Below are positions 1 to 64,000 of a DNA stretch of 64,000 nt, piece by piece. The stretch covers positions 62,001 through 126,000 of the forward strand of contig JAGTQZ010000004.1 in the NCBI GenBank assembly GCA_018396705.1, given 5' to 3'. The notes below the pieces were generated by a model. It saw nothing but the letters and a program-made list of their open reading frames with translations, was not told where the DNA came from and did no database searches. Positions within the stretch are counted from its first letter, which is position 1, and each line of letters begins with the position of its first letter. Source of the DNA: Candidatus Bathyarchaeota archaeon (GTDB taxonomy: Archaea; Thermoproteota; Bathyarchaeia; Bathyarchaeales; Bathycorpusculaceae). The translations under genes and the position numbers were made by a program.

Positions 1-2
1 TG

Positions 3-764
3 CAGTCTGCATTTAAGAATCCGTTGGTGGGGCCGGAAATTTTAGGTGTAAGCCAAGGAGCAGCTTTTGGTGCAGCATTTGCAATACTCTTTCTGCCAGG
101 AGACCCATTGAAACTTGAGATTCTTTCAACGATCTTCGGGCTATCAGCACTCGTGGCCTCTTACGCTTTTTCTTCGGCGATAAAGTATGGTGGAAGAATA
201 CTTAGACTTGTTTTAGCCGGTTTGGCCGTTTCAGCCATGTTTTCAGCAGGCGTCGGTGTTATGAAGTATATGGCGGATCCTCTTAAACAGTTGCCCGAGC
301 TAACTTTTTGGCTTTTAGGCGGCTTATCAGGTGTTGTATGGAGAGACTTTCTCTATATGGCTCCTTTAGCCACAACAGCTATTGCAATCTTATTTATTGT
401 TAGATGGCGAATAAACCTGTTAACACTAGATGATGACGTAATCACATCGCTTGGAACAGACCCTAAAAAACTTAGAGCATCAGTCGTCACGTTGGCTGTG
501 ATTGCTACGGCCGCCGTGACCTCTGTAGCTGGAATTATAGGCTGGATTGGGCTAACGGTTCCTCATGTCTGTAGGAAGCTTTTCGGAGCTGAAAGTAGCA
601 AAGTGATACCAGCGTCCATACTTTTAGGTGCCATATTAATGATCATTTTTGATGACATAGCGCGGGCTGCTTCGGTTGGGGAAATTCCTCTGGGCATAGT
701 TACATCATTTTTAGGCGCAATTCTCTTTGTATTATTCCTTTCAAGAGGCGTGCCGCATGAGTAA
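3..764 (+). CDS. FecCD-family ABC importer permease (5' end outside window)
   Basis: Membrane permease of the FecCD/BtuC family, which imports siderophores, cobalamin, haem or, in some members, molybdate/tungstate. The reading frame is open from base 3 with no start, and the first residues (QSAFKNPLVGPEILGVSQG) match the interior NPLxxPxxLGVSxGA block of the family, so the N-terminal third is missing. Several hydrophobic helices follow, and the segment GLTVPHVCRKLFG is the cytoplasmic coupling loop that contacts the ATPase. It overlaps the ATPase gene downstream by 8 bases, a sign of translational coupling. The substrate cannot be read from the sequence; four Mo-cofactor genes follow, so Mo or W uptake is a reasonable guess. 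Confidence 0.9.
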   Translation, partial: QSAFKNPLVGPEILGVSQGAAFGAAFAILFLPGDPLKLEILSTIFGLSALVASYAFSSAIKYGGRILRLVLAGLAVSAMFSAGVGVMKYMADPLKQLPELTFWLLGGLSGVVWRDFLYMAPLATTAIAILFIVRWRINLLTLDDDVITSLGTDPKKLRASVVTLAVIATAAVTSVAGIIGWIGLTVPHVCRKLFGAESSKVIPASILLGAILMIIFDDIARAASVGEIPLGIVTSFLGAILFVLFLSRGVPHE

Positions 765-1551
765 GATACTCTTCAAAAATTTGAAGTACCGGTATCCAAT
801 TTCCAAAGTAGATGTGTTAAAAGGAATATCCCTACAAATTCCAGAAGGTAAAGTCACCGCACTCTTAGGACCCAACGGATCGGGAAAATCTACTCTTTTC
901 AAAGTTTTAATAAAAGTTTTAACACCTTACGAAGGCAACGTCTATATAAACGGTGAAGAGCTAAAACATATTAACGTTGACTCCTTAAGCAAGACAATAG
1001 CATGGGTTCCCCAAGAGGAAGATTCGCTTTTTCCCTATACGGTCTTAGACTACGTGCTTTTGGGCAGAACTCCACATCTCGGCTTTTTTAATATGCCAAG
1101 TAAAAAAGACGAGGAAATCGCACACAACATCTTGACACAACTAAACTTGTCTAGCATAGTCCATAGAAAGGTTACAACATTAAGTGGTGGAGAAAAGAAA
1201 CTTGTTTCCATAGCTAGAGCGCTTGCTCAAGAATCTGACACTCTAATCTTGGATGAACCCACAGCGCATCTAGATATTGGAAACAAAGTGAAGGTGCTTA
1301 ACATTATTAGGAAGATGGCTGATTCTGGAAAAACAGTTATATTTTCGACGCATGACCCTAATGAAGCTTTTCTTGTTGCTGACAATGTGGCCATAATGAA
1401 TGGTGGTGAAATAATAAGTGAAGGTTCACCAGCTACAGCTATAACCGAGGAATCGTTGGGAAAGGTTTATGGTATACCTGTAACAGTACATAGGATAGAT
1501 GATAAGCAGGTTTTAGTGGGAATTCACCTCCAAGGCTTTAGGCCTTCCTAA
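757..1551 (+). CDS. ABC importer ATPase, FepC/BtuD type
   Basis: Cytoplasmic ATP-binding subunit that powers the FecCD permease encoded just upstream. Walker A is GPNGSGKST, the signature is LSGGEKK, Walker B is LILDEP, and the switch His follows in STHDPNE. The ATG at 757 is chosen because it lies inside the end of the permease gene (8-base overlap) and starts the usual MxxILFKNLKYRY strand; an earlier TTG at 727 would add ten residues deep inside the permease. The product is 264 residues, normal for the family. The 3' end overlaps the converging mobB-like gene by 14 bases. A substrate-binding protein gene is not visible and may lie before the window. Confidence 0.92.
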   Translation: MSKILFKNLKYRYPISKVDVLKGISLQIPEGKVTALLGPNGSGKSTLFKVLIKVLTPYEGNVYINGEELKHINVDSLSKTIAWVPQEEDSLFPYTVLDYVLLGRTPHLGFFNMPSKKDEEIAHNILTQLNLSSIVHRKVTTLSGGEKKLVSIARALAQESDTLILDEPTAHLDIGNKVKVLNIIRKMADSGKTVIFSTHDPNEAFLVADNVAIMNGGEIISEGSPATAITEESLGKVYGIPVTVHRIDDKQVLVGIHLQGFRPS

Positions 1552-2308
1552 CTATGAGTTTTATTTCTGTCACATGATTGACACCATTTAAGGAAGAAAC
1601 CATCCCAATTAAGGTTCTCTCTATAAAAAGGCTTGGGAAAAACTTTAGCGGCACAACTTGTCCATTTACCTCTAAAACTACATTCGTTCTGCCATAAAGT
1701 GGACATCCCCTAAGATCTGCGACTCCGGCGATTATGGCTTTCGCAAGTTCATGACACGTGTCATATCCGCATTCCTTACAATGCGCAAGGTTTGGGAAAA
1801 GCGGGAGGGCCTTTTGCTCAACCAAGTCTGCAAGTTTATTGACTTCAACTTTGCAATTAAGTATTGGAACATTAAATGTTGAAGCTTTTTCTACTTCCTC
1901 TTTGGATTCGGCTATAATTCCAGAAACTGCAATAGCTAGACCGTCGCAAAATGTTCGCACTTCAGACGCATCTTTAGCTGCAATTATCTTCGCCACAGCT
2001 CTTTCATTTTCAAAACCCTCCAAGAGAATGTAGTCAAACCCTTTGAAGAAAGCTGCAATTTCATTCAAAGCGAGTTTTCTCTTTATGAAAAGAACCGTTT
2101 CATTTGTTGCAGCACCCACTACAATTTCAACCCCAGCTTCGCCATGCTTCCAGGTCTCTTTTTCTGGGGCGTCAATCCATCTGACGTTCGGCATTTCCTT
2201 CACAGACCCAACATTGTAGCCTCTGCTTTTGAGCTCACGTGCTATATGTTGAATAATCGTTGTTTTTCCGGAATGTTTACCGCCGACAACTGCCACAATT
2301 TTCGTCAT
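1538..2308 (-). CDS. mobB: MobB-like GTPase fused to a 4Fe-4S domain
   Basis: The N-terminal part (about residues 1-160) is a MobB P-loop protein, the accessory factor for attaching GMP to molybdopterin. It has the P-loop GGKHSGKTT and the family segments GYNVGSVKE and ETWKHGEAG. Around residues 176-202 lies CKECGYDTC followed by a fourth Cys (CxxCx4Cx~16C), the pattern of the FeS domain (PF04060) seen in RnfB and CO dehydrogenase subunits. A short beta-rich tail follows. The Fe-S part could link cofactor assembly to redox state or to cluster delivery; this is inference. A second, simple MobB is encoded at 3678. The gene is divergent from moeA. Confidence 0.85.
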   Translation of the reverse strand: MTKIVAVVGGKHSGKTTIIQHIARELKSRGYNVGSVKEMPNVRWIDAPEKETWKHGEAGVEIVVGAATNETVLFIKRKLALNEIAAFFKGFDYILLEGFENERAVAKIIAAKDASEVRTFCDGLAIAVSGIIAESKEEVEKASTFNVPILNCKVEVNKLADLVEQKALPLFPNLAHCKECGYDTCHELAKAIIAGVADLRGCPLYGRTNVVLEVNGQVVPLKFFPSLFIERTLIGMVSSLNGVNHVTEIKLIVRKA

Positions 2309-2339
2309 TGAAGATCACGCAAGAATCATTCACGCAAAC

Positions 2340-2348
2340 TATATATAT
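2340..2348 (+). promoter_or_regulatory. TATA box for moeA-mobB-mobA
   Basis: An uninterrupted alternating TATATATAT stretch is centred about 37 bases before the moeA start, which puts the expected transcription start 10-15 bases before the ATG. It lies in the 72-base divergent gap between the MobB-FeS gene and moeA. Confidence 0.55.
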
Positions 2349-2380
2349 GCATTTAACTTTTCTCGCTTGAGCGGGCTTAT

Positions 2381-3658
2381 ATGAAGAGAACAAATCAAAA
2401 AAGAACTTTCAAACTAACTTCTTATCCAGACGCCTTAGCAAGACTCTACGAAACCTTTCAAAAAAGGTCTCTGGACTGCGAATTCGTTCCAATTGAAAAG
2501 TCAATGGACCGAGTTTTAGCTGAAGACATTGTGGCAAATGTAGAGATTCCCAAAACTGATATTGCGGTAGTTGATGGGTACGCTATTAAATCCAAAGACG
2601 TTGCTGAAGCTTCGGTAGGACATTCCATTTTGTTAAAGGTTGCTGGAAAACTCTATCCTTGGAGTAAACCTTCCGACGTTGAATTGGCAGATAGACAAGC
2701 AGTTTACGTCACGTGTGGGGCACCAGTACCTAATGGAGCTGATGCAGTAATAATGGTTGAAAACACAATTTTGCATGGCGAAAAAATTGAAATACGAAAC
2801 CCAGTTAGAAGAGGAGAAAACATAGCCTATGCCGGAGAAGATGTAAAAAGAGGGAACTTACTCCTCAAAAAAGGATCCATCCTAAGGCCGCAGGACATTG
2901 GAATTTTGGCAGGTTTAGGAATTAAAGAAGTTAAAGTTTTCAAAAAACCGCGGGTGGCAATCATCGCCACCGGAAACGAACTCATTGAATTGAGTCGAGA
3001 AGACCCAACGAGGATTGTTGATAACTATGCCTTGATAATTTCAGGGCTAATATCTAAGATTGGGGGAGAACCTGCAAGGCTTGGTGTAGCACCCGACGAT
3101 CTGCAAGAAACGAAGAAGAAAATTGGCGAAGCCCTTGAAAATGCTGACGTAGTGGTCACTATAGGGGGCTGTTCCATGGGCGAAAAAGATTTTGTTCCAG
3201 ACGCAATTAATGCGCTCGGCCCTCCAGGGGTATTAACTCACGGAATAAAAGTGAAACCCGGGAAAGTTACTGGATTTGGGATGGTTAAAGAAAAACCGGT
3301 AGTGATGTTGCCTGGTCTATTTGCATCCACCATGGCTGGCTTCTATCTGATTCTCGTGCCATTGATTGGTTTGTATACAGGCGTCACGATGGAGCATCTG
3401 CTCCCCACAGTCTCAGCTAAAATGAGTCAAGACTTAGATCCAGATATGAAACACCGTCATAGGTTTTTGCCAGTTCGCGTCAAACTTGTGGAAGGAGAAT
3501 TCTACGCGGAAATTGTCTCTGGAAGCCCTAGCAGTCTAAGCAGATTTCTTAACTCCAATGGTTTTATATTAATTCCTCCGAAAAAAGGTTTAAAGAAAAA
3601 TGAAAAAGTAAATGTTACCTTGTTCAGTAAGGAAGAATTCAGCAGATTTCATGGTTAA
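2381..3658 (+). CDS. moeA: Molybdopterin molybdenumtransferase MoeA
   Basis: Inserts molybdate or tungstate into adenylylated molybdopterin. The 425-residue length and domain order fit MoeA: an N-terminal domain with DIVANVEIPKTDIAVVDGYA, the segment VYVTCGAPVPNGADAVI, a MoCF-type core with IIATGNELIE and VVTIGGCSMGEKDF (the latter close to the usual GGxSxGxxD), PGxP-like PGLFAS, and the C-terminal beta domain with RVKL and SGSPSSLSRF. It heads a probable operon with mobB (19-base gap) and the mobA-like gene. Its products would serve the four Mo/W enzymes encoded between 11 and 31 kb. Only one MoeA is seen, so Mo versus W selectivity cannot be judged. Confidence 0.93.
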   Translation: MKRTNQKRTFKLTSYPDALARLYETFQKRSLDCEFVPIEKSMDRVLAEDIVANVEIPKTDIAVVDGYAIKSKDVAEASVGHSILLKVAGKLYPWSKPSDVELADRQAVYVTCGAPVPNGADAVIMVENTILHGEKIEIRNPVRRGENIAYAGEDVKRGNLLLKKGSILRPQDIGILAGLGIKEVKVFKKPRVAIIATGNELIELSREDPTRIVDNYALIISGLISKIGGEPARLGVAPDDLQETKKKIGEALENADVVVTIGGCSMGEKDFVPDAINALGPPGVLTHGIKVKPGKVTGFGMVKEKPVVMLPGLFASTMAGFYLILVPLIGLYTGVTMEHLLPTVSAKMSQDLDPDMKHRHRFLPVRVKLVEGEFYAEIVSGSPSSLSRFLNSNGFILIPPKKGLKKNEKVNVTLFSKEEFSRFHG

Positions 3659-3677
3659 ATAAGAAGAAGGTGAAGAT

Positions 3678-4229
3678 ATGCTCGTAGTATCTGTCGTTGG
3701 GATAAGCAAATCCGGCAAAACAACAACGATAGAATACTTAACATCAAAGCTTACAGAAGAAGGCTATAAAGTAGGTTCAATAAAGCATATTCACCACCAA
3801 GACTTTTCAATAGACACCGAAGGCACAGATACATGGAGGCACATGCACGCGGGTGCTAAAGTAACAGTTGCTCTTGCTCCCAAAGAAACGGTAATTATTA
3901 AAAAAACAGATAACATCCCAAGTGATTTGGACGATGTCATCAAACTTTTTAAAAATGAAAACTTAGACGTGATATTCGTTGAGGGGTTGCATTCCTTAAC
4001 AGCTAAAAGGAAAGATATTCCGAAAATAGTAACTGCAAAAAATGATCAAGATCTCATGAAAACATTAGAGGGCACTGAACCAGTGCTAGCAGTCACTGGA
4101 GTTATAACCAAAAAGAAAACTGAAATAGGTAAAATTAGCGTCCCGCTGATTGACTTAAATAATGAGGGCACTACGTTGCTGAATCTTGTTAAAAATCAAA
4201 TAGATTCCAAGAAATCGAGTGGAGCATAA
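3678..4229 (+). CDS. mobB: MobB, MGD biosynthesis accessory GTPase
   Basis: A stand-alone 183-residue MobB with P-loop GISKSGKTT, then GYKVGSIKHIHH and DTEGTDTWRHMHAGA, which are the family hallmarks. VIFVEGLH is the Walker B region. The ATG at 3678 follows a purine-rich ribosome site (AAGAAGGTGAAG). It lies between moeA and the mobA-like gene, so it probably helps make the bis-MGD form of the cofactor used by DMSO-reductase-family enzymes. It differs from the other MobB at 1538 by lacking the Fe-S tail. The length is normal for a MobB. Confidence 0.92.
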   Translation: MLVVSVVGISKSGKTTTIEYLTSKLTEEGYKVGSIKHIHHQDFSIDTEGTDTWRHMHAGAKVTVALAPKETVIIKKTDNIPSDLDDVIKLFKNENLDVIFVEGLHSLTAKRKDIPKIVTAKNDQDLMKTLEGTEPVLAVTGVITKKKTEIGKISVPLIDLNNEGTTLLNLVKNQIDSKKSSGA

Positions 4230-4240
4230 GAGGAAAAGCT

Positions 4241-5311
4241 TTGATTAAAAGATGTGCAATAGTGCTTGCTGGAGGAAAAGCTGAAAGGTTTCAGGTAAAT
4301 GGTAGTCCGTGGATAGATAAGGCATTAGCGAATGTTCTAGGCAAACCGCTGCTAATACATGTTATTGAAAGGTTAAAGTCTGTTGTCGAAGAAATCATAA
4401 TATGCGTTAACAACGAAGCGCGAAAGTGCAAATACACGAAAGTGTTGCGGGACTTTTCAATTAAATGTGACAATTTAAAAATAGTGAAAGATCTTAAAAT
4501 CCCATTTATACGCGGTCCAGCCGTGGCGATCGTAACCGGGCTTAGAAGCACAGACGCTGATTACTGCATTGTGGTGCCATGCGATACACCTTTTATACAG
4601 CCAGCTGTTGTTGATTACCTTTTTAGCGCTGTTAAGGATGCAAGTGTAGCTATTCCAATTCATGCGGATGGAAGTGTGGAGACATTAATGTTCACCTGCG
4701 AAAGAGAAAAGACTGCTGAAGTGTCAGAAACGCTGTGCTGGCTTGGGCGCGATAGACCGGATGACTTCTTAAGGGGATTGCCTAAAGTGAAGTTTATTTC
4801 AACAATTGGCGAGTTAAAAGACTTGGATCCTGAGTTTAAAAGCTTCATTAATATAAACTTTCAAAGAGACTTAATCGAGTTGAGGACAAGAGTTACTGCA
4901 AATGGACCAATAAGAAGCATACAAGTGAATTTAGGCGCACCGGAAAACTCTGACTTGGGATTCCTGAGAGAAAATGCCCGAAAATATTTAGAGAAGAGGT
5001 TTATCGATGCAGTTAACGTTTTTTCTACTATATCCGACCGTTTTGAAAAAGAAAAACTTTATTTTTGGGCTGGGCTTTGCCGAGAAAAAGAAGGCAATAT
5101 TATACAGGATTATTTGAACATAGAAAAAAATGCCCAACTGAGGGGCAAATTGCAAGAGAAAAGCAGGCAAGCATTCATAAAGGCTGCGCAAAACTATGCC
5201 CTAGAAGCTGAATTTTTTGCTCAGAAGCAAATTCACCTCTTGGCGCGGCGAGCAAAAGAAGATGAAACTTGGTGTAAACGACGCGTGCAACAAACTACTC
5301 GAGATTACTAA
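4241..5311 (+). CDS. mobA: MobA-like nucleotidyltransferase with C-terminal helical extension
   Basis: Residues 1 to about 205 are a MobA/GlmU-type nucleotidyltransferase: CAIVLAGGKAERF at the N-terminus, DKALANVLGKPLL, a divalent-metal site VVPCDTPFI, and DPEFKSFININ near the end, which is typical of MobA. The expected role is transfer of GMP to molybdopterin. About 140 further residues follow (PEN...ARKYLEKRF, then AQNYALEAEFFAQKQ) that look mostly alpha-helical and are not part of ordinary MobA. The start is TTG at 4241 after AAGAGGAAAA. The tail may bind a partner or an apo-enzyme; I do not recognise it. Last gene of the moeA operon, tail to tail with livF. Confidence 0.85.
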   Translation: MIKRCAIVLAGGKAERFQVNGSPWIDKALANVLGKPLLIHVIERLKSVVEEIIICVNNEARKCKYTKVLRDFSIKCDNLKIVKDLKIPFIRGPAVAIVTGLRSTDADYCIVVPCDTPFIQPAVVDYLFSAVKDASVAIPIHADGSVETLMFTCEREKTAEVSETLCWLGRDRPDDFLRGLPKVKFISTIGELKDLDPEFKSFININFQRDLIELRTRVTANGPIRSIQVNLGAPENSDLGFLRENARKYLEKRFIDAVNVFSTISDRFEKEKLYFWAGLCREKEGNIIQDYLNIEKNAQLRGKLQEKSRQAFIKAAQNYALEAEFFAQKQIHLLARRAKEDETWCKRRVQQTTRDY

Positions 5312-5324
5312 GCGTTTTGTCCGT

Positions 5325-6032
5325 TTATCTTCCCAAGTAAGCCTTTTTGACTTGCTCGTTGTTTAGAAGCTCTTCGGGGTTTCCCTCCAAAACTATCCTT
5401 CCGTTTTCAATGACATAAGCTCTCTTTGAAAGCTTAAGAGACATAAGCACGTTTTGTTCAACTAATAAAATAGCAACTTTCTCTACTTCATTTATTTTCT
5501 TCACGGTTTCAAATATAGATGCAACTAGTTTGGGCGCTATTCCAAGGGACGGTTCATCCAACAGGAGCAGTTTCGGCCTTAACATCAACGCCCTTCCGAT
5601 GGCAAGCATTTGTTGCTCACCTCCGCTTAGTGTTCCAGCCAGCTGTGTTCTTCTTTCCTTAAGTCTTGGAAAGAGATTAAAAACAATCTCGAATGTTTCA
5701 TCCCTTTTTCTCCACGCCTGTGGCAAGTATGCGCCCATCTTCAGATTCTCTTCCACTGTCAAGTTTGGGAAAAGTCTTCGGCCTTCCATAACATGGGCTA
5801 TGCCTAGAGCTGCCCTTTTGTGCGGTTTTAACGTAGATATGTCTTTACCAAAAAACTTGACCCGTCCTTCTCTTGGATATAACTGGCCGCTTATGGTTCT
5901 TAGCAGTGTCGTTTTACCTGCACCGTTACTTCCAATAACTGCGACAAGTTCACCTTCTGAAACTTTTAGGCTTACATCCCTTAAGACTTGCAAGTCTCCA
6001 TATGCAGCGTTAATCTTCTCCACTTCAAGCAT
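5325..6032 (-). CDS. livF: Liv-type ABC importer ATPase LivF
   Basis: Second ATPase of a branched-chain amino-acid/aromatic-acid type (HAAT) importer. Walker A is GSNGAGKTT, the signature LSGGEQQ is intact, Walker B is LLLDEPS, followed by LGIAPKLV, the LivF hallmark. The 235-residue length is standard. Gene order on this strand is livH-livM-livG-livF with gaps of 4-10 bases, so this is the last gene of the operon. The binding protein is encoded divergently. Specificity is set by the binding protein and is not known here. Confidence 0.93.
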   Translation of the reverse strand: MLEVEKINAAYGDLQVLRDVSLKVSEGELVAVIGSNGAGKTTLLRTISGQLYPREGRVKFFGKDISTLKPHKRAALGIAHVMEGRRLFPNLTVEENLKMGAYLPQAWRKRDETFEIVFNLFPRLKERRTQLAGTLSGGEQQMLAIGRALMLRPKLLLLDEPSLGIAPKLVASIFETVKKINEVEKVAILLVEQNVLMSLKLSKRAYVIENGRIVLEGNPEELLNNEQVKKAYLGR

Positions 6033-6041
6033 GGCATCACC

Positions 6042-6764
6042 TCACGTGGAATGCGCATGACCTAAATAGGCCTCTATCACTCTTATATCGGCAGCTATCT
6101 TCTCAGGCGGGCCATCAGCAATAACTTTACCCTGATGAAGGACTATTATACGTTCCGCTAGTGACATTACGACTTTCATTACGTGTTCTGTCAATATTAT
6201 TGTTACGCCTTCCTTCCAAATTTTCTTAACAGTCTCTATCATCTCATTAGTCTCCGCTGGATTCAATCCAGCGAAAGTTTCGTCGAGCAACAAAATTTTC
6301 GGGTTGGTTGCAAGGGCTCTAGCCAATTCACAGCGTCTTCTATAGTTAAAGTTCAATTTACTAACAGGTGTATCCGCGTACTCTTCAAGCATCAAAAAGC
6401 GCAATATTTCTTTTGCGCTCTCTCTTGCCTCTCTTAGGGAAAGATTCGTACTGAGGGCGCCAACTGTAACATTTTCAAGCAGTGTCAAGTTTAAAAATGG
6501 ACGTGGTATCTGAAATGTTCTGGCAATTCCAGCTTTGCATATTTTGTGGCTTGGTAGTCCCGCAATATTCTTTCCGTTGAATATTACTTTTCCAGAGGTT
6601 GGCTTGTAAAAGCCTGTAATGCAATTATACAAAGTTGTTTTGCCCGCCCCGTTAGGACCTATGAGCCCTACTATGCTTCCTTTCTCAACCTCAAAATTTA
6701 CATCATCCAAGGCTACTACTCCACCAAACCGCTTTGAAACCCCTTTTACTTCAAGAATAGCCAC
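6042..6764 (-). CDS. livG: Liv-type ABC importer ATPase LivG with altered signature
   Basis: First ATPase of the Liv importer. Walker A GPNGAGKTT (about residues 36-44), the Q-loop segment ARTFQIPRPF and the tail VIEAYLG are typical of LivG. The signature region, normally LSYGxQRR, reads LNFNYRRR here, and Walker B ends LLLDET rather than LLLDEP, so this half-site may hydrolyse ATP less well; LivF keeps an intact signature. The GTG start at 6764 is preceded by GAGGTG at 6770-6775, which overlaps the livM stop. The flanking genes and uninterrupted frame argue against a decaying gene. Confidence 0.9.
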   Translation of the reverse strand: MAILEVKGVSKRFGGVVALDDVNFEVEKGSIVGLIGPNGAGKTTLYNCITGFYKPTSGKVIFNGKNIAGLPSHKICKAGIARTFQIPRPFLNLTLLENVTVGALSTNLSLREARESAKEILRFLMLEEYADTPVSKLNFNYRRRCELARALATNPKILLLDETFAGLNPAETNEMIETVKKIWKEGVTIILTEHVMKVVMSLAERIIVLHQGKVIADGPPEKIAADIRVIEAYLGHAHST

Positions 6765-6774
6765 TTAATTCACC

Positions 6775-7779
6775 TCATAAAGCCTTAAGAAAGCTTAGCT
6801 TTGACTTTAAAAGTCCCCATACGCCTTTTCTTGCAAGGAAGAATATCACAATGAAGATTGCTCCAAACACGACGAGGTCCATTCCAGCTCTAAACCCGAA
6901 GGAAACCCGAAGATATTCTCCAATTCCTATCCTTACTAGCGCGCCTATTATAGGGCCAATAATTGTTTGTGCCCCTCCAATTACGGTTATTAAAACTGGT
7001 TCAATGGAGGTAAACAACGAGAGCACACCTCCAGGCTCCATGGAGGGGTCTATATACGAAATGTAAACAGCGTATAAAGCTCCCGTGACACCAGCGATAA
7101 ACCCGCTTATAAACATTGCTAATAGTTTTAACCTAAACGGGTTCACTCCAAGCGTAGCTGCGGCATCTTCGTCTTCTCTAATTGATTGAAGCATTAACCC
7201 ATAACGAGATTTAGATACGTGCCAGACAACGAAAAATGACACAAACAGTAGTACAAAGGCTAGGTAATAATAGGGAAGCTTTTCACTAAAGTTGATTACA
7301 AAAAAGGGTGTGGACACAGATGCTGGACGTGGTATTGAAATGCCTAGAGCCCCTTGTGTAAATTCTGTGTTTAGTACTATAAGCCTTATAACCTCGGTTA
7401 ATGCCAAAGTTGCAAGGGCGAAGTATGGTCCCCTAACCCTAAAACATATGGCGCCTATAGCCAAACCTATCAGTGAGCCAACAATGCCGCCGAGGATCAT
7501 GCCAAGCCATGGGCTTGCTCGGAAATAATCAACATAAAATATCAGCAATCCAACGGTGTATGCACCCATGCCGAAGAAGGCTGCATGTCCAAGAGATGAC
7601 TGACCTGCAAATCCTGAGAGTAGGTTCCATGACTGTGCAAGTGTGGCAAATAACAAAATCAGTATTAATATATGCATGAGATAGGTTTGATGTGCTATGG
7701 ATATTGGCGCTATCAAAGCAATTATTACTAGGACAATTATTGTAACAATAAACTTTGATTTTTTCTTTAGGTATTCCAT
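6775..7779 (-). CDS. livM: Liv-type ABC importer permease LivM
   Basis: Membrane permease with about eight to ten hydrophobic segments. Family blocks include SWNLLSGFAGQSSLGHAAFFGMGAY near residue 50, RVRGPYFALATLAL, and the ATPase-contact loop SIREDEDAAATLGVNPFRLKLLAM. Its 334 residues fit LivM. It is separated from livH by 4 bases and from livG by 10, so co-expression is near certain. Importers of this class also carry aromatic acids in some bacteria, relevant because aromatic-hydroxyl enzymes are encoded on the other side of the binding-protein gene. Confidence 0.93.
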   Translation of the reverse strand: MEYLKKKSKFIVTIIVLVIIALIAPISIAHQTYLMHILILILLFATLAQSWNLLSGFAGQSSLGHAAFFGMGAYTVGLLIFYVDYFRASPWLGMILGGIVGSLIGLAIGAICFRVRGPYFALATLALTEVIRLIVLNTEFTQGALGISIPRPASVSTPFFVINFSEKLPYYYLAFVLLFVSFFVVWHVSKSRYGLMLQSIREDEDAAATLGVNPFRLKLLAMFISGFIAGVTGALYAVYISYIDPSMEPGGVLSLFTSIEPVLITVIGGAQTIIGPIIGALVRIGIGEYLRVSFGFRAGMDLVVFGAIFIVIFFLARKGVWGLLKSKLSFLKAL

Positions 7780-7783
7780 GATA

Positions 7784-8665
7784 TTAACCCCTTGTAAATA
7801 GCCCTTTTGGTTTAAATATTAGTATCAAAACGAAAAGGGCGAATCCAACAGCTGGAGTTAAAGCATACGGAATCCAGATTGTAGCCACAGACTGTGCCAC
7901 ACCTATAATTATTCCTCCAAAAAATGCTCCGAGAACATTACCTAATCCCGCAAGGACACATATTATCATCGCATACAATGTAAGCAGTATGCCGAGGTAT
8001 GGATATATGTAGTAGATAATGGCAAGAATGGTGCCTCCGCAACCAGCCAACGCAATGCCAAGTCCACCACCCACTAGCCGAATTGTATCAGAAGATATTC
8101 CAAGAGATTCCGCAGCGTCTACGTCTTGACTTACGGCTCTTATAGCAATGCCCAACTTGGTTTTTGACAAAAAAAGCTGCGTTGAAATTATCAATGCCAA
8201 TGTTACTACAAAAGCAACCAAATAAGCGCCATTGACAGACACGGGGCCCAACCGATAAGTCTCATATGGAATATCAATTATCCGGTAGTCACCTCCCCAC
8301 ACAAGCAACATGACATTTTCCATAAAGATGGACACTCCAAAAGTTAAGATTATTGATCCAAGCATCTCACCTATAAGGTGTTTGAATATGAATCTCGTTA
8401 AAGTCATTCCGATTACAAAAAATAGGATAAACACCACCACGAAAGAAAGGGCAAATGACAGCAGAGAAGGTGGAATGCCGAACGATGACATAAGGTATCC
8501 AAAGAGGAAATATGTAGTAAACATTCCTAGTACGGCGAAGTCGCCATGTGCCAAGTTCTTTATACCCATAACGCCGAAAATTAGGCTCATCCCCATTGCT
8601 ATAGTTGAGTAGATTATACCCAAAATTAAGCCATGAACTGTAGTTGATATCAACAAATCTAGCAT
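7784..8665 (-). CDS. livH: Liv-type ABC importer permease LivH
   Basis: Membrane permease pairing with LivM. Family blocks are STTVHGLILGIIYSTIAMGMSLIFG at the N-terminus, NLAHGDFAVLGMF, and the coupling loop AIRAVSQDVDAAESLGIS. The ATG at 8665 is chosen over an in-frame start at 8761 because AAGGGGGTCAATTG (ribosome site at about 8672-8678) directly precedes it and because LivH proteins begin at this point; the extra 32 residues would be polar and run through the promoter. The product is 293 residues. First gene of the livHMGF operon, divergent from livK. Confidence 0.92.
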   Translation of the reverse strand: MLDLLISTTVHGLILGIIYSTIAMGMSLIFGVMGIKNLAHGDFAVLGMFTTYFLFGYLMSSFGIPPSLLSFALSFVVVFILFFVIGMTLTRFIFKHLIGEMLGSIILTFGVSIFMENVMLLVWGGDYRIIDIPYETYRLGPVSVNGAYLVAFVVTLALIISTQLFLSKTKLGIAIRAVSQDVDAAESLGISSDTIRLVGGGLGIALAGCGGTILAIIYYIYPYLGILLTLYAMIICVLAGLGNVLGAFFGGIIIGVAQSVATIWIPYALTPAVGFALFVLILIFKPKGLFTRG

Positions 8666-8717
8666 CAATTGACCCCCTTGAGGTTTGTCTAGTTTAGCGT
8701 ATATAATTCTAGGATTC

Positions 8718-8727
8718 TCTATATAAA
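8718..8727 (-). promoter_or_regulatory. TATA box for livHMGF
   Basis: On the minus strand this reads TTTTATATAG, about 55-60 bases before the livH start at 8665. Transcription would begin near 8695, leaving a leader of about 30 bases that contains the ribosome site. Confidence 0.5.
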
Positions 8728-8785
8728 ATGTGCGGTAATACAATTTCAATGGAATTTTCACCCTCCAAGTGAAAACTCACGAAAA

Positions 8786-8794
8786 TTTTATAAG
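8786..8794 (+). promoter_or_regulatory. TATA box for livK
   Basis: TTTTATAAG lies 33-41 bases before the livK ATG at 8827, the distance expected for a short leader. The ribosome site CGGGGT at about 8816-8821 would be at the very 5' end of the transcript. Confidence 0.5.
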
Positions 8795-8826
8795 TAGTGC
8801 TCTCAAATCTTCTTCTCGGGGTAATT

Positions 8827-10293
8827 ATGAAAAAAGTTGAAGCAATTGTAGGTGTCATCGCCGTTATTGCTTTGATCCTTTCTATTGTGTCTTTGGGCTA
8901 TCTGTCCACGCTTAGCGGCCTCTACGGATTAAGTGGGGAAATATCCCAGCTTAGTGACAGAATATCAGACCTTGAGGATGCGTTGTCAGATCTAGAGTCT
9001 AGACTTTCTGAGGTTGAGAAGCAGCTTGGTATAATGACGCAAAAGCCTCTGTTATCGGGTTATGAGTTGAGGGTTGGAATATGTTTGCCGTTGTCGGGAG
9101 CTATGGCTGCCTTCGGTCAATCTGGGTTACGTGGCGCAGAGTTAGCCACAGACGAGATTAACTGGGCTGGAGGTATTCTGGGCGCCCACATCAAACTGTA
9201 TATTGAAGACTTTGCCGGAGACCCAAAGGTTGCGGTTTCAGCAACGGAGAAGCTCATAACAGTTAACAAAGTTCATGTTGTAAGAGGATACTTCACAAGT
9301 TCCGGAGCCATGTCAGCTGTGCCCATTGCTGAAAGCTATAAGTGTCCCGTGCTCTCTATAGGCAGCAGCGCCAAAGAACTCTGCCAAAAAGGATGGAAGT
9401 ACTGGTTTAAGACACCACCAAACAGCACAATGTTCGCTAAAGTGTCTGTAGAATTCCTAAAAAGTGAAATCGTACCTAAATTGAACCTTGGAAGACCTTT
9501 AAAAGTTGCGGTGCTGCATGAAAACACCTTGATGGGTGTTTCAGACAAAAACGAGTTTCTGGCCACCGTTAATGCGTCGGGAGTGAACTGGGAAATAGTG
9601 GCCGTTAAAGATTACACTGCCGGTTCATTGGACTTTAAGCCAGTTTTAGAAGCTATAAAGGCAGCTGGACCAGACGTTTTAGCCATGTCTGGTTATCTCA
9701 CAGACAGCGTGTTAATTGCTAAACAATCAAAAGAAGTTGGATTAAACCCATTATTTATAAGCATCGGTGGAGCTGGCATGCAAACCCCGGCGCTAATTGA
9801 CTTAGCGGGAGAAGATGTGGCATACTGGTTTGTGGCTAACGAGTACTGGTGGGATAGAGCATATCCAAGCCGCGAAGCTGGAAGAAGGGTGGCTGAAGCA
9901 TTTATGGACAGATATGGTGTTCCTCCAGACTTCCAAGGATGGTCAGGTTATGCTGGGCAGTACATGCTCAAAGAACTCTACGAGAAATTGGCGGAAACTC
10001 AGTCTACTGCCTTGAAGAATGCTTTCAAAGATGATAAAGTAGAAGTTATACGGAACATGACCAGAGACGGGTTGGCAACCCTAAAGCTTTACTTAGACTG
10101 GACTGGGGAGTTATACTTTGAACCAAACGGACAAATGGCGTATTCGCTGACCGGTCCAAGCATGGGATGCACAATAATACAGGTTCAACCAGCAACACCG
10201 GATGATCTGTGGTCCACTAAGGGATACACCTTCCGCACAGTGTTCTCATCGGTCTATAAGGTTGCAGATCCAATAATCCCACCTAGAACTTGA
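8827..10293 (+). CDS. livK: Liv-type substrate-binding protein with membrane anchor and coiled-coil stalk
   Basis: Extracellular ligand-binding protein of the Liv importer (type I periplasmic-binding fold). Residues 7-26 form one hydrophobic helix, then residues 36-70 are a clean heptad coiled coil (hydrophobic residues at 42, 46, 49, 53, 56, 60, 63, 67), and the binding domain starts near residue 80 with LRVGICLPLSGAMAAFGQSGLRGAELA. The ATG at 8827 is preferred to one 30 bases upstream because it follows CGGGGT and begins the KK-hydrophobic anchor. There is no lipobox Cys. The stalk may hold the domain above the membrane or oligomerise it. Divergent from livHMGF; the ligand is unknown. Confidence 0.9.
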   Translation: MKKVEAIVGVIAVIALILSIVSLGYLSTLSGLYGLSGEISQLSDRISDLEDALSDLESRLSEVEKQLGIMTQKPLLSGYELRVGICLPLSGAMAAFGQSGLRGAELATDEINWAGGILGAHIKLYIEDFAGDPKVAVSATEKLITVNKVHVVRGYFTSSGAMSAVPIAESYKCPVLSIGSSAKELCQKGWKYWFKTPPNSTMFAKVSVEFLKSEIVPKLNLGRPLKVAVLHENTLMGVSDKNEFLATVNASGVNWEIVAVKDYTAGSLDFKPVLEAIKAAGPDVLAMSGYLTDSVLIAKQSKEVGLNPLFISIGGAGMQTPALIDLAGEDVAYWFVANEYWWDRAYPSREAGRRVAEAFMDRYGVPPDFQGWSGYAGQYMLKELYEKLAETQSTALKNAFKDDKVEVIRNMTRDGLATLKLYLDWTGELYFEPNGQMAYSLTGPSMGCTIIQVQPATPDDLWSTKGYTFRTVFSSVYKVADPIIPPRT

Positions 10294-10311
10294 GTACATT
10301 ACATACTCCTC

Positions 10312-10324
10312 AACTTTTTATTTC
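10312..10324 (+). terminator. T-rich terminator after livK
   Basis: AACTTTTTATTTCC about 20 bases after the livK stop is the kind of T-run where archaeal transcription ends. No hairpin is visible. Confidence 0.3.
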
Positions 10325-10492
10325 CTTCATGCCACTTTACTCTTTGTATATTATCCTAAATTCTCATTTCCAAAAATAAGGAAACGCAAAGCTTTTGCTT
10401 CTTCAAGAGTAAATAGTAAAAACAGTCATTGTTAATTAAGTAAACGAACAAGACGTAGGACAAGACTGTAAAAACCGGATGGTGCAATTAAC

Positions 10493-11098
10493 GTGAAGAA
10501 AACAATAGTGGCCATCGCATTAATAGTCCTCATAGCCGGATTTTTCGTTGCATTTTCAATGCCAATACAATACGATGAAGAAGTTGTAGTGTATGATTGG
10601 AACCCCATAAAACCACAAACGTTAGAGCCGAAAACAGAGAACACAAGCAAAACTGGTATAGCATTTATTGCTATCACGAAAACTCAAGACGTTATAAGAA
10701 AGTTCCCAAGCCTAAAAAACGTTACAGCACTTGAATTGAATGTAACAGCATCGCAGCCGGTTAGAGTAACGGTGGGCACGGTGATCACTTTGGACGATTA
10801 TACATACACATTTGATAACGTAGTGTTTAACGACTCGAGCAAATTTTTTAATAACAGAATTCCGGTGAAAGATACGAAGGCTGACTTTTTAGAAATAAGA
10901 AATGAGGGGAATACCCCAGTACATATTACAGGAAATGTGAAAGTATTTGGAGAAGTCGTTAAAACCAAATATCCATATTTAAGTGTTGGTACACTAGTTG
11001 TTCTGACAGGGCTTGCCATACTCGTTTATGGAACTGCAGCCAAACCAAAACGTAGAATAAAAAATTTTAGGCTAGGCTTTTCAAGACTTGTTACGTAA
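10493..11098 (+). CDS. Membrane-anchored extracellular protein of unknown function
   Basis: Unrecognised 201-residue protein. A hydrophobic helix at residues 4-22 and another near residues 162-180 flank a beta-rich outer domain with several N-x-S/T sites, and a basic tail (KPKRRIKNFR) would lie inside, so it is probably a two-helix membrane protein with an external domain. The GTG at 10493 is the first start before the KKTIVAIAL helix. It stands alone between livK and the transhydroxylase gene. It might be an accessory to either system, but nothing in the sequence shows that. Confidence 0.7.
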   Translation: MKKTIVAIALIVLIAGFFVAFSMPIQYDEEVVVYDWNPIKPQTLEPKTENTSKTGIAFIAITKTQDVIRKFPSLKNVTALELNVTASQPVRVTVGTVITLDDYTYTFDNVVFNDSSKFFNNRIPVKDTKADFLEIRNEGNTPVHITGNVKVFGEVVKTKYPYLSVGTLVVLTGLAILVYGTAAKPKRRIKNFRLGFSRLVT

Positions 11099-11161
11099 AC
11101 ATTAAATTTGAACAGGCGTAAATACAAAAGCCATGATTAACTAGGATATGGTGGCAACAAT

Positions 11162-13744
11162 ATGAGTATGCTGAATGATGGAACAATACGCTATACAAAC
11201 TGTACTAAAGGTGGGCCAGTATTTGTATTCGTCAAGGATGGAAGAATTGTTCGCGTTGAACCTCTTGAATTAAGCCCAGAAGATCCTGAATCATGGACCA
11301 TCGAGGCGAGAGGAAAAACGTTCAAACCACCAAGGAGAGCCAACGTGGCGGCTTGGACCCTGTCTGTAAGGGCTAAGGTTTACGCGCCAAATAGGGTTCT
11401 ACAACCACTTAAAAGGGTAGACTTCAACCCAGATGGGCAAAGAAATCCGGAGAACAGGGGCAAATCTGTATATGAGCCCATTAGCTGGGAAGAGGCCCTA
11501 AACATTTTGGCTTCGGAAATTGAACGTATAACTAAAAATTATGGACCCGCCGCTATATTGACGACAGCTTCCTCGCATCACAGCTGGGGAAACATAGGTT
11601 ACAGAACGAGCGCATATCACAGGTTTATGGCGATTTTAGGCGCAACCTACGCAGACCACAACCCAGACAGCTGGGAAGGCTGGTTCTGGGGCGCGATGCA
11701 CCATTGGGGATTTTCGTGGAGGCTTGGAATACCAGAACAGTATGACCTTCTCGAAGACGCCCTGAAACATTGCGAAATGATAGTCTTCTGGTCATGTGAC
11801 CCACACGCAACCCTTGGCACATATGGAGCCCATGAATCCGTTCCATGGAGATTTTGGCTCAAAGAGCTAGGCGTAAAAATGGTTTTTGTGGATCCGTTTT
11901 ACAATTGGACTGCAATTAACTTCGCCGACAAGTGGCTGGCTCCAAAGCCTGGAACAGACACAGCCTTAGCTTTGGCAATTGCCTATACATGGATAAAAGA
12001 AGGTACATATGACAAGGACTACATTGAAAAGCGCACTTTAGGATTCGAAAAATGGAGAAGCTACGTTTTAGGCGAAGAGGATGGGGTCCCAAAAACTCCT
12101 GAATGGGCGGAAAAAATATGTGACGTGCCCGCCCGCGAAATAAAAGCTCTCGCAAGGGAATGGGCGAAAAAACGCACAATGCTTGCCTGTGGCCGCGGTG
12201 GAATGGGAGGTGCTTGCAGAGCTGCATATGGCCATGAATGGGCCAGAATGATGGTTTTACTGTCGGCTATGCAAGGTTTGGGGAAGCCTGGGCGGAACAT
12301 TTGGGGGACAACGGCGGGCGCACCGTTCAATGCAAAGTTCTACTTTCCAGGTTATGCTGAAGGGGGAATATCAGGCGATGCAACAAACACGGCAGCATCC
12401 ACATTGCTATCAAGAGGAATAACAAAGATGCCCGTCAGATGGACTCTTAACGAGCCGCAAGGACAGCATGTCCTGAGACTTCTAATTCCTGAAGCAATTT
12501 TAAATCCGCCAGTGAAATGGAGGGGAAAGGGTTTTGCAGGAGCCTTCCCGGAAGCTCAATTTAAAGAGTATAAGTATCCAGAGGATGGTTTTTCGCCGGC
12601 TAAAATGTTCTGGAGATATGGGACATCGTATATTTCAACAATGACGGAAACCAACAGATGGGTTAAAATGTACAGAAGCCCAAAACTTGAGTTTGTAGTT
12701 TGTCAAGCAATATGGTTCGAGGGAGAAGCCAAATTTGCTGATTTAATACTTCCGGCATGTACAAATTTTGAAAGATGGGATATCGGAGAATGGGCAACGT
12801 CCGGCGGCTACACTCCACACTTATCCTACTCGACAAATCACCGCATCATAGTACTACAAATGAAATGCATGGAACCTCTAGGAGAGTCGAAATCTGATTA
12901 TCAAATATTCGCCGAGGTTGCTAAAAGACTTGGATTTTACGAAAAATATACAGAGAGTGGTATGACTGAGTTAGACTGGGTTAAAAGAATGTTTGAGGTC
13001 ACCGACTTGTCAAAGTACATTACGTGGGAAGAATTCTTTAAGAAAGGATATTTCGTCGTGCCCTTGCCTAAACCATACAAGTCCACTCCAGCATTGAGAT
13101 GGTTTGCCGAGGGAAGAAAAAGGGATACTCCAGATACAGGTCTTGCAGGAGGAAGAATGATGGGTATACCCGATGGGTATGGTTTAGGAACAACATCCGG
13201 CTTGTTAGAATTCGAAGCAAGTACATTAAAAAGATTTAACCCAGAGGATCCTGAAAGGCCGCCTATACCGAAATATATCCCCTCGTGGGAGGGCCCGGAA
13301 AGTTCTATTTCACAAAAGTATCCGCTTCAACTGATTTCGCCGCACCCAAGGTACTCGTTCTTCACGCAATATGATGGGAAGGACAGTTGGGTTAATGATA
13401 TCCCAGATCACAGGCGTAAAGGCAAAGACGGTTACTATTATTGGATACTCAGAATAAACCCCGTGGATGCAGATAAGCGGGGCATTTGCAACGGAGATCT
13501 CGTGAAAGTTTACAACGACAGAGGCGCCGTAGTATGCATGGCGGAAGTTACTGAAAGGGTGCGTCCCGGAGTTGTGCATGCCTACGAGGGAAGCGCGGTT
13601 TATGACCCAGTGGGTGAACCCGGGGAATCCCCGGATCGTGGAGGATGCATAAACCTTTTGACTCCTTCGCGTCTAATGTCTAAAAACGCCAGTGGAATGG
13701 CGCCTAACTCTTGTCTGGTGGAAGTATGTAAACTTGGAGGGTGA
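11162..13744 (+). CDS. athL: Pyrogallol:phloroglucinol transhydroxylase-like large subunit
   Basis: Molybdopterin enzyme of the DMSO-reductase superfamily, 860 residues. Known family facts: the Pelobacter enzyme moves a hydroxyl on the ring without net redox change, lacks the N-terminal Fe-S cluster, ligates Mo through Ser175 and uses His144, Asp174 and Tyr404. Seen here: the N-terminus (YTNCTKGGPVFVFVKDGRI) has no CxxCxxxC; SSHHSWGNIGY gives His139; NPDSWEGW gives Asp169-Ser170; FYFPGYAEGGISGD gives Tyr398. All align at a constant offset of 5-6. ADLILPACTNFERWD and RGGCINLLTP are further matches. A ribosome site (GGTGG) precedes ATG 11162. The small subunit follows at once. Substrate is inferred from residues and may be another polyphenol. 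Confidence 0.88.
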   Translation: MSMLNDGTIRYTNCTKGGPVFVFVKDGRIVRVEPLELSPEDPESWTIEARGKTFKPPRRANVAAWTLSVRAKVYAPNRVLQPLKRVDFNPDGQRNPENRGKSVYEPISWEEALNILASEIERITKNYGPAAILTTASSHHSWGNIGYRTSAYHRFMAILGATYADHNPDSWEGWFWGAMHHWGFSWRLGIPEQYDLLEDALKHCEMIVFWSCDPHATLGTYGAHESVPWRFWLKELGVKMVFVDPFYNWTAINFADKWLAPKPGTDTALALAIAYTWIKEGTYDKDYIEKRTLGFEKWRSYVLGEEDGVPKTPEWAEKICDVPAREIKALAREWAKKRTMLACGRGGMGGACRAAYGHEWARMMVLLSAMQGLGKPGRNIWGTTAGAPFNAKFYFPGYAEGGISGDATNTAASTLLSRGITKMPVRWTLNEPQGQHVLRLLIPEAILNPPVKWRGKGFAGAFPEAQFKEYKYPEDGFSPAKMFWRYGTSYISTMTETNRWVKMYRSPKLEFVVCQAIWFEGEAKFADLILPACTNFERWDIGEWATSGGYTPHLSYSTNHRIIVLQMKCMEPLGESKSDYQIFAEVAKRLGFYEKYTESGMTELDWVKRMFEVTDLSKYITWEEFFKKGYFVVPLPKPYKSTPALRWFAEGRKRDTPDTGLAGGRMMGIPDGYGLGTTSGLLEFEASTLKRFNPEDPERPPIPKYIPSWEGPESSISQKYPLQLISPHPRYSFFTQYDGKDSWVNDIPDHRRKGKDGYYYWILRINPVDADKRGICNGDLVKVYNDRGAVVCMAEVTERVRPGVVHAYEGSAVYDPVGEPGESPDRGGCINLLTPSRLMSKNASGMAPNSCLVEVCKLGG

Positions 13745-13749
13745 AAGCT

Positions 13750-14604
13750 ATGCGAAAGTGGGTTATGGTTATAAACGTGGACAGATGTATAGCTTGCTAT
13801 GCTTGCTTTATTGCATGTAAAGACGAATTCTGGGGCAATGACTATCCGCCATACTCTGCTGGCATAAAAAAACGGGAGCAAACACTTATAAGGCTTGAGA
13901 AAAGGGAACGGGGAAAATTTCCACATGTAAAAGTGGCATACATGCCAGTTCTGTGTATGCAGTGTGACAATCCTCCATGTATGAAAGCAGCTAAACATAA
14001 TGCTGTATATAAAAGGGAAGACGGAATAGTGATAATAGATCCGGTGAAAGCCTTTGGGCAGCAAGAGTTATTGAAAGCATGTCCATATAACGCAGTTTCA
14101 TGGAATGACGAGAAAAACCTACCACAAAAATGTACTTTTTGCATTCACAGAGTTGAGGAGGGTAAATTGCCTAGATGCGTGCAGGCATGCCCAAGTGGGG
14201 CACTGTTATTTGGTGATTTAAACGACCCAGAAAGTGAAGTAGGTAAAATCTTGAAGTCAAATCAAGCAGAGCCGTTTCACTCGGAATACGGCACCAAGCC
14301 AAATGTCTACTACATTAACCTCTACAAAATGACAAAATACTTCATAGCTGGGGATGTTGCATTCAAGGAAAGCGACGAATGTGCAGAAGGTGTAGAGGTT
14401 ACCTTGATAAATGAGGCAACTGGTGAAAGCAGAAAAGTAAAGACTGATGCCTTCGGAAGCTTCGAATTCGACGGACTAGAACCCAACACGAGATACCGAA
14501 TAAGACTGGATCATCCAGGATACACACCTAAAGAGATACCGCTGAAACTTGACGAGGCAGACATATACCTTGGATACATATTTCTAGAAAAAGTTAATAG
14601 ATAA
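13750..14604 (+). CDS. bthL: Transhydroxylase-like small subunit: ferredoxin with C-terminal beta domain
   Basis: Electron-transfer partner of the large subunit just upstream. Residues 1 to about 160 carry three 4Fe-4S sites of the DmsB type (CIACYACFIAC, CMQCDNPPCM, CTFCIH, and CVQACPSGA), though the second motif region CPYNAV has fewer Cys than in classical DmsB. The C-terminal 85 residues (FIAGDVAFKESDECAEGVEVTL to YLGYIFLEK) form a Cna-B/transthyretin-like beta domain. A ferredoxin fused to such a barrel is the hallmark of the Pelobacter transhydroxylase beta subunit. ATG 13750 is chosen because GGAGGG ends 8 bases before it; a GTG at 13741 overlaps the athL stop and is less likely. Confidence 0.87.
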   Translation: MRKWVMVINVDRCIACYACFIACKDEFWGNDYPPYSAGIKKREQTLIRLEKRERGKFPHVKVAYMPVLCMQCDNPPCMKAAKHNAVYKREDGIVIIDPVKAFGQQELLKACPYNAVSWNDEKNLPQKCTFCIHRVEEGKLPRCVQACPSGALLFGDLNDPESEVGKILKSNQAEPFHSEYGTKPNVYYINLYKMTKYFIAGDVAFKESDECAEGVEVTLINEATGESRKVKTDAFGSFEFDGLEPNTRYRIRLDHPGYTPKEIPLKLDEADIYLGYIFLEKVNR

Positions 14605-14625
14605 CAATGCGGTTCAAAATGCTGA

Positions 14626-14635
14626 ATATATAAAG
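14626..14635 (+). promoter_or_regulatory. TATA box for the second Mo-enzyme operon
   Basis: ATATATAAAG lies 46-55 bases before the ATG at 14681 and 22 bases after the bthL stop, suggesting that the following pair is transcribed separately from athL-bthL. Confidence 0.5.
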
Positions 14636-14680
14636 ATTTATTTAGTTAATCCCATTTTCTTATGCTTCTAAGTCTCGGAG

Positions 14681-17143
14681 ATGAAATTGTTGTCAAGTCA
14701 GTCTCGCGTTAAAGTTGTGCGTACTTTTGCTTGGTCAGCTGGTCCTGGTTGCCACGGGGGTTGTGGAGTCGAGGTTTACGTAAGAGACGGAAAGCTTGAG
14801 AAGGTGGAAGGAGACCCAAAGAATCCCTTTAACATGGGCAGAGTTTGCGTTAGATGTTTGGCGATGAAACAATATTTTTACCACCCCCAACGACTGTTGT
14901 ACCCTTTGAAGCGGGTGGGAAACCGCGGTGAAAATAAATGGCAGAGAATCTCATGGAGCGAAGCCTTTGATATAATAGAGAAGAAATTTCGAGAAATAAG
15001 CGAGAAATATGGTCCTGAAAGTATACTTTTTTGTCAGGGAACGGGCAGAGATATAGGCGCCGCTATCACGTTACTTGCATATTCTGTCGGAAGCCCTAAC
15101 TGGATTCAGCTTGGGCTAAGCGGACATGCATGTTACACTCCAAGACTTGCCGCCATGTGGCTAACAACCGGCGAATATCAGGTATTAGATGCCTCCCAAT
15201 GGTTAGAGAAGAGATATGATGATTCAGAGTATACCCCGCCAAAATACATCATAGTTTGGGGTTACAACTTGCCAAGCACATGCCCAGATGGTTTCTTTGG
15301 ACACTGGATAGTTGACCTAATGAAACGAGGATCAAAGCTTATAGTAGTCGACCCAAGAGTAACATGGCTGGCTTCAAGGGCAGAAGTTCATCTGCGCATA
15401 CGCCCAGGAACAGATGGAGCTTTAGCTCTAGGTATGTTAAAGGTGATTATGAATGAAAAGCTTTACGATGAAGAGTTTGTTAAGAAGTGGACGAACGCCG
15501 CTTTTCTGGTTAGAACAGACTCTAAAAAGCTTCTCAGAGAAAGCGATATAAACTCAAGGGGTAAACGAGAAAACTTTGTTGTTTGGAACAAACGTGAAAA
15601 TAATGTGGCTGTATGGAACACAAAGAACCTAACCTATGAACCCGCAGACGTTGAGCCTGCCTTAGAGGGATATTTCAATGTTACTTTGTCAGATGGCACC
15701 ACTGTTAAATGTAAGACTGTGTGGACTGCATTAAAAGAAAGGGTAGCAAGCTACACACCGGAAAAAGTTGCAGATATTACTTGGATTTCAGATCCAAAGG
15801 ACGTAGTTGAAGCAGCGAGGCTTTACGCCAAAAACAAGCCGTCGGCAATACACTGGGGAGTAGCGGGACCAGACCATGTGGGACCAAATGCTATTCCAGC
15901 AGCCCAAGCAATAACTCATCTCTGGTGCGTCACGGGCAACCTAGACATCCCTGGTGGAAATGCAATTGCAAGATACGCTTTTGGAGTTATTGTTTATCCA
16001 TTCCACGCTGGAGTCGGTCCAGTATCTCCACCAGACACTTTCTATACAAAGAGATCAGGTGTATGGAAATATCCTATTATCAAAAATTTCCGATCCTGGG
16101 CTTTGTCTGACACGGCTTTAGAGCAAATGTTTACTGGTGAACCTTACCCAATAAAGGCGGTGTGGATGCAAACGTGTAACCCGATAGCAGGGCAAAGTCC
16201 TGAGCCTCGGAAACTTCTTGAAGGTTTAAGAAAATGCGACTTCGTGGTTGTCGTGGATGCTTTCATGACCCCCACTGCGGTTGCGTGTGCCGACATAGTT
16301 TTGCCCGTATGCACATTTATAGAGCGATATGGACTTAGAGCATGGTGGACCCCGCTGGAAGCTATGGTTAAGGCTGTTGAACCTTTAGGAGAAACAAAAT
16401 CTGACTACGAAATATGTTTAGAGCTCGCAAAAAGATTTAACCCCAAAATCAAGTGGAAAGATCCTAAAGAAATGTTTACAGATCTCGCAAAAGCCGCTGG
16501 CATAGACTATGACGAGCTATGCGAAAAAGTTTGGATGTTCACGCCAAAAGGCCACCCATCAAGGCCGTATAAAAGATATGAAAGGGCTCTGTTAAGGTCC
16601 GACGGTAAGCCTGGTTTTCAAACACCATCCGGAAAAATTGAGTTATGGTCCTCGCTATTAGAGGATTGGGGATTAGAACCGCTGCCATATTATGAGGAAC
16701 CACCATTCAGCCCAATAAGAACGCCTGAACTTTACAAGGAATACCCGCTTATTCTGGGAACTGGAAGGAGATCATGGGCGTTTTTCCATTCAGAGCATAG
16801 ACAAATTCCATGGCTTAGAGAGCTAGATCCGGATCCCATCGTGGAAATTAATCCTGAAACTGCAGCCAAATATGGCATTAAAGACGGAGATTGGGTGTGG
16901 ATTGAAAATCATTTAGGAAAGTGTAAAAGAAAAGCTGTGGTGACACCGATAATTCCTCCATGGATGGTTATGGCTCCTCATAATTGGTGGCTTCCGGAAA
17001 AGCCTGCCGCAGAGCCAAGCCTTTATGGAACATGGGAAATAAACGTAAACCAGCTGGTGCCCTATGGTTATATAGGTGAAGGTGGATTTGGAGCCCCTTA
17101 CAAGACAATGCTTTGCAAAATATATAAAGTCAAGGAGGAGTAA
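14681..17143 (+). CDS. Molybdopterin oxidoreductase, acetylene hydratase/dehydroxylase-like
   Basis: DMSO-reductase-superfamily catalytic subunit of 820 residues. The N-terminal cluster site has Cys24, Cys28 and Cys56 but Gly21 where the first Cys of CxxCxxxC is expected; Cys59 could be the substitute ligand. GSPNWIQLGLSGHACYTPR places Cys151 at the usual Mo/W protein ligand. VDPRVTWLASRAEVHLRIRPGTDGALALG, FMTPTAVACADIVLP and TPSGKIELWSS are standard family blocks and resemble acetylene hydratase. An insertion at about residues 285-345 precedes the YTPEKVADIT block. The 115-residue ferredoxin downstream is its likely partner. The reaction is unknown; a catechol dehydroxylase or another ring-hydroxyl enzyme would fit the context. 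Confidence 0.85.
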   Translation: MKLLSSQSRVKVVRTFAWSAGPGCHGGCGVEVYVRDGKLEKVEGDPKNPFNMGRVCVRCLAMKQYFYHPQRLLYPLKRVGNRGENKWQRISWSEAFDIIEKKFREISEKYGPESILFCQGTGRDIGAAITLLAYSVGSPNWIQLGLSGHACYTPRLAAMWLTTGEYQVLDASQWLEKRYDDSEYTPPKYIIVWGYNLPSTCPDGFFGHWIVDLMKRGSKLIVVDPRVTWLASRAEVHLRIRPGTDGALALGMLKVIMNEKLYDEEFVKKWTNAAFLVRTDSKKLLRESDINSRGKRENFVVWNKRENNVAVWNTKNLTYEPADVEPALEGYFNVTLSDGTTVKCKTVWTALKERVASYTPEKVADITWISDPKDVVEAARLYAKNKPSAIHWGVAGPDHVGPNAIPAAQAITHLWCVTGNLDIPGGNAIARYAFGVIVYPFHAGVGPVSPPDTFYTKRSGVWKYPIIKNFRSWALSDTALEQMFTGEPYPIKAVWMQTCNPIAGQSPEPRKLLEGLRKCDFVVVVDAFMTPTAVACADIVLPVCTFIERYGLRAWWTPLEAMVKAVEPLGETKSDYEICLELAKRFNPKIKWKDPKEMFTDLAKAAGIDYDELCEKVWMFTPKGHPSRPYKRYERALLRSDGKPGFQTPSGKIELWSSLLEDWGLEPLPYYEEPPFSPIRTPELYKEYPLILGTGRRSWAFFHSEHRQIPWLRELDPDPIVEINPETAAKYGIKDGDWVWIENHLGKCKRKAVVTPIIPPWMVMAPHNWWLPEKPAAEPSLYGTWEINVNQLVPYGYIGEGGFGAPYKTMLCKIYKVKEE

Positions 17144-17146
17144 CAC

Positions 17147-17494
17147 ATGAGCAAAACTTCCAAAGTAACGTATGGGCTGCTCATCGATTATGAGTATTGT
17201 ACAGGTTGCCACACGTGCGAGGTTGCATGCAAGCAGGAGAATAATCTTCCGGTGGGGGAGTGGGGGATAAAAGTTTTCGAAGTTATTCAGCAGTTGCCAA
17301 GCAAAAAACTCTACATTACATATATACCGTTCCCTACGGAGCTTTGCAACCTCTGCGTGGAACGTGTTAAGTCAGGAAAGCTGCCAGCCTGCGTAAAGCA
17401 TTGCATGGCAAACTGTATGAGCTTCGGACCCGTCGACAAGTTGGCTGAAAAACTCAAAGAGAAACCCAGACAAGTGCTTTGGGCGCCAAAATAA
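17147..17494 (+). CDS. Short 4Fe-4S ferredoxin partner of the upstream Mo enzyme
   Basis: A 115-residue iron-sulfur protein: CTGCHTCEVACKQEN near residue 18 is the classical first DmsB/NrfC motif, and CNLCVERV with CVKHCMANC supplies further ligands for a second cluster. It is much shorter than typical DmsB subunits (about 200 residues). The ATG follows AAGGAGGAG by a few bases and starts 3 bases after the upstream stop, so the two are co-translated. It would pass electrons to or from the 820-residue enzyme. No membrane subunit follows, so the pair is probably soluble or docks on another complex. Confidence 0.88.
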   Translation: MSKTSKVTYGLLIDYEYCTGCHTCEVACKQENNLPVGEWGIKVFEVIQQLPSKKLYITYIPFPTELCNLCVERVKSGKLPACVKHCMANCMSFGPVDKLAEKLKEKPRQVLWAPK

Positions 17495-17517
17495 AGTTTC
17501 GCAAGCCTGTATCCAAA

Positions 17518-18420
17518 TTACTTCGTAGCGGAAACGATGCTGGCTTCAACGGCAGATGCTCTGGTGCACACTTTTTTCCTACACTTAACACTTAACTCTT
17601 TAACCAGAGTCTTGTATGACGTAAGCTTCTCTAGGGCTTCATTCCATGCACCGGATTTTATTTCTGAATGTAAGATTCTTGTTCTCTCGAGGGCTATGGC
17701 TTTTTGTGGGCAAACCTCCTGACAAGCTCCGCAGTATATGCAGAATTCTTCATCCACGAATGGTTTTCCTTCTTTATCAAGGCTTATGCACTTTGAAGGA
17801 CAAACGTCAACGCAAGCTTGGCACTTTTCAGGGCATAAACTTGTATTCACTTTTATGATTCCGTTAATAGGCTTAACGACGTTAATAGCGCCTAGCGGAC
17901 ATGCTACCTCACACTTTTTACAGAAAATGCAGAGCTGTTTATACACTTGAACGTTAACAATTTTCCGGTTTTCGATGGGCCCCTCACCATCTGTGATTAC
18001 CTTTACCGCCTTTGTTGGGCAAATTTCTTGGCAGGCCAGCTTGCAAACAGGATTGCATAAATTGATGTCAACTGAAATATCCTTAATAATCTTGGGGAAA
18101 GCCTCACTCTCAATGACCGGTATTCTTTCTTTTCCATCAATTTCTATTTTAATCGCGTTTAGAGGACATAAAACTACACATTCACCGCAGAAATGACATT
18201 TTCCAGCATCTATGTCAATTTGACATTTTTTTGCTAACCTGCCTTCATTAACTGTTGCTGATGATTTTGTCACAGCTTTTTCTGGGCAAATTCTTTCGCA
18301 AATCCCGCATCCGATGCAAAGCTCAGAGTCTAATGTTAGAACTTGACGTGTTGATAGCGTAGCCCTTTCTAATGCCACTTTTTTACGTGATCTGACTTTA
18401 ACGGTCGCTCTTGAAACCAT
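17518..18420 (-). CDS. Polyferredoxin with six 4Fe-4S clusters
   Basis: Soluble electron-wire protein of 300 residues with six ferredoxin motifs in a row: CIGCGICERICP, CHFCGECVVLCP, CNPVCKLACQEICP, CIFCKKCEVACP, CPEKCQACVDVCP and CIYCGACQEVCP. The third and fifth have altered Cys spacing, as in methanogen polyferredoxins (MvhB, FwdF). The N-terminus is basic and the last 60 residues lack clusters but contain CRKKVC. It faces away from hdrA across a 199-base gap, so it could connect HdrA with the Mo/W enzymes or with soluble ferredoxin. FwdF-like would be an alternative name, but no fwd genes are near. Confidence 0.88.
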   Translation of the reverse strand: MVSRATVKVRSRKKVALERATLSTRQVLTLDSELCIGCGICERICPEKAVTKSSATVNEGRLAKKCQIDIDAGKCHFCGECVVLCPLNAIKIEIDGKERIPVIESEAFPKIIKDISVDINLCNPVCKLACQEICPTKAVKVITDGEGPIENRKIVNVQVYKQLCIFCKKCEVACPLGAINVVKPINGIIKVNTSLCPEKCQACVDVCPSKCISLDKEGKPFVDEEFCIYCGACQEVCPQKAIALERTRILHSEIKSGAWNEALEKLTSYKTLVKELSVKCRKKVCTRASAVEASIVSATK

Positions 18421-18458
18421 TTAAGCTTCCAACTTAGAGGATTTTAGGAAACTATTCT

Positions 18459-18468
18459 ATGATATAAA
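18459..18468 (-). promoter_or_regulatory. TATA box for the polyferredoxin gene
   Basis: On the minus strand CTTTATATCA lies 39-48 bases before the ATG at 18420, in the divergent gap with hdrA. Confidence 0.45.
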
Positions 18469-18567
18469 GCTTTACTGCTTTAATCGCTAGCTTCCGATGG
18501 TGTCAAATAAAAATAGGCGACAAATTTTGAGTAAAGAATGGGGATAACCAGCCTATGAATCAGATAG

Positions 18568-18576
18568 ACATATAAG
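18568..18576 (+). promoter_or_regulatory. TATA box for hdrA
   Basis: ACATATAAG lies about 45-52 bases before the hdrA start at 18620 in the divergent gap shared with the polyferredoxin gene. No strong ribosome site is seen before the ATG. Confidence 0.45.
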
Positions 18577-18619
18577 AATTGATGAGGGAAAACATACAAG
18601 ACATTGCCAGAAAACCTAA

Positions 18620-20971
18620 ATGGAGCTGAATGGAGTGATAGGGGTTTACATTTGCCACTGTGGCCGCAATATTAAAGGAACAGTAGACGTTGAAAGGGTT
18701 AAGAATGCTGTTTCACGCTTCAGAGATGTTAAGGTGGTTGAAACGTATGATTATCTTTGCAGTACACCGGGGCAAAAAATAATTAAGGAAGGAATAAAAG
18801 AAAAAGGTGTCGATAGAGTTGTTGTGGCCGCATGTTCGGCTCAACTTCATCTTGAAACTTTTCGAAAGGCTGTTTCAGATGCTGGTTTAAACCCTTACCT
18901 TCTTGAAATGGTGAATATAAGGGAACACTGCAGCTGGGTTCACAACGATGTGGATAAAGCTACCTTTAAAGCCATAGACCTAATAAGGGGCGCAGTTAAC
19001 CGTGCAAGGCATTTAGAGGAATTACAATCAATCAAAACCGTAGTCAAGAAGGACGTGCTTGTTGTCGGAGGAGGCATCGCTGGGATTCAATCGGCCCTTG
19101 AATTGGCAGCTAAGGGCCACAAGGTCTACTTAGTTGAGCGGAACCCCAGCGTTGGAGGCCACATGGCGCAATTAAGTGAAACCTTTCCAACCTTAGACTG
19201 CTCTTACTGTATATTGGCGCCGAGAATGGTTCAGGTTTCCCAACACCCAAACATACAGATAATCACCATGGCAGAACCTGTTGCGATAAGAGGCATACCA
19301 GGAGATTACACGGTTACGGTTAGGGTTAAACCCAGGTACGTGGACGAGAGCAGGTGCACAGGCTGTGATGAATGTGCGAAAGTCTGTCCTGTCCAAATAT
19401 TGAATGAATTTGACGAGAATTTGGAATTGAGGAAGGCCATATTCATTCCGTATCCTCAGGCTGTTCCTCGTGTCTATGCGATTGATGCTGATCGTTGCAT
19501 TAAATGTTTCAGATGCGTGGATGTTTGCGGTCCGAAGGCGATAAACTTTTCAAGAGAGCCTATCGAAATTGAGTTAAACGTTGGCGCGATAGTAATTGCC
19601 ACAGGTTATGACTTAATAGACCCGCGAAATTTGGGTGAGTATTCATATGGAACGCATCCGGATATTGTAACGAACTTAGAGTTCGAACGCATAATGCGTT
19701 TAGGATTTCGCAGACCTTCGGATGGGAAAATCCCCAAAAAAGTGGCCTTCATCTTATGTGCTGGAAGCCGAGCGCTTCGAGAAGGTTCGAAAGAATACTG
19801 CTGCAAGATAGGATGTATGATCGCGATTAAACAATCCATAATCCTCATGAAAGCCGTGGCAGGAGCTGAACCTTGGATTTTTTACCAAGACTTGAGAGCA
19901 GCCGGAAGAGGGTATGAAGAGTTCCTTAGCAGAGCCAAAGATCAAGGTGTAAAATTCATCAGAGGCTTACCGTCAAGGGTCATACCGACAAAGAATGGGT
20001 TGGTGGTTAAAGCTGTTGATACAATTTCTGGGATTCCGATTGAAGAAAACTTTGATATGGTGGTTTTAAGCGCAGCCATAGTTCCAAGCTCGGGAACAGA
20101 AGCCATAGCAAAGGTTTTCGGTATCAGCATAGGAACTGACGGTTTTCTCCTTGAAAAACATTACAAGCTTGATCCAGTAGACAGTTTACGAAAAGCAATT
20201 TTTGTGTGTGGGTGCGCACTTGGCCCAAAGGACATAAGAGAGTCTGTTGAAGGAGCCATGGCGGCAGCCTCCAGAGTTGCATCTTTCATTGGCAAAGGAG
20301 AGCTAGAACATCCTCCAGAAGTGCCTAGAATAAATGTTGACAAGTGTAATCTCTGCGGTGAATGCGTCGCGATATGCCCAACCAACGCACTGCTGCTTGA
20401 AGGTTCAATGGTTAAAGTTGTTTCGGTGGCCTGCATCGGTTGTGGTGCATGTGTGACGGCATGCCCTCAAAAAGCTGTGGACCTTGCAAACTTCACTGAA
20501 GAACAGTTTATCGAGCAGATTAAAGGTGTATGTGAAGGAGAAATTGCTGAGCCGAAAATAATAGTTTTTGTCGAAAAAACTACCGCCTACGCTTCCCTTG
20601 ACCTCGCCGGGACAAGGAGGTATAATTACATAGCCAACGTTAGGCCGATACCAGTGCCAAGCTGCATGCGCGTTGGAATAAAGCATGTTTTAGCAGCGTT
20701 TGCTTACGGCGCCGATGGAGTAGGCTTAATTGAAGGTGACGACAGTCCATTTTCCGGTGAAAAACTACGTCAATACACCACCAAACTTAAGGACGAATTG
20801 CGACGTTATGGAGTAAACCCGCTTAGGCTACAGTCCACAACCACAACTGTTCCGCAATACGATAAAACCGTCGACTTTCTACAAACCATGAGTGCAAGGA
20901 TTTCCCGTCTAGGTAAAATTTCACAGAATGAAAGAGAAAAAGTAAAAGCTGCGCTTAGGAACCTGCAATGA
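18620..20971 (+). CDS. hdrA: HdrA-like flavin/iron-sulfur subunit fused to a Cys-poor MvhD-like domain
   Basis: Flavoprotein core of heterodisulfide-reductase-type complexes, where HdrA bifurcates electrons. The order seen is an N-terminal domain with YICHCGRNIKG, YLCSTPGQ and CSAQLHLETF; an FAD-binding GGGIAGIQSALE near residue 150; two ferredoxin motifs (CTGCDECAKVCP, CIKCFRCVDVCG); the second half of the flavin domain; two more motifs (CNLCGECVAICP, CIGCGACVTACP); then a MvhD/FlpD-like domain from about residue 640. In that domain the Cys that bind 2Fe-2S in MvhD are replaced (VEKTTAYASLD, EGDDSPFSGEK), although the fold motifs DLAGTRRYNY and FAYGADGVGLIEG remain. HdrC and HdrB are encoded 3.5 kb away at 24510. 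Confidence 0.92.
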   Translation: MELNGVIGVYICHCGRNIKGTVDVERVKNAVSRFRDVKVVETYDYLCSTPGQKIIKEGIKEKGVDRVVVAACSAQLHLETFRKAVSDAGLNPYLLEMVNIREHCSWVHNDVDKATFKAIDLIRGAVNRARHLEELQSIKTVVKKDVLVVGGGIAGIQSALELAAKGHKVYLVERNPSVGGHMAQLSETFPTLDCSYCILAPRMVQVSQHPNIQIITMAEPVAIRGIPGDYTVTVRVKPRYVDESRCTGCDECAKVCPVQILNEFDENLELRKAIFIPYPQAVPRVYAIDADRCIKCFRCVDVCGPKAINFSREPIEIELNVGAIVIATGYDLIDPRNLGEYSYGTHPDIVTNLEFERIMRLGFRRPSDGKIPKKVAFILCAGSRALREGSKEYCCKIGCMIAIKQSIILMKAVAGAEPWIFYQDLRAAGRGYEEFLSRAKDQGVKFIRGLPSRVIPTKNGLVVKAVDTISGIPIEENFDMVVLSAAIVPSSGTEAIAKVFGISIGTDGFLLEKHYKLDPVDSLRKAIFVCGCALGPKDIRESVEGAMAAASRVASFIGKGELEHPPEVPRINVDKCNLCGECVAICPTNALLLEGSMVKVVSVACIGCGACVTACPQKAVDLANFTEEQFIEQIKGVCEGEIAEPKIIVFVEKTTAYASLDLAGTRRYNYIANVRPIPVPSCMRVGIKHVLAAFAYGADGVGLIEGDDSPFSGEKLRQYTTKLKDELRRYGVNPLRLQSTTTTVPQYDKTVDFLQTMSARISRLGKISQNEREKVKAALRNLQ

Positions 20972-21798
20972 AGGAAAAAGTGGAACTAAAAACTTCCGTT
21001 GTAAATTTCTACGAGGAAACTCTAAAAAAGAGCTTTAAAAGTTTTGTTCCAATATGCTATCATCCGGGAGGAGTAGAAACAACTGAAGTAATTCTAAAAG
21101 AGGTGGATGTAGGTAAGGGTGCTCACGTTTTAGATGTTGCGTCAGGCATGGGTGACACTGCGATTTATTTGGCGGCGAACCTGGAATCAAATGTTGTTGG
21201 CATAGACTTATCGCAGAAAATGGTTGTATATGCGAATACTTTGGCGAAGGGGGTTGAACTTGACTCTAAAATTACATTTTTAATGGCTGATGCTGAAAAT
21301 CTTCCTTTTAAAGACAGCGTGTTTGACGCGGCCATAAGTGAATGCTCACTATGTCTAGTTCCAAATATGCAAAAGGCATTATCCGAAATGTGGAGGGTGA
21401 TTAAGCTGGGAGCCAAAATAGTTGTATCGGATGTTGTATTAAAAGAAAAACTTCCTCTTAATTTAAACAATTTATTGTCGTACGCTAGCTGCATCGCCAG
21501 TGCCAAAACTTTAAATGAATACGTCGCTGAATTTGAGAAGGTAGGCCTAACAAAGATTGTAACTGCAGATCTTTCTCATCAAGTTGTCAGGCAAATCTGC
21601 CAATACCTAGAGGGTCGCAAAAAAAGCCCCGAAGAAATGGTGAGTGCCGGTGAATCGATGGTTAAAAGTTTTCCGGAGAAGTGCAGCATGAAAACTCTTC
21701 AGACAATCTCCTTTTACCTATGGCTTACTGGAAAAATAGGCTATTATATGATCAGCGGCGTCAAGAAAGACGATAAAAAGCCAAAGTTTTTAAGGTAG
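20968..21798 (+). CDS. SAM-dependent methyltransferase coupled to hdrA
   Basis: Class I methyltransferase of the UbiE/Methyltransf_11 type, 276 residues. SAM-binding motif I is VLDVASGMGDTA, the acidic residue that binds the ribose is in VVGIDLSQKMV, and MADAENLPFKDSVFD is motif II/III. The ATG overlaps the hdrA stop (ATGA), so translation is coupled. The C-terminal 60 residues contain conserved-looking Cys and aromatic residues but no motif I know. The substrate is unknown; pairing with hdrA suggests a role tied to that complex or its substrate, for example O-methyl or thiol chemistry. It meets the minus-strand ferredoxin gene with a 9-base overlap. Confidence 0.82.
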   Translation: MKEKVELKTSVVNFYEETLKKSFKSFVPICYHPGGVETTEVILKEVDVGKGAHVLDVASGMGDTAIYLAANLESNVVGIDLSQKMVVYANTLAKGVELDSKITFLMADAENLPFKDSVFDAAISECSLCLVPNMQKALSEMWRVIKLGAKIVVSDVVLKEKLPLNLNNLLSYASCIASAKTLNEYVAEFEKVGLTKIVTADLSHQVVRQICQYLEGRKKSPEEMVSAGESMVKSFPEKCSMKTLQTISFYLWLTGKIGYYMISGVKKDDKKPKFLR

Positions 21799-22314
21799 AA
21801 TGTACAGGGCTGCCTTTTTCCCTTTCAAAAGAGAGATTAGTCTCCGCCCTTTTCGCTCTTTAGCTACTTTTTCGAGGTAGTCTACTGTTCCACAAACTAT
21901 TGCACCAGTGGGACAAACCTCTTCGCAGGCCCTTGGCATCCAATCTGGGCGATCACTGCAAAATGTGCACTTTTGCATTTTAAGGTCGGGTCCATACTTG
22001 GGTGCACCGAAGGGGCAAACCCAGCTGCAAAGCCTACAGCCTAAACATTTATCCTTATCAACCAAGACGACTCCGTCCTCTCGTTTGTAGATGGCTTTGG
22101 CGGGACATGCAGCCATGCAATAGGGCTCTTCGCAATGCATGCATGCAATAGAGACATTTGTCCTTTCAACAGTTGGGAAAATACCGTTTTCAATTTCCAT
22201 AACTGTGCGGTAAGAAGGAACATTTATACCGTTCCAAACGCGGCATGCTATTTCACAAGCATGGCATTTTATGCATCTTTCGATGTCAACAAAAAATCCT
22301 TTACGTGTCGACAT
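21790..22314 (-). CDS. DmsB/HycB-type four-cluster ferredoxin subunit
   Basis: Electron-transfer subunit of 174 residues with the full four-cluster DmsB pattern: CIKCHACEIACRVWN, CMHCEEPYCMAACP, CLGCRLCSWVCPFG and CTFCSD...CEEVCPTGA. It would connect the 708-residue Mo/W enzyme encoded directly upstream with HdrA or ferredoxin. The ATG at 22314 is used because it overlaps the upstream stop (TGATG); a TTG one codon earlier is possible. No membrane anchor gene accompanies the pair. Confidence 0.9.
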   Translation of the reverse strand: MSTRKGFFVDIERCIKCHACEIACRVWNGINVPSYRTVMEIENGIFPTVERTNVSIACMHCEEPYCMAACPAKAIYKREDGVVLVDKDKCLGCRLCSWVCPFGAPKYGPDLKMQKCTFCSDRPDWMPRACEEVCPTGAIVCGTVDYLEKVAKERKGRRLISLLKGKKAALYILP

Positions 22315-24440
22315 CAAGCCTTCCTCACTCTAACTTTACATTCGTTATAGGCTACGGCCCCACTAATGGGATCCACATAGGTGTCTATAAGCCTATTGAT
22401 ACCTGCACCTTTCCCTTTCGCGGTATTTCCCATACTCCAATGGCCAAAACCAAAACCATGTACCACTGCAACGACGCCTGGAACGATGCCCTCAGTCACT
22501 TTAGCCTTAACTGTTATGCTGTCTAAGGGAGATTCTACAACTATGTAATCTCCGTTTTTAATTCCATACTTCTCAGCGTCTCTCGGGTTTATCTCCGCCC
22601 AATTCTCTTTTTCAATATCCATCAACATTGGAATATTTTGTGTTACAGCATTCGCTTGGAAGGGCAACCTTGCACTTATCAATCTAAAGGGATACTTTTC
22701 ATCAGGAACAACCTTGGGTTCTTTAAATTCTGGCATTGGGTTTTGGCCTATAACTTCCATTAACATTGAATATATTTCAACTTTGCCTGACGGAGTTTTT
22801 AATCCGTCCTCATATTTTCTATATTTTGGTTGGCCGATCCAGAATCCTTTCTGTTTAAGCTCTTCCAGCGTAAACGGCAAGCCCTCTATTATGTTTCTCA
22901 TCCATTCCTCTTCTGATTTCCAGTTAAAATACTTCCCATAACCCATTTTCTCAGCTATCCCCCTGACTATTTCGTAGATAGGTTTCGCTTCTCCGGGGGG
23001 CGGCACAGCGGGCTCAGAGTACAAAACCATAGGCGCATGATTGAATCCTTGGAGAATGTCGTACCTCTCGAAATAACAAGCATCCGGAAGAACTATGTCA
23101 CAATACATAGCTGTCTCGCTAAGGTAAATGTCAACAGCAACTGAAAATTCAAGGGCCTTAAGAGCCTCGATCCAAAGCTTTGTGTTAGCGTCGCTCATAA
23201 CCGGGTTAATCTGGGAGAGAATTAATGCCTTAACCGGGTAGGGCTTCCCCTCAAGTATAACTTTGGGCAACAGCGCTGAAGGAAAGTCAGGCGCGATGGA
23301 AAATCCCATAGCTTCACGCAGAGAAGGCTTTTCTATTTTTGCCCTTTCCTCTTCGGGAACTTTAATTGGCGGGTTAAGCGGTGGATCAAGTCCATGAGGA
23401 CCGCCCGTGAGCAGAAGAGAACCCGGCTTATCAACGTTACCAGTTAAAGCATTTAACAGAAGGACAGCCCGCATTGAGTCGAAGCCATTCGTGTAGCATG
23501 CAAACCCGTGGTATGCACTGGAGACAGCTGGTTTTGTTGTGGCAAATTCTCTGGCTATTCTCCTTGTGGTGGCGGCTGGCACTCCAGTTATACTTTCAGC
23601 CCACTCAGCTGTGTAACCCTTCTCGTTAAGATGTTCTCTGAATTCGTTAAAGCCATAACAATAATTTTCTACAAATTCTTTATCATAGAGATTCTCATCA
23701 ATTATCGTTTTGGCCATCGCTAGTGCTAAGGCACCGTCCGTGCCCGGCCTTATGGGGATCCATTCATCTGCTTTTTCAGCCGTCTTTGAAAGACGCGGAT
23801 TAACCACCACAAGCTTGGCTCCTTTGTCTTTAGCTTCCATTAACCCCTGCAAAAACCCTACAATTCTAGGGGCTTCCAGCGGTTCTTTACCCCATAATAA
23901 AATGTACTTTGCGTTTTCATAGTCTTCTATCGCCCAAAAAGTTCCGAAAAGCGTTGTGCAAGCAGCATCAAACGTAGCGTCGCATGCAGCACTGTGATCA
24001 TAAAGGTTCGGGGAACCGTAAAGGAGGTACAAAAAGCTTCTGTAAAAGGTGACACATCCTTGGCCATGGTCTATTGAGACAACAGATTCTGGACCATATT
24101 TTTCTTTTATTTCTTTAAGTTTTTGGGCTATTATGGTGAAAGCGTCATCCCATGTTATTCTTTTAAACTTGCCTTCGCCTCTTTCCCCAACTCTCATCAT
24201 GGGATATTTTAACCGATCTGGATCGTAGGCGAACCATATGCTGGCTAAACCTTTCACGCATCTTTTGCCTTTTGTGTTCGGGTTGTCTGGATTACCCCTC
24301 GTGTATATTACTTTCCCATTTTTCACGTAAACTTCTATGGAACACCTGAAAGGGCAAACGTGGCAAAACGACCTAACCATTTTGGAACCTTTCAGCTTCT
24401 CTGCAGCTTCCATGTTCACCGCCTTGAAGATTGTGTACAT
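22314..24440 (-). CDS. Molybdopterin oxidoreductase catalytic subunit
   Basis: DMSO-reductase-superfamily enzyme of 708 residues with a complete N-terminal 4Fe-4S site (Cys26, Cys29, Cys33, Cys61) followed by Lys63, a position linked to electron relay. Cys153 in HSAACDATFDAA is the expected Mo/W ligand. VVNPRLSKTAEKADEWIPIRPGTDGALALAMA and TPSGKVEIYSML are standard blocks. Partner ferredoxin follows directly. It lies between hdrA and hdrCB on the opposite strand, so it may feed electrons to the Hdr complex. Formate dehydrogenase is possible in principle but the polysulfide/thiosulfate-reductase-like clade looks closer. Start could instead be the ATG at 24413 or 24380. Confidence 0.87.
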   Translation of the reverse strand: MYTIFKAVNMEAAEKLKGSKMVRSFCHVCPFRCSIEVYVKNGKVIYTRGNPDNPNTKGKRCVKGLASIWFAYDPDRLKYPMMRVGERGEGKFKRITWDDAFTIIAQKLKEIKEKYGPESVVSIDHGQGCVTFYRSFLYLLYGSPNLYDHSAACDATFDAACTTLFGTFWAIEDYENAKYILLWGKEPLEAPRIVGFLQGLMEAKDKGAKLVVVNPRLSKTAEKADEWIPIRPGTDGALALAMAKTIIDENLYDKEFVENYCYGFNEFREHLNEKGYTAEWAESITGVPAATTRRIAREFATTKPAVSSAYHGFACYTNGFDSMRAVLLLNALTGNVDKPGSLLLTGGPHGLDPPLNPPIKVPEEERAKIEKPSLREAMGFSIAPDFPSALLPKVILEGKPYPVKALILSQINPVMSDANTKLWIEALKALEFSVAVDIYLSETAMYCDIVLPDACYFERYDILQGFNHAPMVLYSEPAVPPPGEAKPIYEIVRGIAEKMGYGKYFNWKSEEEWMRNIIEGLPFTLEELKQKGFWIGQPKYRKYEDGLKTPSGKVEIYSMLMEVIGQNPMPEFKEPKVVPDEKYPFRLISARLPFQANAVTQNIPMLMDIEKENWAEINPRDAEKYGIKNGDYIVVESPLDSITVKAKVTEGIVPGVVAVVHGFGFGHWSMGNTAKGKGAGINRLIDTYVDPISGAVAYNECKVRVRKA

Positions 24441-24473
24441 TAAACGTGGGAATATTTATTAGTTGCTGATTCA

Positions 24474-24483
24474 TTAATAAAAA
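24474..24483 (+). promoter_or_regulatory. TATA-like box for hdrC-hdrB
   Basis: TTAATAAAAA lies about 27-36 bases before the hdrC ATG at 24510, consistent with a leaderless transcript. The same AT-rich divergent gap must also hold the promoter of the 22314-24440 gene. Confidence 0.4.
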
Positions 24484-24509
24484 GTTTACAAGCTAATAAG
24501 TGGTTTTAG

Positions 24510-24986
24510 ATGGCTTTGCAGGATAACAAAGAAAGTCTGACAAAAAGAATAGTTGAGATAAGCGGGCAAAACGTGTTTTCATGCAACTTATGTGGTAAAT
24601 GCACAGCAGGCTGCCCTATCGCAGAGGTTATGGATATAAAGCCTCATCAGGTCGTGAGGCTGGTTCAAATAGAACCTGAGATCCTGCTAAACTCTAGAGC
24701 GATATGGCTTTGCGCATGTTGCCTTGCTTGTGTAACCCGTTGTCCCAAACAGATAGATATCCCCAAGCTGATGGAGTCTCTCAGAATCATGATTCTGTCA
24801 AAGGGAACGGATTTCCTTGAATATACTCCGGATTTGTTAACATTGCTTCCTGTGCAAGCAATGGTTGCTGCACGAAACAGGTACACCTCGGTTAACTTGC
24901 CATCTGTGCATCCAAGTATGAGACTGGAGAAATACTTCACTCGCGAAAGGATATTCGCCTTAATTAAAGGTGAAACTCGCAAATGA
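24510..24986 (+). CDS. hdrC: HdrC-like iron-sulfur subunit
   Basis: Subunit that wires HdrA to HdrB. Two 4Fe-4S motifs are present: Cys25/28/31/35 (CNLCGKCTAGCP) and Cys68/71/74/78 (CACCLACVTRCP), in a helical 158-residue protein, a normal length for HdrC. The segment LLTLLPVQAMVAARN matches the helical tail of the family. The stop overlaps the hdrB start by four bases (ATGA). It is separated from hdrA by the opposite-strand Mo-enzyme pair, an unusual split arrangement. Confidence 0.9.
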   Translation: MALQDNKESLTKRIVEISGQNVFSCNLCGKCTAGCPIAEVMDIKPHQVVRLVQIEPEILLNSRAIWLCACCLACVTRCPKQIDIPKLMESLRIMILSKGTDFLEYTPDLLTLLPVQAMVAARNRYTSVNLPSVHPSMRLEKYFTRERIFALIKGETRK

Positions 24987-25834
24987 AAATTCCATATTAT
25001 CCGGGATGTCTCCCCTACTCGCGGACTATTGGGTTAAATTTGCCCATGAAAGCCATTGCAAAAGCCCTTGAACTGGAACTTGTAGAGGTTCCAGGTGTTT
25101 GCTGTGGAGCCTTTTTCACAACAAACCCTGCGGACATGTACGGTGCAGTTCGCACACTTTTGGACGCGAAGAGAGTTGGAAATGAGCTTATGACAACATG
25201 CGCCCTCTGTTACAATGTGCTCACACAGACAAACCTTACCCTTAAGCGAGACTCCAAAAAACGCGAACAAATTACTGCCTTTTTGGGCGAGGAATACAAC
25301 GGTGAGGTGAAGGTTCTCCATTTTCTAGAGTTTTTAAGAGACCGAATCGGCTTTGACAAGCTGAATGATTATGTTAGAGTAAGCCTTAACGGCTTAAAAA
25401 TAGCTCCATACTATGGTTGTCTGCTTCTTCGACCCTATGAAGCGATAAAACTTGATAACCCAGAGCATCCAAAAATTTTCGAAGATTTCCTAATGAGCAT
25501 AGACTGCGAGCCAGTGAGCTTCCCATATAAAACCGAGTGTTGCGGATCTTATTTGGCCGCCGTATCCTTCGACGCCGTGATAGAACACTCTTATACAATA
25601 ATTAATTCGGCTTTGATGAGCGGGGCAGAAGCCATAGCCGTGGTTTGCCCACTTTGCCATTTCAATCTTGACCAAATTCAGGAAAAAATTAGATCAAGAT
25701 ATAAGGGATTAAACGAAGTGCCCATATTCTATTTCACACAATTGCTTGCAATAGCTTTAGGGATTAAAGAATCCCTGGGTTTTGAGCAACATTTTGTTAA
25801 TCCATATCCATTATTGGCTAAAAAAGTGGTATAA
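24983..25834 (+). CDS. hdrB: HdrB-like subunit with two CCG domains
   Basis: Catalytic subunit type of heterodisulfide reductase; in characterised HdrB two CCG domains bind non-cubane 4Fe-4S clusters that reduce disulfides. Both domains are complete: YYPGC, GVCCGAFF, CALC in the first half and YYGCLLLRP, ECCGSYL, VCPLCHFNLD in the second. The start overlaps hdrC (ATGA). The physiological disulfide or alternative substrate is unknown; there are no methanogenesis genes here, so CoM-S-S-CoB should not be assumed. With HdrA and HdrC it probably forms an electron-confurcating complex. Confidence 0.9.
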   Translation: MKIPYYPGCLPYSRTIGLNLPMKAIAKALELELVEVPGVCCGAFFTTNPADMYGAVRTLLDAKRVGNELMTTCALCYNVLTQTNLTLKRDSKKREQITAFLGEEYNGEVKVLHFLEFLRDRIGFDKLNDYVRVSLNGLKIAPYYGCLLLRPYEAIKLDNPEHPKIFEDFLMSIDCEPVSFPYKTECCGSYLAAVSFDAVIEHSYTIINSALMSGAEAIAVVCPLCHFNLDQIQEKIRSRYKGLNEVPIFYFTQLLAIALGIKESLGFEQHFVNPYPLLAKKVV

Positions 25835-25853
25835 CTTAGTTAGGAGGTATAAA

Positions 25854-26300
25854 ATGTTAAACCTGAGAGCTCACCATCTGCTTTGCTTAATTGTTCCGGA
25901 TTTCAATGATTTTAATACAACTGCTAGAAAGAAATTCAAAGAGAAAGGATACACAGACAATTACATTAACGCGTACATGAAGGCATTTAACATCGCTCGC
26001 ACAAATAGAACCGAGGAAATAAGAGTTCTTGACAGACCGATGGGTGACGATACATGTGCACACTGCAGTAACTACATCGATGGTAGATGTGTTTCGTCAT
26101 ATGCATCGGTTTTTGCTAACTGGGATAGGGAAATTCTTTCTATTTTAGGACTGAAAGTAAATGACGTCATAAAAGTGCAAGACTTGGTTAGGCTTGTCAA
26201 GGAGAAAGTTGACCCCAAAAACATGCCAGGAGTATGTCAAGGATGCTTGTTTAATTTGGATGGCAGATGCCGTGAAAGACTGGCCTCCGCCAACATTTAA
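25854..26300 (+). CDS. DUF1284-family cysteine-rich protein
   Basis: Small protein of 148 residues with the family-defining start LRAHHLLCLI and several Cys groups (CAHCSNYIDGRC; GVCQGCLFNLDGRC) that could bind iron-sulfur clusters or zinc. Function is not established for the family; it is found in anaerobes. ATG 25854 is chosen because the ribosome site TAGGAGGT lies 6 bases before it; an in-frame start at 25782 would lie inside hdrB. It is probably co-transcribed with hdrCB. Confidence 0.85.
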   Translation: MLNLRAHHLLCLIVPDFNDFNTTARKKFKEKGYTDNYINAYMKAFNIARTNRTEEIRVLDRPMGDDTCAHCSNYIDGRCVSSYASVFANWDREILSILGLKVNDVIKVQDLVRLVKEKVDPKNMPGVCQGCLFNLDGRCRERLASANI

Positions 26301-26384
26301 TAAACTGCCGTCTTAGGTTATTTAGGCCCCGCAATAATAGGTAAATTTTATAGAGGAAGGCCTCTTTTATGAGGTGTGTTGGAC

Positions 26385-27446
26385 ATGGAGATCATGTCTG
26401 AAAATGTTATTGAAAAGCTACCAGATTCAATAGAACCCGGCAAACATTTTTACAGTTTGAAGTTGCTGGAACTTTGGGATGGATCAGCACTACGCTTACC
26501 AATATTGATAATCTCTGGGAAAAAAGACGGCCCAACTTTATGTGTTGTTGCATCTATTATGGGCGACGAATTTCCAGGAACTATCGCAGCAAGAAAAATT
26601 GCGTTGGAAACAGACCCGGAAAAGTTGAAAGGTACCTTAATATCAATTCCAATAGCGAATCCACCATCTTTTGGGTTTGGATCACATCCACCCCTACATG
26701 TAAGCCCCTTAGACTACATGAACATGAATAGAATCTTTCCGGGACGCCCAGATGGATACCCAAGTGAGAGGATTGCCTACGCGATTTTTGAGAAAATAAT
26801 ACGGAAAATGAAAACGAACTATGTAGTGTCTTTTCATGGAGGGGGACCTTACTGCGAAGTTTATCCGGCCACTTATTTCACGGAAACAGAAGTTGTCGAA
26901 GCCTCTATGGAGTTGGCTCTTGCCTTTGGGGTTGAATTAAACACCAAAATATCAAAGGAACTTTTGTCAACAGAGGAACCTGGGCGGGTCACTGGTACAC
27001 TGGACGCGTGTTGTGGGAGGCATGCAATACCTGCCATAATCGCAGACATTGGTGGATGGGGTGTACTCTCAAATTACGGCTACTCATGGGCGGAGATAGG
27101 ATACAAGGGGATCTTAAACATAATGAGGTACTATGGAATGATTCCTGGAAAGGCTGAATTCCATCCTAAAGCCAAAATCTTTGATGGGAGAGTTTGGGTA
27201 AGGCCGAACAAGGGGGGATTTTTCGAAGCTAAAGTTAACCTCGGCCAAGATGTTTCCAAAGGCGACATTCTCGGCATTATAACAGATATTTTCGGTAGAA
27301 AGAAAGAGGAACTAATTGCACCTAAAGATGGGATCGTGCAACTTGTGAGAACATATCCCGTCATAGGTTCTGGAGAGGAAGCATTCCTCATTCATTATGG
27401 CGGCAGACTTGCGAAATCACTACAAGGGGATTGTGTGCTATCGTAA
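26385..27446 (+). CDS. Succinylglutamate desuccinylase/aspartoacylase-family protein
   Basis: M14-like AstE/AspA family, 353 residues. Family zinc enzymes use HxxE plus a later His to hydrolyse N-acyl amino acids. Here the first motif reads MGDEFPG (Met59, Glu62), so the usual His ligand is Met; His151 in SFHGGGPY and MNRIFPGRP are retained. The C-terminal 80 residues (VRPNKGGFFEAKVNLGQDVSKGDILG) form the beta domain usual in this family. ATG 26385 follows GAGGTG at 26371-26376. The stop overlaps the torD-like start by one base. Loss of one zinc ligand may mean altered metal or chemistry. Confidence 0.82.
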   Translation: MEIMSENVIEKLPDSIEPGKHFYSLKLLELWDGSALRLPILIISGKKDGPTLCVVASIMGDEFPGTIAARKIALETDPEKLKGTLISIPIANPPSFGFGSHPPLHVSPLDYMNMNRIFPGRPDGYPSERIAYAIFEKIIRKMKTNYVVSFHGGGPYCEVYPATYFTETEVVEASMELALAFGVELNTKISKELLSTEEPGRVTGTLDACCGRHAIPAIIADIGGWGVLSNYGYSWAEIGYKGILNIMRYYGMIPGKAEFHPKAKIFDGRVWVRPNKGGFFEAKVNLGQDVSKGDILGIITDIFGRKKEELIAPKDGIVQLVRTYPVIGSGEEAFLIHYGGRLAKSLQGDCVLS

Positions 27447-28132
27447 TGGGCTCAAAGGAAAGCGACTTTGAAGGCAATCTCTTACTAGACGTATTAAAAA
27501 ACTGCTGTATCATATACGCTTTACTTGGAAGAATTTATGAGAAAGAGGTGGAGACCGACTTCCTTGAAGCTCTCAGCAAACGCATGGCGCTTCTCAAGAG
27601 CCAAAACATTGGTGACGAGGAATTGGAAAGGGGTATAAGATTATTAGGTAGTTACTTAAGTGCGTGGAAAAGTCGTGGCTTTAAAAACGCCGAGCCAGAG
27701 TTAGCGGTTGATTATGCCAATCTTTTTCTGGGGGTAAAAGGGCTACCTCACCCATCAGAATCCTCCTATAAATGCGGCTTCATGATGGCGAACCCAAGCG
27801 AGGAAGTGCTTAAAATCTATCAGAAAGCAAACCTTAACCTCAAGGAGAATTATATAGAACCCGCAGACCACATTGCAGTTGAACTCTATTTCATGGCGCA
27901 CCTCTGCCAAAAAACCGCGGAAAGAATAGCTGACAACAATATGGACGAAGCGAAAAAATGTTTGCAGATCATGCAAAACTTTTTGGAAAAGCATCTCCTT
28001 TCATGGATTTATGCGTTTACCGAGGATGTTCTAAAGTCGGCTGAAACAGAATTTTACAAAGGCGTCGCTGTAATTACTAAAAGGTTCATTGAGCTTAACA
28101 GGACCTTAATAAAACGTGTGTTCAAACTTTAA
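27446..28132 (+). CDS. TorD/DmsD-family chaperone for a Mo enzyme
   Basis: All-helical protein of 228 residues with the TorD-family block EPADHIAVELYFMAHL (compare PDHxxxELxFM) and FLEKHLLSWIYAFTEDV, which matches the WxxxFxxxV end of the family. Such chaperones bind apo-Mo enzymes and help load bis-MGD. It sits directly upstream of the divergent transhydroxylase-type large subunit at 28257, so that is its likely client; the other Mo enzymes here are further candidates. ATG 27446 overlaps the preceding stop (TAATG), indicating coupling. Confidence 0.85.
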   Translation: MGSKESDFEGNLLLDVLKNCCIIYALLGRIYEKEVETDFLEALSKRMALLKSQNIGDEELERGIRLLGSYLSAWKSRGFKNAEPELAVDYANLFLGVKGLPHPSESSYKCGFMMANPSEEVLKIYQKANLNLKENYIEPADHIAVELYFMAHLCQKTAERIADNNMDEAKKCLQIMQNFLEKHLLSWIYAFTEDVLKSAETEFYKGVAVITKRFIELNRTLIKRVFKL

Positions 28133-28197
28133 TACATGGAACAAAATGAGCGTAAGCCCTTTTTCGTTGCAAGTTTATAGACAAAATCTACGGGAAG

Positions 28198-28207
28198 TTT
28201 TTTAAAT
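28198..28207 (+). promoter_or_regulatory. TATA-like box for the second transhydroxylase-type operon
   Basis: TTTTTTAAAT about 50-60 bases before the ATG at 28257, in a 124-base gap after the chaperone gene; the ribosome site GAGGAGCAGG follows at about 28243-28252. Confidence 0.4.
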
Positions 28208-28256
28208 CATTAACCCGTAATGTTATTCCAAAAATAAAGGGTAGAGGAGCAGGCAA

Positions 28257-30956
28257 ATGAATGTTAAAGAATTATCAAATATAGTTTCAGCTTTGGGTGT
28301 TGCCTTTGACGGAGCGGTTTCCGTCCAAGAAACACCGTTAAAAGAGGAAACTGTGCGGAACCCTAGCACTGACAACGTAAGAGTTTGCTACGTAAGCCAT
28401 GGCTTAGGTGGCATTTCTGGTTCTGCTGAACCCTTAGAAGTTCACGTTAAAAACGGCAGGATATTGAGGATAAAACCTCTCCATTTCAACGGTGTGAGAC
28501 TTTACGAGATAAAGGCTCGAGGAAAAACCTTCACCCAGCCCGCTAAAACTTTGCCCTACTGGGTTAGCTTAGCATACAAGAAACGCGTGTATTCACCAAA
28601 CAGGGTTAGGTATCCTCTAAAGAGGGTGGATTGGAGCCCTGAGGACAGGAACCCACAAAACAGGGGTAAAAGTGGTTTTGTCCGAATAACATGGGATGAA
28701 GCTTTAGACATAATCGAGAAGGAACTGAAACGTATAAAAGAAACATACGGAATGTGGTCAGTGCTCGTGCAAGACGACGGCCATGGGCAGGGTGGAGCGG
28801 TACAGACACCTCACGGGGTCCATCATGAATTATTCCGCCAACTCGGAGGGTGGACGCAACAAGTTAGGAACCCAGACAGCTGGGAAGGTTACTACTGGGG
28901 CGCAAAGCACGTGTGGGGCATGGAAGGCCCGCATGCAGGTCTTCCTCACCAAGACGCCATATTCGATGACATCCTTGAAAACACTGAAGTGTTAATCTTT
29001 ACTGGATGCGATCCTGAAGCAACAGTTGCGGGGTTTGCAGGTCAAATCGGAAGCATCATGTGCCGATGGTTTAAGGAAGCTGGAATTAAAATAGTAGCAA
29101 TATCTCCGGACTGCAACTTTGCAAATGCAATACACGCTAACAAATGGATTCCAATAAGGCCCAATACGGACGGAGCGTTATATTTAGCAATTGCATACTT
29201 ATGGATTAAAAACGGGACATACGACAAAAATTTCGTTCAAACTCACTGCGTTGGCTTTGAAGAGTTCCAGAAATACGTTATGGGAGAAGAAGATGGGGTG
29301 CCGAAAACACCAGAATGGGCTGAGAAAATAACTGGAATACCCTCTAGAGTAATAAAGGCGCTGGCTAAAATGTGGGTTAAAAAGCGGACGTCTCTTGCGC
29401 TTTTCTTTGGCGGTCCAAAAATCAGGGGGCCATATTCGCATGAAACAGCGAGGCTTGAGGTAATATGCTTAGCAATGCAAGGCTTAGGCAAACCTGGAAG
29501 ACAGCTCCTAAGAGGATTTTATCCAGCAGCCACCGGCAAAAGAATAGCGCCTATCCCCCAGTACCCAGAGACCACTAGAACTTTCGTCAGCAGTCACATG
29601 GCTAGGTATACGGTCACGGCGGTTTCCCCAGTGATTGTTCCGAAGGTTCTTGTGGCTGATGCCATCTTGAACCCGCCGATAACCTGGTATGGTACAGGAG
29701 CTATAGCTGCAACACGTGAAGATCAATTCAAGAAATATACGTTTCCACCGGAGGGGCATCCCGGCATACGCATGATTTGGAATGCTAATGGCTGTTACAT
29801 AACCTGTTGGAATAGCAAAATATTAGAGGCTTATCGAAGCCCGAAAATAGAGTTTATTGTAGCGGTTACCCCATGGCTTGAAAACGAGGCCTTGTTTGCT
29901 GATTTAATACTTCCAGCGCAGACAATATTTGAGCATGAAGACTTGATTATAACAAGCAGATCCGCCGTAAGTGCGACCACATATCAGGAAAAATGCATAG
30001 AGCCTATAGGTGAATCTAAAAGCGATTATGAAATATGTCGCCTAGTAGCCCAAAGGATGGGCATTGGAAACGCATTTCCCTCGCAAGAAGAACTCATGAA
30101 GAGCTTATATGAAGCGTCTTATGCTTTCACAAAATATGGGATAAGCTGGGACGAATTCAAGAAGAAGAAAAAAATAGTCATTCCAGACCATCCAACATGG
30201 GAAGAGTGGAAGCAAATCCAAAACAATATAGCTGCGACTTACGGCCTAACATGGGGTGCTAGGCCCGGCTTGACATGGTTCTACGAATTGCCAGAAGGGA
30301 AGGGCCTTGAAACCCCGACTGGTAAACTTGAAATCGTTTCTAAAGGGTTAGCTGAACATTTTCCAGACGACGATGAAAGACCCCCTCTACCACGTTACAT
30401 ACCATATGGTGAAACCCATCAAGAAAGCCTACTTCATCCAAGAGCCAAGAAATACCCATTACTTTTGGAGTCAAACCATCCAAAATGGAGATTCCACGCG
30501 CAAGGAGACGACATAACCTGGTTGAGGGAAATTCCCACCTGTAAAGTAAAGGGGCCTGACGGTTACCTCTACGAGCCTGTTTGGATTCATCCAAGCGACG
30601 CCGCCAAGAGGGGAATAGAAACTGGAGACATAGTGAAAGTGTACAACGAACGAGGAACAGTGCTCTGCGGAGCCTATGTTACGGAGCGGATAATGCCTGG
30701 AAGCGTTCTTGTGCATCATGGGGCGAGGGCTGACTTAATATCTGTAGATCCGCTTATAGACAGGGGTGGAGCCATTGACCTAATTGTTCCACCTAAGCCA
30801 ATGTCGAGGAATGCTGTGGGCCAAGTGTGCAGCGGCATCCTCGTGGAGGTTGAAAAAGTGGACATTTCTGAACTTATGAAAAAGTATCCTGAGGTGTTTA
30901 AGCGTCCAATACATCCGGATGTCGGTCCATATTATGAAACATGGGTTATGGGGTGA
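28257..30956 (+). CDS. Divergent transhydroxylase-type molybdopterin large subunit
   Basis: Second AthL-type subunit, 899 residues, with an N-terminal extension of about 40 residues before VRVCYVSHGLGG. Like the first it lacks the CxxCxxxC cluster site and keeps NPDSWEGYYWG (Asp207-Ser208, the Mo-ligand Ser) and a His in DGHGQGG (His176) near the position of catalytic His144 of the Pelobacter enzyme, with a one-residue shift. The FYFPGYAEGG block that carries the catalytic Tyr is absent: the corresponding region reads GFYPAATGKRIAPIPQYP. Substrate is therefore probably different from the first enzyme. Blocks ADLILPAQTIFEHED and DRGGAIDLIVP confirm the subfamily. Chaperone upstream, small subunit downstream. 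Confidence 0.86.
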   Translation: MNVKELSNIVSALGVAFDGAVSVQETPLKEETVRNPSTDNVRVCYVSHGLGGISGSAEPLEVHVKNGRILRIKPLHFNGVRLYEIKARGKTFTQPAKTLPYWVSLAYKKRVYSPNRVRYPLKRVDWSPEDRNPQNRGKSGFVRITWDEALDIIEKELKRIKETYGMWSVLVQDDGHGQGGAVQTPHGVHHELFRQLGGWTQQVRNPDSWEGYYWGAKHVWGMEGPHAGLPHQDAIFDDILENTEVLIFTGCDPEATVAGFAGQIGSIMCRWFKEAGIKIVAISPDCNFANAIHANKWIPIRPNTDGALYLAIAYLWIKNGTYDKNFVQTHCVGFEEFQKYVMGEEDGVPKTPEWAEKITGIPSRVIKALAKMWVKKRTSLALFFGGPKIRGPYSHETARLEVICLAMQGLGKPGRQLLRGFYPAATGKRIAPIPQYPETTRTFVSSHMARYTVTAVSPVIVPKVLVADAILNPPITWYGTGAIAATREDQFKKYTFPPEGHPGIRMIWNANGCYITCWNSKILEAYRSPKIEFIVAVTPWLENEALFADLILPAQTIFEHEDLIITSRSAVSATTYQEKCIEPIGESKSDYEICRLVAQRMGIGNAFPSQEELMKSLYEASYAFTKYGISWDEFKKKKKIVIPDHPTWEEWKQIQNNIAATYGLTWGARPGLTWFYELPEGKGLETPTGKLEIVSKGLAEHFPDDDERPPLPRYIPYGETHQESLLHPRAKKYPLLLESNHPKWRFHAQGDDITWLREIPTCKVKGPDGYLYEPVWIHPSDAAKRGIETGDIVKVYNERGTVLCGAYVTERIMPGSVLVHHGARADLISVDPLIDRGGAIDLIVPPKPMSRNAVGQVCSGILVEVEKVDISELMKKYPEVFKRPIHPDVGPYYETWVMG

Positions 30957-30962
30957 AAATGA

Positions 30963-31808
30963 ATGGGAAAAGCCTTTGTTATAGACGTGGCTAAATGTAA
31001 CGGCTGCTACTGTTGCCAAATAGCCTGCAAGGATGAGCACGTAGACAACGACTGGAGTCCCTATGCAAAACCGCAGCCGGACACTGGACATTTTTGGTTG
31101 AAAATTGAGGAACGTGAAAGAGGTAGTACCCCAAAGGTGAGAGTAACATACATACCGCGTCTCTGCATGCACTGCGACAACCCACCATGCATTACAGCTT
31201 GTTCTGTAAGGGCGATATCCAAAAGAGCAGATGGAATAGTTCTCATAGATCCAGTAAAATGCAATGGATGCAAACAGTGCCTTAACGCTTGCCCCTACGG
31301 TGCCATATACTTTAACGACCAGTTTAAGATCGCTCAGAAATGCACCATGTGCGCCCATATATTGGATGGAAAAGATCCGCTTGTTAAGATTCCAAGATGC
31401 GTAGAGGTGTGTCCGCACAATGCAATAGTTTTCGGAGAATACGCAGAACTGAAAAACCTTATTGAAAAGGCGGAGATTCTGAATCCTGAATATAATACTA
31501 AACCAAGGGTTTATTATCTAAACTTGCCGAAACCGTTCATAGCTGGAGAGGTTTACGATCCGGAGCTGGATGAATGCATTGAAGGCGCAAAAGTAACGGC
31601 GATAAATTCGAAAACTGGGAAAACCTATTCCACAGAAACCGACGAGTTTGGAGATTTCTGGCTAGAAAACTTGGAATGGGGCTGCACATACAAAATTAAC
31701 ATAATAAAGGAAGGCTACATTCCATGGTCGATGGATGAGGTAAAAACGGATAAAGACGTAAACCTAGGCGAGATAACACTGCTTAAAGATAAAACCAAGA
31801 AACATTAA
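30963..31808 (+). CDS. Transhydroxylase-type small subunit, second copy
   Basis: Partner of the 899-residue subunit, 281 residues. Ferredoxin part: CNGCYCCQIACKDEH, CMHCDNPPCITAC, CNGCKQCLNACPYG, CTMCAH and CVEVCPHNA, so all four Cys groups look complete, unlike the first copy, where the third group is reduced. From about residue 195 a beta domain (PFIAGEVYDPELDECIEGAKVTA to NLGEITLL) of the Cna-B/transthyretin type follows. GGGGTGA just before the ATG is the ribosome site and overlaps the upstream stop. The same two-part design as at 13750 marks the pair as a paralogous transhydroxylase-type module. Confidence 0.88.
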   Translation: MGKAFVIDVAKCNGCYCCQIACKDEHVDNDWSPYAKPQPDTGHFWLKIEERERGSTPKVRVTYIPRLCMHCDNPPCITACSVRAISKRADGIVLIDPVKCNGCKQCLNACPYGAIYFNDQFKIAQKCTMCAHILDGKDPLVKIPRCVEVCPHNAIVFGEYAELKNLIEKAEILNPEYNTKPRVYYLNLPKPFIAGEVYDPELDECIEGAKVTAINSKTGKTYSTETDEFGDFWLENLEWGCTYKINIIKEGYIPWSMDEVKTDKDVNLGEITLLKDKTKKH

Positions 31809-31990
31809 ATTTTCAGTTTGGAAAAATTTTGATCGATTTATTCCCATTTTCTTTTTATGGGAGTAGCCAGATGTCTGCATATAGCACCCGAAGAAGACGG
31901 TTCCTTAGTAAAAACCTAACATGTTGGCAAGCGTGTTAATTATTTACATTGTTAAACCAAAAACAAAATAAGGGTGGTTCATTTTCACTT

Positions 31991-32875
31991 ATGGCGGAGA
32001 GTGAATGTATGAGTGAAGATATACTTGAAAAATATTTGCACGGGTTCTTAGACAAGAAAGCACTTGGCAGTCCAGAAGAAGCTCTTAAAAAACCATCAGT
32101 GAAAATCTTTGGAAAGAACGTTGAAGTCTTCGACCTAACGCAGCCTTTCAGTGGAATGACGCCGATATGGCCTTATGCAGCTGGAAACCCGCAGGTCACA
32201 AGGCTACGTTCCCATAACCACGATCGTGTCGTAGCGCATTCGATAACGCATACAATGCACACTGCGACACACGTAGATGCACCGCTTCACGTTGAAGAGG
32301 ATTATCCATCAATTGACCAAATGCCTCTGGAGCGTTACATAGGCGAAGGTGTTGTTGTGGCTATTCCTAAGAAAGCATGGGAAGTTATTACCCCTGAAGA
32401 CCTTGAGAAAGTTGACCCTCCAATACAAGAGGGCGACATAGTGATAATCAACTCTGGCTGGCATGTTTACTATGGAGACAGCACCCGCTACTTCTGCTAT
32501 GCTCCGGGACTATACAAGGATGCGGCTGAATGGTTTGTTAAGAAGAAAGTCAAGGGCGTTGGCGTTGATCAACCTGCTATGGACCATCCGCTTGGAACAA
32601 GACTTGTCCAAACCGCAGGAGGCTTCCAACCTCTTCTACCATGGTTGATTGATGCGTACAAAAAAGTTACTGGGCGGGATGTTTACCAAGATTTTCCATA
32701 CTGGGAGCCGTGCCACAGAATACTATATACACATGGAATCTTTGGAATAGAGAATGTTGGAGGAGATATAGATAAGGTTACTGGCAAAAGATGTGTTATA
32801 GCGGCTTTTCCGCTTAAATGGCTTGGCGGCGACGGATCAATGGTTCGCGTTGTAGCTATGGTTGAGAAAAAGTAG
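31991..32875 (+). CDS. Cyclase-family (PF04199) metal-dependent hydrolase
   Basis: Metal-dependent amide/C-C hydrolase family that includes kynurenine formamidase. The metal site HTMHTATHVDAPLH contains the family His-x3-His-x-Asp-x3-His spacing, and GVDQPAMDHPLG is the second conserved stretch. The ATG at 31991 lies 12 bases after AGGGTGGT; another ATG at 32009 follows GGAGAGTGA, and either could be used. The SDR gene follows after 12 bases. From memory, the dihydrophloroglucinol cyclohydrolase of clostridia is in this family; placed next to an SDR and transhydroxylase genes, ring opening of a reduced phloroglucinol is a plausible role (inference). Kynurenine formamidase is unlikely without tryptophan genes. 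Confidence 0.85.
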   Translation: MAESECMSEDILEKYLHGFLDKKALGSPEEALKKPSVKIFGKNVEVFDLTQPFSGMTPIWPYAAGNPQVTRLRSHNHDRVVAHSITHTMHTATHVDAPLHVEEDYPSIDQMPLERYIGEGVVVAIPKKAWEVITPEDLEKVDPPIQEGDIVIINSGWHVYYGDSTRYFCYAPGLYKDAAEWFVKKKVKGVGVDQPAMDHPLGTRLVQTAGGFQPLLPWLIDAYKKVTGRDVYQDFPYWEPCHRILYTHGIFGIENVGGDIDKVTGKRCVIAAFPLKWLGGDGSMVRVVAMVEKK

Positions 32876-32887
32876 GGAGGACAACCC

Positions 32888-33658
32888 GTGAAAGATTTGT
32901 TCAGGCTTGATGGCAAGATTGCTGTTGTGATAGGCGGTGGTGGAGGCATCGGAAGAAACCTTGCTGAGGGATTAGTTCAGTACGGTGCAAAGGTCGTCAT
33001 AGCTAGCAGAAACCTGGAAAACCTGGAAAAAGTGGCTAGGGAAATAAGCTTGACTTTCAACGGCGAGGTTACTGCTTTTCAGGTTGATGTTACAAGTGAT
33101 GAAAGTGTAGCGCGGCTAAGAGATCAAGTTGTGTCAAAATACGGTACTGTTGACATTCTAGTAAATTCGCAGGGATACAATGTAAAAAGCTCCGCAGTGG
33201 AATTTCCAACAAAAGAGTGGAATAATCTTTTTGACATTAACGTTAAAGGCACAATGCTGGCCTGTCGAGAGTTTGGAAAGGTAATGATTGAAAAAAGAAA
33301 GGGGAAGATAATCAATATATCGTCAGTAAGAGGAATTCGGGCGACAAAATGGCCTGGTAACCTTGGCTACTGCACAACAAAAAGCGCTGTGGACATGCTT
33401 ACCAAGGCTTTAGCGGCTGAATGGGCTCAATATAACGTTAACGTTAACGCCATTGCTCCAGCGTGGGTGGATACAGGATTTTCTCCAAGCTTGAGAGACC
33501 CTGCACGTTTGAAAATAGCTTTAGAAAGCATACCCATGGGAAGAATAGCTACACCAAAAGATATCGTCGGCGTATGCGTGTTCCTCGCATCACCCGCATC
33601 TGACTATATAACTGGCCAAATAATCTATGTGGATGGTGGACTTACTCTCATAGGGTGA
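32888..33658 (+). CDS. Short-chain dehydrogenase/reductase
   Basis: Classical SDR of 256 residues. The nucleotide loop is GGGGGIGRN (usually TGxxxGIG), and the basic ASRNLENL after strand 2 suggests NADP(H) preference. Catalytic Ser lies in NISSVRG and Tyr-Lys in YCTTK; the C-terminus has DYITGQIIYVDGG. The GTG start follows GGGAGGACAA. It forms an operon with the cyclase-family gene. Phloroglucinol reductase and 3-hydroxy-5-oxohexanoate dehydrogenase are both SDRs, so either step would fit; a 3-oxoacyl reductase cannot be excluded. Confidence 0.9.
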   Translation: MKDLFRLDGKIAVVIGGGGGIGRNLAEGLVQYGAKVVIASRNLENLEKVAREISLTFNGEVTAFQVDVTSDESVARLRDQVVSKYGTVDILVNSQGYNVKSSAVEFPTKEWNNLFDINVKGTMLACREFGKVMIEKRKGKIINISSVRGIRATKWPGNLGYCTTKSAVDMLTKALAAEWAQYNVNVNAIAPAWVDTGFSPSLRDPARLKIALESIPMGRIATPKDIVGVCVFLASPASDYITGQIIYVDGGLTLIG

Positions 33659-33768
33659 CATTAGCCATTCCGTAACTTTTTCTCTATTCTGACAATTTTT
33701 AAGTAAAATTTATTGTTGGTATGCAGAAATCTAGAAAAACAAAGAAAACGAGATAAAGTGAGGGAAAC

Positions 33769-35001
33769 TTACCATCCTTTTTCGAGAATTATGCATCCGT
33801 AGGCGCCATATGCACCGTAGGCGGTGCATGCTCCAATTTTAAGGTTTTTCTTTGCTTGTCGTTCTTGCGCTTCTCCCCTGATTTGCCTGAAAAGCTCATG
33901 GATCATTATAAATGCTTGACTCATTACCGCTTCGCCGAAGGATGCTGTCCCACCGCTTAGGTTCACTGGCAGTTCGCCATCATGTCTGATTTGTCTTTTT
34001 CTGATGAGTTTGTCCGTTTCTTCTCTTTCCCATCCCATTATTTGGTCGATCCAGTTTATAGTGTGGAAACAGCTTGTATCGTGACATTCAATAATGTCGA
34101 TGTCTTCAGCTGTGATTCCTGCTAGTTTATAAGCCTTTTCTATGGGTTTACGCCATTCGGTGAAGGGTTTAAGCGCCTTAGCTCCACCTTGTGTTGAGAA
34201 GACCCGAAGTCGCGGTATAGGCTCACCGTAAACTGGGCCACCAACAGCTGAAGCGGCCACTGCTACGGGTTTATCTGTTATTTTTCTTGCAGTGTCCATA
34301 TCCGTTATAACCGTCGCTCCTCCACCGCTGCTGGTAGCGCATATCATGTAGAGATGTAACGGGTCGCATACAACTGGCGAGTTTAGAACTTCTTGAGTTG
34401 TGAACACCTTTTTGTATCGTGCATATGGGTTTCTAGCACCGTACTCGCTTTGAATTTCTTTCACCAGCGCCATGAGTTCTCTTATGTCATTGACGTCTTT
34501 ACCCATTTCATATGCGCGGCGTCGCGCCCACATAGCCCAGTAAGCTGGATTAGTTGCACCAATAACCTTTATTGCAGCAGCGTAGGGGTCGGGATCCAAA
34601 ACTGACTGTCCCGGTAGGTAAAATCCTTTCGGTGAGTTGTCTACACCTGCAACGAGCACTTTTTTAAGCGTGCCAGTTTTTATCATGGAATCCGCAACTG
34701 CAAAAGATATTGAAGCGCTTGCGCATGCTGCACAAACGTTTATACATTGAGCTTTGCTTGAACCTATTCTCTCTGCAAGTCGATGAGCAAAGTGTTGAGC
34801 GCTTGTTGTAATATAGGACGGGCTGTCAAAGGGGATTGCTGTGGTGTTAGTGATTATGGCGTCAAGTTCTCCCGGCTTCATTTTTGCTTCTCTAAGAGCC
34901 CTTACAGCTACATCTGCAAGTTTGTCTATTAGCAGAGGTGTTGGGTGACCAGCTTCAACCCACTCGGTTATGGCAACACCAACAACTGCGCTTTGCGTCA
35001 T
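33769..35001 (-). CDS. Thiolase-superfamily protein (SCP2/lipid-transfer type)
   Basis: Archaeal acetyl-CoA acetyltransferase-like protein of 410 residues. The nucleophile Cys is in INVCAACASAS, with ECHDTSC as the His block and CTAYGAYGAYGC near the C-terminus in place of the usual GGGxxG. These proteins work with a DUF35 partner, encoded one base upstream in the same operon. It may cleave or form a 3-oxoacyl-CoA; in this neighbourhood thiolysis at the end of an aromatic or acyl-CoA route is the natural guess. No HMG-CoA synthase gene is near, so the mevalonate complex is not indicated. Confidence 0.85.
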   Translation of the reverse strand: MTQSAVVGVAITEWVEAGHPTPLLIDKLADVAVRALREAKMKPGELDAIITNTTAIPFDSPSYITTSAQHFAHRLAERIGSSKAQCINVCAACASASISFAVADSMIKTGTLKKVLVAGVDNSPKGFYLPGQSVLDPDPYAAAIKVIGATNPAYWAMWARRRAYEMGKDVNDIRELMALVKEIQSEYGARNPYARYKKVFTTQEVLNSPVVCDPLHLYMICATSSGGGATVITDMDTARKITDKPVAVAASAVGGPVYGEPIPRLRVFSTQGGAKALKPFTEWRKPIEKAYKLAGITAEDIDIIECHDTSCFHTINWIDQIMGWEREETDKLIRKRQIRHDGELPVNLSGGTASFGEAVMSQAFIMIHELFRQIRGEAQERQAKKNLKIGACTAYGAYGAYGCIILEKGW

Positions 35002-35002
35002 A

Positions 35003-35416
35003 CTACATCACCGGCTCAAAAAAGTAGCTTAAATACACGTTTTCGTTGTCCTCGTAAAGTTTGTCTATTTTAAGCCTTAACTTCATACCAATTTTCAACA
35101 TTTTCTCGTCGGCCTTTATTCTGCTAACAACAGTTATGCCTTCGGGTAACTCCACCGCACCGACTATGTATGGTCCCTTATGGTACTGGAATGGTTCACG
35201 CAAACTATAGGCGTGAACCGTGTATGTGTAAAGTGTTCCTTCAGTGCTTAAGAAGCATTCCTCTACGTTGGCGCTATGGTCGCAGTCTGGATTGTTACAC
35301 ACGGTAGATTTTGGAAATTGTATGCTTCCGCATTTTGGACAACGGCTGCCAATTAACCTTGGCTTCTCAGAGGGCCACTCGAAAAGTCCATCCATAATAG
35401 GAACTTCTTTCTTCAT
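35003..35416 (-). CDS. DUF35 zinc-ribbon/OB-fold partner of thiolase
   Basis: Small acyl-CoA-binding scaffold of 137 residues. The N-terminal rubredoxin-like zinc ribbon has CPKCG...CNNPDC, followed by an OB fold (TEGTLYTYTVHAYSL, PYIVGAVELPEGITVVSRI). In archaeal thiolase/HMG-CoA synthase complexes the DUF35 protein bridges the enzymes and shares the CoA pocket. ATG 35416 is chosen because CGGGGTTGG precedes it; a TTG three codons earlier is possible. Only one base separates its stop from the thiolase start, so the two are certainly co-expressed. Confidence 0.9.
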   Translation of the reverse strand: MKKEVPIMDGLFEWPSEKPRLIGSRCPKCGSIQFPKSTVCNNPDCDHSANVEECFLSTEGTLYTYTVHAYSLREPFQYHKGPYIVGAVELPEGITVVSRIKADEKMLKIGMKLRLKIDKLYEDNENVYLSYFFEPVM

Positions 35417-35620
35417 ATTAACCAACCCCGTTTATCGAGGTAGTGAAGTTAGGGTCTAATTTTAACTTTTTGGGTAAATCTCCAAATTTTGGCAAGAAAC
35501 CATTCAGGAACGTAGAGTGTACAACAAGCACTTGTAAAATCAAGGCTCTCCGCTTGGAACAGAAAGCTAAATTAGCAAAAGACAAGATACATGAATGTTC
35601 AATCTGGTGAGAGGTGTTGA

Positions 35621-36418
35621 ATGTTGAGCTTTGAATTTAAACGCATAATATATGAAAAGAAAGACGGTGTTGCATGGATCACTTTGAACAACCCTGAGCG
35701 ATATAACGCCCTTGACTCTGAAATGCGAAAGGATTTAAAAATTGCTTTAGAAGACGCTGGCAAAGACAACAATATAGTTGCAGTTGTCATTAAAGGATCA
35801 GAAAAAGCATTTAGCGCTGGAGGCGATGTTCGTGCTTTCGCAGAAATGAAGCCCTTTGATGTTCTAGAATTGATCAGAGAACTTGGAACAGCATTTGTTT
35901 TGGGAAAAATTATCCGTGACATGCCGAAACCGGTCATAGCCGCCGTAAGCGGTTACTGTCTCGGAGCGGGGTTTGAGCTGGCGCAGGCATGCGACATAAT
36001 ATTTGCTTCAGAAGACGCTGTTTTCGGCCAACCTGAAATAAACGTTGGACTAATCCCTGGTGGTGGTGGAACCCAGAGGCTGCCAAGGCTTATTGGAGAA
36101 AAGAAGGCCAAGGAACTAATATTTACCGGAGATAGACTATCTGCCAAAGAAATGGCTGAGTTAGGCCTTGTTAACAAGGTTGTTCCATCGGATCAGCTTA
36201 TGAATGTTGTCAACGAGTTCATTGGGAAAATTAAAAGTAAAAGTCCACTTGTTATTGGAGTCGCCAAAGAGGCGGTGAACCAGTCATTAGAAACAAGCTT
36301 GTCCGAGGGATTCAAATACGAGGCACAGCTCTTTGCACAGCTATTCAGCACAGAAGACCAAAAGGAGGGGGCAAAGGCTTTCCTTGAAAAAAGAAAGCCT
36401 GTCTGGAAAGGAAAATAG
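35621..36418 (+). CDS. Enoyl-CoA hydratase/isomerase (crotonase) family protein
   Basis: Crotonase of 265 residues. Oxyanion-hole segments are FSAGGDVRAFAEM and SGYCLGAGFELAQACD, and both catalytic Glu are retained: in GFELA and in FGQPEINVGLIPGGGGTQRLPRL. This supports real hydratase activity on a 2-enoyl-CoA. ATG 35621 follows GAGAGGTG. It stands as a single gene between the thiolase operon (opposite strand) and the CoA-transferase. Exact acyl chain not readable from sequence. Confidence 0.92.
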   Translation: MLSFEFKRIIYEKKDGVAWITLNNPERYNALDSEMRKDLKIALEDAGKDNNIVAVVIKGSEKAFSAGGDVRAFAEMKPFDVLELIRELGTAFVLGKIIRDMPKPVIAAVSGYCLGAGFELAQACDIIFASEDAVFGQPEINVGLIPGGGGTQRLPRLIGEKKAKELIFTGDRLSAKEMAELGLVNKVVPSDQLMNVVNEFIGKIKSKSPLVIGVAKEAVNQSLETSLSEGFKYEAQLFAQLFSTEDQKEGAKAFLEKRKPVWKGK

Positions 36419-36450
36419 CCCGTTTGAGGATGCATTAAGCTCTAGGAACG

Positions 36451-36459
36451 TTTATAAAT
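36451..36459 (+). promoter_or_regulatory. TATA box for the CaiB-type gene
   Basis: TTTATAAAT lies 36-44 bases before the ATG at 36495, implying a leader of about 10-15 bases. Confidence 0.5.
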
Positions 36460-36494
36460 CCTTGATGTGAGAAACTTACCCAAAGTGATCCAAC

Positions 36495-37640
36495 ATGATA
36501 AAGGCACCACTAGAAGGAATAAAAGTTCTAGATTTTACCCATGAAGTAGCTGGACCGCACTGTACGATGCTTTTGGGTGATCTTGGCGCTGAAATAATCA
36601 AAGTCGAAGTACCGGGAAGAGGCGACAGAGGAAGACACTGGGTCGGCATGAAAGAAACCATATTCATAACAAACAACAGAAACAAGAGAAGTATCGTTTT
36701 AGACCTCAAAAGCGAAGAAGGAAGAAAAATAGCGTTTGAATTGGCAAAAAAAGTTGATGTCCTAGTTGAAAACTTTGTTCCCGGGACCTTGAAAAAGTTT
36801 GGCCTAGATTATGAAAGCGTCAAAAAGGTTAACCCAAAGATAGTTTATTGTTCAATTTCAGGGTATGGGCAAGACGGCCCGTACAGCAGTCGTCCGGCGT
36901 GGGATCCGATCATCGAGGCTGAGTCTGGGTTGATGTCGCTTACTGGAGACCCTGAACCATGTTTGCCTTCAAGGATACCTGCCTCAATCATAGACTATGG
37001 CGCCGGTGTCTATGCAGCTTTAGCAATAGTTTCGGCTTTACTATACAGAGAGAAAACCGGGAAAGGACAGATGATTGACCTTTCAATGTTGGATGTTTCC
37101 GCGTTATGGGCTGGATACTGGATTGCCTACAGCTCAATAACAGGGGAAGTCAGGGAAAGAATGGGTTCCGCTGCACCAGTTGGAGCACCCTACCAAGTTT
37201 TCAGAACTAAGGATTCATACATTTTCATTGCAGCCTTTGAAGATGAGCACTGGAAGAAGTTCTGCCAAGTTATAAAAGCAGAAGACCTTTTAAAAGACCC
37301 TCTATATGCAACGAGAGAAAGCAGAGCTACGAACAGAAAAACCCTCATAGAAAAGCTTAGCAAGATAATCAGCACATGGAACACTAAAGATTTGGTGGAC
37401 GCTCTAGTTGCTGTGGGCGTGCCATGTGCCCCCGTAAACAATACGTTGGAAGTGGCAAACCACCCGCAACTGCTCCACCGAAACATGATTGTCGAAATCG
37501 AATACAAGGGACAGAAAGTAAAAATTCCAGGGATACCCTTCAAATTCTCGGAATGTCCGCTAAAAATTAGGCATCTCCCACCAGCGGACGTGGGACAACA
37601 CACAGAAGAAGTTCTCCGTGAACTCGGGCTAAAACAATAG
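36495..37640 (+). CDS. CaiB/BaiF (family III) CoA-transferase
   Basis: Transfers CoA between carboxylic acids through an aspartyl-CoA anhydride. Conserved N-terminal blocks are IKVLDFTHEVAGPHCTMLLGDLGAEIIKVE and NRNKRSIVLDLKSEEGR; the catalytic Asp is in ASIIDYGAG, where family III enzymes place it, after SGYGQDGPYSSRPAWD. The 381-residue length is standard. Together with the crotonase, thiolase and SDR nearby it could activate a ring-opening product or other organic acid. Fatty-acid, carnitine, aromatic and bile-acid CoA-transferases all share this fold, so substrate is open. Confidence 0.92.
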   Translation: MIKAPLEGIKVLDFTHEVAGPHCTMLLGDLGAEIIKVEVPGRGDRGRHWVGMKETIFITNNRNKRSIVLDLKSEEGRKIAFELAKKVDVLVENFVPGTLKKFGLDYESVKKVNPKIVYCSISGYGQDGPYSSRPAWDPIIEAESGLMSLTGDPEPCLPSRIPASIIDYGAGVYAALAIVSALLYREKTGKGQMIDLSMLDVSALWAGYWIAYSSITGEVRERMGSAAPVGAPYQVFRTKDSYIFIAAFEDEHWKKFCQVIKAEDLLKDPLYATRESRATNRKTLIEKLSKIISTWNTKDLVDALVAVGVPCAPVNNTLEVANHPQLLHRNMIVEIEYKGQKVKIPGIPFKFSECPLKIRHLPPADVGQHTEEVLRELGLKQ

Positions 37641-37657
37641 CTCACATGATTTTCCAA

Positions 37658-37664
37658 AATTTTT
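37658..37664 (+). terminator. T-rich terminator after the CoA-transferase gene
   Basis: AAAATTTTTCTC shortly after the stop at 37640 is a plausible archaeal termination run. No hairpin is seen. Confidence 0.25.
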
Positions 37665-37931
37665 CTCGCGAATGTTTCATAATGACATATGTGTCTATTC
37701 ATGATTTTGATCCTCACACCTTGGCCTAATTCTATGCATCAATTATGTGACGTTAGCTGAATGTAGATGCCAAAAACTCTAATAACGACGGATGACATGC
37801 AGCAACAGTTAAGATTGAAAGAGCAAAAAATTAATTGAAGCAATATTTGAATTTGTTAGATAAGTGAAAAAGAAAAATGTTATAGTACGTAAAAACCGAA
37901 ATAGATATGGCTAGCAGCATTTCACGTGGTG

Positions 37932-38006
37932 GCTCCGGTAGTATAGTCCGGTCAAGTATAGCGGCCTCTCGAGCCGCGGACCCGGGTTCAAATCCCGGCC
38001 GGAGCA
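37932..38006 (+). tRNA. tRNA-Glu (anticodon CTC)
   Basis: Complete cloverleaf: acceptor arms GCTCCGG and CCGGAGC pair fully, the anticodon stem GCGGC/GCCGC encloses the seven-base loop CTCTCGA with anticodon CTC, and the T arm is CCGGG-TTCAAAT-CCCGG. The discriminator is A and CCA is not encoded. No intron. It stands between the CoA-transferase gene and an exported-protein gene. Confidence 0.93.
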
Positions 38007-38339
38007 CTTACCTTCTCGGTTCAATTCTCACTTTTCCTTCCTCGATCACGTTGAGTCCTTAAACATTTCTAAGACGTCATTGCGAAGTATGCAGACCATC
38101 TAATAACGATCCTTAGGCGATGCCGAAAACATGTTACTGGGTGTTAGCATGTATCCAGCGTAGTTAGGCTGAGCCGTGTCTCCATAACGTTGAGGGGGGT
38201 TCCTGCCTTAGCGTCGTCCTTATTGCTGTAAAGGTGTTGGGCAATCGCGCTCAGCTATAGTCCTAAATGCAAGGAAGTTTGTGCTTTCGACTAGAAAACT
38301 ATGACTGTGGTGCACGCTGTGGCAGATGCAATATCTACT
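38007..38339. other. Gene-free stretch after tRNA-Glu
   Basis: I see no credible gene, repeat or known RNA in these 333 bases. The segment is somewhat richer in G+C than its surroundings (for example around 38190-38220). It may hold the 3' untranslated part of the minus-strand gene that ends at 38340. Confidence 0.5.
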
Positions 38340-39275
38340 TCACCACTGGTAGAGCACGACTATTATGAAGAGGTCCACGTACACCATTCCGAATCCTGGA
38401 TGATTGTACCAGCCGCCCTCATAGATCGGTCCGTAGAAGATCTCGTCATTTTGCGGCTCAACGTAGACGAGGCCTTCCTTGCATTTTATTGCGTTAAAGG
38501 CGTGGTTAAACTCGTTGCCTTGTGCGTCACGTCCCAAAACAGCTACTATTCCCATGTCCCAACGTTTGAGTTTGGCACGCATTGAAAGCATTACGGAGAA
38601 GTCGCCGCAAACGAAATCCCACATTGAATATGGCAGCCTATCCGTGTCATCCTCTTCAAGCCACTGGGACAGTTCGCTTATCGACGGCGTAACTGTTTCA
38701 TTAGCCCAGAGTGGACTATAAATGGCGAAGCAAACTTGGCTATATGCCTCCTTGAGCGCTGAATAGTTTGCCTCAAGCACCTGATACTGGCCTAGAAGCG
38801 TTTCGTATTTGCTCTGTAGCTCTGAAAGGTTGTAGCTCAGAAGCACCGTGTAGTTTTGGAGCAGCGCCGTGTAAGTGTCGTTGAGCCTAGCGTAGGCTAC
38901 CGTTAACTCAACATAATCTTCCATTAGGTTTTCAAGCTCCATGGACAGCCTCGAATAGTTTTCATTCAGCGCTGTGTAATTGCTTTGTAACATGCTGTAA
39001 TTGCTGAGCAAATATGCATAGTCTTGCTGCAATGTAGCATAATCTTCTAGCAACGCGAGCTTCTCGTTCCAAACCTTTTGATAATCTGAGGCAATCTTAT
39101 CATAATCCTCTAATAGTTGCGTGATGGAGGCTTCAAGCGCCTTGCATCTGGAGGTCTCCTCTTCAAGTGCTTCCTTTGTGGCGTTAAGGACATTCTCCAA
39201 ACTCCAATTTTCATAGGCGAGAACAGTGGATATCAGGATTAGAATAGTGATAATTACCGTTTTCATGTGACGCAT
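38340..39275 (-). CDS. Exported coiled-coil protein with transglutaminase-like domain
   Basis: Protein of 311 residues. A hydrophobic N-terminal helix (residues 4-20) acts as signal or anchor. Residues 30 to about 180 form a long coiled coil built on repeats of LxxxYxxLxxxY with many N-Y-S/T glycosylation sites. The C-terminal domain (about 190-311) shows a Cys in MWDFVCGDFSVMLSMRAK, a His in FNHAFNAIKC and an acidic residue in YVEPQND, the transglutaminase-like Cys-His-Asp order. ATG 39275 follows GGTGA. Function unknown; a cell-surface cysteine hydrolase or cross-linker held on a stalk is likely. Confidence 0.72.
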   Translation of the reverse strand: MRHMKTVIITILILISTVLAYENWSLENVLNATKEALEEETSRCKALEASITQLLEDYDKIASDYQKVWNEKLALLEDYATLQQDYAYLLSNYSMLQSNYTALNENYSRLSMELENLMEDYVELTVAYARLNDTYTALLQNYTVLLSYNLSELQSKYETLLGQYQVLEANYSALKEAYSQVCFAIYSPLWANETVTPSISELSQWLEEDDTDRLPYSMWDFVCGDFSVMLSMRAKLKRWDMGIVAVLGRDAQGNEFNHAFNAIKCKEGLVYVEPQNDEIFYGPIYEGGWYNHPGFGMVYVDLFIIVVLYQW

Positions 39276-39501
39276 TGTTTCTTCACCATCCCCAACCTAC
39301 TTCCTATTAAGTTCATTCTTTCAGGACAGGAAGCTTACGAATTGTCCAAATTTCGGTCGAACCCTACAACTTATCCAAATCCCTAAAAATAAACGTACCG
39401 TTTTTGCACGGTTAGCCTTGCCAGACACCGCAGTGGAGATGCTGTTGTAACGTAAAAGTTTAAAAGTTAAATGGTTACCATCAATTTTTAAGTGAGGTTT
39501 T

Positions 39502-40611
39502 ATGAATTTAAAGTTGAACTTTACGTGTTTAATTTTATTTGGGTTACTTGGTTTTTCTCAGTTTAATTTGGGTCATTGTTGCTTTTTCGGTTCTCAACCG
39601 AAAGCGCTTGTGTTTTTGGCGTATTCGCCTTACTGGTTTCAGTATTTCAGGGGCAACAATTGGACTCATGTTGTTAGAGACCTTGAACTGATAAAATTGA
39701 TGGGCTTTGATGGTGTCCGCATTCACTATGAGTATGTGGTTGAACTTGGTTTGGTTGAGCCTTTACTGGAGCATACGCAACGTTTGGGATTAAAGGTTAT
39801 TTGGGCTACGCATGCCACCTACTGGAACAATAAGTTCCCAACGCGGGATTTTCCAAACGAAACTATTGTGCAGAACTATAAGGCTGAATTGCGTGTGATA
39901 GCCAACGCTTCTGCAAAGTATCCACATGTACTTTACGTTTCAGTCTTTTATCCAATACCGTTTCCAGCCGTGACTGGCATAACATATGATGAATGCTTAC
40001 AGCGTATCAGCAGTGATGAATTCAACAATGCCTTGAAGGACATTGTTTCTTTTGTTAAAAGCTTCAGCGTAAAATGCACAGTGGAAAGTGAGGGCATCCC
40101 GTGGGATTTTCCAGTTAAGTTTATCGAGAATGCTGATGGTTACTTCATACAGCCTTTTTCAACCAAAAAAGATGATATTGATGCTCAGCACATTCTCGAT
40201 TACGCGTCGTATTTTGAGAAAAGCGGGAAAAAAGTCTTCATAGGCGAGTACGGCTTTAGAACGTGGAAACCAGCGCACCATTGGGACTTTGGTATGGTTT
40301 CATGCGAAGCCGCCAAAGCAGAGCTTATCAAGCAATACTTTGATTTTGCAAGCGGTTGCTTTGAAATAATAACCTATTTCGCCATGTACGATGGAGACGG
40401 AGGCTGGGGACTGGTAAACAACGACGGAACATTGAGGCTCAGCGGTTGGAGTGCCTGCCAATGGCTTTACAATCGAGAAAATGCTGCTGCAATAGAGAAA
40501 CTGCTAACTTATATGGCTGTTGGCATTATAGCTGAAGCAATAGCCGTGGCGGTGCTTGCTGCGTTTACAGTCTTAAACTATAGAAATATAGAAAAATTAA
40601 AACGCTGTTAA
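39502..40611 (+). CDS. Exported glycoside-hydrolase-like protein
   Basis: Protein of 369 residues with a signal helix at residues 5-22, a probable (beta/alpha)8 domain and a C-terminal membrane helix (about 335-358), so it should be anchored outside the cell. GFDGVRIHYEYV resembles the second strand of clan GH-A hydrolases, and VFIGEYGFRTW fits the nucleophile Glu on strand 7. I could not place the acid/base Glu (expected in an N-E motif after strand 4; here YVSVFYP), so activity is doubtful. The ribosome site GTGAGGTT precedes the ATG. Confidence 0.65.
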   Translation: MNLKLNFTCLILFGLLGFSQFNLGHCCFFGSQPKALVFLAYSPYWFQYFRGNNWTHVVRDLELIKLMGFDGVRIHYEYVVELGLVEPLLEHTQRLGLKVIWATHATYWNNKFPTRDFPNETIVQNYKAELRVIANASAKYPHVLYVSVFYPIPFPAVTGITYDECLQRISSDEFNNALKDIVSFVKSFSVKCTVESEGIPWDFPVKFIENADGYFIQPFSTKKDDIDAQHILDYASYFEKSGKKVFIGEYGFRTWKPAHHWDFGMVSCEAAKAELIKQYFDFASGCFEIITYFAMYDGDGGWGLVNNDGTLRLSGWSACQWLYNRENAAAIEKLLTYMAVGIIAEAIAVAVLAAFTVLNYRNIEKLKRC

Positions 40612-40628
40612 AATATGAACGTAGAATT

Positions 40629-41744
40629 TTATGACAGCAAGTGAATATTGCCCAATCGTACTTTTTGCAGGTGTTTTTCGGCGGCTTTTTTACATTCTAT
40701 TGCTTGTTTTCGACTCGTGGTTGGCAAATCATTCATAACATAGCATGGATAGAACGCCAAGAGCGTGTAAGGGATTTCTGGGCTTATTTGGCTTATGAAT
40801 TGGGCTATTTTTTCGACTTCTTCTGCATCCACATATCCCGGCACAAGCAACGTGCTCGCTGTTAATACTGGCAGCTCTGGACGTTTTGCATAGTATTTTT
40901 CGCCTATTAACTTGAAGTTTTCAAGGCTAGGTTTGTTAGAAACTCCGCATAGGGCTATGGCTAATGGCTCACTCCATGCTTTCAAGTCAAATTTAATGTT
41001 GCCCCCACTTTGTAGGGCTAGTTCTGCGGCTTTCTCAGCTAAGTGTGGATTCATGTAGCCATTGGTTTCCCAGCAAACCCGAAGTATACGCTTTTCCTCT
41101 TCAGCCCTTTTTAGGACTATGCGGCTTGTCTCCAGCGAGTGCGGCATCTGCGGCGAGGGATCACCTCCAAAATAACATATGCATGAAACCTTTTGGTCGA
41201 AGGCTTTTCCGGCTAGTACTTTGGCGCTCATGGCTGGTTTATGTTTGACGGATAGGTTGCGGTAATGCCAGTTCTGGCAGAAGAGGCAGTCGTAGCTGCA
41301 TGCACCATAAAAAACCGCCAGATTGTAGTAGCCGTATTCTGGCTCCGGTTTGTAGGCGTATCTGGGATAGCCGCTTCCCGTGCAACCGGGACAAAACCAC
41401 CAACTAACACAATTGGTTGGCAATCCATCATAATACCATTCTAAAATGCCCCGCTCAACGGTGCCGCCGAAACGCACAAGTCGACCGCCTACATTCCAGA
41501 CAAGCCCACAGTAGCCGCATCCGCTCGCCCCAATAATACAATTGTTAGCGCAAACACCGCATGGTAAACCACCCTTGTCCCGAGGCGGTTCAGGCGGCAA
41601 ACCATAAACAGCCCGGCTTCTTGCATGCGCCACCTTCGCAACTTCAAGGGCTTGCCCGGGCTTCCGCCTAATACAACCTAAGCAAACGCCAAGCTTCCCA
41701 GAAATTAAAGGCGAAACCTCGCCGCAAACCTGACATTTCCCCAT
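40629..41744 (-). CDS. Radical SAM protein, pyruvate-formate-lyase-activating-enzyme-like
   Basis: Protein of 371 residues. The radical SAM cluster motif is CSYDCLFC (CxxxCxxC, with aromatic residue before the last Cys), and GGDPSPQ corresponds to the GGEP motif that binds SAM. The N-terminal 130 residues are Cys-rich (CQVCGE, CLGC, CGVCANNC, CGYCGL, CPGC) and may hold zinc or additional clusters. FDLKAW and TLLVPGYVDAEEVEKIA match the PflA-like group. The substrate protein is unknown; no glycyl-radical enzyme gene is in the window. Confidence 0.85.
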   Translation of the reverse strand: MGKCQVCGEVSPLISGKLGVCLGCIRRKPGQALEVAKVAHARSRAVYGLPPEPPRDKGGLPCGVCANNCIIGASGCGYCGLVWNVGGRLVRFGGTVERGILEWYYDGLPTNCVSWWFCPGCTGSGYPRYAYKPEPEYGYYNLAVFYGACSYDCLFCQNWHYRNLSVKHKPAMSAKVLAGKAFDQKVSCICYFGGDPSPQMPHSLETSRIVLKRAEEEKRILRVCWETNGYMNPHLAEKAAELALQSGGNIKFDLKAWSEPLAIALCGVSNKPSLENFKLIGEKYYAKRPELPVLTASTLLVPGYVDAEEVEKIAQFISQISPEIPYTLLAFYPCYVMNDLPTTSRKQAIECKKAAEKHLQKVRLGNIHLLS

Positions 41745-41848
41745 AACAGACTCAAAATAAACTATACGGGCAGACCTAAAAATCTATAGAGGGCTAGTGA
41801 CTTTGCGACTGCTCGACAGCACAAAATTGACTCGGCAACTATTCCCTT

Positions 41849-42142
41849 TCAGCCACCGCCCACCGGAGGAATAATCGCTAAGACGTCACCGTCTACAAGT
41901 TCTGTTTCAAGCCCCTTGATGGCTGAGGCGCTTCGTCCATTTATTAGGAATTGGAGATAACCTTTAACTTCGCCGGTTTTACCGTCATAAACGTAGTCTA
42001 TAAAGCCTTTTCCATGGCATTCAGCCAGCTTTTCTAAAACCTTCGCTAGAGTTATGCGTTCACCATCTGGAAACTCTAAGGTTTCCTCTCTTTTGCCAGT
42101 TATCTCCCGCAACGTGGTGAAGAAGCGCACCGAAATCCGCAT
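41849..42142 (-). CDS. moaD: MoaD/SAMP-family ubiquitin-like sulfur carrier
   Basis: A 97-residue beta-grasp protein ending in IPPVGGG, the C-terminal Gly-Gly that is adenylated and thiocarboxylated. ISVRFFTTLREITGKREETLEF at the start and DGDVLAIIPPVGGG at the end match MoaD. It could supply sulfur for molybdopterin or act as a small archaeal modifier (SAMP). MoaE and the E1-like MoeB are not in this window. The C-terminus extends one Gly beyond the usual GG. Confidence 0.88.
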   Translation of the reverse strand: MRISVRFFTTLREITGKREETLEFPDGERITLAKVLEKLAECHGKGFIDYVYDGKTGEVKGYLQFLINGRSASAIKGLETELVDGDVLAIIPPVGGG

Positions 42143-42507
42143 GACTACACTTCACCAAAATCAATAGTGAGATACAGCAAGATTTAAACTGTTCTAAAGT
42201 GAACGCCTTGAAAATGACCTCATCCTTCAGAGCATTTCAAATGCTTATGCCAACATTGTTGGATAACTGGCGAAAAAGTAACGGCCTCATAGCCGGACTT
42301 GACAATGGATTGCCTTGAGTTGCTCTAACTAGATGCAAAATTGTTTATGAAGCAGTAAGACGCGACAAGGCTGAAAAGGGCTAAAACGTTTAACCGCTTA
42401 TGTGTTGTTAATGTTAAGTTAACTCTTCCAGAAGGTAAAAGTTTATATGTTACCGCATTTTTGCTTAACCACGCATAAGCCTTTTAACCATTAATGGAGG
42501 AATAAGT
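42143..42507. other. Gene-free stretch before the thermosome gene
   Basis: These 365 bases hold the thermosome promoter near their end. A 34-codon open frame at 42214-42318 lacks a ribosome site and resembles nothing I recognise. I see no RNA gene or repeat. Confidence 0.5.
42441..42448 (+). promoter_or_regulatory. TATA box for the thermosome gene
   Basis: GTTTATAT lies 60-67 bases before the ATG at 42508, giving a leader of about 35-40 bases that contains GGAGG at 42496-42500. Confidence 0.5.
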
Positions 42508-44160
42508 ATGGCTTACTTAACAACAACAGCCTCAGGACAGCCCGTGTTAATCCTCAAAGAGGGAACCGCCAGAAGCCGTGGAAGGGAAGCCCAAAGAAAC
42601 AACATTATGGCTGCCCGCATAATAGGCGAAGTTTTGAAAACAACTCTTGGACCACGTGGAATGGATAAGATGTTAATTGACAGTCTAGGTGACATAACTA
42701 TAACTAATGACGGCGCCGCCATCTTAGACGAGATAGAAGTGGAGCATCCAGCGGCCAAAATGATGGTGGAAGTAGCCAAAACCCAGGACGACATGGTTGG
42801 CGACGGAACAACAACCGCAGTCGTCCTAGCAGGCGAACTCTTGAAAAAAGCCGAGGAGCTCCTAGACCAAAATATACATCCAACAATAATTGTCAGTGGC
42901 TATCGAAAAGCCGCCCAAAAAGCCGTTGAAGTTATAAATCGCATAGCCAAACCCGTTGACATTGAAGACAGAGAAACTCTACGCAAAGTGGCATTAACAT
43001 CCATGGCAAGCAAAGCTGTAGGCACGGCCAAAGAACATTTAGCGGAAATAGCCATAGACGCTGTAAAACAAATAGTTGAACAAAGGGGCGACAGAAGAAT
43101 CGCAGACATAGACAACATCCAAATCATAAAGAAGACAGGTAAAGGTCTCTTTGAATCCCAGCTTGTGAAAGGCGTAATCATAGACAAAGAAGTTGTCCAT
43201 CCTGGAATGCCTAAGAAAGTTGAAAACGCTAAAATCGCACTGCTAGACTGTCCATTAGAGATTGAGAAAACAGAGTTTAGCGCAGAAATACGCATTCGCG
43301 ATCCATCTCAAATGAAGGCTTTCCTAGATCAGGAAACCCAAATGCTAAAGGAAATGGTTGAAAAGATTAAAGCAGCAGGCGCTAACGTTGTCTTCTGCCA
43401 GAAAGGCATAGACGACATGGCACAGCACTTCTTGGCAAAAGAAGGTATACTGGCCGCTAGAAGAGTCAAACAATCAGACATGGAAAAACTTGCAAGGGCC
43501 ACGGGAGGCAGAATAGTCACAGATCTCGATGACTTGACGCCCCAAGACTTGGGCACCGCTGGCCTAGTGGAAGAACGCAAAATCGGCGAGGACAAAATGG
43601 TTTTCGTTGAAGATTGCAAGAACCCACGTTCAGTCGCCATATTAATAAGGGCTGGCCTTGAAAGAATGGTGGATGAAGCAGAACGCGCTATGACGGACGC
43701 TCTCTCGGTGGTTTCAGATGTCATAGAAAACAGCAAAGTCATAGCAGGTGGAGGCGCCGTTGAAACAGAAATTGCCAAAGAATTACGAGACTACGCCGCC
43801 AAAGTTGGAGGAAGAGAGCAGCTTGCTATAGAGGCTTTTGCAGACTCCATAGAAATAGTTCCAAGAACCCTAGCAGAAAACGCTGGGCTAGAGCCAATAG
43901 ACATAATAGTTGAACTAAGAGCAGCCCACGAGAAAACAGACGGCCACTTCATGGGTGTAAACGTCTTCACAGGAAAAATCGAAAACATGTACAATAATGG
44001 CGTCGTCGAACCAGCCATAGTCAAAGAACAAGCCATAAAATCAGCAACAGAAGCTGCTTCCATGATACTGCGTATAGACGATGTCATAGCAGCATCAAAA
44101 CCGAAAGAAGAAAAGGGCAAAGAGAAAACGCCAAGCGAAACTGAAAGCGAAGAATTCTAA
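42508..44160 (+). CDS. Thermosome subunit (group II chaperonin)
   Basis: ATP-driven protein-folding chaperonin of 550 residues. ATP-site blocks [24 protein letters not shown] and [18 protein letters not shown] are intact, as is the apical and equatorial signature [17 protein letters not shown]. The C-terminus ends in [18 protein letters not shown] rather than the GGM repeats common in archaeal thermosomes. The ribosome site GGAGG precedes ATG by 7 bases. Only one subunit type is in the window. Confidence 0.96.
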
Positions 44161-44163
44161 CCC

Positions 44164-44177
44164 CCTAATTTTTCTCT
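44164..44177 (+). terminator. T-rich terminator after the thermosome gene
   Basis: CTAATTTTTCTCTC within 20 bases of the stop at 44160 is a plausible archaeal termination run. Confidence 0.3.
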
Positions 44178-44297
44178 CAATTAAAGTAAACGCTTTACTC
44201 TTTGAGATGTGAAACTTTCAGTGCATGGTTATCTTTACTTTTGACTCATTCGCCATATCCAGCGCACTACGTAATCCCCATCAAAACAAGACGCTGG

Positions 44298-44370
44298 TGC
44301 GGCCGCCGGGATTTGAACCCGGGTCGCCGGCTCGGGAGGCCGATGTCCTACCAGGCTAGACTACGGCCGC
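44298..44370 (-). tRNA. tRNA-Gly (anticodon CCC)
   Basis: Complete cloverleaf on the minus strand: acceptor GCGGCCG pairs with CGGCCGC, the anticodon stem TCGGC/GCCGG (one G-U) encloses CTCCCGA with anticodon CCC, and the T arm is CCGGG-TTCAAAT-CCCGG. The discriminator is A, CCA is not encoded, and there is no intron. Confidence 0.93.
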
Positions 44371-44446
44371 AGCTGAGCAAAAGAAGATAGCTAACCTAAA
44401 CTTTTAATCGTTACTCCTCCAGAATTTGGCTAAAGAGGACTGTGTA

Positions 44447-45583
44447 ATGAGGTTCGCCAAACCTGGTGTTTACTTTTGGCAGGGAAGCGAGGCGTGCGCT
44501 GAAGCCGCGTTAGTGGCAGGGTGCCGTTTTTTTGCTGGATATCCTATAACCCCGGCAACTGATATTGCCGAGCATTTAGCGAAGCGACTTCCACAAGTAG
44601 GCGGCATAGCAATTCAAATGGAAGATGAAATAGCCTCTATCGGAGCTGTTATAGGTGCTAGTTGGGCTGGAGCGAAGGCGATGACTACAACATCTGGCCC
44701 GGGCTTCAGCCTGATGCAGGAAGGTATAGGATACGCGTTCATGACTGAAACACCATGTGTTATAGTTGACGTGCAAAGGGTTGGACCAAGCACCGGGCAG
44801 GCCACAAAATGTGCGCAGGGTGACGTTATGCAATCTCGCTGGGGCACCCATGGCGACTATTCGGCTATTGTGCTTTCGCCAAACTCTGTTCAGGAAATGT
44901 TTAACCTAACCACAAGAGCCTTTAACCTCGCCGAAAAATATCGCACTCCGGTGATTCTCCTTTCAGACGAAGTGGTTGTCCACATGCGTGAAAAAGTTGT
45001 GGTTCCACCGGTGGAGAAACTTGAGATACTGAATAGGCGGAAACCCAAGCCTGGCGAAAAGGCCTTCTTTGGTCATGAAGAGGTCCCACCAATGCCGAGT
45101 GTCGGCGAAGGGTTCAATGTAGCCGTTACAGGTTCAACTCACGATGAATTTGGCATAAGATACACGGCTGATCCGGTTGTGCATCGACGGCTGGTGGAAA
45201 GACTTAATGGAAAAATTCAAAATCATGTTGACGAAATCGCTGAAGTGGAGGCCTACAACATTGAAAACTGCAAGATTGGAGTTGTGGCGTACGGTTGCTC
45301 CTCGCGGGCAGTGTATGATGCAGTTGATGAAGCTGAAGCCAGAGGCATAAGTGTAGGTTATGTAAGACTTAAAACTATTTGGCCGTTTCCAGAGAAGGTT
45401 GTCAGAGGACTTGCTGAAACAGCTGAGAAAATAATTGTTCCAGAAATGAACCTACGCCAAATTTTCTACGAAGTCGCAAGAGCTGTGGGGGGCGAGGCAA
45501 AAGTTATTCCCATTAACAAAATCGGCGGAGGTGAACTCATAACTCCTGAAGAGCTGCTTAACAAGATTCTGGAGGAGGTGTGA
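44447..45583 (+). CDS. korA: 2-oxoacid:ferredoxin oxidoreductase alpha subunit (KorA-like)
   Basis: Binds the substrate-side and CoA portion of a 2-oxoacid:ferredoxin oxidoreductase, most like the 2-oxoglutarate enzyme. GCRFFAGYPITPATDIAEHLAKRLP is the family signature and ASIGAVIGASWAGAKAMTTTSGPGFSLMQEG the core. ATG 44447 is chosen because GAGGACT lies 8 bases before it; a TTG at 44426 is in frame. The product is 378 residues. With KorB and KorC it would make succinyl-CoA, which SucCD (61119) can convert to succinate with ATP formation. No KorD ferredoxin subunit is encoded beside it. Confidence 0.92.
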   Translation: MRFAKPGVYFWQGSEACAEAALVAGCRFFAGYPITPATDIAEHLAKRLPQVGGIAIQMEDEIASIGAVIGASWAGAKAMTTTSGPGFSLMQEGIGYAFMTETPCVIVDVQRVGPSTGQATKCAQGDVMQSRWGTHGDYSAIVLSPNSVQEMFNLTTRAFNLAEKYRTPVILLSDEVVVHMREKVVVPPVEKLEILNRRKPKPGEKAFFGHEEVPPMPSVGEGFNVAVTGSTHDEFGIRYTADPVVHRRLVERLNGKIQNHVDEIAEVEAYNIENCKIGVVAYGCSSRAVYDAVDEAEARGISVGYVRLKTIWPFPEKVVRGLAETAEKIIVPEMNLRQIFYEVARAVGGEAKVIPINKIGGGELITPEELLNKILEEV

Positions 45584-45586
45584 GAA

Positions 45587-46411
45587 ATGTCTGAAATGTT
45601 CTCGGTTAAGAAATACCTCAGAGACTTGAAACTGCCCTTCTGTCCGGGATGTGGTGCGTTTACCGTGATGAATGCCTTTTTAAGGGCTGTTCATGAACTG
45701 GGCTACGGAAACTTGGAGAAATTCGTTTTCTGCAGCGGAATTGGCTGTTCTTCTTGGATTCCATCACCATATTTTTTGGCGGATTCGATTCATACCCTTC
45801 ACGGAAGAAGCATACCTGTAGCTACGGGCGTGAAACTCATGCGACCGGACCTAAACGTGGTTGTTTTTGGCGGAGACGGCGACATAGTTGGCATAGGCCT
45901 AAGCCATTTTATTCATGCGGCAAGGCGGAACCTCGACGTCCTCGTGATAATGGTTAATAACATGGTTTATGGGATGACTGGCGGGCAAGTGGCGCCTACG
46001 ACGCCTTTCAAGGCGAAGACAACCACAACGCCATACGGTAGCTTTGAGCATCCACTCGACGCCGTTAAGTTGGCAGTTGCCGCTGGAGCAAACTATGCAG
46101 TCCGCTGGACAACAGCCCATCCGAATGAACTTAAAGAAGCCATTAAAAAGGCATTGGGGCTTAAGGGTTTTCGCTTCATTGAGGCTGTAAGCCAATGTCC
46201 GACAGCCTTTGGAAGACGAGTTGGCTTTAAAACTGCCGGGGAAATGGTCAAGTGGTTTAGGGAAAATTCCATAACATTAGAGGAAGCCGTGAGGTTAAGC
46301 GAGGAGGACTTGAAAACAAAAATTGTTGTGGGCGAGTTTGTCCATAGGCAAAGGCCAACATTAATTGAAACAATTTACGCCATTGTAAAGGAGGCGCAGG
46401 AAGGTGGGTAG
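45587..46411 (+). CDS. korB: 2-oxoacid:ferredoxin oxidoreductase beta subunit (KorB-like)
   Basis: Thiamine-diphosphate-binding subunit, 274 residues. LPFCPGCGAFTVMNAF contains two ligand Cys for the single 4Fe-4S cluster, and GGDGDIVGIGLSHFIHAARRNLDVLVIMVNNMVYGMTGGQ is the ThDP/Mg motif (GDG...N). QCPTAFGRR near the end carries a third Cys, as in KorB. GGAGGTG precedes the ATG, which starts 3 bases after korA. The stop overlaps korC by 8 bases. Confidence 0.94.
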   Translation: MSEMFSVKKYLRDLKLPFCPGCGAFTVMNAFLRAVHELGYGNLEKFVFCSGIGCSSWIPSPYFLADSIHTLHGRSIPVATGVKLMRPDLNVVVFGGDGDIVGIGLSHFIHAARRNLDVLVIMVNNMVYGMTGGQVAPTTPFKAKTTTTPYGSFEHPLDAVKLAVAAGANYAVRWTTAHPNELKEAIKKALGLKGFRFIEAVSQCPTAFGRRVGFKTAGEMVKWFRENSITLEEAVRLSEEDLKTKIVVGEFVHRQRPTLIETIYAIVKEAQEGG

Positions 46412-46946
46412 AACTGAGATAAGGATATGCGGTCTAGGCGGGCAAGGTGTGGTTTTGGCTGGGCAGATTCTCGGCAGAGCGGCGGTTTATGATGGCTGGA
46501 ATGTTGCGCAAACCCAAAGCTATGGAGCGGAAGCCAGAGGTACAACAGCCAAAAGCGAGGTAATAATATCTGACGGTCGAATAGGATTTCCAGCGGTGAG
46601 GAAATGCGACATACTATTGGCCGTGAGCCAGGAAGCCTTAGACAGGAATATTAGGGACTTGAAGGAAGACGGCCTCCTTTTGTTCGACGAAGACTTAGTC
46701 AAGAATGTGCCCAATGTTAATGCGAAAATTTACGCTGTACCAGCAACAAGGATTGCGGAGGAAAACTTTGGAGAACGATTATACGCCAATATGGTGATTC
46801 TAGGTGCTTTGAATGCACTAACAAAAATTGTTAGCGAGGAATCTATGGAAAAGGCAATAGTTGATACGGTGCCAAAAAATGTTGCCGCCGTAAACCTGCA
46901 AGCGTACAAAAGTGGAAGAATGCTAGAAAACTCTTACTTTATCTGA
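46404..46946 (+). CDS. korC: 2-oxoacid:ferredoxin oxidoreductase gamma subunit (KorC-like)
   Basis: Gamma domain of the 2-oxoacid:ferredoxin oxidoreductase, 180 residues. GLGGQGVVLAGQILGRAAV and QSYGAEARGTTAKSEVIIS are the family blocks. The GTG start at 46404 overlaps the end of korB by 8 bases, so the subunits are translationally coupled. The order alpha-beta-gamma without the small ferredoxin subunit is complete for the three-subunit form of the enzyme. Confidence 0.93.
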   Translation: MGRTEIRICGLGGQGVVLAGQILGRAAVYDGWNVAQTQSYGAEARGTTAKSEVIISDGRIGFPAVRKCDILLAVSQEALDRNIRDLKEDGLLLFDEDLVKNVPNVNAKIYAVPATRIAEENFGERLYANMVILGALNALTKIVSEESMEKAIVDTVPKNVAAVNLQAYKSGRMLENSYFI

Positions 46947-47046
46947 ATTATCTGCGTTTCGCTTACTTGGAAAGGCGGGTGTTTGGAGGACCCTTGAGGG
47001 AAATTGTTATCTTTTAAGTTGCGGTGTATAGCCTAGAGGAGTTTGG

Positions 47047-48126
47047 TTGAAGCGGAAAATAACTTATGCGGCTGCAGGCGTTGACAGAAAACTGAGAGCC
47101 GAAGCGAAAAGGGCTTTGCGTTTTCTAGAAGGCACTTACCGTTTTAGCTCTTACGGCAAGATTATGAAGCTTCCGTTTGGAAACATTTTTCCGTTCCGCA
47201 ATGACTGCTATCTAGATCTTGTTATTGAGGGTGTCGGCACGAAGGTTCTTGTTGCTCAGCTGGCTGACAAGTATGACACCATAGGCATTGACGGGGTGGC
47301 GATGGCTGTAAATGACGTTATTCGTTCTGGTGCGCGGCCTCTGGCAGTTGCAGATAATATTCATGCCCAGGTTTCAGATCCACTTCTCGTCGAGGAGTGG
47401 ATGAAGGGTATAGCCAAAGGCGCCGCTGAGGCTGAGTGTGTGGTGTCAAGCGGGGAAATAGGCGACGTGGCAGAAATCATCAGAGGCTTAGTTGAGGGAA
47501 AGGGCTTCGACATGGTTTTTGCGGCAATAGGTGAAGTTCCAAAAGATAGGGTGATCACCGGCAGGGAATTGAAACCCGACGATGTGATTGTAGGTTTGCG
47601 GGGCTCTGGCTTACACAGTAATGGCATAACCTTGGCGAGGAAAATTCTGTTTAAGCAGTGGGGCGGTAAGTACGAACCTTTTGACGTTCCAGAGTCCTTA
47701 GATAGGGAACTTGTCTACGAAGTTCTGGAGCCAACCAGAATTTATGTTAAACCGGTTCTAAATGTTGCCGAACATGTGAAGGTTAAGGCTGCAGTCCACA
47801 TAACTGGCGATGCATACTTGAAGTTTAATCGCCTAACCCTCTTTTCGAAAGACATAGGCTTTGAATTCAATAATTTTAAGCCCCAGCCTATCTTCGATTT
47901 GATCCAGAAGACTGCTGAAGAGCTCGGAGGCGAAATTCCGGACGATGAAATGTTTAAAACCTTTAACATGGGATGGGGCTTCGCAATAATAATTGACAAA
48001 GAGGAAAAAGATGAGGCTCTTGACATTTTGGAAAAGGCAAATGTACACGCGGAAGAAATAGGCCACGTGACAAGTACTAGGGGGATCCGAATACTATACA
48101 AGGGTAAGCGGATCATCTTGAACTAA
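47047..48126 (+). CDS. purM: Phosphoribosylformylglycinamidine cyclo-ligase (AIR synthetase)
   Basis: Fifth step of purine synthesis: ATP-dependent closure of FGAM to AIR. DLVIEGVGTKVLVAQLADKYDTIGIDGVAMAVNDVIRSGARPL and GLRGSGLHSNGITLARKI are the PurM signatures. Its 359 residues fit. The start is TTG at 47047 after GAGGAGTT. It leads the purM-purS-purL-purQ set. HITGDAYLKFNRL departs a little from the bacterial HITGGG block, as in other archaea. Confidence 0.92.
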   Translation: MKRKITYAAAGVDRKLRAEAKRALRFLEGTYRFSSYGKIMKLPFGNIFPFRNDCYLDLVIEGVGTKVLVAQLADKYDTIGIDGVAMAVNDVIRSGARPLAVADNIHAQVSDPLLVEEWMKGIAKGAAEAECVVSSGEIGDVAEIIRGLVEGKGFDMVFAAIGEVPKDRVITGRELKPDDVIVGLRGSGLHSNGITLARKILFKQWGGKYEPFDVPESLDRELVYEVLEPTRIYVKPVLNVAEHVKVKAAVHITGDAYLKFNRLTLFSKDIGFEFNNFKPQPIFDLIQKTAEELGGEIPDDEMFKTFNMGWGFAIIIDKEEKDEALDILEKANVHAEEIGHVTSTRGIRILYKGKRIILN

Positions 48127-48185
48127 TGTTCTTTTGCGTATTTAGTGGTGAAAGTGCTTAAATCTTCTCATGCAGAGATTAGCCT

Positions 48186-48437
48186 ATGAAATTTCGGTTG
48201 AGGGTTGAAGTCGGCTTAAAACCCGGGCACAGTGATCCAGAGGGCGAAACTACAGCCCGCTTATTAAGGGAACTTGAGTATAAGGTTGAAGAGGTAAACG
48301 TAAGCAAAGTTTACACGATTTTGCTTGAGGCAAATTCGAGGGAGGAAGCCACGGCAATGGCTGATGAAATGTGTAGGCGGCTTCTGGCTAACCCAACAAA
48401 GGACAATTACACAATAATTGTTGAGGAGGAAAAATGA
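48186..48437 (+). CDS. purS: FGAM synthase small subunit PurS
   Basis: Structural subunit of 83 residues that bridges PurL and PurQ in the three-part FGAM synthase. VEVGLKPGHSDPEGETTARLLRELEYKVEEVNVSKVY fits PurS (VxLKxGVLDPxGxTV...L). Its stop overlaps the purL start by four bases (ATGA), giving tight coupling to its partner. Confidence 0.92.
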   Translation: MKFRLRVEVGLKPGHSDPEGETTARLLRELEYKVEEVNVSKVYTILLEANSREEATAMADEMCRRLLANPTKDNYTIIVEEEK

Positions 48438-50812
48438 CTAAGAACCTTTACATTCGAAGGAATACGCCTTTCCCACTTTACGAGATAAACCTATTAGACG
48501 CTTCAGACGAGCAGCTCCTCGACGTCAACCGAGAGCTTGGGTTAGGCTTAAACCTTCAAGAGATGAGAGCCCTACGGGAATATTTTAGGCAAAAGGGAAG
48601 AAACCCCACAGATGTGGAGCTTCAAACTTTCGGGCAGACTTGGTCTGAGCACTGTTTTCACAAAACCTTTAAAGGCTTGGTGAAATTTGATGGAAAGAAA
48701 ATCGATAGCCTTTTCAAAACTTACATCGCGAAGGCAACTTCGAAGATTAATGCCAAATGGTGTTTCTCCGTTTTTGAGGATAATGCTGGCATAATACGCT
48801 TCGACAAGGATTATGGAATCGCAGTTAAAGTTGAAACCCATAACCACCCATCTGCCATAGAACCCTTCGGGGGAGCCGCCACCGGAGTTGGCGGAGTCAT
48901 CCGTGACATCCTAGGCGTTTGGGCTGATCCCATTGCATGCACGGATGTATTAGGCTTTGGTCCACTGGATTATCCTTACGAGAAGCTTCCGCCAGGCGTG
49001 AAACATCCCAAGTACATTTTTATGGGTGTTGTAGCTGGTATTGGGCATTATGGCAACAATATGGGCATTCCAACGGTGAATGGCGCAATATACTTTGACG
49101 AAAGCTATGTTGGAAATGTTATCGTATACTGCGGCTGCATTGGACTTTTACCACTGAAAAAGTTTAGGCGCAACGCCAAGCCCGGCGACATAATAGTTTT
49201 GGCTGGAGGGAAAACTGGACGGGATGGGATTCACGGCGTTACATTTGCTTCAGCTGAGCTTACAGAAAAATCTGAAGAGGTTTCAAGGCCAGCGGTGCAG
49301 ATTGCAAATCCCATCGAGGAAGAGAAGCTTAAGAGGGCTATAATTGCCATCCGCGACCTGGAGCTTGCTTCAGCCATAACTGATTTGGGTGGGGGAGGTC
49401 TTTCATCAGCTGTGGGGGAGACTGCTAAGAGGTTTAGCTGCGGCGCCATTGTTCATCTCGAAAAGGTTCCACTAAAGTATCCCGGGTTAGCTCCATGGGA
49501 AATCTACGTCTCCGAATCCCAGGAGCGAATGCTTCTGGCTGTTCCACCTGAAAACTTGAGCAGGGTGCTGGAGGTTTTCCAAAACGAGGATGTTGAAGCC
49601 ACTGCTATAGGCGAATATACGGACGATAGGGTTCTGCGAATCTTTTACATGGGCGAAAAAGTTGCAGAAATAGATATCCCATGCCTTTTTGAGCCTCCAA
49701 GAGCTGTACGTATCGCCGAGTACAATCCGCCAAGACTGGAAGAGCCTATTTTTCCAGAACCGGATAACTTGGCAGACGTGTTAATGCGGCTGCTTGCTTC
49801 GCCGAACATTGCCAGCCGAGAAAGTGTAGTTAGAACATATGACCATGAAGTTAAGGGCAATACTGTTCTTAAGCCGTTATATGGTGAAGTGGGCGGACCA
49901 AGCGATGCTGCTGTTCTCAAGCCTTTGAGAGATTCCTGGCGTGGTTTAACTGTTTCCTGCGGTGTGAATCCCCGCTATGGAAAAATAGACCCATATTGGA
50001 TGGCGGCCTCAGCCATAGATGAGGCTATAAGGAACAATGTGGCTGTGGGCGGCAGAAGGATAGCGTTGCTTGACAATTTCACGTGGGGCAACCCTGAGAA
50101 GCCCGATAGGCTTGGCAGCCTTGTCAGGGCATGTGAAGCATGCTATCGGTTCGCCAAAGCCTTCAAAACGCCTTTCATATCCGGAAAAGACAGCCTATAC
50201 AATGAGTCTCCAGTAGGCCCTGTGACGCCCACTCTATTAATAACTGCTGTGGGAATTATTCCGGACATTCGCATAACTATCTCGTTGGATGTTAAGGCGC
50301 CGGGCGACAGCATCTACCTTGTCGGAAAAACCTACCATGAACTTGGCGGTTCAGAGTATTATAGGCTTATGGGCTTTCTGGGAAAAACTGTGCCGAAGGT
50401 TCGCCCAACCCAAGCTAGGCAAGTTTTCCGTGCCATAACAAAGGCTATTGACTTGGGGCTTGTCAGTGCCTGTCATGATCTATCTGAGGGCGGCTTAGCC
50501 GTGGCGGCGGCTGAAATGGCTTTCTCCGGCGGCTATGGTATGGAGCTTGACTTGCGGCGTGTTCCAGCCGATGGAATTAAAAGAAACGATTTTCTCTTGT
50601 TTTCAGCATCCAACAGCCGCTTCATTGTAGAGGTTCCAAGCGGATGCGAACAAGACTTTGAGCTGGTGATGAGTGACGTTGCCCATGCGAGAATAGGCAG
50701 GGCGACCAAAGATGCGAGGCTGTGTGTTTATGGGTTGACTGGTGATGTGGTTGTGGACGTAGCCGTTGACGAACTGCTTAGGGCTTGGAAGAGTTTTCTT
50801 GGTGGTGAATGA
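48434..50812 (+). CDS. purL: FGAM synthase large subunit PurL
   Basis: Synthetase subunit of the fourth purine step, 792 residues, the small PurL type that works with PurS and PurQ. QTWSEHCFHKTFKG (catalytic His region), VKVETHNHPSAIEPFGGAATGVGGVIRDILG, KTGRDGIHGVTFAS and CHDLSEGGLAVAAAEMAFSGG are hallmark blocks. The start overlaps purS and the stop lies 3 bases before purQ, so the three subunits share one transcript. Confidence 0.96.
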   Translation: MTKNLYIRRNTPFPLYEINLLDASDEQLLDVNRELGLGLNLQEMRALREYFRQKGRNPTDVELQTFGQTWSEHCFHKTFKGLVKFDGKKIDSLFKTYIAKATSKINAKWCFSVFEDNAGIIRFDKDYGIAVKVETHNHPSAIEPFGGAATGVGGVIRDILGVWADPIACTDVLGFGPLDYPYEKLPPGVKHPKYIFMGVVAGIGHYGNNMGIPTVNGAIYFDESYVGNVIVYCGCIGLLPLKKFRRNAKPGDIIVLAGGKTGRDGIHGVTFASAELTEKSEEVSRPAVQIANPIEEEKLKRAIIAIRDLELASAITDLGGGGLSSAVGETAKRFSCGAIVHLEKVPLKYPGLAPWEIYVSESQERMLLAVPPENLSRVLEVFQNEDVEATAIGEYTDDRVLRIFYMGEKVAEIDIPCLFEPPRAVRIAEYNPPRLEEPIFPEPDNLADVLMRLLASPNIASRESVVRTYDHEVKGNTVLKPLYGEVGGPSDAAVLKPLRDSWRGLTVSCGVNPRYGKIDPYWMAASAIDEAIRNNVAVGGRRIALLDNFTWGNPEKPDRLGSLVRACEACYRFAKAFKTPFISGKDSLYNESPVGPVTPTLLITAVGIIPDIRITISLDVKAPGDSIYLVGKTYHELGGSEYYRLMGFLGKTVPKVRPTQARQVFRAITKAIDLGLVSACHDLSEGGLAVAAAEMAFSGGYGMELDLRRVPADGIKRNDFLLFSASNSRFIVEVPSGCEQDFELVMSDVAHARIGRATKDARLCVYGLTGDVVVDVAVDELLRAWKSFLGGE

Positions 50813-50815
50813 GTT

Positions 50816-51634
50816 TTGAAGCGTGAGGAGATGCGCGTTTGCATTCTGCGGGTTGGCGGCACCAATTGTGATACTGAAACCCAAATGGCTTTTAAGGCTC
50901 TTGGCGTTCAAGCCGAGATACTGCATGCCAATGAAGTGGTTAAACGGGGAAATCTCATGGACTATCACGCCTTAGTGTTTCCCGGAGGCTTCTCCTTCGG
51001 TGATTATGTAAGAGCCGGGGCGATATGGGCGAAGTGGCTTGTCGCAAAACTGGGCAGGGAGCTGAAAGCCTTCGTTGAAGAGGGGCACCCAGTCCTCGGC
51101 ATCTGTAATGGCTTTCAAGTGCTTGTGGAAGCCGGTCTTCTCCCCGCCTTTAAGGGAACAACTCCCTACCCAGAGGCTGCGCTGGCCACAAACTATCCGC
51201 CGGGGTATCATTGCCGCTGGATTTACCTAAAACATGAAAACCGTGGAAAATGCATCTTCACGTTTAAGATCCCGGCGGGAACGGTTCTACGTATGCCGGT
51301 GGCTCACGCTGAGGGGCGCTTTCTATTTCCAAAAGAGAAAGAGAAGCAATGCTTGGAGAGGCTTTACGAGAACGATCAGCTTGTTTTCCGCTACTGCGAC
51401 AAGACTGGAAATTATGCCAATGGTATATACCCAATAAACCCGAACGGCTCGTTCCACGACATAGCTGGAATATGCAATCCAGAGGGAACGGTTTTTGGTT
51501 TAATGCCCCATCCGGAGAGGGCCTTTTACTGGTGGCAGCAGCCTGACTGGACAAAGCAAACGTTTATGCCACTTTATGGCGACGGAAAACTCATTTTCGA
51601 AAGCATGATCGAGTATCTAGATAAGAAGTTTTAG
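50816..51634 (+). CDS. purQ: FGAM synthase glutaminase subunit PurQ
   Basis: Class I glutamine amidotransferase that feeds ammonia to PurL, 272 residues. RVGGTNCDTET opens the domain, the nucleophile Cys is in GICNGFQVLVEAGLLPA, and the His-Glu pair is in MPHPERAFYW. The TTG at 50816 (after GGTGGTGA) starts the family KREExRVCxLRVGG; an ATG five codons later has no room for a ribosome site. The 3' end overlaps the converging pfkB-type gene by 18 bases. Confidence 0.95.
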   Translation: MKREEMRVCILRVGGTNCDTETQMAFKALGVQAEILHANEVVKRGNLMDYHALVFPGGFSFGDYVRAGAIWAKWLVAKLGRELKAFVEEGHPVLGICNGFQVLVEAGLLPAFKGTTPYPEAALATNYPPGYHCRWIYLKHENRGKCIFTFKIPAGTVLRMPVAHAEGRFLFPKEKEKQCLERLYENDQLVFRYCDKTGNYANGIYPINPNGSFHDIAGICNPEGTVFGLMPHPERAFYWWQQPDWTKQTFMPLYGDGKLIFESMIEYLDKKF

Positions 51635-52534
51635 CTCCTCCAAACGTGGTAAACCTGCTCTGGCACCCATTTTCATTATGCACTTTGAAGCTAAAAAATT
51701 GCCAAGTTTTCCACATTCTTTCAGACTTTTATTGTTGAGCAAGCCGTATAGAAAGCCCGCGCAGAAAGCGTCGCCGGCACCGGTGGTGTCCACAACCTCC
51801 ACAGTGAAGGCTTCGACATGATGGCTCTCGTGTCCATCTGTCACGTAGCACCCGCGGCTGCCAAGTTTGACAGCAACCACCTTAACTCCGATTTCAAGTA
51901 GCTTTTCAGCTCCAGCCACGTAATCCCTTTCCTCTGTTAACAGTGTGATTTCCTTTGCGTTTGGCATCAAAACAAAACACTTTCCGATTATGGGTTTAAG
52001 CTTTTCAAGACCTTTTCTGGCATATAACTCGCCGGGGTCTAAGCTGACCTTCACGTGATTTGGAAGATTCTCCACGAGTTTTCTCTGAGCTTCGAAGGAT
52101 TTTTCTCCAACAAATGATGTCAAATGTAAGAACTTGGTTTTTAAGGCATAGTTCAAGTCTATTTCTTCAAAGCTTATCGTGTCGTTTACGCCTGGATCCA
52201 CGTATAGGGCACGTTCACCTTTCTGATCCACGAAACCCATAACGACGCCACTCCGTCCAGTCTTAGCTTTTACCACACCTCTCGTATTCACGCCCTCCCT
52301 GCGGAAGTCTTCTAGGAGCATTTTGCCCTCGCGGTCATTGGCAACTTTCCCGATAAAGCCGACTTTGCAACAGAGCCTTGCCAAGCCTACAATGGTGTTA
52401 GCTGCTGAGCCGCCGCAAGTCTCTTCACAGCTTATTATGAAGCCTTCTTCCTCTGGTCCAGCTATTTTGTTTACTTTGTAGAGTTTGTCCACGTTTAGGG
52501 CGCCGAAGCCAATCACGTCGAAAAGCTTTTTCAT
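51617..52534 (-). CDS. PfkB-family sugar/nucleoside kinase
   Basis: Ribokinase-fold kinase of 305 residues. [30 protein letters not shown] is the N-terminal PfkB signature and [16 protein letters not shown] the anion hole with catalytic Asp. Substrate is unknown; archaeal members act on ribose, nucleosides, KDG or fructose phosphates. The start overlaps the stop of ftr by 4 bases, so the two are an operon, which hints at a link with C1 or purine metabolism. Confidence 0.9.
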
Positions 52535-53442
52535 GGGAACAACTCGCGTAGATAAATCTTATAATTGCCAAGTTTACCGCCATAATTCCCAGCCGAAATT
52601 CTCACAACACCTTTAACCGTTAGGGCTGCCTCTATACCCGCCTTCATGGCTTTTTCAACAGCTTCGAGGGAAACACCGTTAATCACGATTTCAGGAATAT
52701 AGCCGACGCCTTCTGGGACTTTGGATTCCTTGCCTAAACGTTGTTTCAGCGAAGGACAGTAGGGATGGTTTGTTGTCGGGCCTATCCATGGAAAGCGGGT
52801 TTCAGGCTTCGAGCCTGCGGAGCACACGTCAAACGGTGTTATGACGCCTTCAACTTTGTGGATGGCTTCAAGCGCTTTTGCTCCAGCCTCTTCAACGGCT
52901 TCTTTTGTTTGGCACATTATCCAGAAGTTGGCGCCCATGACGCCCATAGCGTAGCCCAGAAACCTTTCTATAATGAAGTCTGGAACCATTATCGGCACGA
53001 CGATCACTTCACGGTTAAATCGTTTCTCCACCCATTCGTATCCGTCTCCGCAGTGGCCAACCCGCTCCATCATGTCAATCTTGCCCAACGGGCTTGGCAG
53101 AGCGTCAAAAACAGCCGTGAATGGCTTGACGAGGATATCCTGCCTTATCCTATATGAGAGTTCAATTTCAAACTTTTTAAGAGACTCTGAAAACGGCTTT
53201 TTAGGGTCTATGCCTCCCCAAAACTGGAGCACCACACCCTTACGTCCGTCAGGAGTTTCCTTCTCGCTCAGCCACTTTTCTATACCTCCTTCAATTCTGC
53301 CTATAACTATGGATGGTGTGGCTGTTGCGTGCATGGCCGCTTTACGCAGTGTTTCATCATCGTCAGCCGTAACCACTACCCGGCTGTAAATACCTTCAAA
53401 AGCCTCGGCATAAGTGTTCTCTACAAGTTTTCCTTTAACCAA
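52531..53442 (-). CDS. ftr: Formylmethanofuran:tetrahydromethanopterin formyltransferase
   Basis: Moves the formyl group between methanofuran and H4MPT in the archaeal C1 pathway. The protein of 303 residues is full length and similar to Ftr throughout: [18 protein letters not shown] near the start, [52 protein letters not shown] and [12 protein letters not shown]. The TTG start at 53442 follows GGAGAG by 8 bases. Its presence means the organism uses H4MPT-type C1 carriers, which fits a Bathyarchaeia-like anaerobe; methanogenesis itself is not implied. Confidence 0.95.
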
Positions 53443-53468
53443 ATCAATATTCTCTCCGTTTTATGGAA

Positions 53469-54440
53469 TTATTTTACTTTGTTAATTTCAGCTATTAAAT
53501 CTTCAATCTTGATGTAAGCCATAGACAACTGGAACGTGTCCTGTCCGTTTGGAGTTTGGTAGATGTGATAAAGCGTGTTGTTAACAATTATGCTTGTTGA
53601 ACCAGCTGGCAGTTGACTGTACTTTTCGTCATGGAAAAAGTTCTTTCCAACAATGTTCCAGCATTTGAAATCCTCCGATGAGTATAGATCGTAGCCTGTT
53701 CCGTTCCACATTCCGAGCATCATGTACCATTTTGAGTTGAAATAAAACAATGTTGGGTTTTCGAGATTGTCTATTATAACGATTTTTATGTAATTCCACC
53801 GTGTTTCAAGGGTTTTTGCGGTCGCCAGATGCACCTTGTATTTTGCGGCTGATATTAGCATGTAATAGGTATCTTCAATTTTCACTATGTATGGGTCCCA
53901 ACCAAAGTGTGGAGCCAGCGTCTGTGGCATATTTTCTATAACTAAATATCCATAATCTACGAAGGTTGACGGATTTTTGATATCTGTTCCAATAGCTAGT
54001 CCCAATCTTGCAAGGCGAGTATCTTTATGGATAATGGTGTTTTTCCAGTCGCTGTAGTACATGTAAAATTTTTCATCGTCCGGATTGTATATGCAATAAG
54101 GTGCTATTTTTCCATCCATTTGAATGGATGTGAAGCCGATAAATTCGTAGGAGAATAAATCCTTAGTCCTTAGAACACCGATAAGCCATAAGTTATCTTT
54201 TTTGAAGTAGGACGCCACAATGTAGTGATGCCCGTCCCTATCCGTGAAAACCGTGTGGTTGGGGTACCGCACAAACTCCGGGTCTTTTATGCTTTTAACA
54301 TCTTCGTCTGGCGAAATTATTACGCCGCAATAAATCCAATTCAAAGTTTTCTGTTTCACTCGAATGTAAGCTGTGATAACAGTAGCCAAAATGATAACTG
54401 CAAGGATTATTGAAATTGTAATTCTGTTAAGCGAAGCCAC
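53469..54440 (-). CDS. Membrane-anchored beta-propeller protein, GH43-like
   Basis: Protein of 323 residues with one N-terminal membrane helix (about residues 8-25), the rest outside. Repeated YYMLIS, YMMLGMW, FYMYYSDW and LYHIYQ strands and a DPEFVRYPNHTVF start resemble five-bladed propellers of the GH43/GH117/DUF glycosidase type; HFGWDPYIVKIEDTYYML contains a typical W-D-P-x blade motif. I cannot assign catalytic carboxylates. The GTG start abuts the upstream HAD gene's stop with no gap. Confidence 0.65.
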   Translation of the reverse strand: MASLNRITISIILAVIILATVITAYIRVKQKTLNWIYCGVIISPDEDVKSIKDPEFVRYPNHTVFTDRDGHHYIVASYFKKDNLWLIGVLRTKDLFSYEFIGFTSIQMDGKIAPYCIYNPDDEKFYMYYSDWKNTIIHKDTRLARLGLAIGTDIKNPSTFVDYGYLVIENMPQTLAPHFGWDPYIVKIEDTYYMLISAAKYKVHLATAKTLETRWNYIKIVIIDNLENPTLFYFNSKWYMMLGMWNGTGYDLYSSEDFKCWNIVGKNFFHDEKYSQLPAGSTSIIVNNTLYHIYQTPNGQDTFQLSMAYIKIEDLIAEINKVK

Positions 54441-55514
54441 TTATCCGAGCCTTCCTATGGCTTCGCCCCTCACGCTTTTCCGGAAACTAGTGCTCTCCTT
54501 TATCAGCCTTTCCATGTTCTCTTTCTTAACAATTTCAACGGTTGGTAATCTCCCGCTGTAAGCTTCAAAAAACATGTTTTTTATTTTCGGGCTAATCTCT
54601 AGTGTTTTCAGCGAATTATTGCTCCAAGCTTCCACAAGTTTTAGCACCCCCTCTCTGTCATATTTACAGAAAGTCTCCGCCAGCACCGCTGTAATAAGCG
54701 CATTTTCAGCCATTATAGCGATTTCAGCTTCTCTCACCGCGTATTCATTGCCGTTGAATGATATGGTTAAACCACCTTCCCGGCGAACCATTCTAAAGGC
54801 TTCCACATCTGTTATGCTATCGCCGACATAGGCGGTGTCTGAAAGGCTTAAGTCCAATTGTTCAATTATCTGCTTAACTGCTTCTGCTTTTTCGCGCCCT
54901 CCAATCGGGTTAACTTCGTTAAAGAGTTTTCCAATTTCCATTTTAGCTATTTCATCCCAGAAGATTTCATCTAAGCGTTGGATGACTTGCTTATATTTTT
55001 CTGGAAAGTCTTCAAGAGTTTTTGCACCGGATGGAATTTCGATTATGGGCATTTTGGCAATTTCCGCCGCCAGTTCCTTGAGCCTCTTTTTCTCTCTTTC
55101 TTTTAACGTGTATTTGTCGATTTCAACCTTTGTGCAATAGGCATTTTCAAACGGAAAGTTTATGGCACGACACAAAGCTTTGATATAGTGTTCGTAGCTT
55201 GTGCTTACTATGTATGCGTCAGTCACTTCCCTAATAAATCCGAGAGCTTCCTTAACCTTCGGAATCAGAACCAAGTTTTTAGCCGAAAAAACGCGCATTT
55301 TCCTATCTGTGATGCCATAAGCCTTAAGAAAAGGCAATATTAGCTTTAAGGTGTCGCCTGCCTTGTATCCACATCTTTTAAGCACATCTGCTATCACGTC
55401 GTCGTACTTGCTTATCACAGTGAAAATGTGCGCGCCATTTGGCACAAAGTAAGCTGTAAGTTCAAAGGCGTTATCGTTTTTTGAGATAGGTCCTTCACAA
55501 TCTGAAATATACAC
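54441..55514 (-). CDS. HAD-superfamily phosphatase-like protein, EhaR type
   Basis: Protein of 357 residues. Motif I is SDCEGPIS, in which the second Asp of the usual DxD is Glu; DCEGPI is characteristic of an archaeal group annotated as energy-converting hydrogenase A subunit R. Motif IV is YVGDSITDVEAF and motif II may be VSTSYEHY. The GTG start lies 8 bases after purD. Function unknown: it may be a phosphatase with altered specificity, and its position after purD suggests nucleotide metabolism. No Eha hydrogenase genes are seen here. Confidence 0.82.
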   Translation of the reverse strand: MYISDCEGPISKNDNAFELTAYFVPNGAHIFTVISKYDDVIADVLKRCGYKAGDTLKLILPFLKAYGITDRKMRVFSAKNLVLIPKVKEALGFIREVTDAYIVSTSYEHYIKALCRAINFPFENAYCTKVEIDKYTLKEREKKRLKELAAEIAKMPIIEIPSGAKTLEDFPEKYKQVIQRLDEIFWDEIAKMEIGKLFNEVNPIGGREKAEAVKQIIEQLDLSLSDTAYVGDSITDVEAFRMVRREGGLTISFNGNEYAVREAEIAIMAENALITAVLAETFCKYDREGVLKLVEAWSNNSLKTLEISPKIKNMFFEAYSGRLPTVEIVKKENMERLIKESTSFRKSVRGEAIGRLG

Positions 55515-55522
55515 CTTGTTTT

Positions 55523-56935
55523 TTAATCTCGTTTCCGAAGTTCCTCCATGTGGTGAATGCTTTTTTCTATGTGTTGTTTCGAGGCTATATCAGTCCTATG
55601 CCAAAGGGCACCACCCCTTATGGCGTTTACACCTTCCAAGGAAATATTTCTAGCAGCTTCTATGCTATCATCTATACCGACGACACAAACAGTCCGCGAC
55701 TTTAACGCATAAAATTCATTCCCACGGATTTCCATAGACGCAGGATAAACGCGGATTCTGTCACCATATTTCCTACTTAGCTCGTACGCTTTCATCAAAT
55801 CCACGGGGGCACCGATTTCCGCCTTGTTGACACGGTCTGGAAAAACCTCTCCGAACCCACCGTAGTTTGGCGGCACCTTATAGGTTACAACCGTGGCTTT
55901 TTTCTCAATTTTTACGCTAGTCAAATTTCCCTCAAGGATTTTGAAGCATACGTCGACAAAATCGTCTTTTAAGATTGGCAGGATATTTATTATCTCCGGG
56001 TCTCCTGGGCGACTGTTATTTTCAAGGATTTTAGGTTGCTTTCCCGTGTGCATAAACGCCACATAAAATGGAATGCCACGCAGTGCTTGGTTATTGTTGG
56101 CTTTCCACTTTTCAAAAATCCTGTTTACAATTGATATTTCTTTCTCTCGATCAGCCGCTGTCATGAAGGGCAAGATATCATTCGCATCTTTATAGGAGCC
56201 CATTCCTCCGGTGTTTGGTCCTTTATCTCCGTCAAAGGCGCGTTTGTAATCGCGGGTCTCTGGCAGCGGTACCAAATGTTTACCATCGCAGAAAGCCTGA
56301 AAACTGGACTCCTCCCCCTCTATCTTCTCTTCAACTATGACCGCGCCATGTTTCAAGTTTTCCCAAAAATGTTCAAAAAGTTGTTCGCGGGTTGTGAAGT
56401 GATCCCCCCAGACACCTACACCCTTACCTGCCGCGGGTTTATCTGGCTTAACAACTGCTGTATTGTCAAGTTCGTCAAGCCATTTGTAAAGAGCCTTTTT
56501 GGCATCGTCCCTCGTTCTATAATCCTCCGGCTGGAAGACTTTGAAACGCGGGTTAACCTCTGGCACCGTTTCTTGGAAAAGTAGACGTTGCTGAACTTTA
56601 CTGGCTTCTATAGCATACTCCTTTGTTGGACAAATCATGGGTATGCCAGTACGCTTCTCTACAATATCGCGAACCCCTTCAATTATAGGCTTTTCTGGGC
56701 CAACAATGCCGAAATCTATCTTGTCCTTGTTGGCCTCGGCGAACTTGCATATATCCTCCACGTTCAAGTCTGGGATAACAACATGCGCTGTAGCTTTCTT
56801 CACGTTGAAGGGGTTTCGCTGTTTATCCACCACATAAACTTCCACGTTATAATTAGTGCTTCTTGTGAATGCGTCGACCATAGCAGCTTCCCGCGCCCCA
56901 TATGAAACAACAAGCACACCGACTTTCTCTACCAT
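55523..56935 (-). CDS. purD: Phosphoribosylamine-glycine ligase (GAR synthetase)
   Basis: Second purine step: ATP-grasp ligation of glycine to phosphoribosylamine. NTAVVKPDKPAAGKGVGVWGDHF, HGAVIVEEKIEGEESSFQAFCDGKHLVPLPETRDYKR and GPNTGGMGSY are PurD hallmarks, and LENNSRPGDPEI binds metal. Length 470 is slightly larger than typical bacterial PurD. It forms an operon with the HAD-type gene and a propeller-protein gene downstream; purF lies 45 bases upstream on the same strand. Confidence 0.93.
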   Translation of the reverse strand: MVEKVGVLVVSYGAREAAMVDAFTRSTNYNVEVYVVDKQRNPFNVKKATAHVVIPDLNVEDICKFAEANKDKIDFGIVGPEKPIIEGVRDIVEKRTGIPMICPTKEYAIEASKVQQRLLFQETVPEVNPRFKVFQPEDYRTRDDAKKALYKWLDELDNTAVVKPDKPAAGKGVGVWGDHFTTREQLFEHFWENLKHGAVIVEEKIEGEESSFQAFCDGKHLVPLPETRDYKRAFDGDKGPNTGGMGSYKDANDILPFMTAADREKEISIVNRIFEKWKANNNQALRGIPFYVAFMHTGKQPKILENNSRPGDPEIINILPILKDDFVDVCFKILEGNLTSVKIEKKATVVTYKVPPNYGGFGEVFPDRVNKAEIGAPVDLMKAYELSRKYGDRIRVYPASMEIRGNEFYALKSRTVCVVGIDDSIEAARNISLEGVNAIRGGALWHRTDIASKQHIEKSIHHMEELRKRD

Positions 56936-56980
56936 AGTCCACCCACCTTTAAACGCTAATCCCTAAGCCTTTAATCTTTT

Positions 56981-58489
56981 TTATCCACCGCTCTCGCTGA
57001 AAAGCTCCGGGGTCTCATAAAGTCTCCCCGTTTCTTCGTGCCCTTCTAGAAACCTTTTCCTCATCTCGTTGGCAATTTTTTGGGCTAGTGGTGTTGGATA
57101 TTCACCTGTCAAGCATCCAAGACATAACTCATCCCTCTTGAAGCCGGTTGCTCTCACAAGCCCGTCAATTGACTGGTAACATACAGCATCTGCCCCTATC
57201 ATCTTGGCGACCTCCTCAGACGTATACTTAGCGCCTATGAGCTGGCTGTAAGTTGCCATATCTATTCCGTAGAAACATGGCCCAATTATGCGTGGAAACG
57301 TTATAAACATGTAAATTTTTTTGGCGCCCATTCTTCGGAGTTTTTCAATGGTGACTTTTGTCGTGTCTCCTCTCACGATGCTATCGTCTACCACGATGAC
57401 TTTCTTCCCTTTAATTTTGGAAGCCAAGATGTTAATCTTCTTATCAATAGTGGCGTAACGTTCCTTCTCTAGGAGAATGAAGGCACGCTCCGTTACATAC
57501 CGGTGTCTTCTTGTGGCTCTTTCCCATCTAAGACCAGACTCTTCATGCACCCCAAAAGCCGCGTCATCTCCGGTTTCAGGCATTGAAATCACCATGTCCG
57601 CGTCCTTTACAATATCCGGGTTTTCTTTGACAAGGTTTCTGCCGAACTCCTCGCGAATTTCGTAGACGTATTTACTATTAAAGAAGGAGTCAGGCCTGGC
57701 AAAATAGGCAAATTCAAAAGCGCAGAAAGCCTTACGGCCACTTATTAGCCGTGTTTTTTCAAAACCTTTTTCTGAAACGGTCACAAGCTCGCCTGGTTCA
57801 AGCTCAAAGTCTCTGATGAAACCGTTTATATCCAAGCCCACGGTTTCAGATGAAAAAGCACGGATGTCCCCGTCTGGACTGTGACCAGCGCATAAAGGCC
57901 TTATACCATGTGGATCTTTGAAGGCGAAAAACTTTCCATCCTTAGTTATTCCCGCAACTGAAAAGGCTCCTTCAATCTCTTTCATGCATGCTTCAACAGC
58001 ATCTTCTAGATTTTTCCGTCTTAACAACTCCGCAAGCAATTTACGACATATTAAGTCGGCATCACATTCATAAATAAAATTTGGAAAATCTTTACAAATC
58101 GCTTTTTTAAGCTGAGCTGTGTTGACAACATTCCCATTAAAAGAGATAGCAAGCTTAAAACCATTCTTAGAAGCTGTAGCAGGCTGAGTTCCCGCCAAAA
58201 GCGACTTTTCATCAGTTTTTCCAGAAGTTGTATATCTAACATTTCCGATTCCTATGTGCCCTGGCAAACGCCCAAACCATTCATGGAGGGCGCTTGCCCT
58301 TATTTTCGGAATAAGATCCAAACTTCTGTAGACATAAAATTCACCATCTAGAAACGTGAGGAAACCGTGGGACTGATGGCCCCTATGATTCTGTGCCCTC
58401 AACCCCCAGTAAATAAACGGGAATACCAGTTGCTTCCTAAAGCTTAAGGCGCCGAAGACACCGCACGCTATTTTAGGATGCTCTCCCAT
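56981..58489 (-). CDS. purF: Amidophosphoribosyltransferase
   Basis: First committed purine step: PRPP plus glutamine gives phosphoribosylamine. The N-terminal nucleophile is Cys9 (MGEHPKIA-CGVFGA), so a short propeptide is expected to be removed. The PRPP loop is VIVVDDSIVRGDTTK. Four Cys positions match the Fe-S-cluster type known from Bacillus PurF (FCAFEFAYFARPDS, PCFYGIDM, CLGCLTGEYP). At 502 residues it is normal length. A TTGATAAA box at about 58512-58520 precedes the ATG by 24-31 bases, consistent with a leaderless start. Confidence 0.95.
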   Translation of the reverse strand: MGEHPKIACGVFGALSFRKQLVFPFIYWGLRAQNHRGHQSHGFLTFLDGEFYVYRSLDLIPKIRASALHEWFGRLPGHIGIGNVRYTTSGKTDEKSLLAGTQPATASKNGFKLAISFNGNVVNTAQLKKAICKDFPNFIYECDADLICRKLLAELLRRKNLEDAVEACMKEIEGAFSVAGITKDGKFFAFKDPHGIRPLCAGHSPDGDIRAFSSETVGLDINGFIRDFELEPGELVTVSEKGFEKTRLISGRKAFCAFEFAYFARPDSFFNSKYVYEIREEFGRNLVKENPDIVKDADMVISMPETGDDAAFGVHEESGLRWERATRRHRYVTERAFILLEKERYATIDKKINILASKIKGKKVIVVDDSIVRGDTTKVTIEKLRRMGAKKIYMFITFPRIIGPCFYGIDMATYSQLIGAKYTSEEVAKMIGADAVCYQSIDGLVRATGFKRDELCLGCLTGEYPTPLAQKIANEMRKRFLEGHEETGRLYETPELFSESGG

Positions 58490-58666
58490 GTCAGTGATAA
58501 AAGTGGTAGTTCTTTATCAACTTTTAGAACAATTTCAAATAAAAGGCACAATGGCTTTCAATGTCTTGGAAAAACTTTGAGAGCGCGAAAACAGAGAGTT
58601 ATGCTGTTTAAAAATTTAAGTAGACATCATTCTAAGAAGTTGCTACCATAAGAATTGATGCCAAAA

Positions 58667-59986
58667 TTATGGTGTGAGCCTGAATTTATCTCTAGGATAT
58701 AATGTGACTTCCCTTATGTTTCTCTTACCAGTCAACATCATTGTGAGTCTCTCTAAACCTATAGCCCAGCCGGCATGGGGCGGCATACCATAATCAAAAG
58801 CTTGCAGGTGGTATTTGAAAGATTCTGGATTCAGTCCCTTCTCTTTTAGGCGTTCTATTAGGAGTTCTTTTGAAGCTATTCTCGTCCCACCGGAAGCAAG
58901 TTCAATCCAGCTCCACATGAGGTCGAATCCTTCGCATAGTTCCGGGTTGTCATCTTTGGGTTTTATATAAAAAGCCTTTGAGCGCGTTGGCCAATCCGTT
59001 ATAAAGTAGAAGTATGGATGAATTTTGCCTAATGTTCTGAAGGCTGGTGTCGGTATGTCCCCACCCCATGGGATTTCCACTCCTTCTCGTCTCAAATCTT
59101 CTAAAACCATATCATATGTTAAACGTTTAAAGGGTATTTCAGGCACTTCGAGCTGATAATTCAGCAAAGCTAACTCTTTACGACATTTATCACTAACTAC
59201 CTTACACGTGTGCTGCATTAGCCGCTCCAGCAACTGCATGACATCTTCAGCCGTTACAAAAGCTTGCTCAATGTCTATGGACACAAATTCGCTTAGATGT
59301 CTACGGGTGTGAGATTCCTCAGCTCTAAAAAATGGCCCTATTTCAAGAACCTTCTCTAAACTCATCACAAGCTGTTCCTTATACAGTTGAGGACTTTGAG
59401 CAAGAAAAGCTTTCCTTTCGAAATAATCTAATTGAAACAGTGCTGCCCCGCCTTCAGTAGCTGAGGCAATTATGCGGGGAGTGTGGACCTCTATAAAGCC
59501 TCTTTCAAAGAGGAAGTCTCGAATTGCCTCAACAGCTGTGTGTTGAATTTTAAAAATTGCCACGTTCTCTTCACGGCAAAGATCCAATGCGCGAGCGTCT
59601 AAGCGAGCATCAAGTCTCGCATGCACTTTTCCGGTTATGTCGATGGGCAATTGCGGTGACGCTGGGCTGAGAATTTTTATTTGCTTCGGTATTACTTCGA
59701 CTCCTCTAGGAGTCTTATCAGTTTTCTTCACAACCCCCCTTACACCAATGCTGAATCTTCTCTGTAAAATGTCTGTTTTCGATAAAACTTCGACGCCAAC
59801 GTTTTTTCGTGGCACCGTTATTTGGACAGTGCCCTCTCTGTCTTGCAATATTATGAATCGGATACCGCCTAAATCTCTAATTTCCTGAACCCATCCGAAG
59901 AGAGTGACCTCTTGCCCGTCATTTTCTGGTTTCACATCTACAGAGTAGTGAGTTCTACGCCAGTCTCCAATAACATCCACTTTCAT
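58667..59986 (-). CDS. aspS: Aspartyl-tRNA synthetase, archaeal type
   Basis: Charges tRNA-Asp. An N-terminal OB-fold anticodon domain (VTLFGWVQEIRDLGGIRFIILQDREG) is followed by a class II core with motif 2 FFRAEESHTRRHLSEF and motif 3 AGWAIGLERLTMML. The 440 or so residues and lack of the bacterial insertion mark the archaeal/eukaryotic form, which may or may not be discriminating against tRNA-Asn. ATG 59986 is chosen; a GTG at 59995 is in frame and equally without a clear ribosome site. The KH protein gene lies just upstream. Confidence 0.95.
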   Translation of the reverse strand: MKVDVIGDWRRTHYSVDVKPENDGQEVTLFGWVQEIRDLGGIRFIILQDREGTVQITVPRKNVGVEVLSKTDILQRRFSIGVRGVVKKTDKTPRGVEVIPKQIKILSPASPQLPIDITGKVHARLDARLDARALDLCREENVAIFKIQHTAVEAIRDFLFERGFIEVHTPRIIASATEGGAALFQLDYFERKAFLAQSPQLYKEQLVMSLEKVLEIGPFFRAEESHTRRHLSEFVSIDIEQAFVTAEDVMQLLERLMQHTCKVVSDKCRKELALLNYQLEVPEIPFKRLTYDMVLEDLRREGVEIPWGGDIPTPAFRTLGKIHPYFYFITDWPTRSKAFYIKPKDDNPELCEGFDLMWSWIELASGGTRIASKELLIERLKEKGLNPESFKYHLQAFDYGMPPHAGWAIGLERLTMMLTGKRNIREVTLYPRDKFRLTP

Positions 59987-60006
59987 TAACTTCACACGGC
60001 TTCAAG

Positions 60007-60516
60007 CTAATCTGTAAACTCTATACGTAACGTCATGTTGCGAACTTTACGAGCAATTTCCTTTAAAGCCTTCACGTCGAACGGAGGTTGTTTGCCACCC
60101 TTCTTTCTCAAAATCACCCTAGTTTCTGTTGATCCGTCCGGCAACCAAATAGTGTTTATTGTGACTATGCTCAACGGGGCAAACAAATCTTCTAAAAATT
60201 TTCTGTCGTCAACCCCATACTCTAAAACACGAATTGATTTTCCAGTTTTCTCTCCCAATGCTTTAACTATTTTCCCACCATGACCAAGAAGACGCGGGAC
60301 GTCCCCTTTACCGACAAGTATGGCCAGGGTTTTCCCAGCGTCTACCGCCTTAAAAAAACTAACGTTTTGAAGGGAAGGGTAAGTTTCCTCCAAAGATAAA
60401 AGTAACCGAGCGATCTTCAAATCTAATTCTGTCACTTCTCCAGACTTAACTTTTTCCGAACATTTTTGACATAGGATTCCACTTTTTAAGCAGAAACTGC
60501 ATAGTGCTGTTTTCAC
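60007..60516 (-). CDS. Zinc-ribbon plus KH-domain protein, NusA-like
   Basis: A protein of 169 residues with an N-terminal zinc-ribbon-like part (CSFCLKSGILCQKC) and a KH RNA-binding domain whose GxxG loop is GHGGKIVKAL. It is commonly found beside aspS in archaea and may act in transcription or translation. GTG 60516 is chosen because GGAGGG lies about 10 bases upstream (60527-60532); a TTG at 60537 would place that site inside the gene. The C-terminal ends in a second small beta-helix part, ALKEIARKVRNMTLRIEFTD. Confidence 0.87.
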   Translation of the reverse strand: MKTALCSFCLKSGILCQKCSEKVKSGEVTELDLKIARLLLSLEETYPSLQNVSFFKAVDAGKTLAILVGKGDVPRLLGHGGKIVKALGEKTGKSIRVLEYGVDDRKFLEDLFAPLSIVTINTIWLPDGSTETRVILRKKGGKQPPFDVKALKEIARKVRNMTLRIEFTD

Positions 60517-60589
60517 CTGTGAAAGCGCCCTCCACAAATAAAGGAGGGGCGGCGGAGCCTCGAAACGTTGTGTAATTGTTGTTAATGTT

Positions 60590-60868
60590 TTAGCGTTCCA
60601 GTGTTATTTCAATAGTGCTAACGTTTGTGGGCGTGCCACCCTCTTCTCTGGGTGCCACTGTTTCAGTCCCAATGCCCACTTTCTTTATTTTAACATCCGG
60701 TAGGAATCGACGTCTCACGACTTCAACAACATCCACAGCGCGGCTTATGGCTCTTCCTCTGGCTTTGATGTTTACTTCTTTTGCTCCGCCGTGGAAGAGG
60801 GTTATGCAAGCCAGTACATAGTTCATTACTGGCTTCTTCCCGATCAACACTGAGTTGCTTTCAGACAT
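60590..60868 (-). CDS. albA: DNA/RNA-binding protein Alba
   Basis: Archaeal chromatin and RNA-binding protein of 92 residues. [44 protein letters not shown] is the conserved Alba fold, with the Lys pair that is acetylated in Sulfolobus. ATG 60868 follows GAGGCGGT at about 60875-60882; an in-frame start nine codons earlier lacks that. A promoter-like box lies at 60926-60936. Confidence 0.95.
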
Positions 60869-60925
60869 CTGCACCGCCTCACTCCTTGTTCTCACATTCT
60901 TTATAGCTTCATAACCTTTTTTACC

Positions 60926-60936
60926 GATAAATAAAT
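60926..60936 (-). promoter_or_regulatory. TATA box for albA
   Basis: On the minus strand ATTTATTTATC lies about 58-68 bases before the Alba ATG; a leader of about 35 bases would contain the ribosome site. Confidence 0.4.
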
Positions 60937-61056
60937 ATGTTACGGTAAAAATTTTAGTTTGCCCATATCCTTAAACAATAGTAGTTTTAAATCATGGAAA
61001 TCCGTCAAACTGGTTAAATGTCAACTTCCCGAACTATGGTTTCTTGCTTAAAGAAG

Positions 61057-61064
61057 TTTTATAG
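61057..61064 (+). promoter_or_regulatory. TATA box for sucCD
   Basis: TTTTATAG lies 55-62 bases before the sucC ATG; the leader is purine-rich with GGGGTGG at about 61089-61095. Confidence 0.45.
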
Positions 61065-61118
61065 GTGTTGTCTGAAGTTAAAGGATTAGGGGTGGAAAGG
61101 GAAAGGCTGCGTCGTTAA

Positions 61119-62282
61119 ATGAAGCTTCTGGAGTATGAAGCCAAAAAAATCCTGAAAAAACATGGGGTCCCGATACCCAGAGGGAGTCTAGCAATAAACC
61201 CTGTTGAAGCTCGAGAAGTATCTAAAACACTAAAACCCCCGTTTGTTGTTAAGGCGCAAGTTCCCGTGGCTGGTAGAGGGAAAGCCGGTGGGATACTCTT
61301 TGTGGGATCGACTGCGGAAGTTGAAAAAGCTGCTGAAACACTCTTAAACTCGAAAATAAAGGGAATCCTAGTTCGGAGCGTATTGGTTGAGGAGAGAGTT
61401 TACACTCAAAAAGAACTTTACTTTGGAATGACTGTTGACAGACTTAACAAATCATACGTAATTGTTGGGGCAACTGAAGGCGGAATGGATATAGAGGATG
61501 TTGCGGAAAAAATGCCTGAGAAAATTTTGCGTTTTCCAGTGGATCCGCTGTATGGTTTTCAACCATATCACGCCAGACAAATGGCAAAACGCATGGGATA
61601 CTTCGGAAACAAGCTTTTAACACTTGCAAAAATTTTTCACGGCATATATAAGACTGGAATTGAATGCGACGCAGAATTAATTGAAACAAACCCCTTAGCT
61701 GAAACCTCTGAAGGAAACTTTGTGGCTGTAGATGCTAGAATAATAATCGACGATAATGCCTTGTTCCGTCACTCGGAATTAAAGGAGAGACCTCAGGACG
61801 GAGAATTTTCACCAGAGGAAATTGAAGCAGCTAAAAATGGTTTGGTTTACATTAAACTTGATGGAAACATAGGTGTGATAGGCAACGGTGCCGGGCTTGT
61901 GATGGCAACACTGGACACTATACACCTTTACGGTGGGAAACCGGCAAACTTCCTAGATATAGGCGGAGGGGCTCCCCCCGAGAAAATAGTTACAGCCTTG
62001 CGGATAGTGCTTTCTAACACAAATGTGAAAACACTTGTTGTGAATATTGTGGGCGGAATAACAAGATGCGACGAGGTTGCAGAAGGCATTATTCAAGCAA
62101 AAGAAAAACTTAGAATAGAAAAACCAATGGTGGTTCGGCTGGTGGGTGCAAACGAAGAAGAGGGAAAGCGAATGCTAACAGAAGCTGGAATACATGTGTT
62201 AGCTAGCATGGAAGAGGCAGCGCAACAAGTTGTAGAAATAGCCAAAAAATTTGAAAAGAATGGGAACACCTCATGGGGATAA
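61119..62282 (+). CDS. sucC: Succinyl-CoA synthetase (ADP-forming) beta subunit
   Basis: Beta subunit of the reversible succinyl-CoA/succinate + ATP enzyme. [22 protein letters not shown] and [21 protein letters not shown] are the ATP-grasp start, and [35 protein letters not shown] the ligase core. At 387 residues it is the usual length. The alpha-subunit gene overlaps by 10 bases. It could harvest ATP from succinyl-CoA made by KorABC. Confidence 0.94.
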
Positions 62283-63184
62283 TAGTTGGAAGAGAAACAA
62301 GGGCAATAGTACAAGGCATAACTGGAACACAAGGAAGGTTCCACACAAAACTAATGCTTGAATACGGAACAAAAATAGTAGCAGGTGTAACTCCTGGTAA
62401 GGGAGGAGCAACTGTCCACGGAATCCCTGTTTACGACACCGTCGAAGAAGCTTTGGAAAGACATGAAGCGAACGCTTCAATAATTTTTGTTCCAGCTCCT
62501 TTAGCATCTGATGCTGCCTTAGAAGCTTTGGAGAATGAAGTAAAAACAGTCGTTATAATAACGGAGCACATTCCGATTAAAGATACTATAAACATTATGG
62601 CTTATGCCAGACGCGCAGGCGCTACAGTAATCGGTCCCAACACGCCGGGAATAATAACTCCTGGACAATGTAAGCTTGGAATAATGCCGGCTCACATTTT
62701 CAAGCCCGGGAAGATAGGTATTATCTCAAGGAGCGGAACGTTAACTTACGAGATAGCTGCAGAGTTGACCAAAAGAGAGTCAGGGCAGTCTACATGTATC
62801 GGTTTAGGCGGGGATCCCATAGTTGGTTTAAATTTTATTGACGTTCTAAAGCTTTTCGAAAAAGACACGCAAACAGAAGCTGTGATATTGATAGGTGAAA
62901 TAGGAGGGAACTTAGAAGAAGCAACAGCTGAATACATAGTTAAAGAAAAATATCCTAAGCCAGTCGTAGCTTTCGTGACCGGACGCATGGCGCCGCCGGG
63001 AAAACGTATGGGTCATGCAGGAGCGATAGTAATGGGAAAAACCGGAACTGCTGAAAGTAAAATCGAAGCCTTCAAGAAGGCTGGTGTTGAGGTTGCTGAA
63101 AAACCAAGCGATGTCGTTTCCCTACTAAAAAACTACTTAAGCGTTAAACAAAGAAATTGGGACTACAGCAAAAAGTATATCTAG
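62273..63184 (+). CDS. sucD: Succinyl-CoA synthetase (ADP-forming) alpha subunit
   Basis: CoA-binding alpha subunit, 303 residues. [37 protein letters not shown] is the CoA site and [11 protein letters not shown] holds the phosphorylated His. [19 protein letters not shown] and [12 protein letters not shown] are further family blocks. The start overlaps the end of sucC by 10 bases. Other acyl-CoA synthetases share this fold, but the separate alpha and beta subunits of normal length favour SucCD. Confidence 0.94.
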
Positions 63185-63222
63185 ATGGTGTTCCGTGTGT
63201 TGTAGCTGCAGAGGGCTAAACA

Positions 63223-63384
63223 ATGCCAATATTAGACCCGTTTAAAAAAACACTAGCCCAGCAGCGTAGGCTTTATGTAAAAATCTGTAGAGAATGTGGC
63301 GCAAGAAATGCCACAACAGCAGTTAAATGTAGAAGATGTCGTAGTAAAAACCTTCGCTGGAAGAAAAGAGAAATAATTAAGTAA
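63223..63384 (+). CDS. rpl40e: Ribosomal protein L40e
   Basis: A 53-residue ribosomal protein, too short for routine gene calling. It starts MPILDPFKKTLAQQRRLYVK and has a zinc finger CRECG...CRRC, the L40e pattern in archaea (which carry it without the ubiquitin fusion of eukaryotes). GAGGG lies 8 bases before the ATG. It follows sucD by 38 bases. Confidence 0.92.
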   Translation: MPILDPFKKTLAQQRRLYVKICRECGARNATTAVKCRRCRSKNLRWKKREIIK

Positions 63385-63500
63385 ACAGTTTCTTTAAAAT
63401 TTCACATATGCTTACACTTATATTTTACAAGAAAAATTCTAAAAAGCATATTAACTTACAGTTTACAACAAACCATTTACTTGTTTTGAGGTGTACTATA

Positions 63501-63560
63501 GTGTCTTGCAAGAAGAAAACAACCAAAAAGAAGACTAAGGAAGAAGAAAAAAAGAAGTGA
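63501..63560 (+). CDS. Possible 19-residue lysine-rich microprotein
   Basis: A tiny open frame, GTG start, product rich in Lys with few other residues (MSCKKKTTKKK then KTKEEEKKK). GAGGTG at 63488-63493 lies 7 bases before it, a good ribosome-site distance. It stands alone in a gap between rpl40e and the DUF116 gene. The length is small enough for chance, and A-rich sequence alone gives Lys codons, so this is a weak call. Confidence 0.3.
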   Translation: MSCKKKTTKKKTKEEEKKK

Positions 63561-63597
63561 AGACCTAACTACAGTTCCTCAAAAACCCACGTTTTTC

Positions 63598-64000
63598 TCA
63601 CAAAATTTTCAACAGCGTTTCCATGTTAAAATATGTGTTAGCACATCCGTTCTTCAGAAGGGGTATAGCTTGACCCGCAATGTCCATCTGGCTTAACACT
63701 TCTCCGGCAAGCCTTAACTCTTCACCGCAAGCAACACCAATCACACCCTCATAACGTTTTATTTTCAAAATTTTTGAGATACAAGAGCCCCCGGGTAAAA
63801 TGTATACATCGTAACCCTTATTTTCCGCAACGGAAACAGCTTTGTTGACCAAACAATCTGAGGAACAGTGAGTGCAAACATATGTAGGTATTTCTTGTTC
63901 AAATATGGCTTTACATCGGTTATCCATGAACTTCCTTGAACAATGCGGCAAAAAGAGCGCCCTCTTTTTTGTGCTCTCAAATTTTTCCTTTTCAAGAAAA
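63598..64000 (-). CDS. DUF116-family cysteine-rich protein (5' end outside window)
   Basis: The frame stays open to the right edge of the window, so the N-terminus is missing. The visible 134 residues hold the family block RALFLPHCSRKFMDNRCKA, then CTHCSSDCLVNKAV, ILPGGSCISKILK, GVACGEEL and KNGCANTY. The Cys pattern suggests a metal or iron-sulfur site. The family is found mostly in archaea and anaerobes and has no established function. Confidence 0.85.
   Translation of the reverse strand, partial: FLEKEKFESTKKRALFLPHCSRKFMDNRCKAIFEQEIPTYVCTHCSSDCLVNKAVSVAENKGYDVYILPGGSCISKILKIKRYEGVIGVACGEELRLAGEVLSQMDIAGQAIPLLKNGCANTYFNMETLLKIL

Follow-up and report, generated by a model that had tools for sequence, protein, structure and literature searches.

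The archaeal DNA described here (the window, 64,000 nt, shown by its first lines above) raises the question of whether its host breaks down trihydroxybenzenes and, if so, how the ring is opened. On the evidence, the source archaeon belongs to the same class as B. ligniniphilus, for which the ring-cleavage mechanisms are implied to be of an unknown kind (PMC12694404). Among the papers available to the literature search, none joins Bathyarchaeia with phloroglucinol. One match for Bathyarchaeota and phloroglucinol was an aquifer study whose pyrogallol gene is placed under Hydrogenophaga and heterotrophic metabolism and not under archaea, and another was a superfamily paper merely citing a Bathyarchaeota work. 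An earlier reading made from the sequence alone (the sequence-only reading) knew of no described archaeal phloroglucinol pathway; this has to be corrected, as a cluster was already reported in Archaeoglobus by bioinformatics (Zhou 2023, PMC10470551). From the gene content of the window and of the genome, it is likely that the archaeon ferments or oxidises trihydroxybenzenes by a pyrogallol/phloroglucinol pathway, of which the window would encode the transhydroxylation and a paralogous ring-opening branch with CoA-dependent thiolysis.

Genes of the window and their setting

The genome is a 1.7-Mb draft in nine contigs, 96.7% complete, with the window on contig C4. The named genes are all present as long open frames, and the family assignments were checked with Pfam and NCBIfam.

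1538-2308, minus: MobB (Pfam MobB)
2381-3658, plus: MoeA (Pfam MoeA_N, MoCF_biosynth, MoeA_C)
3678-5311: MobB-like and MobA-like frames, named by eye
5325..10293 overall, minus: Liv-type ABC importer, two ATPases and two permeases
8797-10293, plus: Liv substrate-binding protein (NCBIfam branched-chain substrate-binding protein)
11162..13744, plus: AthL1, predicted pyrogallol-phloroglucinol transhydroxylase large subunit (4v4c_A match, active site, tree)
13741..14604, plus: BthL1, small subunit with three 4Fe-4S clusters and a C-terminal CarboxypepD_reg domain (4v4c_B, PF13620)
14681..17494, plus: Mo/W oxidoreductase and short Fe-S protein (290 bits to 2e7z, acetylene hydratase, the closest solved structure)
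17518..25834: electron-transfer block of polyferredoxin, HdrA, methyltransferase, Fe-S/PhsA-like Mo enzyme, HdrC and HdrB (NCBIfam)
27431..28132, plus: TorD-like Mo-enzyme chaperone (NCBIfam TorD, 97.8 bits, under its cut-off)
28257..30956, plus: AthL2, diverged AthL-family Mo subunit (4v4c match, active site, tree)
30963..31808, plus: BthL2, small subunit with four 4Fe-4S clusters and a C-terminal domain (4v4c_B, 200.7 bits)
31949..32875, plus: DPGC paralogue (DPGC2), cyclase family PF04199, putative hydrolytic ring opening (tree, motifs; likely ATG start 31991)
32888..33658, plus: SDR2, PGR paralogue, putative ring reduction or dehydrogenation (plasmid-collection match, motifs)
33769-35001, minus: thiolase, putative thiolytic cleavage (Pfam, NCBIfam)
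35003-35425, minus: DUF35 partner of the thiolase (Pfam, NCBIfam)
35621..36418, plus: crotonase/enoyl-CoA hydratase family (PF00378)
36495..37640, plus: CaiB/BaiF family III CoA-transferase, putative CoA activation of the ring-opened acid (PF02515, 418.8 bits)

The sequence-only reading had named the cyclase, SDR, thiolase, DUF35, crotonase and CaiB genes with a Liv importer and a Mo-cofactor block nearby; all were found, the former as open frames with families confirmed by Pfam and NCBIfam and the latter two at 5325-10293 and from 1538. The Mo-cofactor block supports the presence of Mo enzymes generally and is not specific to the pathway. The Mo/W oxidoreductase at 14681, which together with its Fe-S gene has a paralogue on contig C8, is possibly a ring dehydroxylase. 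The electron-transfer block is conserved, adjoining AthL1 in one related genome (G166, contig C29) and an AthL2 in another (G172, contig C14). The GC content is 41-48% throughout the window with no step at 11-38 kb, and a recently transferred island of odd composition was rejected on these grounds. A tRNA-Glu lies at 37932, just past the end of the gene island, and a sigma-70/terminator scan of the window gave nothing exceeding shuffles. The genome has a single UbiD-family match (C6:80867).

The two molybdenum enzyme pairs

The sequences show directly which family each enzyme belongs to, how far the active sites are conserved, how many clusters there are and which gene neighbourhoods recur. 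The best match of AthL1 is 4v4c_A over its full length (1086 bits), and the two are identical at all seven positions (H144, Y152, R153, D174, S175, W176 and Y404) of the transhydroxylase active site in that structure. BthL1 has 4v4c_B as its best PDB match (202 bits) and, like the P. acidigallici small subunit, is without the ligands of a fourth 4Fe-4S cluster. The 11162/13741 pair is a close relative of AthL/BthL and is predicted to be a transhydroxylase. The AthL copies on contig C5 and elsewhere on C4 share with AthL1 the exact P. acidigallici active-site residues and a three-cluster small subunit. AthL-family genes were found in 4 of the 257 genomes of the class; this rarity counts against the proposed pathway, which would account for a niche and not for the entire class.

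The second pair differs. AthL2 matches AthL (4v4c) with 459 bits, split in two pieces; H144, D174, S175 and W176 are kept, Y152/R153 are replaced and PGYAEGG is absent. BthL2 has an extra CxxCxxC, and all four of its 4Fe-4S cluster motifs are intact; the small subunits paired with AthL2 that were examined from G166, G172 and Desulfopila are of the four-cluster class too. A relative of the TorD-like chaperone lies beside AthL2 in G166 (contig C19). The claim of two transhydroxylase-type pairs therefore stands for 11162/13741 but not for 28257/30963, which was rejected as a transhydroxylase on both its active-site residues and its cluster count.

Candidate genes for ring reduction and ring opening, and the CoA block

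The DPGC and PGR references were cluster-linked homologues, used in place of CsPGR and CsDPGC. In the tree that the sequence-only reading had called for, the cyclase at 31949 is nested inside the DPGC group, as sister to the archaeal canonical DPGCs and not with unrelated amidases. It carries the metal motif HxxTHxDxPxH and the equivalents of Trp20/Tyr22 (the W-x-Y substrate motif), and matches the DPGC of a complete Novosphingobium cluster at 52%; its pocket segment is WPYAAG where canonical DPGC has WPYFxD. Assignment as a kynurenine formamidase or isatin hydrolase was rejected because the matches are weak and the clade is wrong. Close DPGCs occur in only 4 of the 257 genomes of the class, the source genome included, and both of its close DPGC genes adjoin AthL-type genes.

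For SDR2, the plasmid collection gave as best match the PGR from a phloroglucinol cluster of Acetoanaerobium (44.5%). In the tree, SDR2 and the cluster-linked PGRs fell in a group of 16 rows, at a node against other SDRs of just 83/88 with few outgroups. GKxM and SSxRG are found in SDR2 and, slightly varied, among the cluster PGRs, and are missing from six other SDRs. The site of TR(S/N), the NADPH motif of PGR according to Zhou et al. (PMC10470551), reads ASRN in SDR2 and GRT, ARD or AGN among the cluster PGRs, and the substrate loop is APAWVDTGFSP as against APTxxxTPLT in canonical PGRs. The proposal that this SDR is a PGR is supported by its apparent place within the PGR radiation and by GKxM/SSxRG, but is weakened by the node value and the differing loop. 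A gluconate dehydrogenase was rejected, as that assignment rests on a database name only. DPGC2 and SDR2 form subclades separate from the canonical copies, with substrate loops changed, and given the changed pocket segments their substrate may differ from phloroglucinol.

The DPGC, SDR, crotonase, DUF35, thiolase and CaiB genes are also consecutive, but rearranged, in G166, a genome of another family of the order, at 73-83% identity (thiolase 81%, DUF35 83%, crotonase 78%, CaiB 73%). The Liv substrate-binding protein of the window is 68% identical to one on the G166 contig carrying this six-gene block. Desulfopila aestuarii holds, within ~40 kb, AthL-BthL-SDR, an acyl-CoA-synthetase-like frame, ECH-DUF35-thiolase, AthL2/BthL2 and two cyclases; the window crotonase is 46% to its crotonase/ECH. 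No acyl-CoA dehydrogenase was seen within the CoA block of the window. The recurrence of the six genes in G166, together with AthL/DPGC/PGR/TfD/TAL neighbours in unrelated bacteria, indicates that the co-location is not due to chance. The outcome that the sequence-only reading had named as speaking against it, unrelated amidases in a neighbourhood that is not conserved, was not what we found, given the block in G166 and the similar set in Desulfopila.

The canonical genes lie mostly elsewhere. On contig C5, PGR, cupin, TAL and TfD are adjacent (PGR 50% to the Acetoanaerobium PGR, TAL 40%, TfD 42%), and after them come a Liv importer, a gene of the DAPG/phloretin-hydrolase family and a further AthL. 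At C4:174 kb, 80 kb downstream on that contig, another DPGC (60% to the Novosphingobium DPGC) is found beside AthL/BthL. All four canonical genes (PGR, DPGC, TfD and TAL) are in the genome, with DPGC beside AthL on C4 and not beside PGR, and TfD/TAL outside the window, so that the pathway genes are spread over the window and two further loci; C5 and C4 are separate contigs of the nine-contig draft. The view of the window as an archaeal pyrogallol/phloroglucinol route is supported for AthL1/BthL1, DPGC, SDR and the conserved gene set, but the textbook PGR, TfD and TAL are on C5. In two bacterial loci (L010 and L011) one strand carries DPGC, cupin, PGR, TfD, TAL, AthL and BthL side by side. Canonical-type genes occur elsewhere in the phylum as well (G440 and G445), DPGC2-SDR2 recurring beside the canonical cluster in G445. 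Zhou et al. (PMC10470551) point out Trp16 in CsTAL. This residue was seen neither in the archaeal TAL, a point against the pathway, nor in several bacterial cluster members, and it turned out to have no diagnostic value.

Proposed route, alternatives and known systems

We infer the reactions, the substrates of AthL2 and SDR2/DPGC2 and the step order of the CoA branch as follows. AthL1/BthL1 and its two paralogues elsewhere in the genome would turn pyrogallol into phloroglucinol through a Mo-dependent transfer of a hydroxyl group that is redox-neutral overall. With NAD(P)H, an SDR (the PGR of C5, and SDR2 in the window) would then reduce the keto tautomer of phloroglucinol to dihydrophloroglucinol. 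A hydrolase of the cyclase family that depends on Mn, represented by the DPGC at C4:174 kb and by the paralogue in the window, would open the ring to 3-hydroxy-5-oxohexanoate in a retro-Claisen reaction. In the canonical lower branch on C5, made up of TfD and TAL with a probable acetoacetyl-CoA synthetase and CoA-transferase, this acid would be oxidised to triacetate, which would be cleaved with acetyl-CoA. In the window branch (CaiB, crotonase, thiolase/DUF35) the acid would be activated with CoA prior to thiolysis. AthL2/BthL2 may be a redox-active hydroxylase or dehydroxylase feeding a related polyphenol into the CoA branch, with electrons passing via the four Fe-S clusters and perhaps exchanged with the neighbouring Hdr block. 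The crotonase is without an obvious step if the product is 3-hydroxy-5-oxohexanoate, an observation that counts against the phloroglucinol route.

We give about even chances to the narrower proposal that the window encodes an undescribed CoA-dependent polyphenol branch (AthL2/BthL2, PGR-like, DPGC-like, CaiB, crotonase, thiolase/DUF35), parallel to the triacetate lyase route and shared by archaea and Desulfopila-like bacteria. A serious possibility, if somewhat short of even, is that AthL1 with the C5/C4 genes serves pyrogallol/phloroglucinol and that the AthL2-DPGC2-SDR2-CoA block forms a pathway of its own, acting on a different meta-polyphenol (a ring of the resorcinol, hydroxyhydroquinone or alkylphloroglucinol type, for example), with ring opening to an acid, CoA activation, hydration, SDR oxidation and thiolase cleavage. 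The differing AthL2 pocket, the four-cluster small subunit, which suits net redox, and the separate subclades and loops of DPGC2/SDR2 agree with this, as do the match of crotonase, thiolase and CoA-transferase to a beta-oxidation-like series and the full canonical set elsewhere in the genome. DPGC2 and SDR2 nevertheless still group with DPGC and PGR, the Desulfopila relative of SDR2 lies between ordinary AthL/BthL and ECH-DUF35-thiolase, which favours phloroglucinol, and the block shows no acyl-CoA dehydrogenase.

It is unlikely that the AthL-family enzymes, as hydroxylases or reductases, serve anaerobic respiration or detoxification and not carbon catabolism. Many bacterial AthL relatives have an altered active site (HHYDSWY class) with no pathway genes seen nearby, and the window AthL1 adjoins the Hdr block, but the three copies keep the P. 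acidigallici residues and cluster number, and those on C5 and C4 are flanked by pathway genes. Incidental co-location of generic paralogues, with an amidase- or kynurenine-formamidase-like cyclase, a sugar or acyl reductase and a thiolase block of lipid or amino-acid metabolism, is highly improbable: the cyclase and the SDR have cluster-linked DPGC and PGR as close homologues, the trees agree and six genes stay linked despite rearrangement. The nearest PDB/NCBIfam names (arylformamidase/isatin hydrolase and gluconate 5-dehydrogenase) fit such paralogues, but are probably due to missing reference entries.

The pyrogallol/phloroglucinol reading would give this class a member with a near-complete, testable route from pyrogallol via phloroglucinol to acetyl-CoA units, with a predicted transhydroxylase, reductase, ring-opening hydrolase, dehydrogenase, lyase and importer in the genome. 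It would match, step by step, the oxygen-free bacterial breakdown of plant-tannin phenols (pyrogallol and phloroglucinol), with a CoA-dependent branch added. The Archaeoglobus cluster (PMC10470551) likewise places the pathway in an archaeon, but of another phylum, and is known there as a bioinformatic match. The PGR-DPGC-TfD-TAL cluster found in Clostridium scatologenes and elsewhere (PMC10470551) shares the four families and cupin, the DPGC W-x-Y and the PGR motifs; here, unlike there, the genes are spread over contigs, DPGC does not adjoin PGR, AthL genes are linked, and extra DPGC and SDR paralogues are tied to CaiB, crotonase and thiolase/DUF35. Azoarcus anaerobius has the resorcinol hydroxylase RhL/RhS (PMC10100899 names RhL), likewise an AthL-family Mo enzyme with a Ser ligand, whose net-redox hydroxylation might fit the four-cluster AthL2/BthL2.

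AthL/BthL of P. acidigallici (PDB 4v4c) is homologous to AthL1/BthL1 over the full length of both subunits and shares the seven active-site residues, the Ser Mo ligand position and the three-cluster small subunit with its C-terminal domain. The window copy differs in being archaeal, in splitting from bacterial AthLs in the tree, in a Ser in place of Cys557 and in its flanking Hdr block, and it is one of three AthL-class paralogues in a single 1.7-Mb genome. For P. acidigallici, a CoA-dependent cleavage of triacetate was proposed biochemically in the older literature, and we know of no genes identified for it. The CoA branch offers candidate genes for thiolytic cleavage of the ring-opened product: the CoA-transferase and thiolase of that proposal are both present in the window block, which differs in having a crotonase, not expected there.

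Candidate pathway genes in and outside the window

In the published pathway, phloroglucinol reductase (PGR, an SDR) is followed by dihydrophloroglucinol cyclohydrolase (DPGC), TfD, and triacetate lyase (TAL); DPGC belongs to the cyclase family (Trp20/Tyr22), TfD to the 3-hydroxyacyl-CoA dehydrogenase family, and TAL to the BKACE family (PMC10470551). The sequence-only reading had proposed an archaeal island for this type of degradation, and open frames and family profiles place all the genes it named where it put them and in the families it claimed. The draft genome is 1.71 Mb (96.7% complete), the window is C4:62001-126000 of the 455-kb contig C4, and base composition is uniform over the gene region. 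The remaining pathway genes sit outside the window:

Contig C5, in order: two CoA-transferase subunits, AMP-binding acyl-CoA synthetase (probably an acetoacetyl-CoA synthetase), PGR, cupin, TAL, TfD
Contig C5, after TfD: Liv importer, aldehyde ferredoxin oxidoreductase-like gene, DAPG/phloretin-hydrolase-family gene, AthL/BthL (transhydroxylase-type subunits)
C4:174-179 kb: DPGC, then AthL-BthL

With these genes the genome has a candidate for every step from pyrogallol to acetyl-CoA units, and each step of the predicted canonical branch is supported by sequence.

The DAPG/phloretin-hydrolase-family gene on C5 scores 161 bits (PF18089). Genes of this family are found close to phloroglucinol genes on C5 (L117 18944-19573) and in genome G445 (L149 1732-2517), a placement that suggests acylphloroglucinols as substrates. 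A RidA-like (Ribonuc_L-PSP) gene is located near AthL (L119 12193-12660), and in another archaeal genome a frame resembling it is also close to AthL (L129 1800-2294).

The molybdenum enzymes

For the 11162 product (AthL1), the best match is the large subunit of the Pelobacter acidigallici transhydroxylase, aligned full length (1086 bits; runner-up, 265). At seven active-site positions of the transhydroxylase crystal structure, whose numbering is consistent with the sequence, the P. acidigallici residues are kept in the window copy, the two other copies in the genome (C5 and C4:176 kb), and G166, a genome assigned to the same order. This identity is informative because most bacterial relatives examined differ at two positions (HHYDSWY). 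One 4Fe-4S cluster of BthL lacks all four ligands in P. acidigallici and the window copy, and the same ligands are absent from the C5, C4, and bacterial pathway-linked copies. AthL relatives with HHYDSWY (L014-L072) include many from marine Gammaproteobacteria, Rhodospirillaceae, and Acidobacteriota; pathway genes are mostly not nearby, and the small subunits, where checked, have lost additional cluster cysteines.

The 28257 product (AthL2) falls in a distinct, strongly supported clade, keeping His144, Asp174, Ser175, and Trp176 and lacking Tyr152/Arg153 and the PGYAEGG loop. Its small subunit (BthL2) has all four cluster motifs intact, as do relatives in genomes G166 and G172 and in Desulfopila. 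Transhydroxylation requires zero net electrons; the retention of all four clusters suggests that AthL2/BthL2 catalyzes a net redox reaction. The 2.6-Mb genome of Actinobacteria RBG_16_64_13 (L013) has ~12 AthL-family matches, covering both the AthL and AthL2 classes.

The Pfam Molybdopterin domain has 15 matches in the window's genome, the last two apparently within one open frame, a high count relative to genome size. Mo/W oxidoreductases related to the window 14681-17494 protein occur on C8 (L121 6074-9090), at C4:52-57 kb (L122), and at C4:442.9 kb (L131), some accompanied by a short Fe-S partner. The nearest PDB relative of the 14681 protein is acetylene hydratase; because gut catechol dehydroxylases are likewise closest to acetylene hydratase (PMC7028382), these enzymes may be ring dehydroxylases. 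Window 17518-25834 encodes polyferredoxin-HdrA-methyltransferase-FeS/PhsA-like-HdrC-HdrB, possibly an electron-bifurcating partner, and this block is kept beside AthL-family genes in G166 C29 (L124) and G172 C14 (L130). A DUF1284 protein and an AstE/AspA-like deacylase (25782-27446) lie between the Hdr block and TorD.

The cyclase, the SDR, and the six-gene block

Reference clusters were picked by gene content (Novosphingobium pLA3, Rhizorhabdus, Acetoanaerobium). The window cyclase (31949-32875, DPGC2) shares 52% identity with the Novosphingobium DPGC, has the W-P-Y motif, and falls within the DPGCs in the tree, where its sister group is the archaeal canonical copies. The window SDR (32888-33658, SDR2) has the Acetoanaerobium PGR as its top match in the plasmid collection (44.5%) and shares the GKxM and SSxRG motifs with the cluster PGRs; its substrate loop is unlike theirs, and support for the split between PGRs and other SDRs reaches only 83/88. 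Both proteins are best regarded as paralogues.

In bacterial loci L010 and L011, DPGC, cupin, PGR, TfD, TAL, AthL, and BthL lie side by side on a single strand. G166 has DPGC-TfD-TAL-cupin-PGR and then a synthetase-like frame (C69), AthL1 with an Hdr block (C29), and AthL2/BthL2 with the consecutive run CaiB-DPGC2-SDR2-ECH-DUF35-thiolase (C19; ECH, crotonase family). The same six genes are consecutive in the window in a different order and orientation, which argues that gene content rather than a single transcript is conserved. G445, from another part of the phylum, carries canonical genes and DPGC2-SDR2 on a single 12-kb contig; in genome G440, the canonical genes are accompanied by a Liv importer. 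About 40 kb of Desulfopila aestuarii holds AthL2/BthL2, two cyclases, and two AthL/BthL pairs; on the minus strand there, AthL and BthL are followed by an SDR2 relative, an acyl-CoA-synthetase-like frame, and then ECH, DUF35, and thiolase. The gene set is rare within the class, where close DPGCs and AthL-family genes are each found in 4 of 257 genomes. A close AthL (89%) comes from a contig that bears the title Candidatus Bathyarchaeota JZ_bin_36.1.

We favor an archaeal pyrogallol/phloroglucinol pathway with a paralogous branch in the window that, from its gene content, would proceed by CoA activation, perhaps a hydration or dehydration step, and then thiolysis. That the second block instead acts on a separate meta-polyphenol has, in our estimate, somewhat less than an even chance; this alternative overlaps the favored pathway on AthL1 and the C5 and C4 genes, and the confidences in the two are not mutually exclusive.

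Relation to known pathways

A phloroglucinol cluster is already listed for Archaeoglobus (PMC10470551), so archaeal occurrence alone is not new. According to a 2025 review, how one lignin-degrading member of the Bathyarchaeia cleaves aromatic rings is unknown (PMC12694404). No report linking Bathyarchaeia to the phloroglucinol pathway was found in the literature searched. An old proposal for P. acidigallici has a CoA-transferase and a thiolase acting via triacetate, and genes for such a route may lie in the window.
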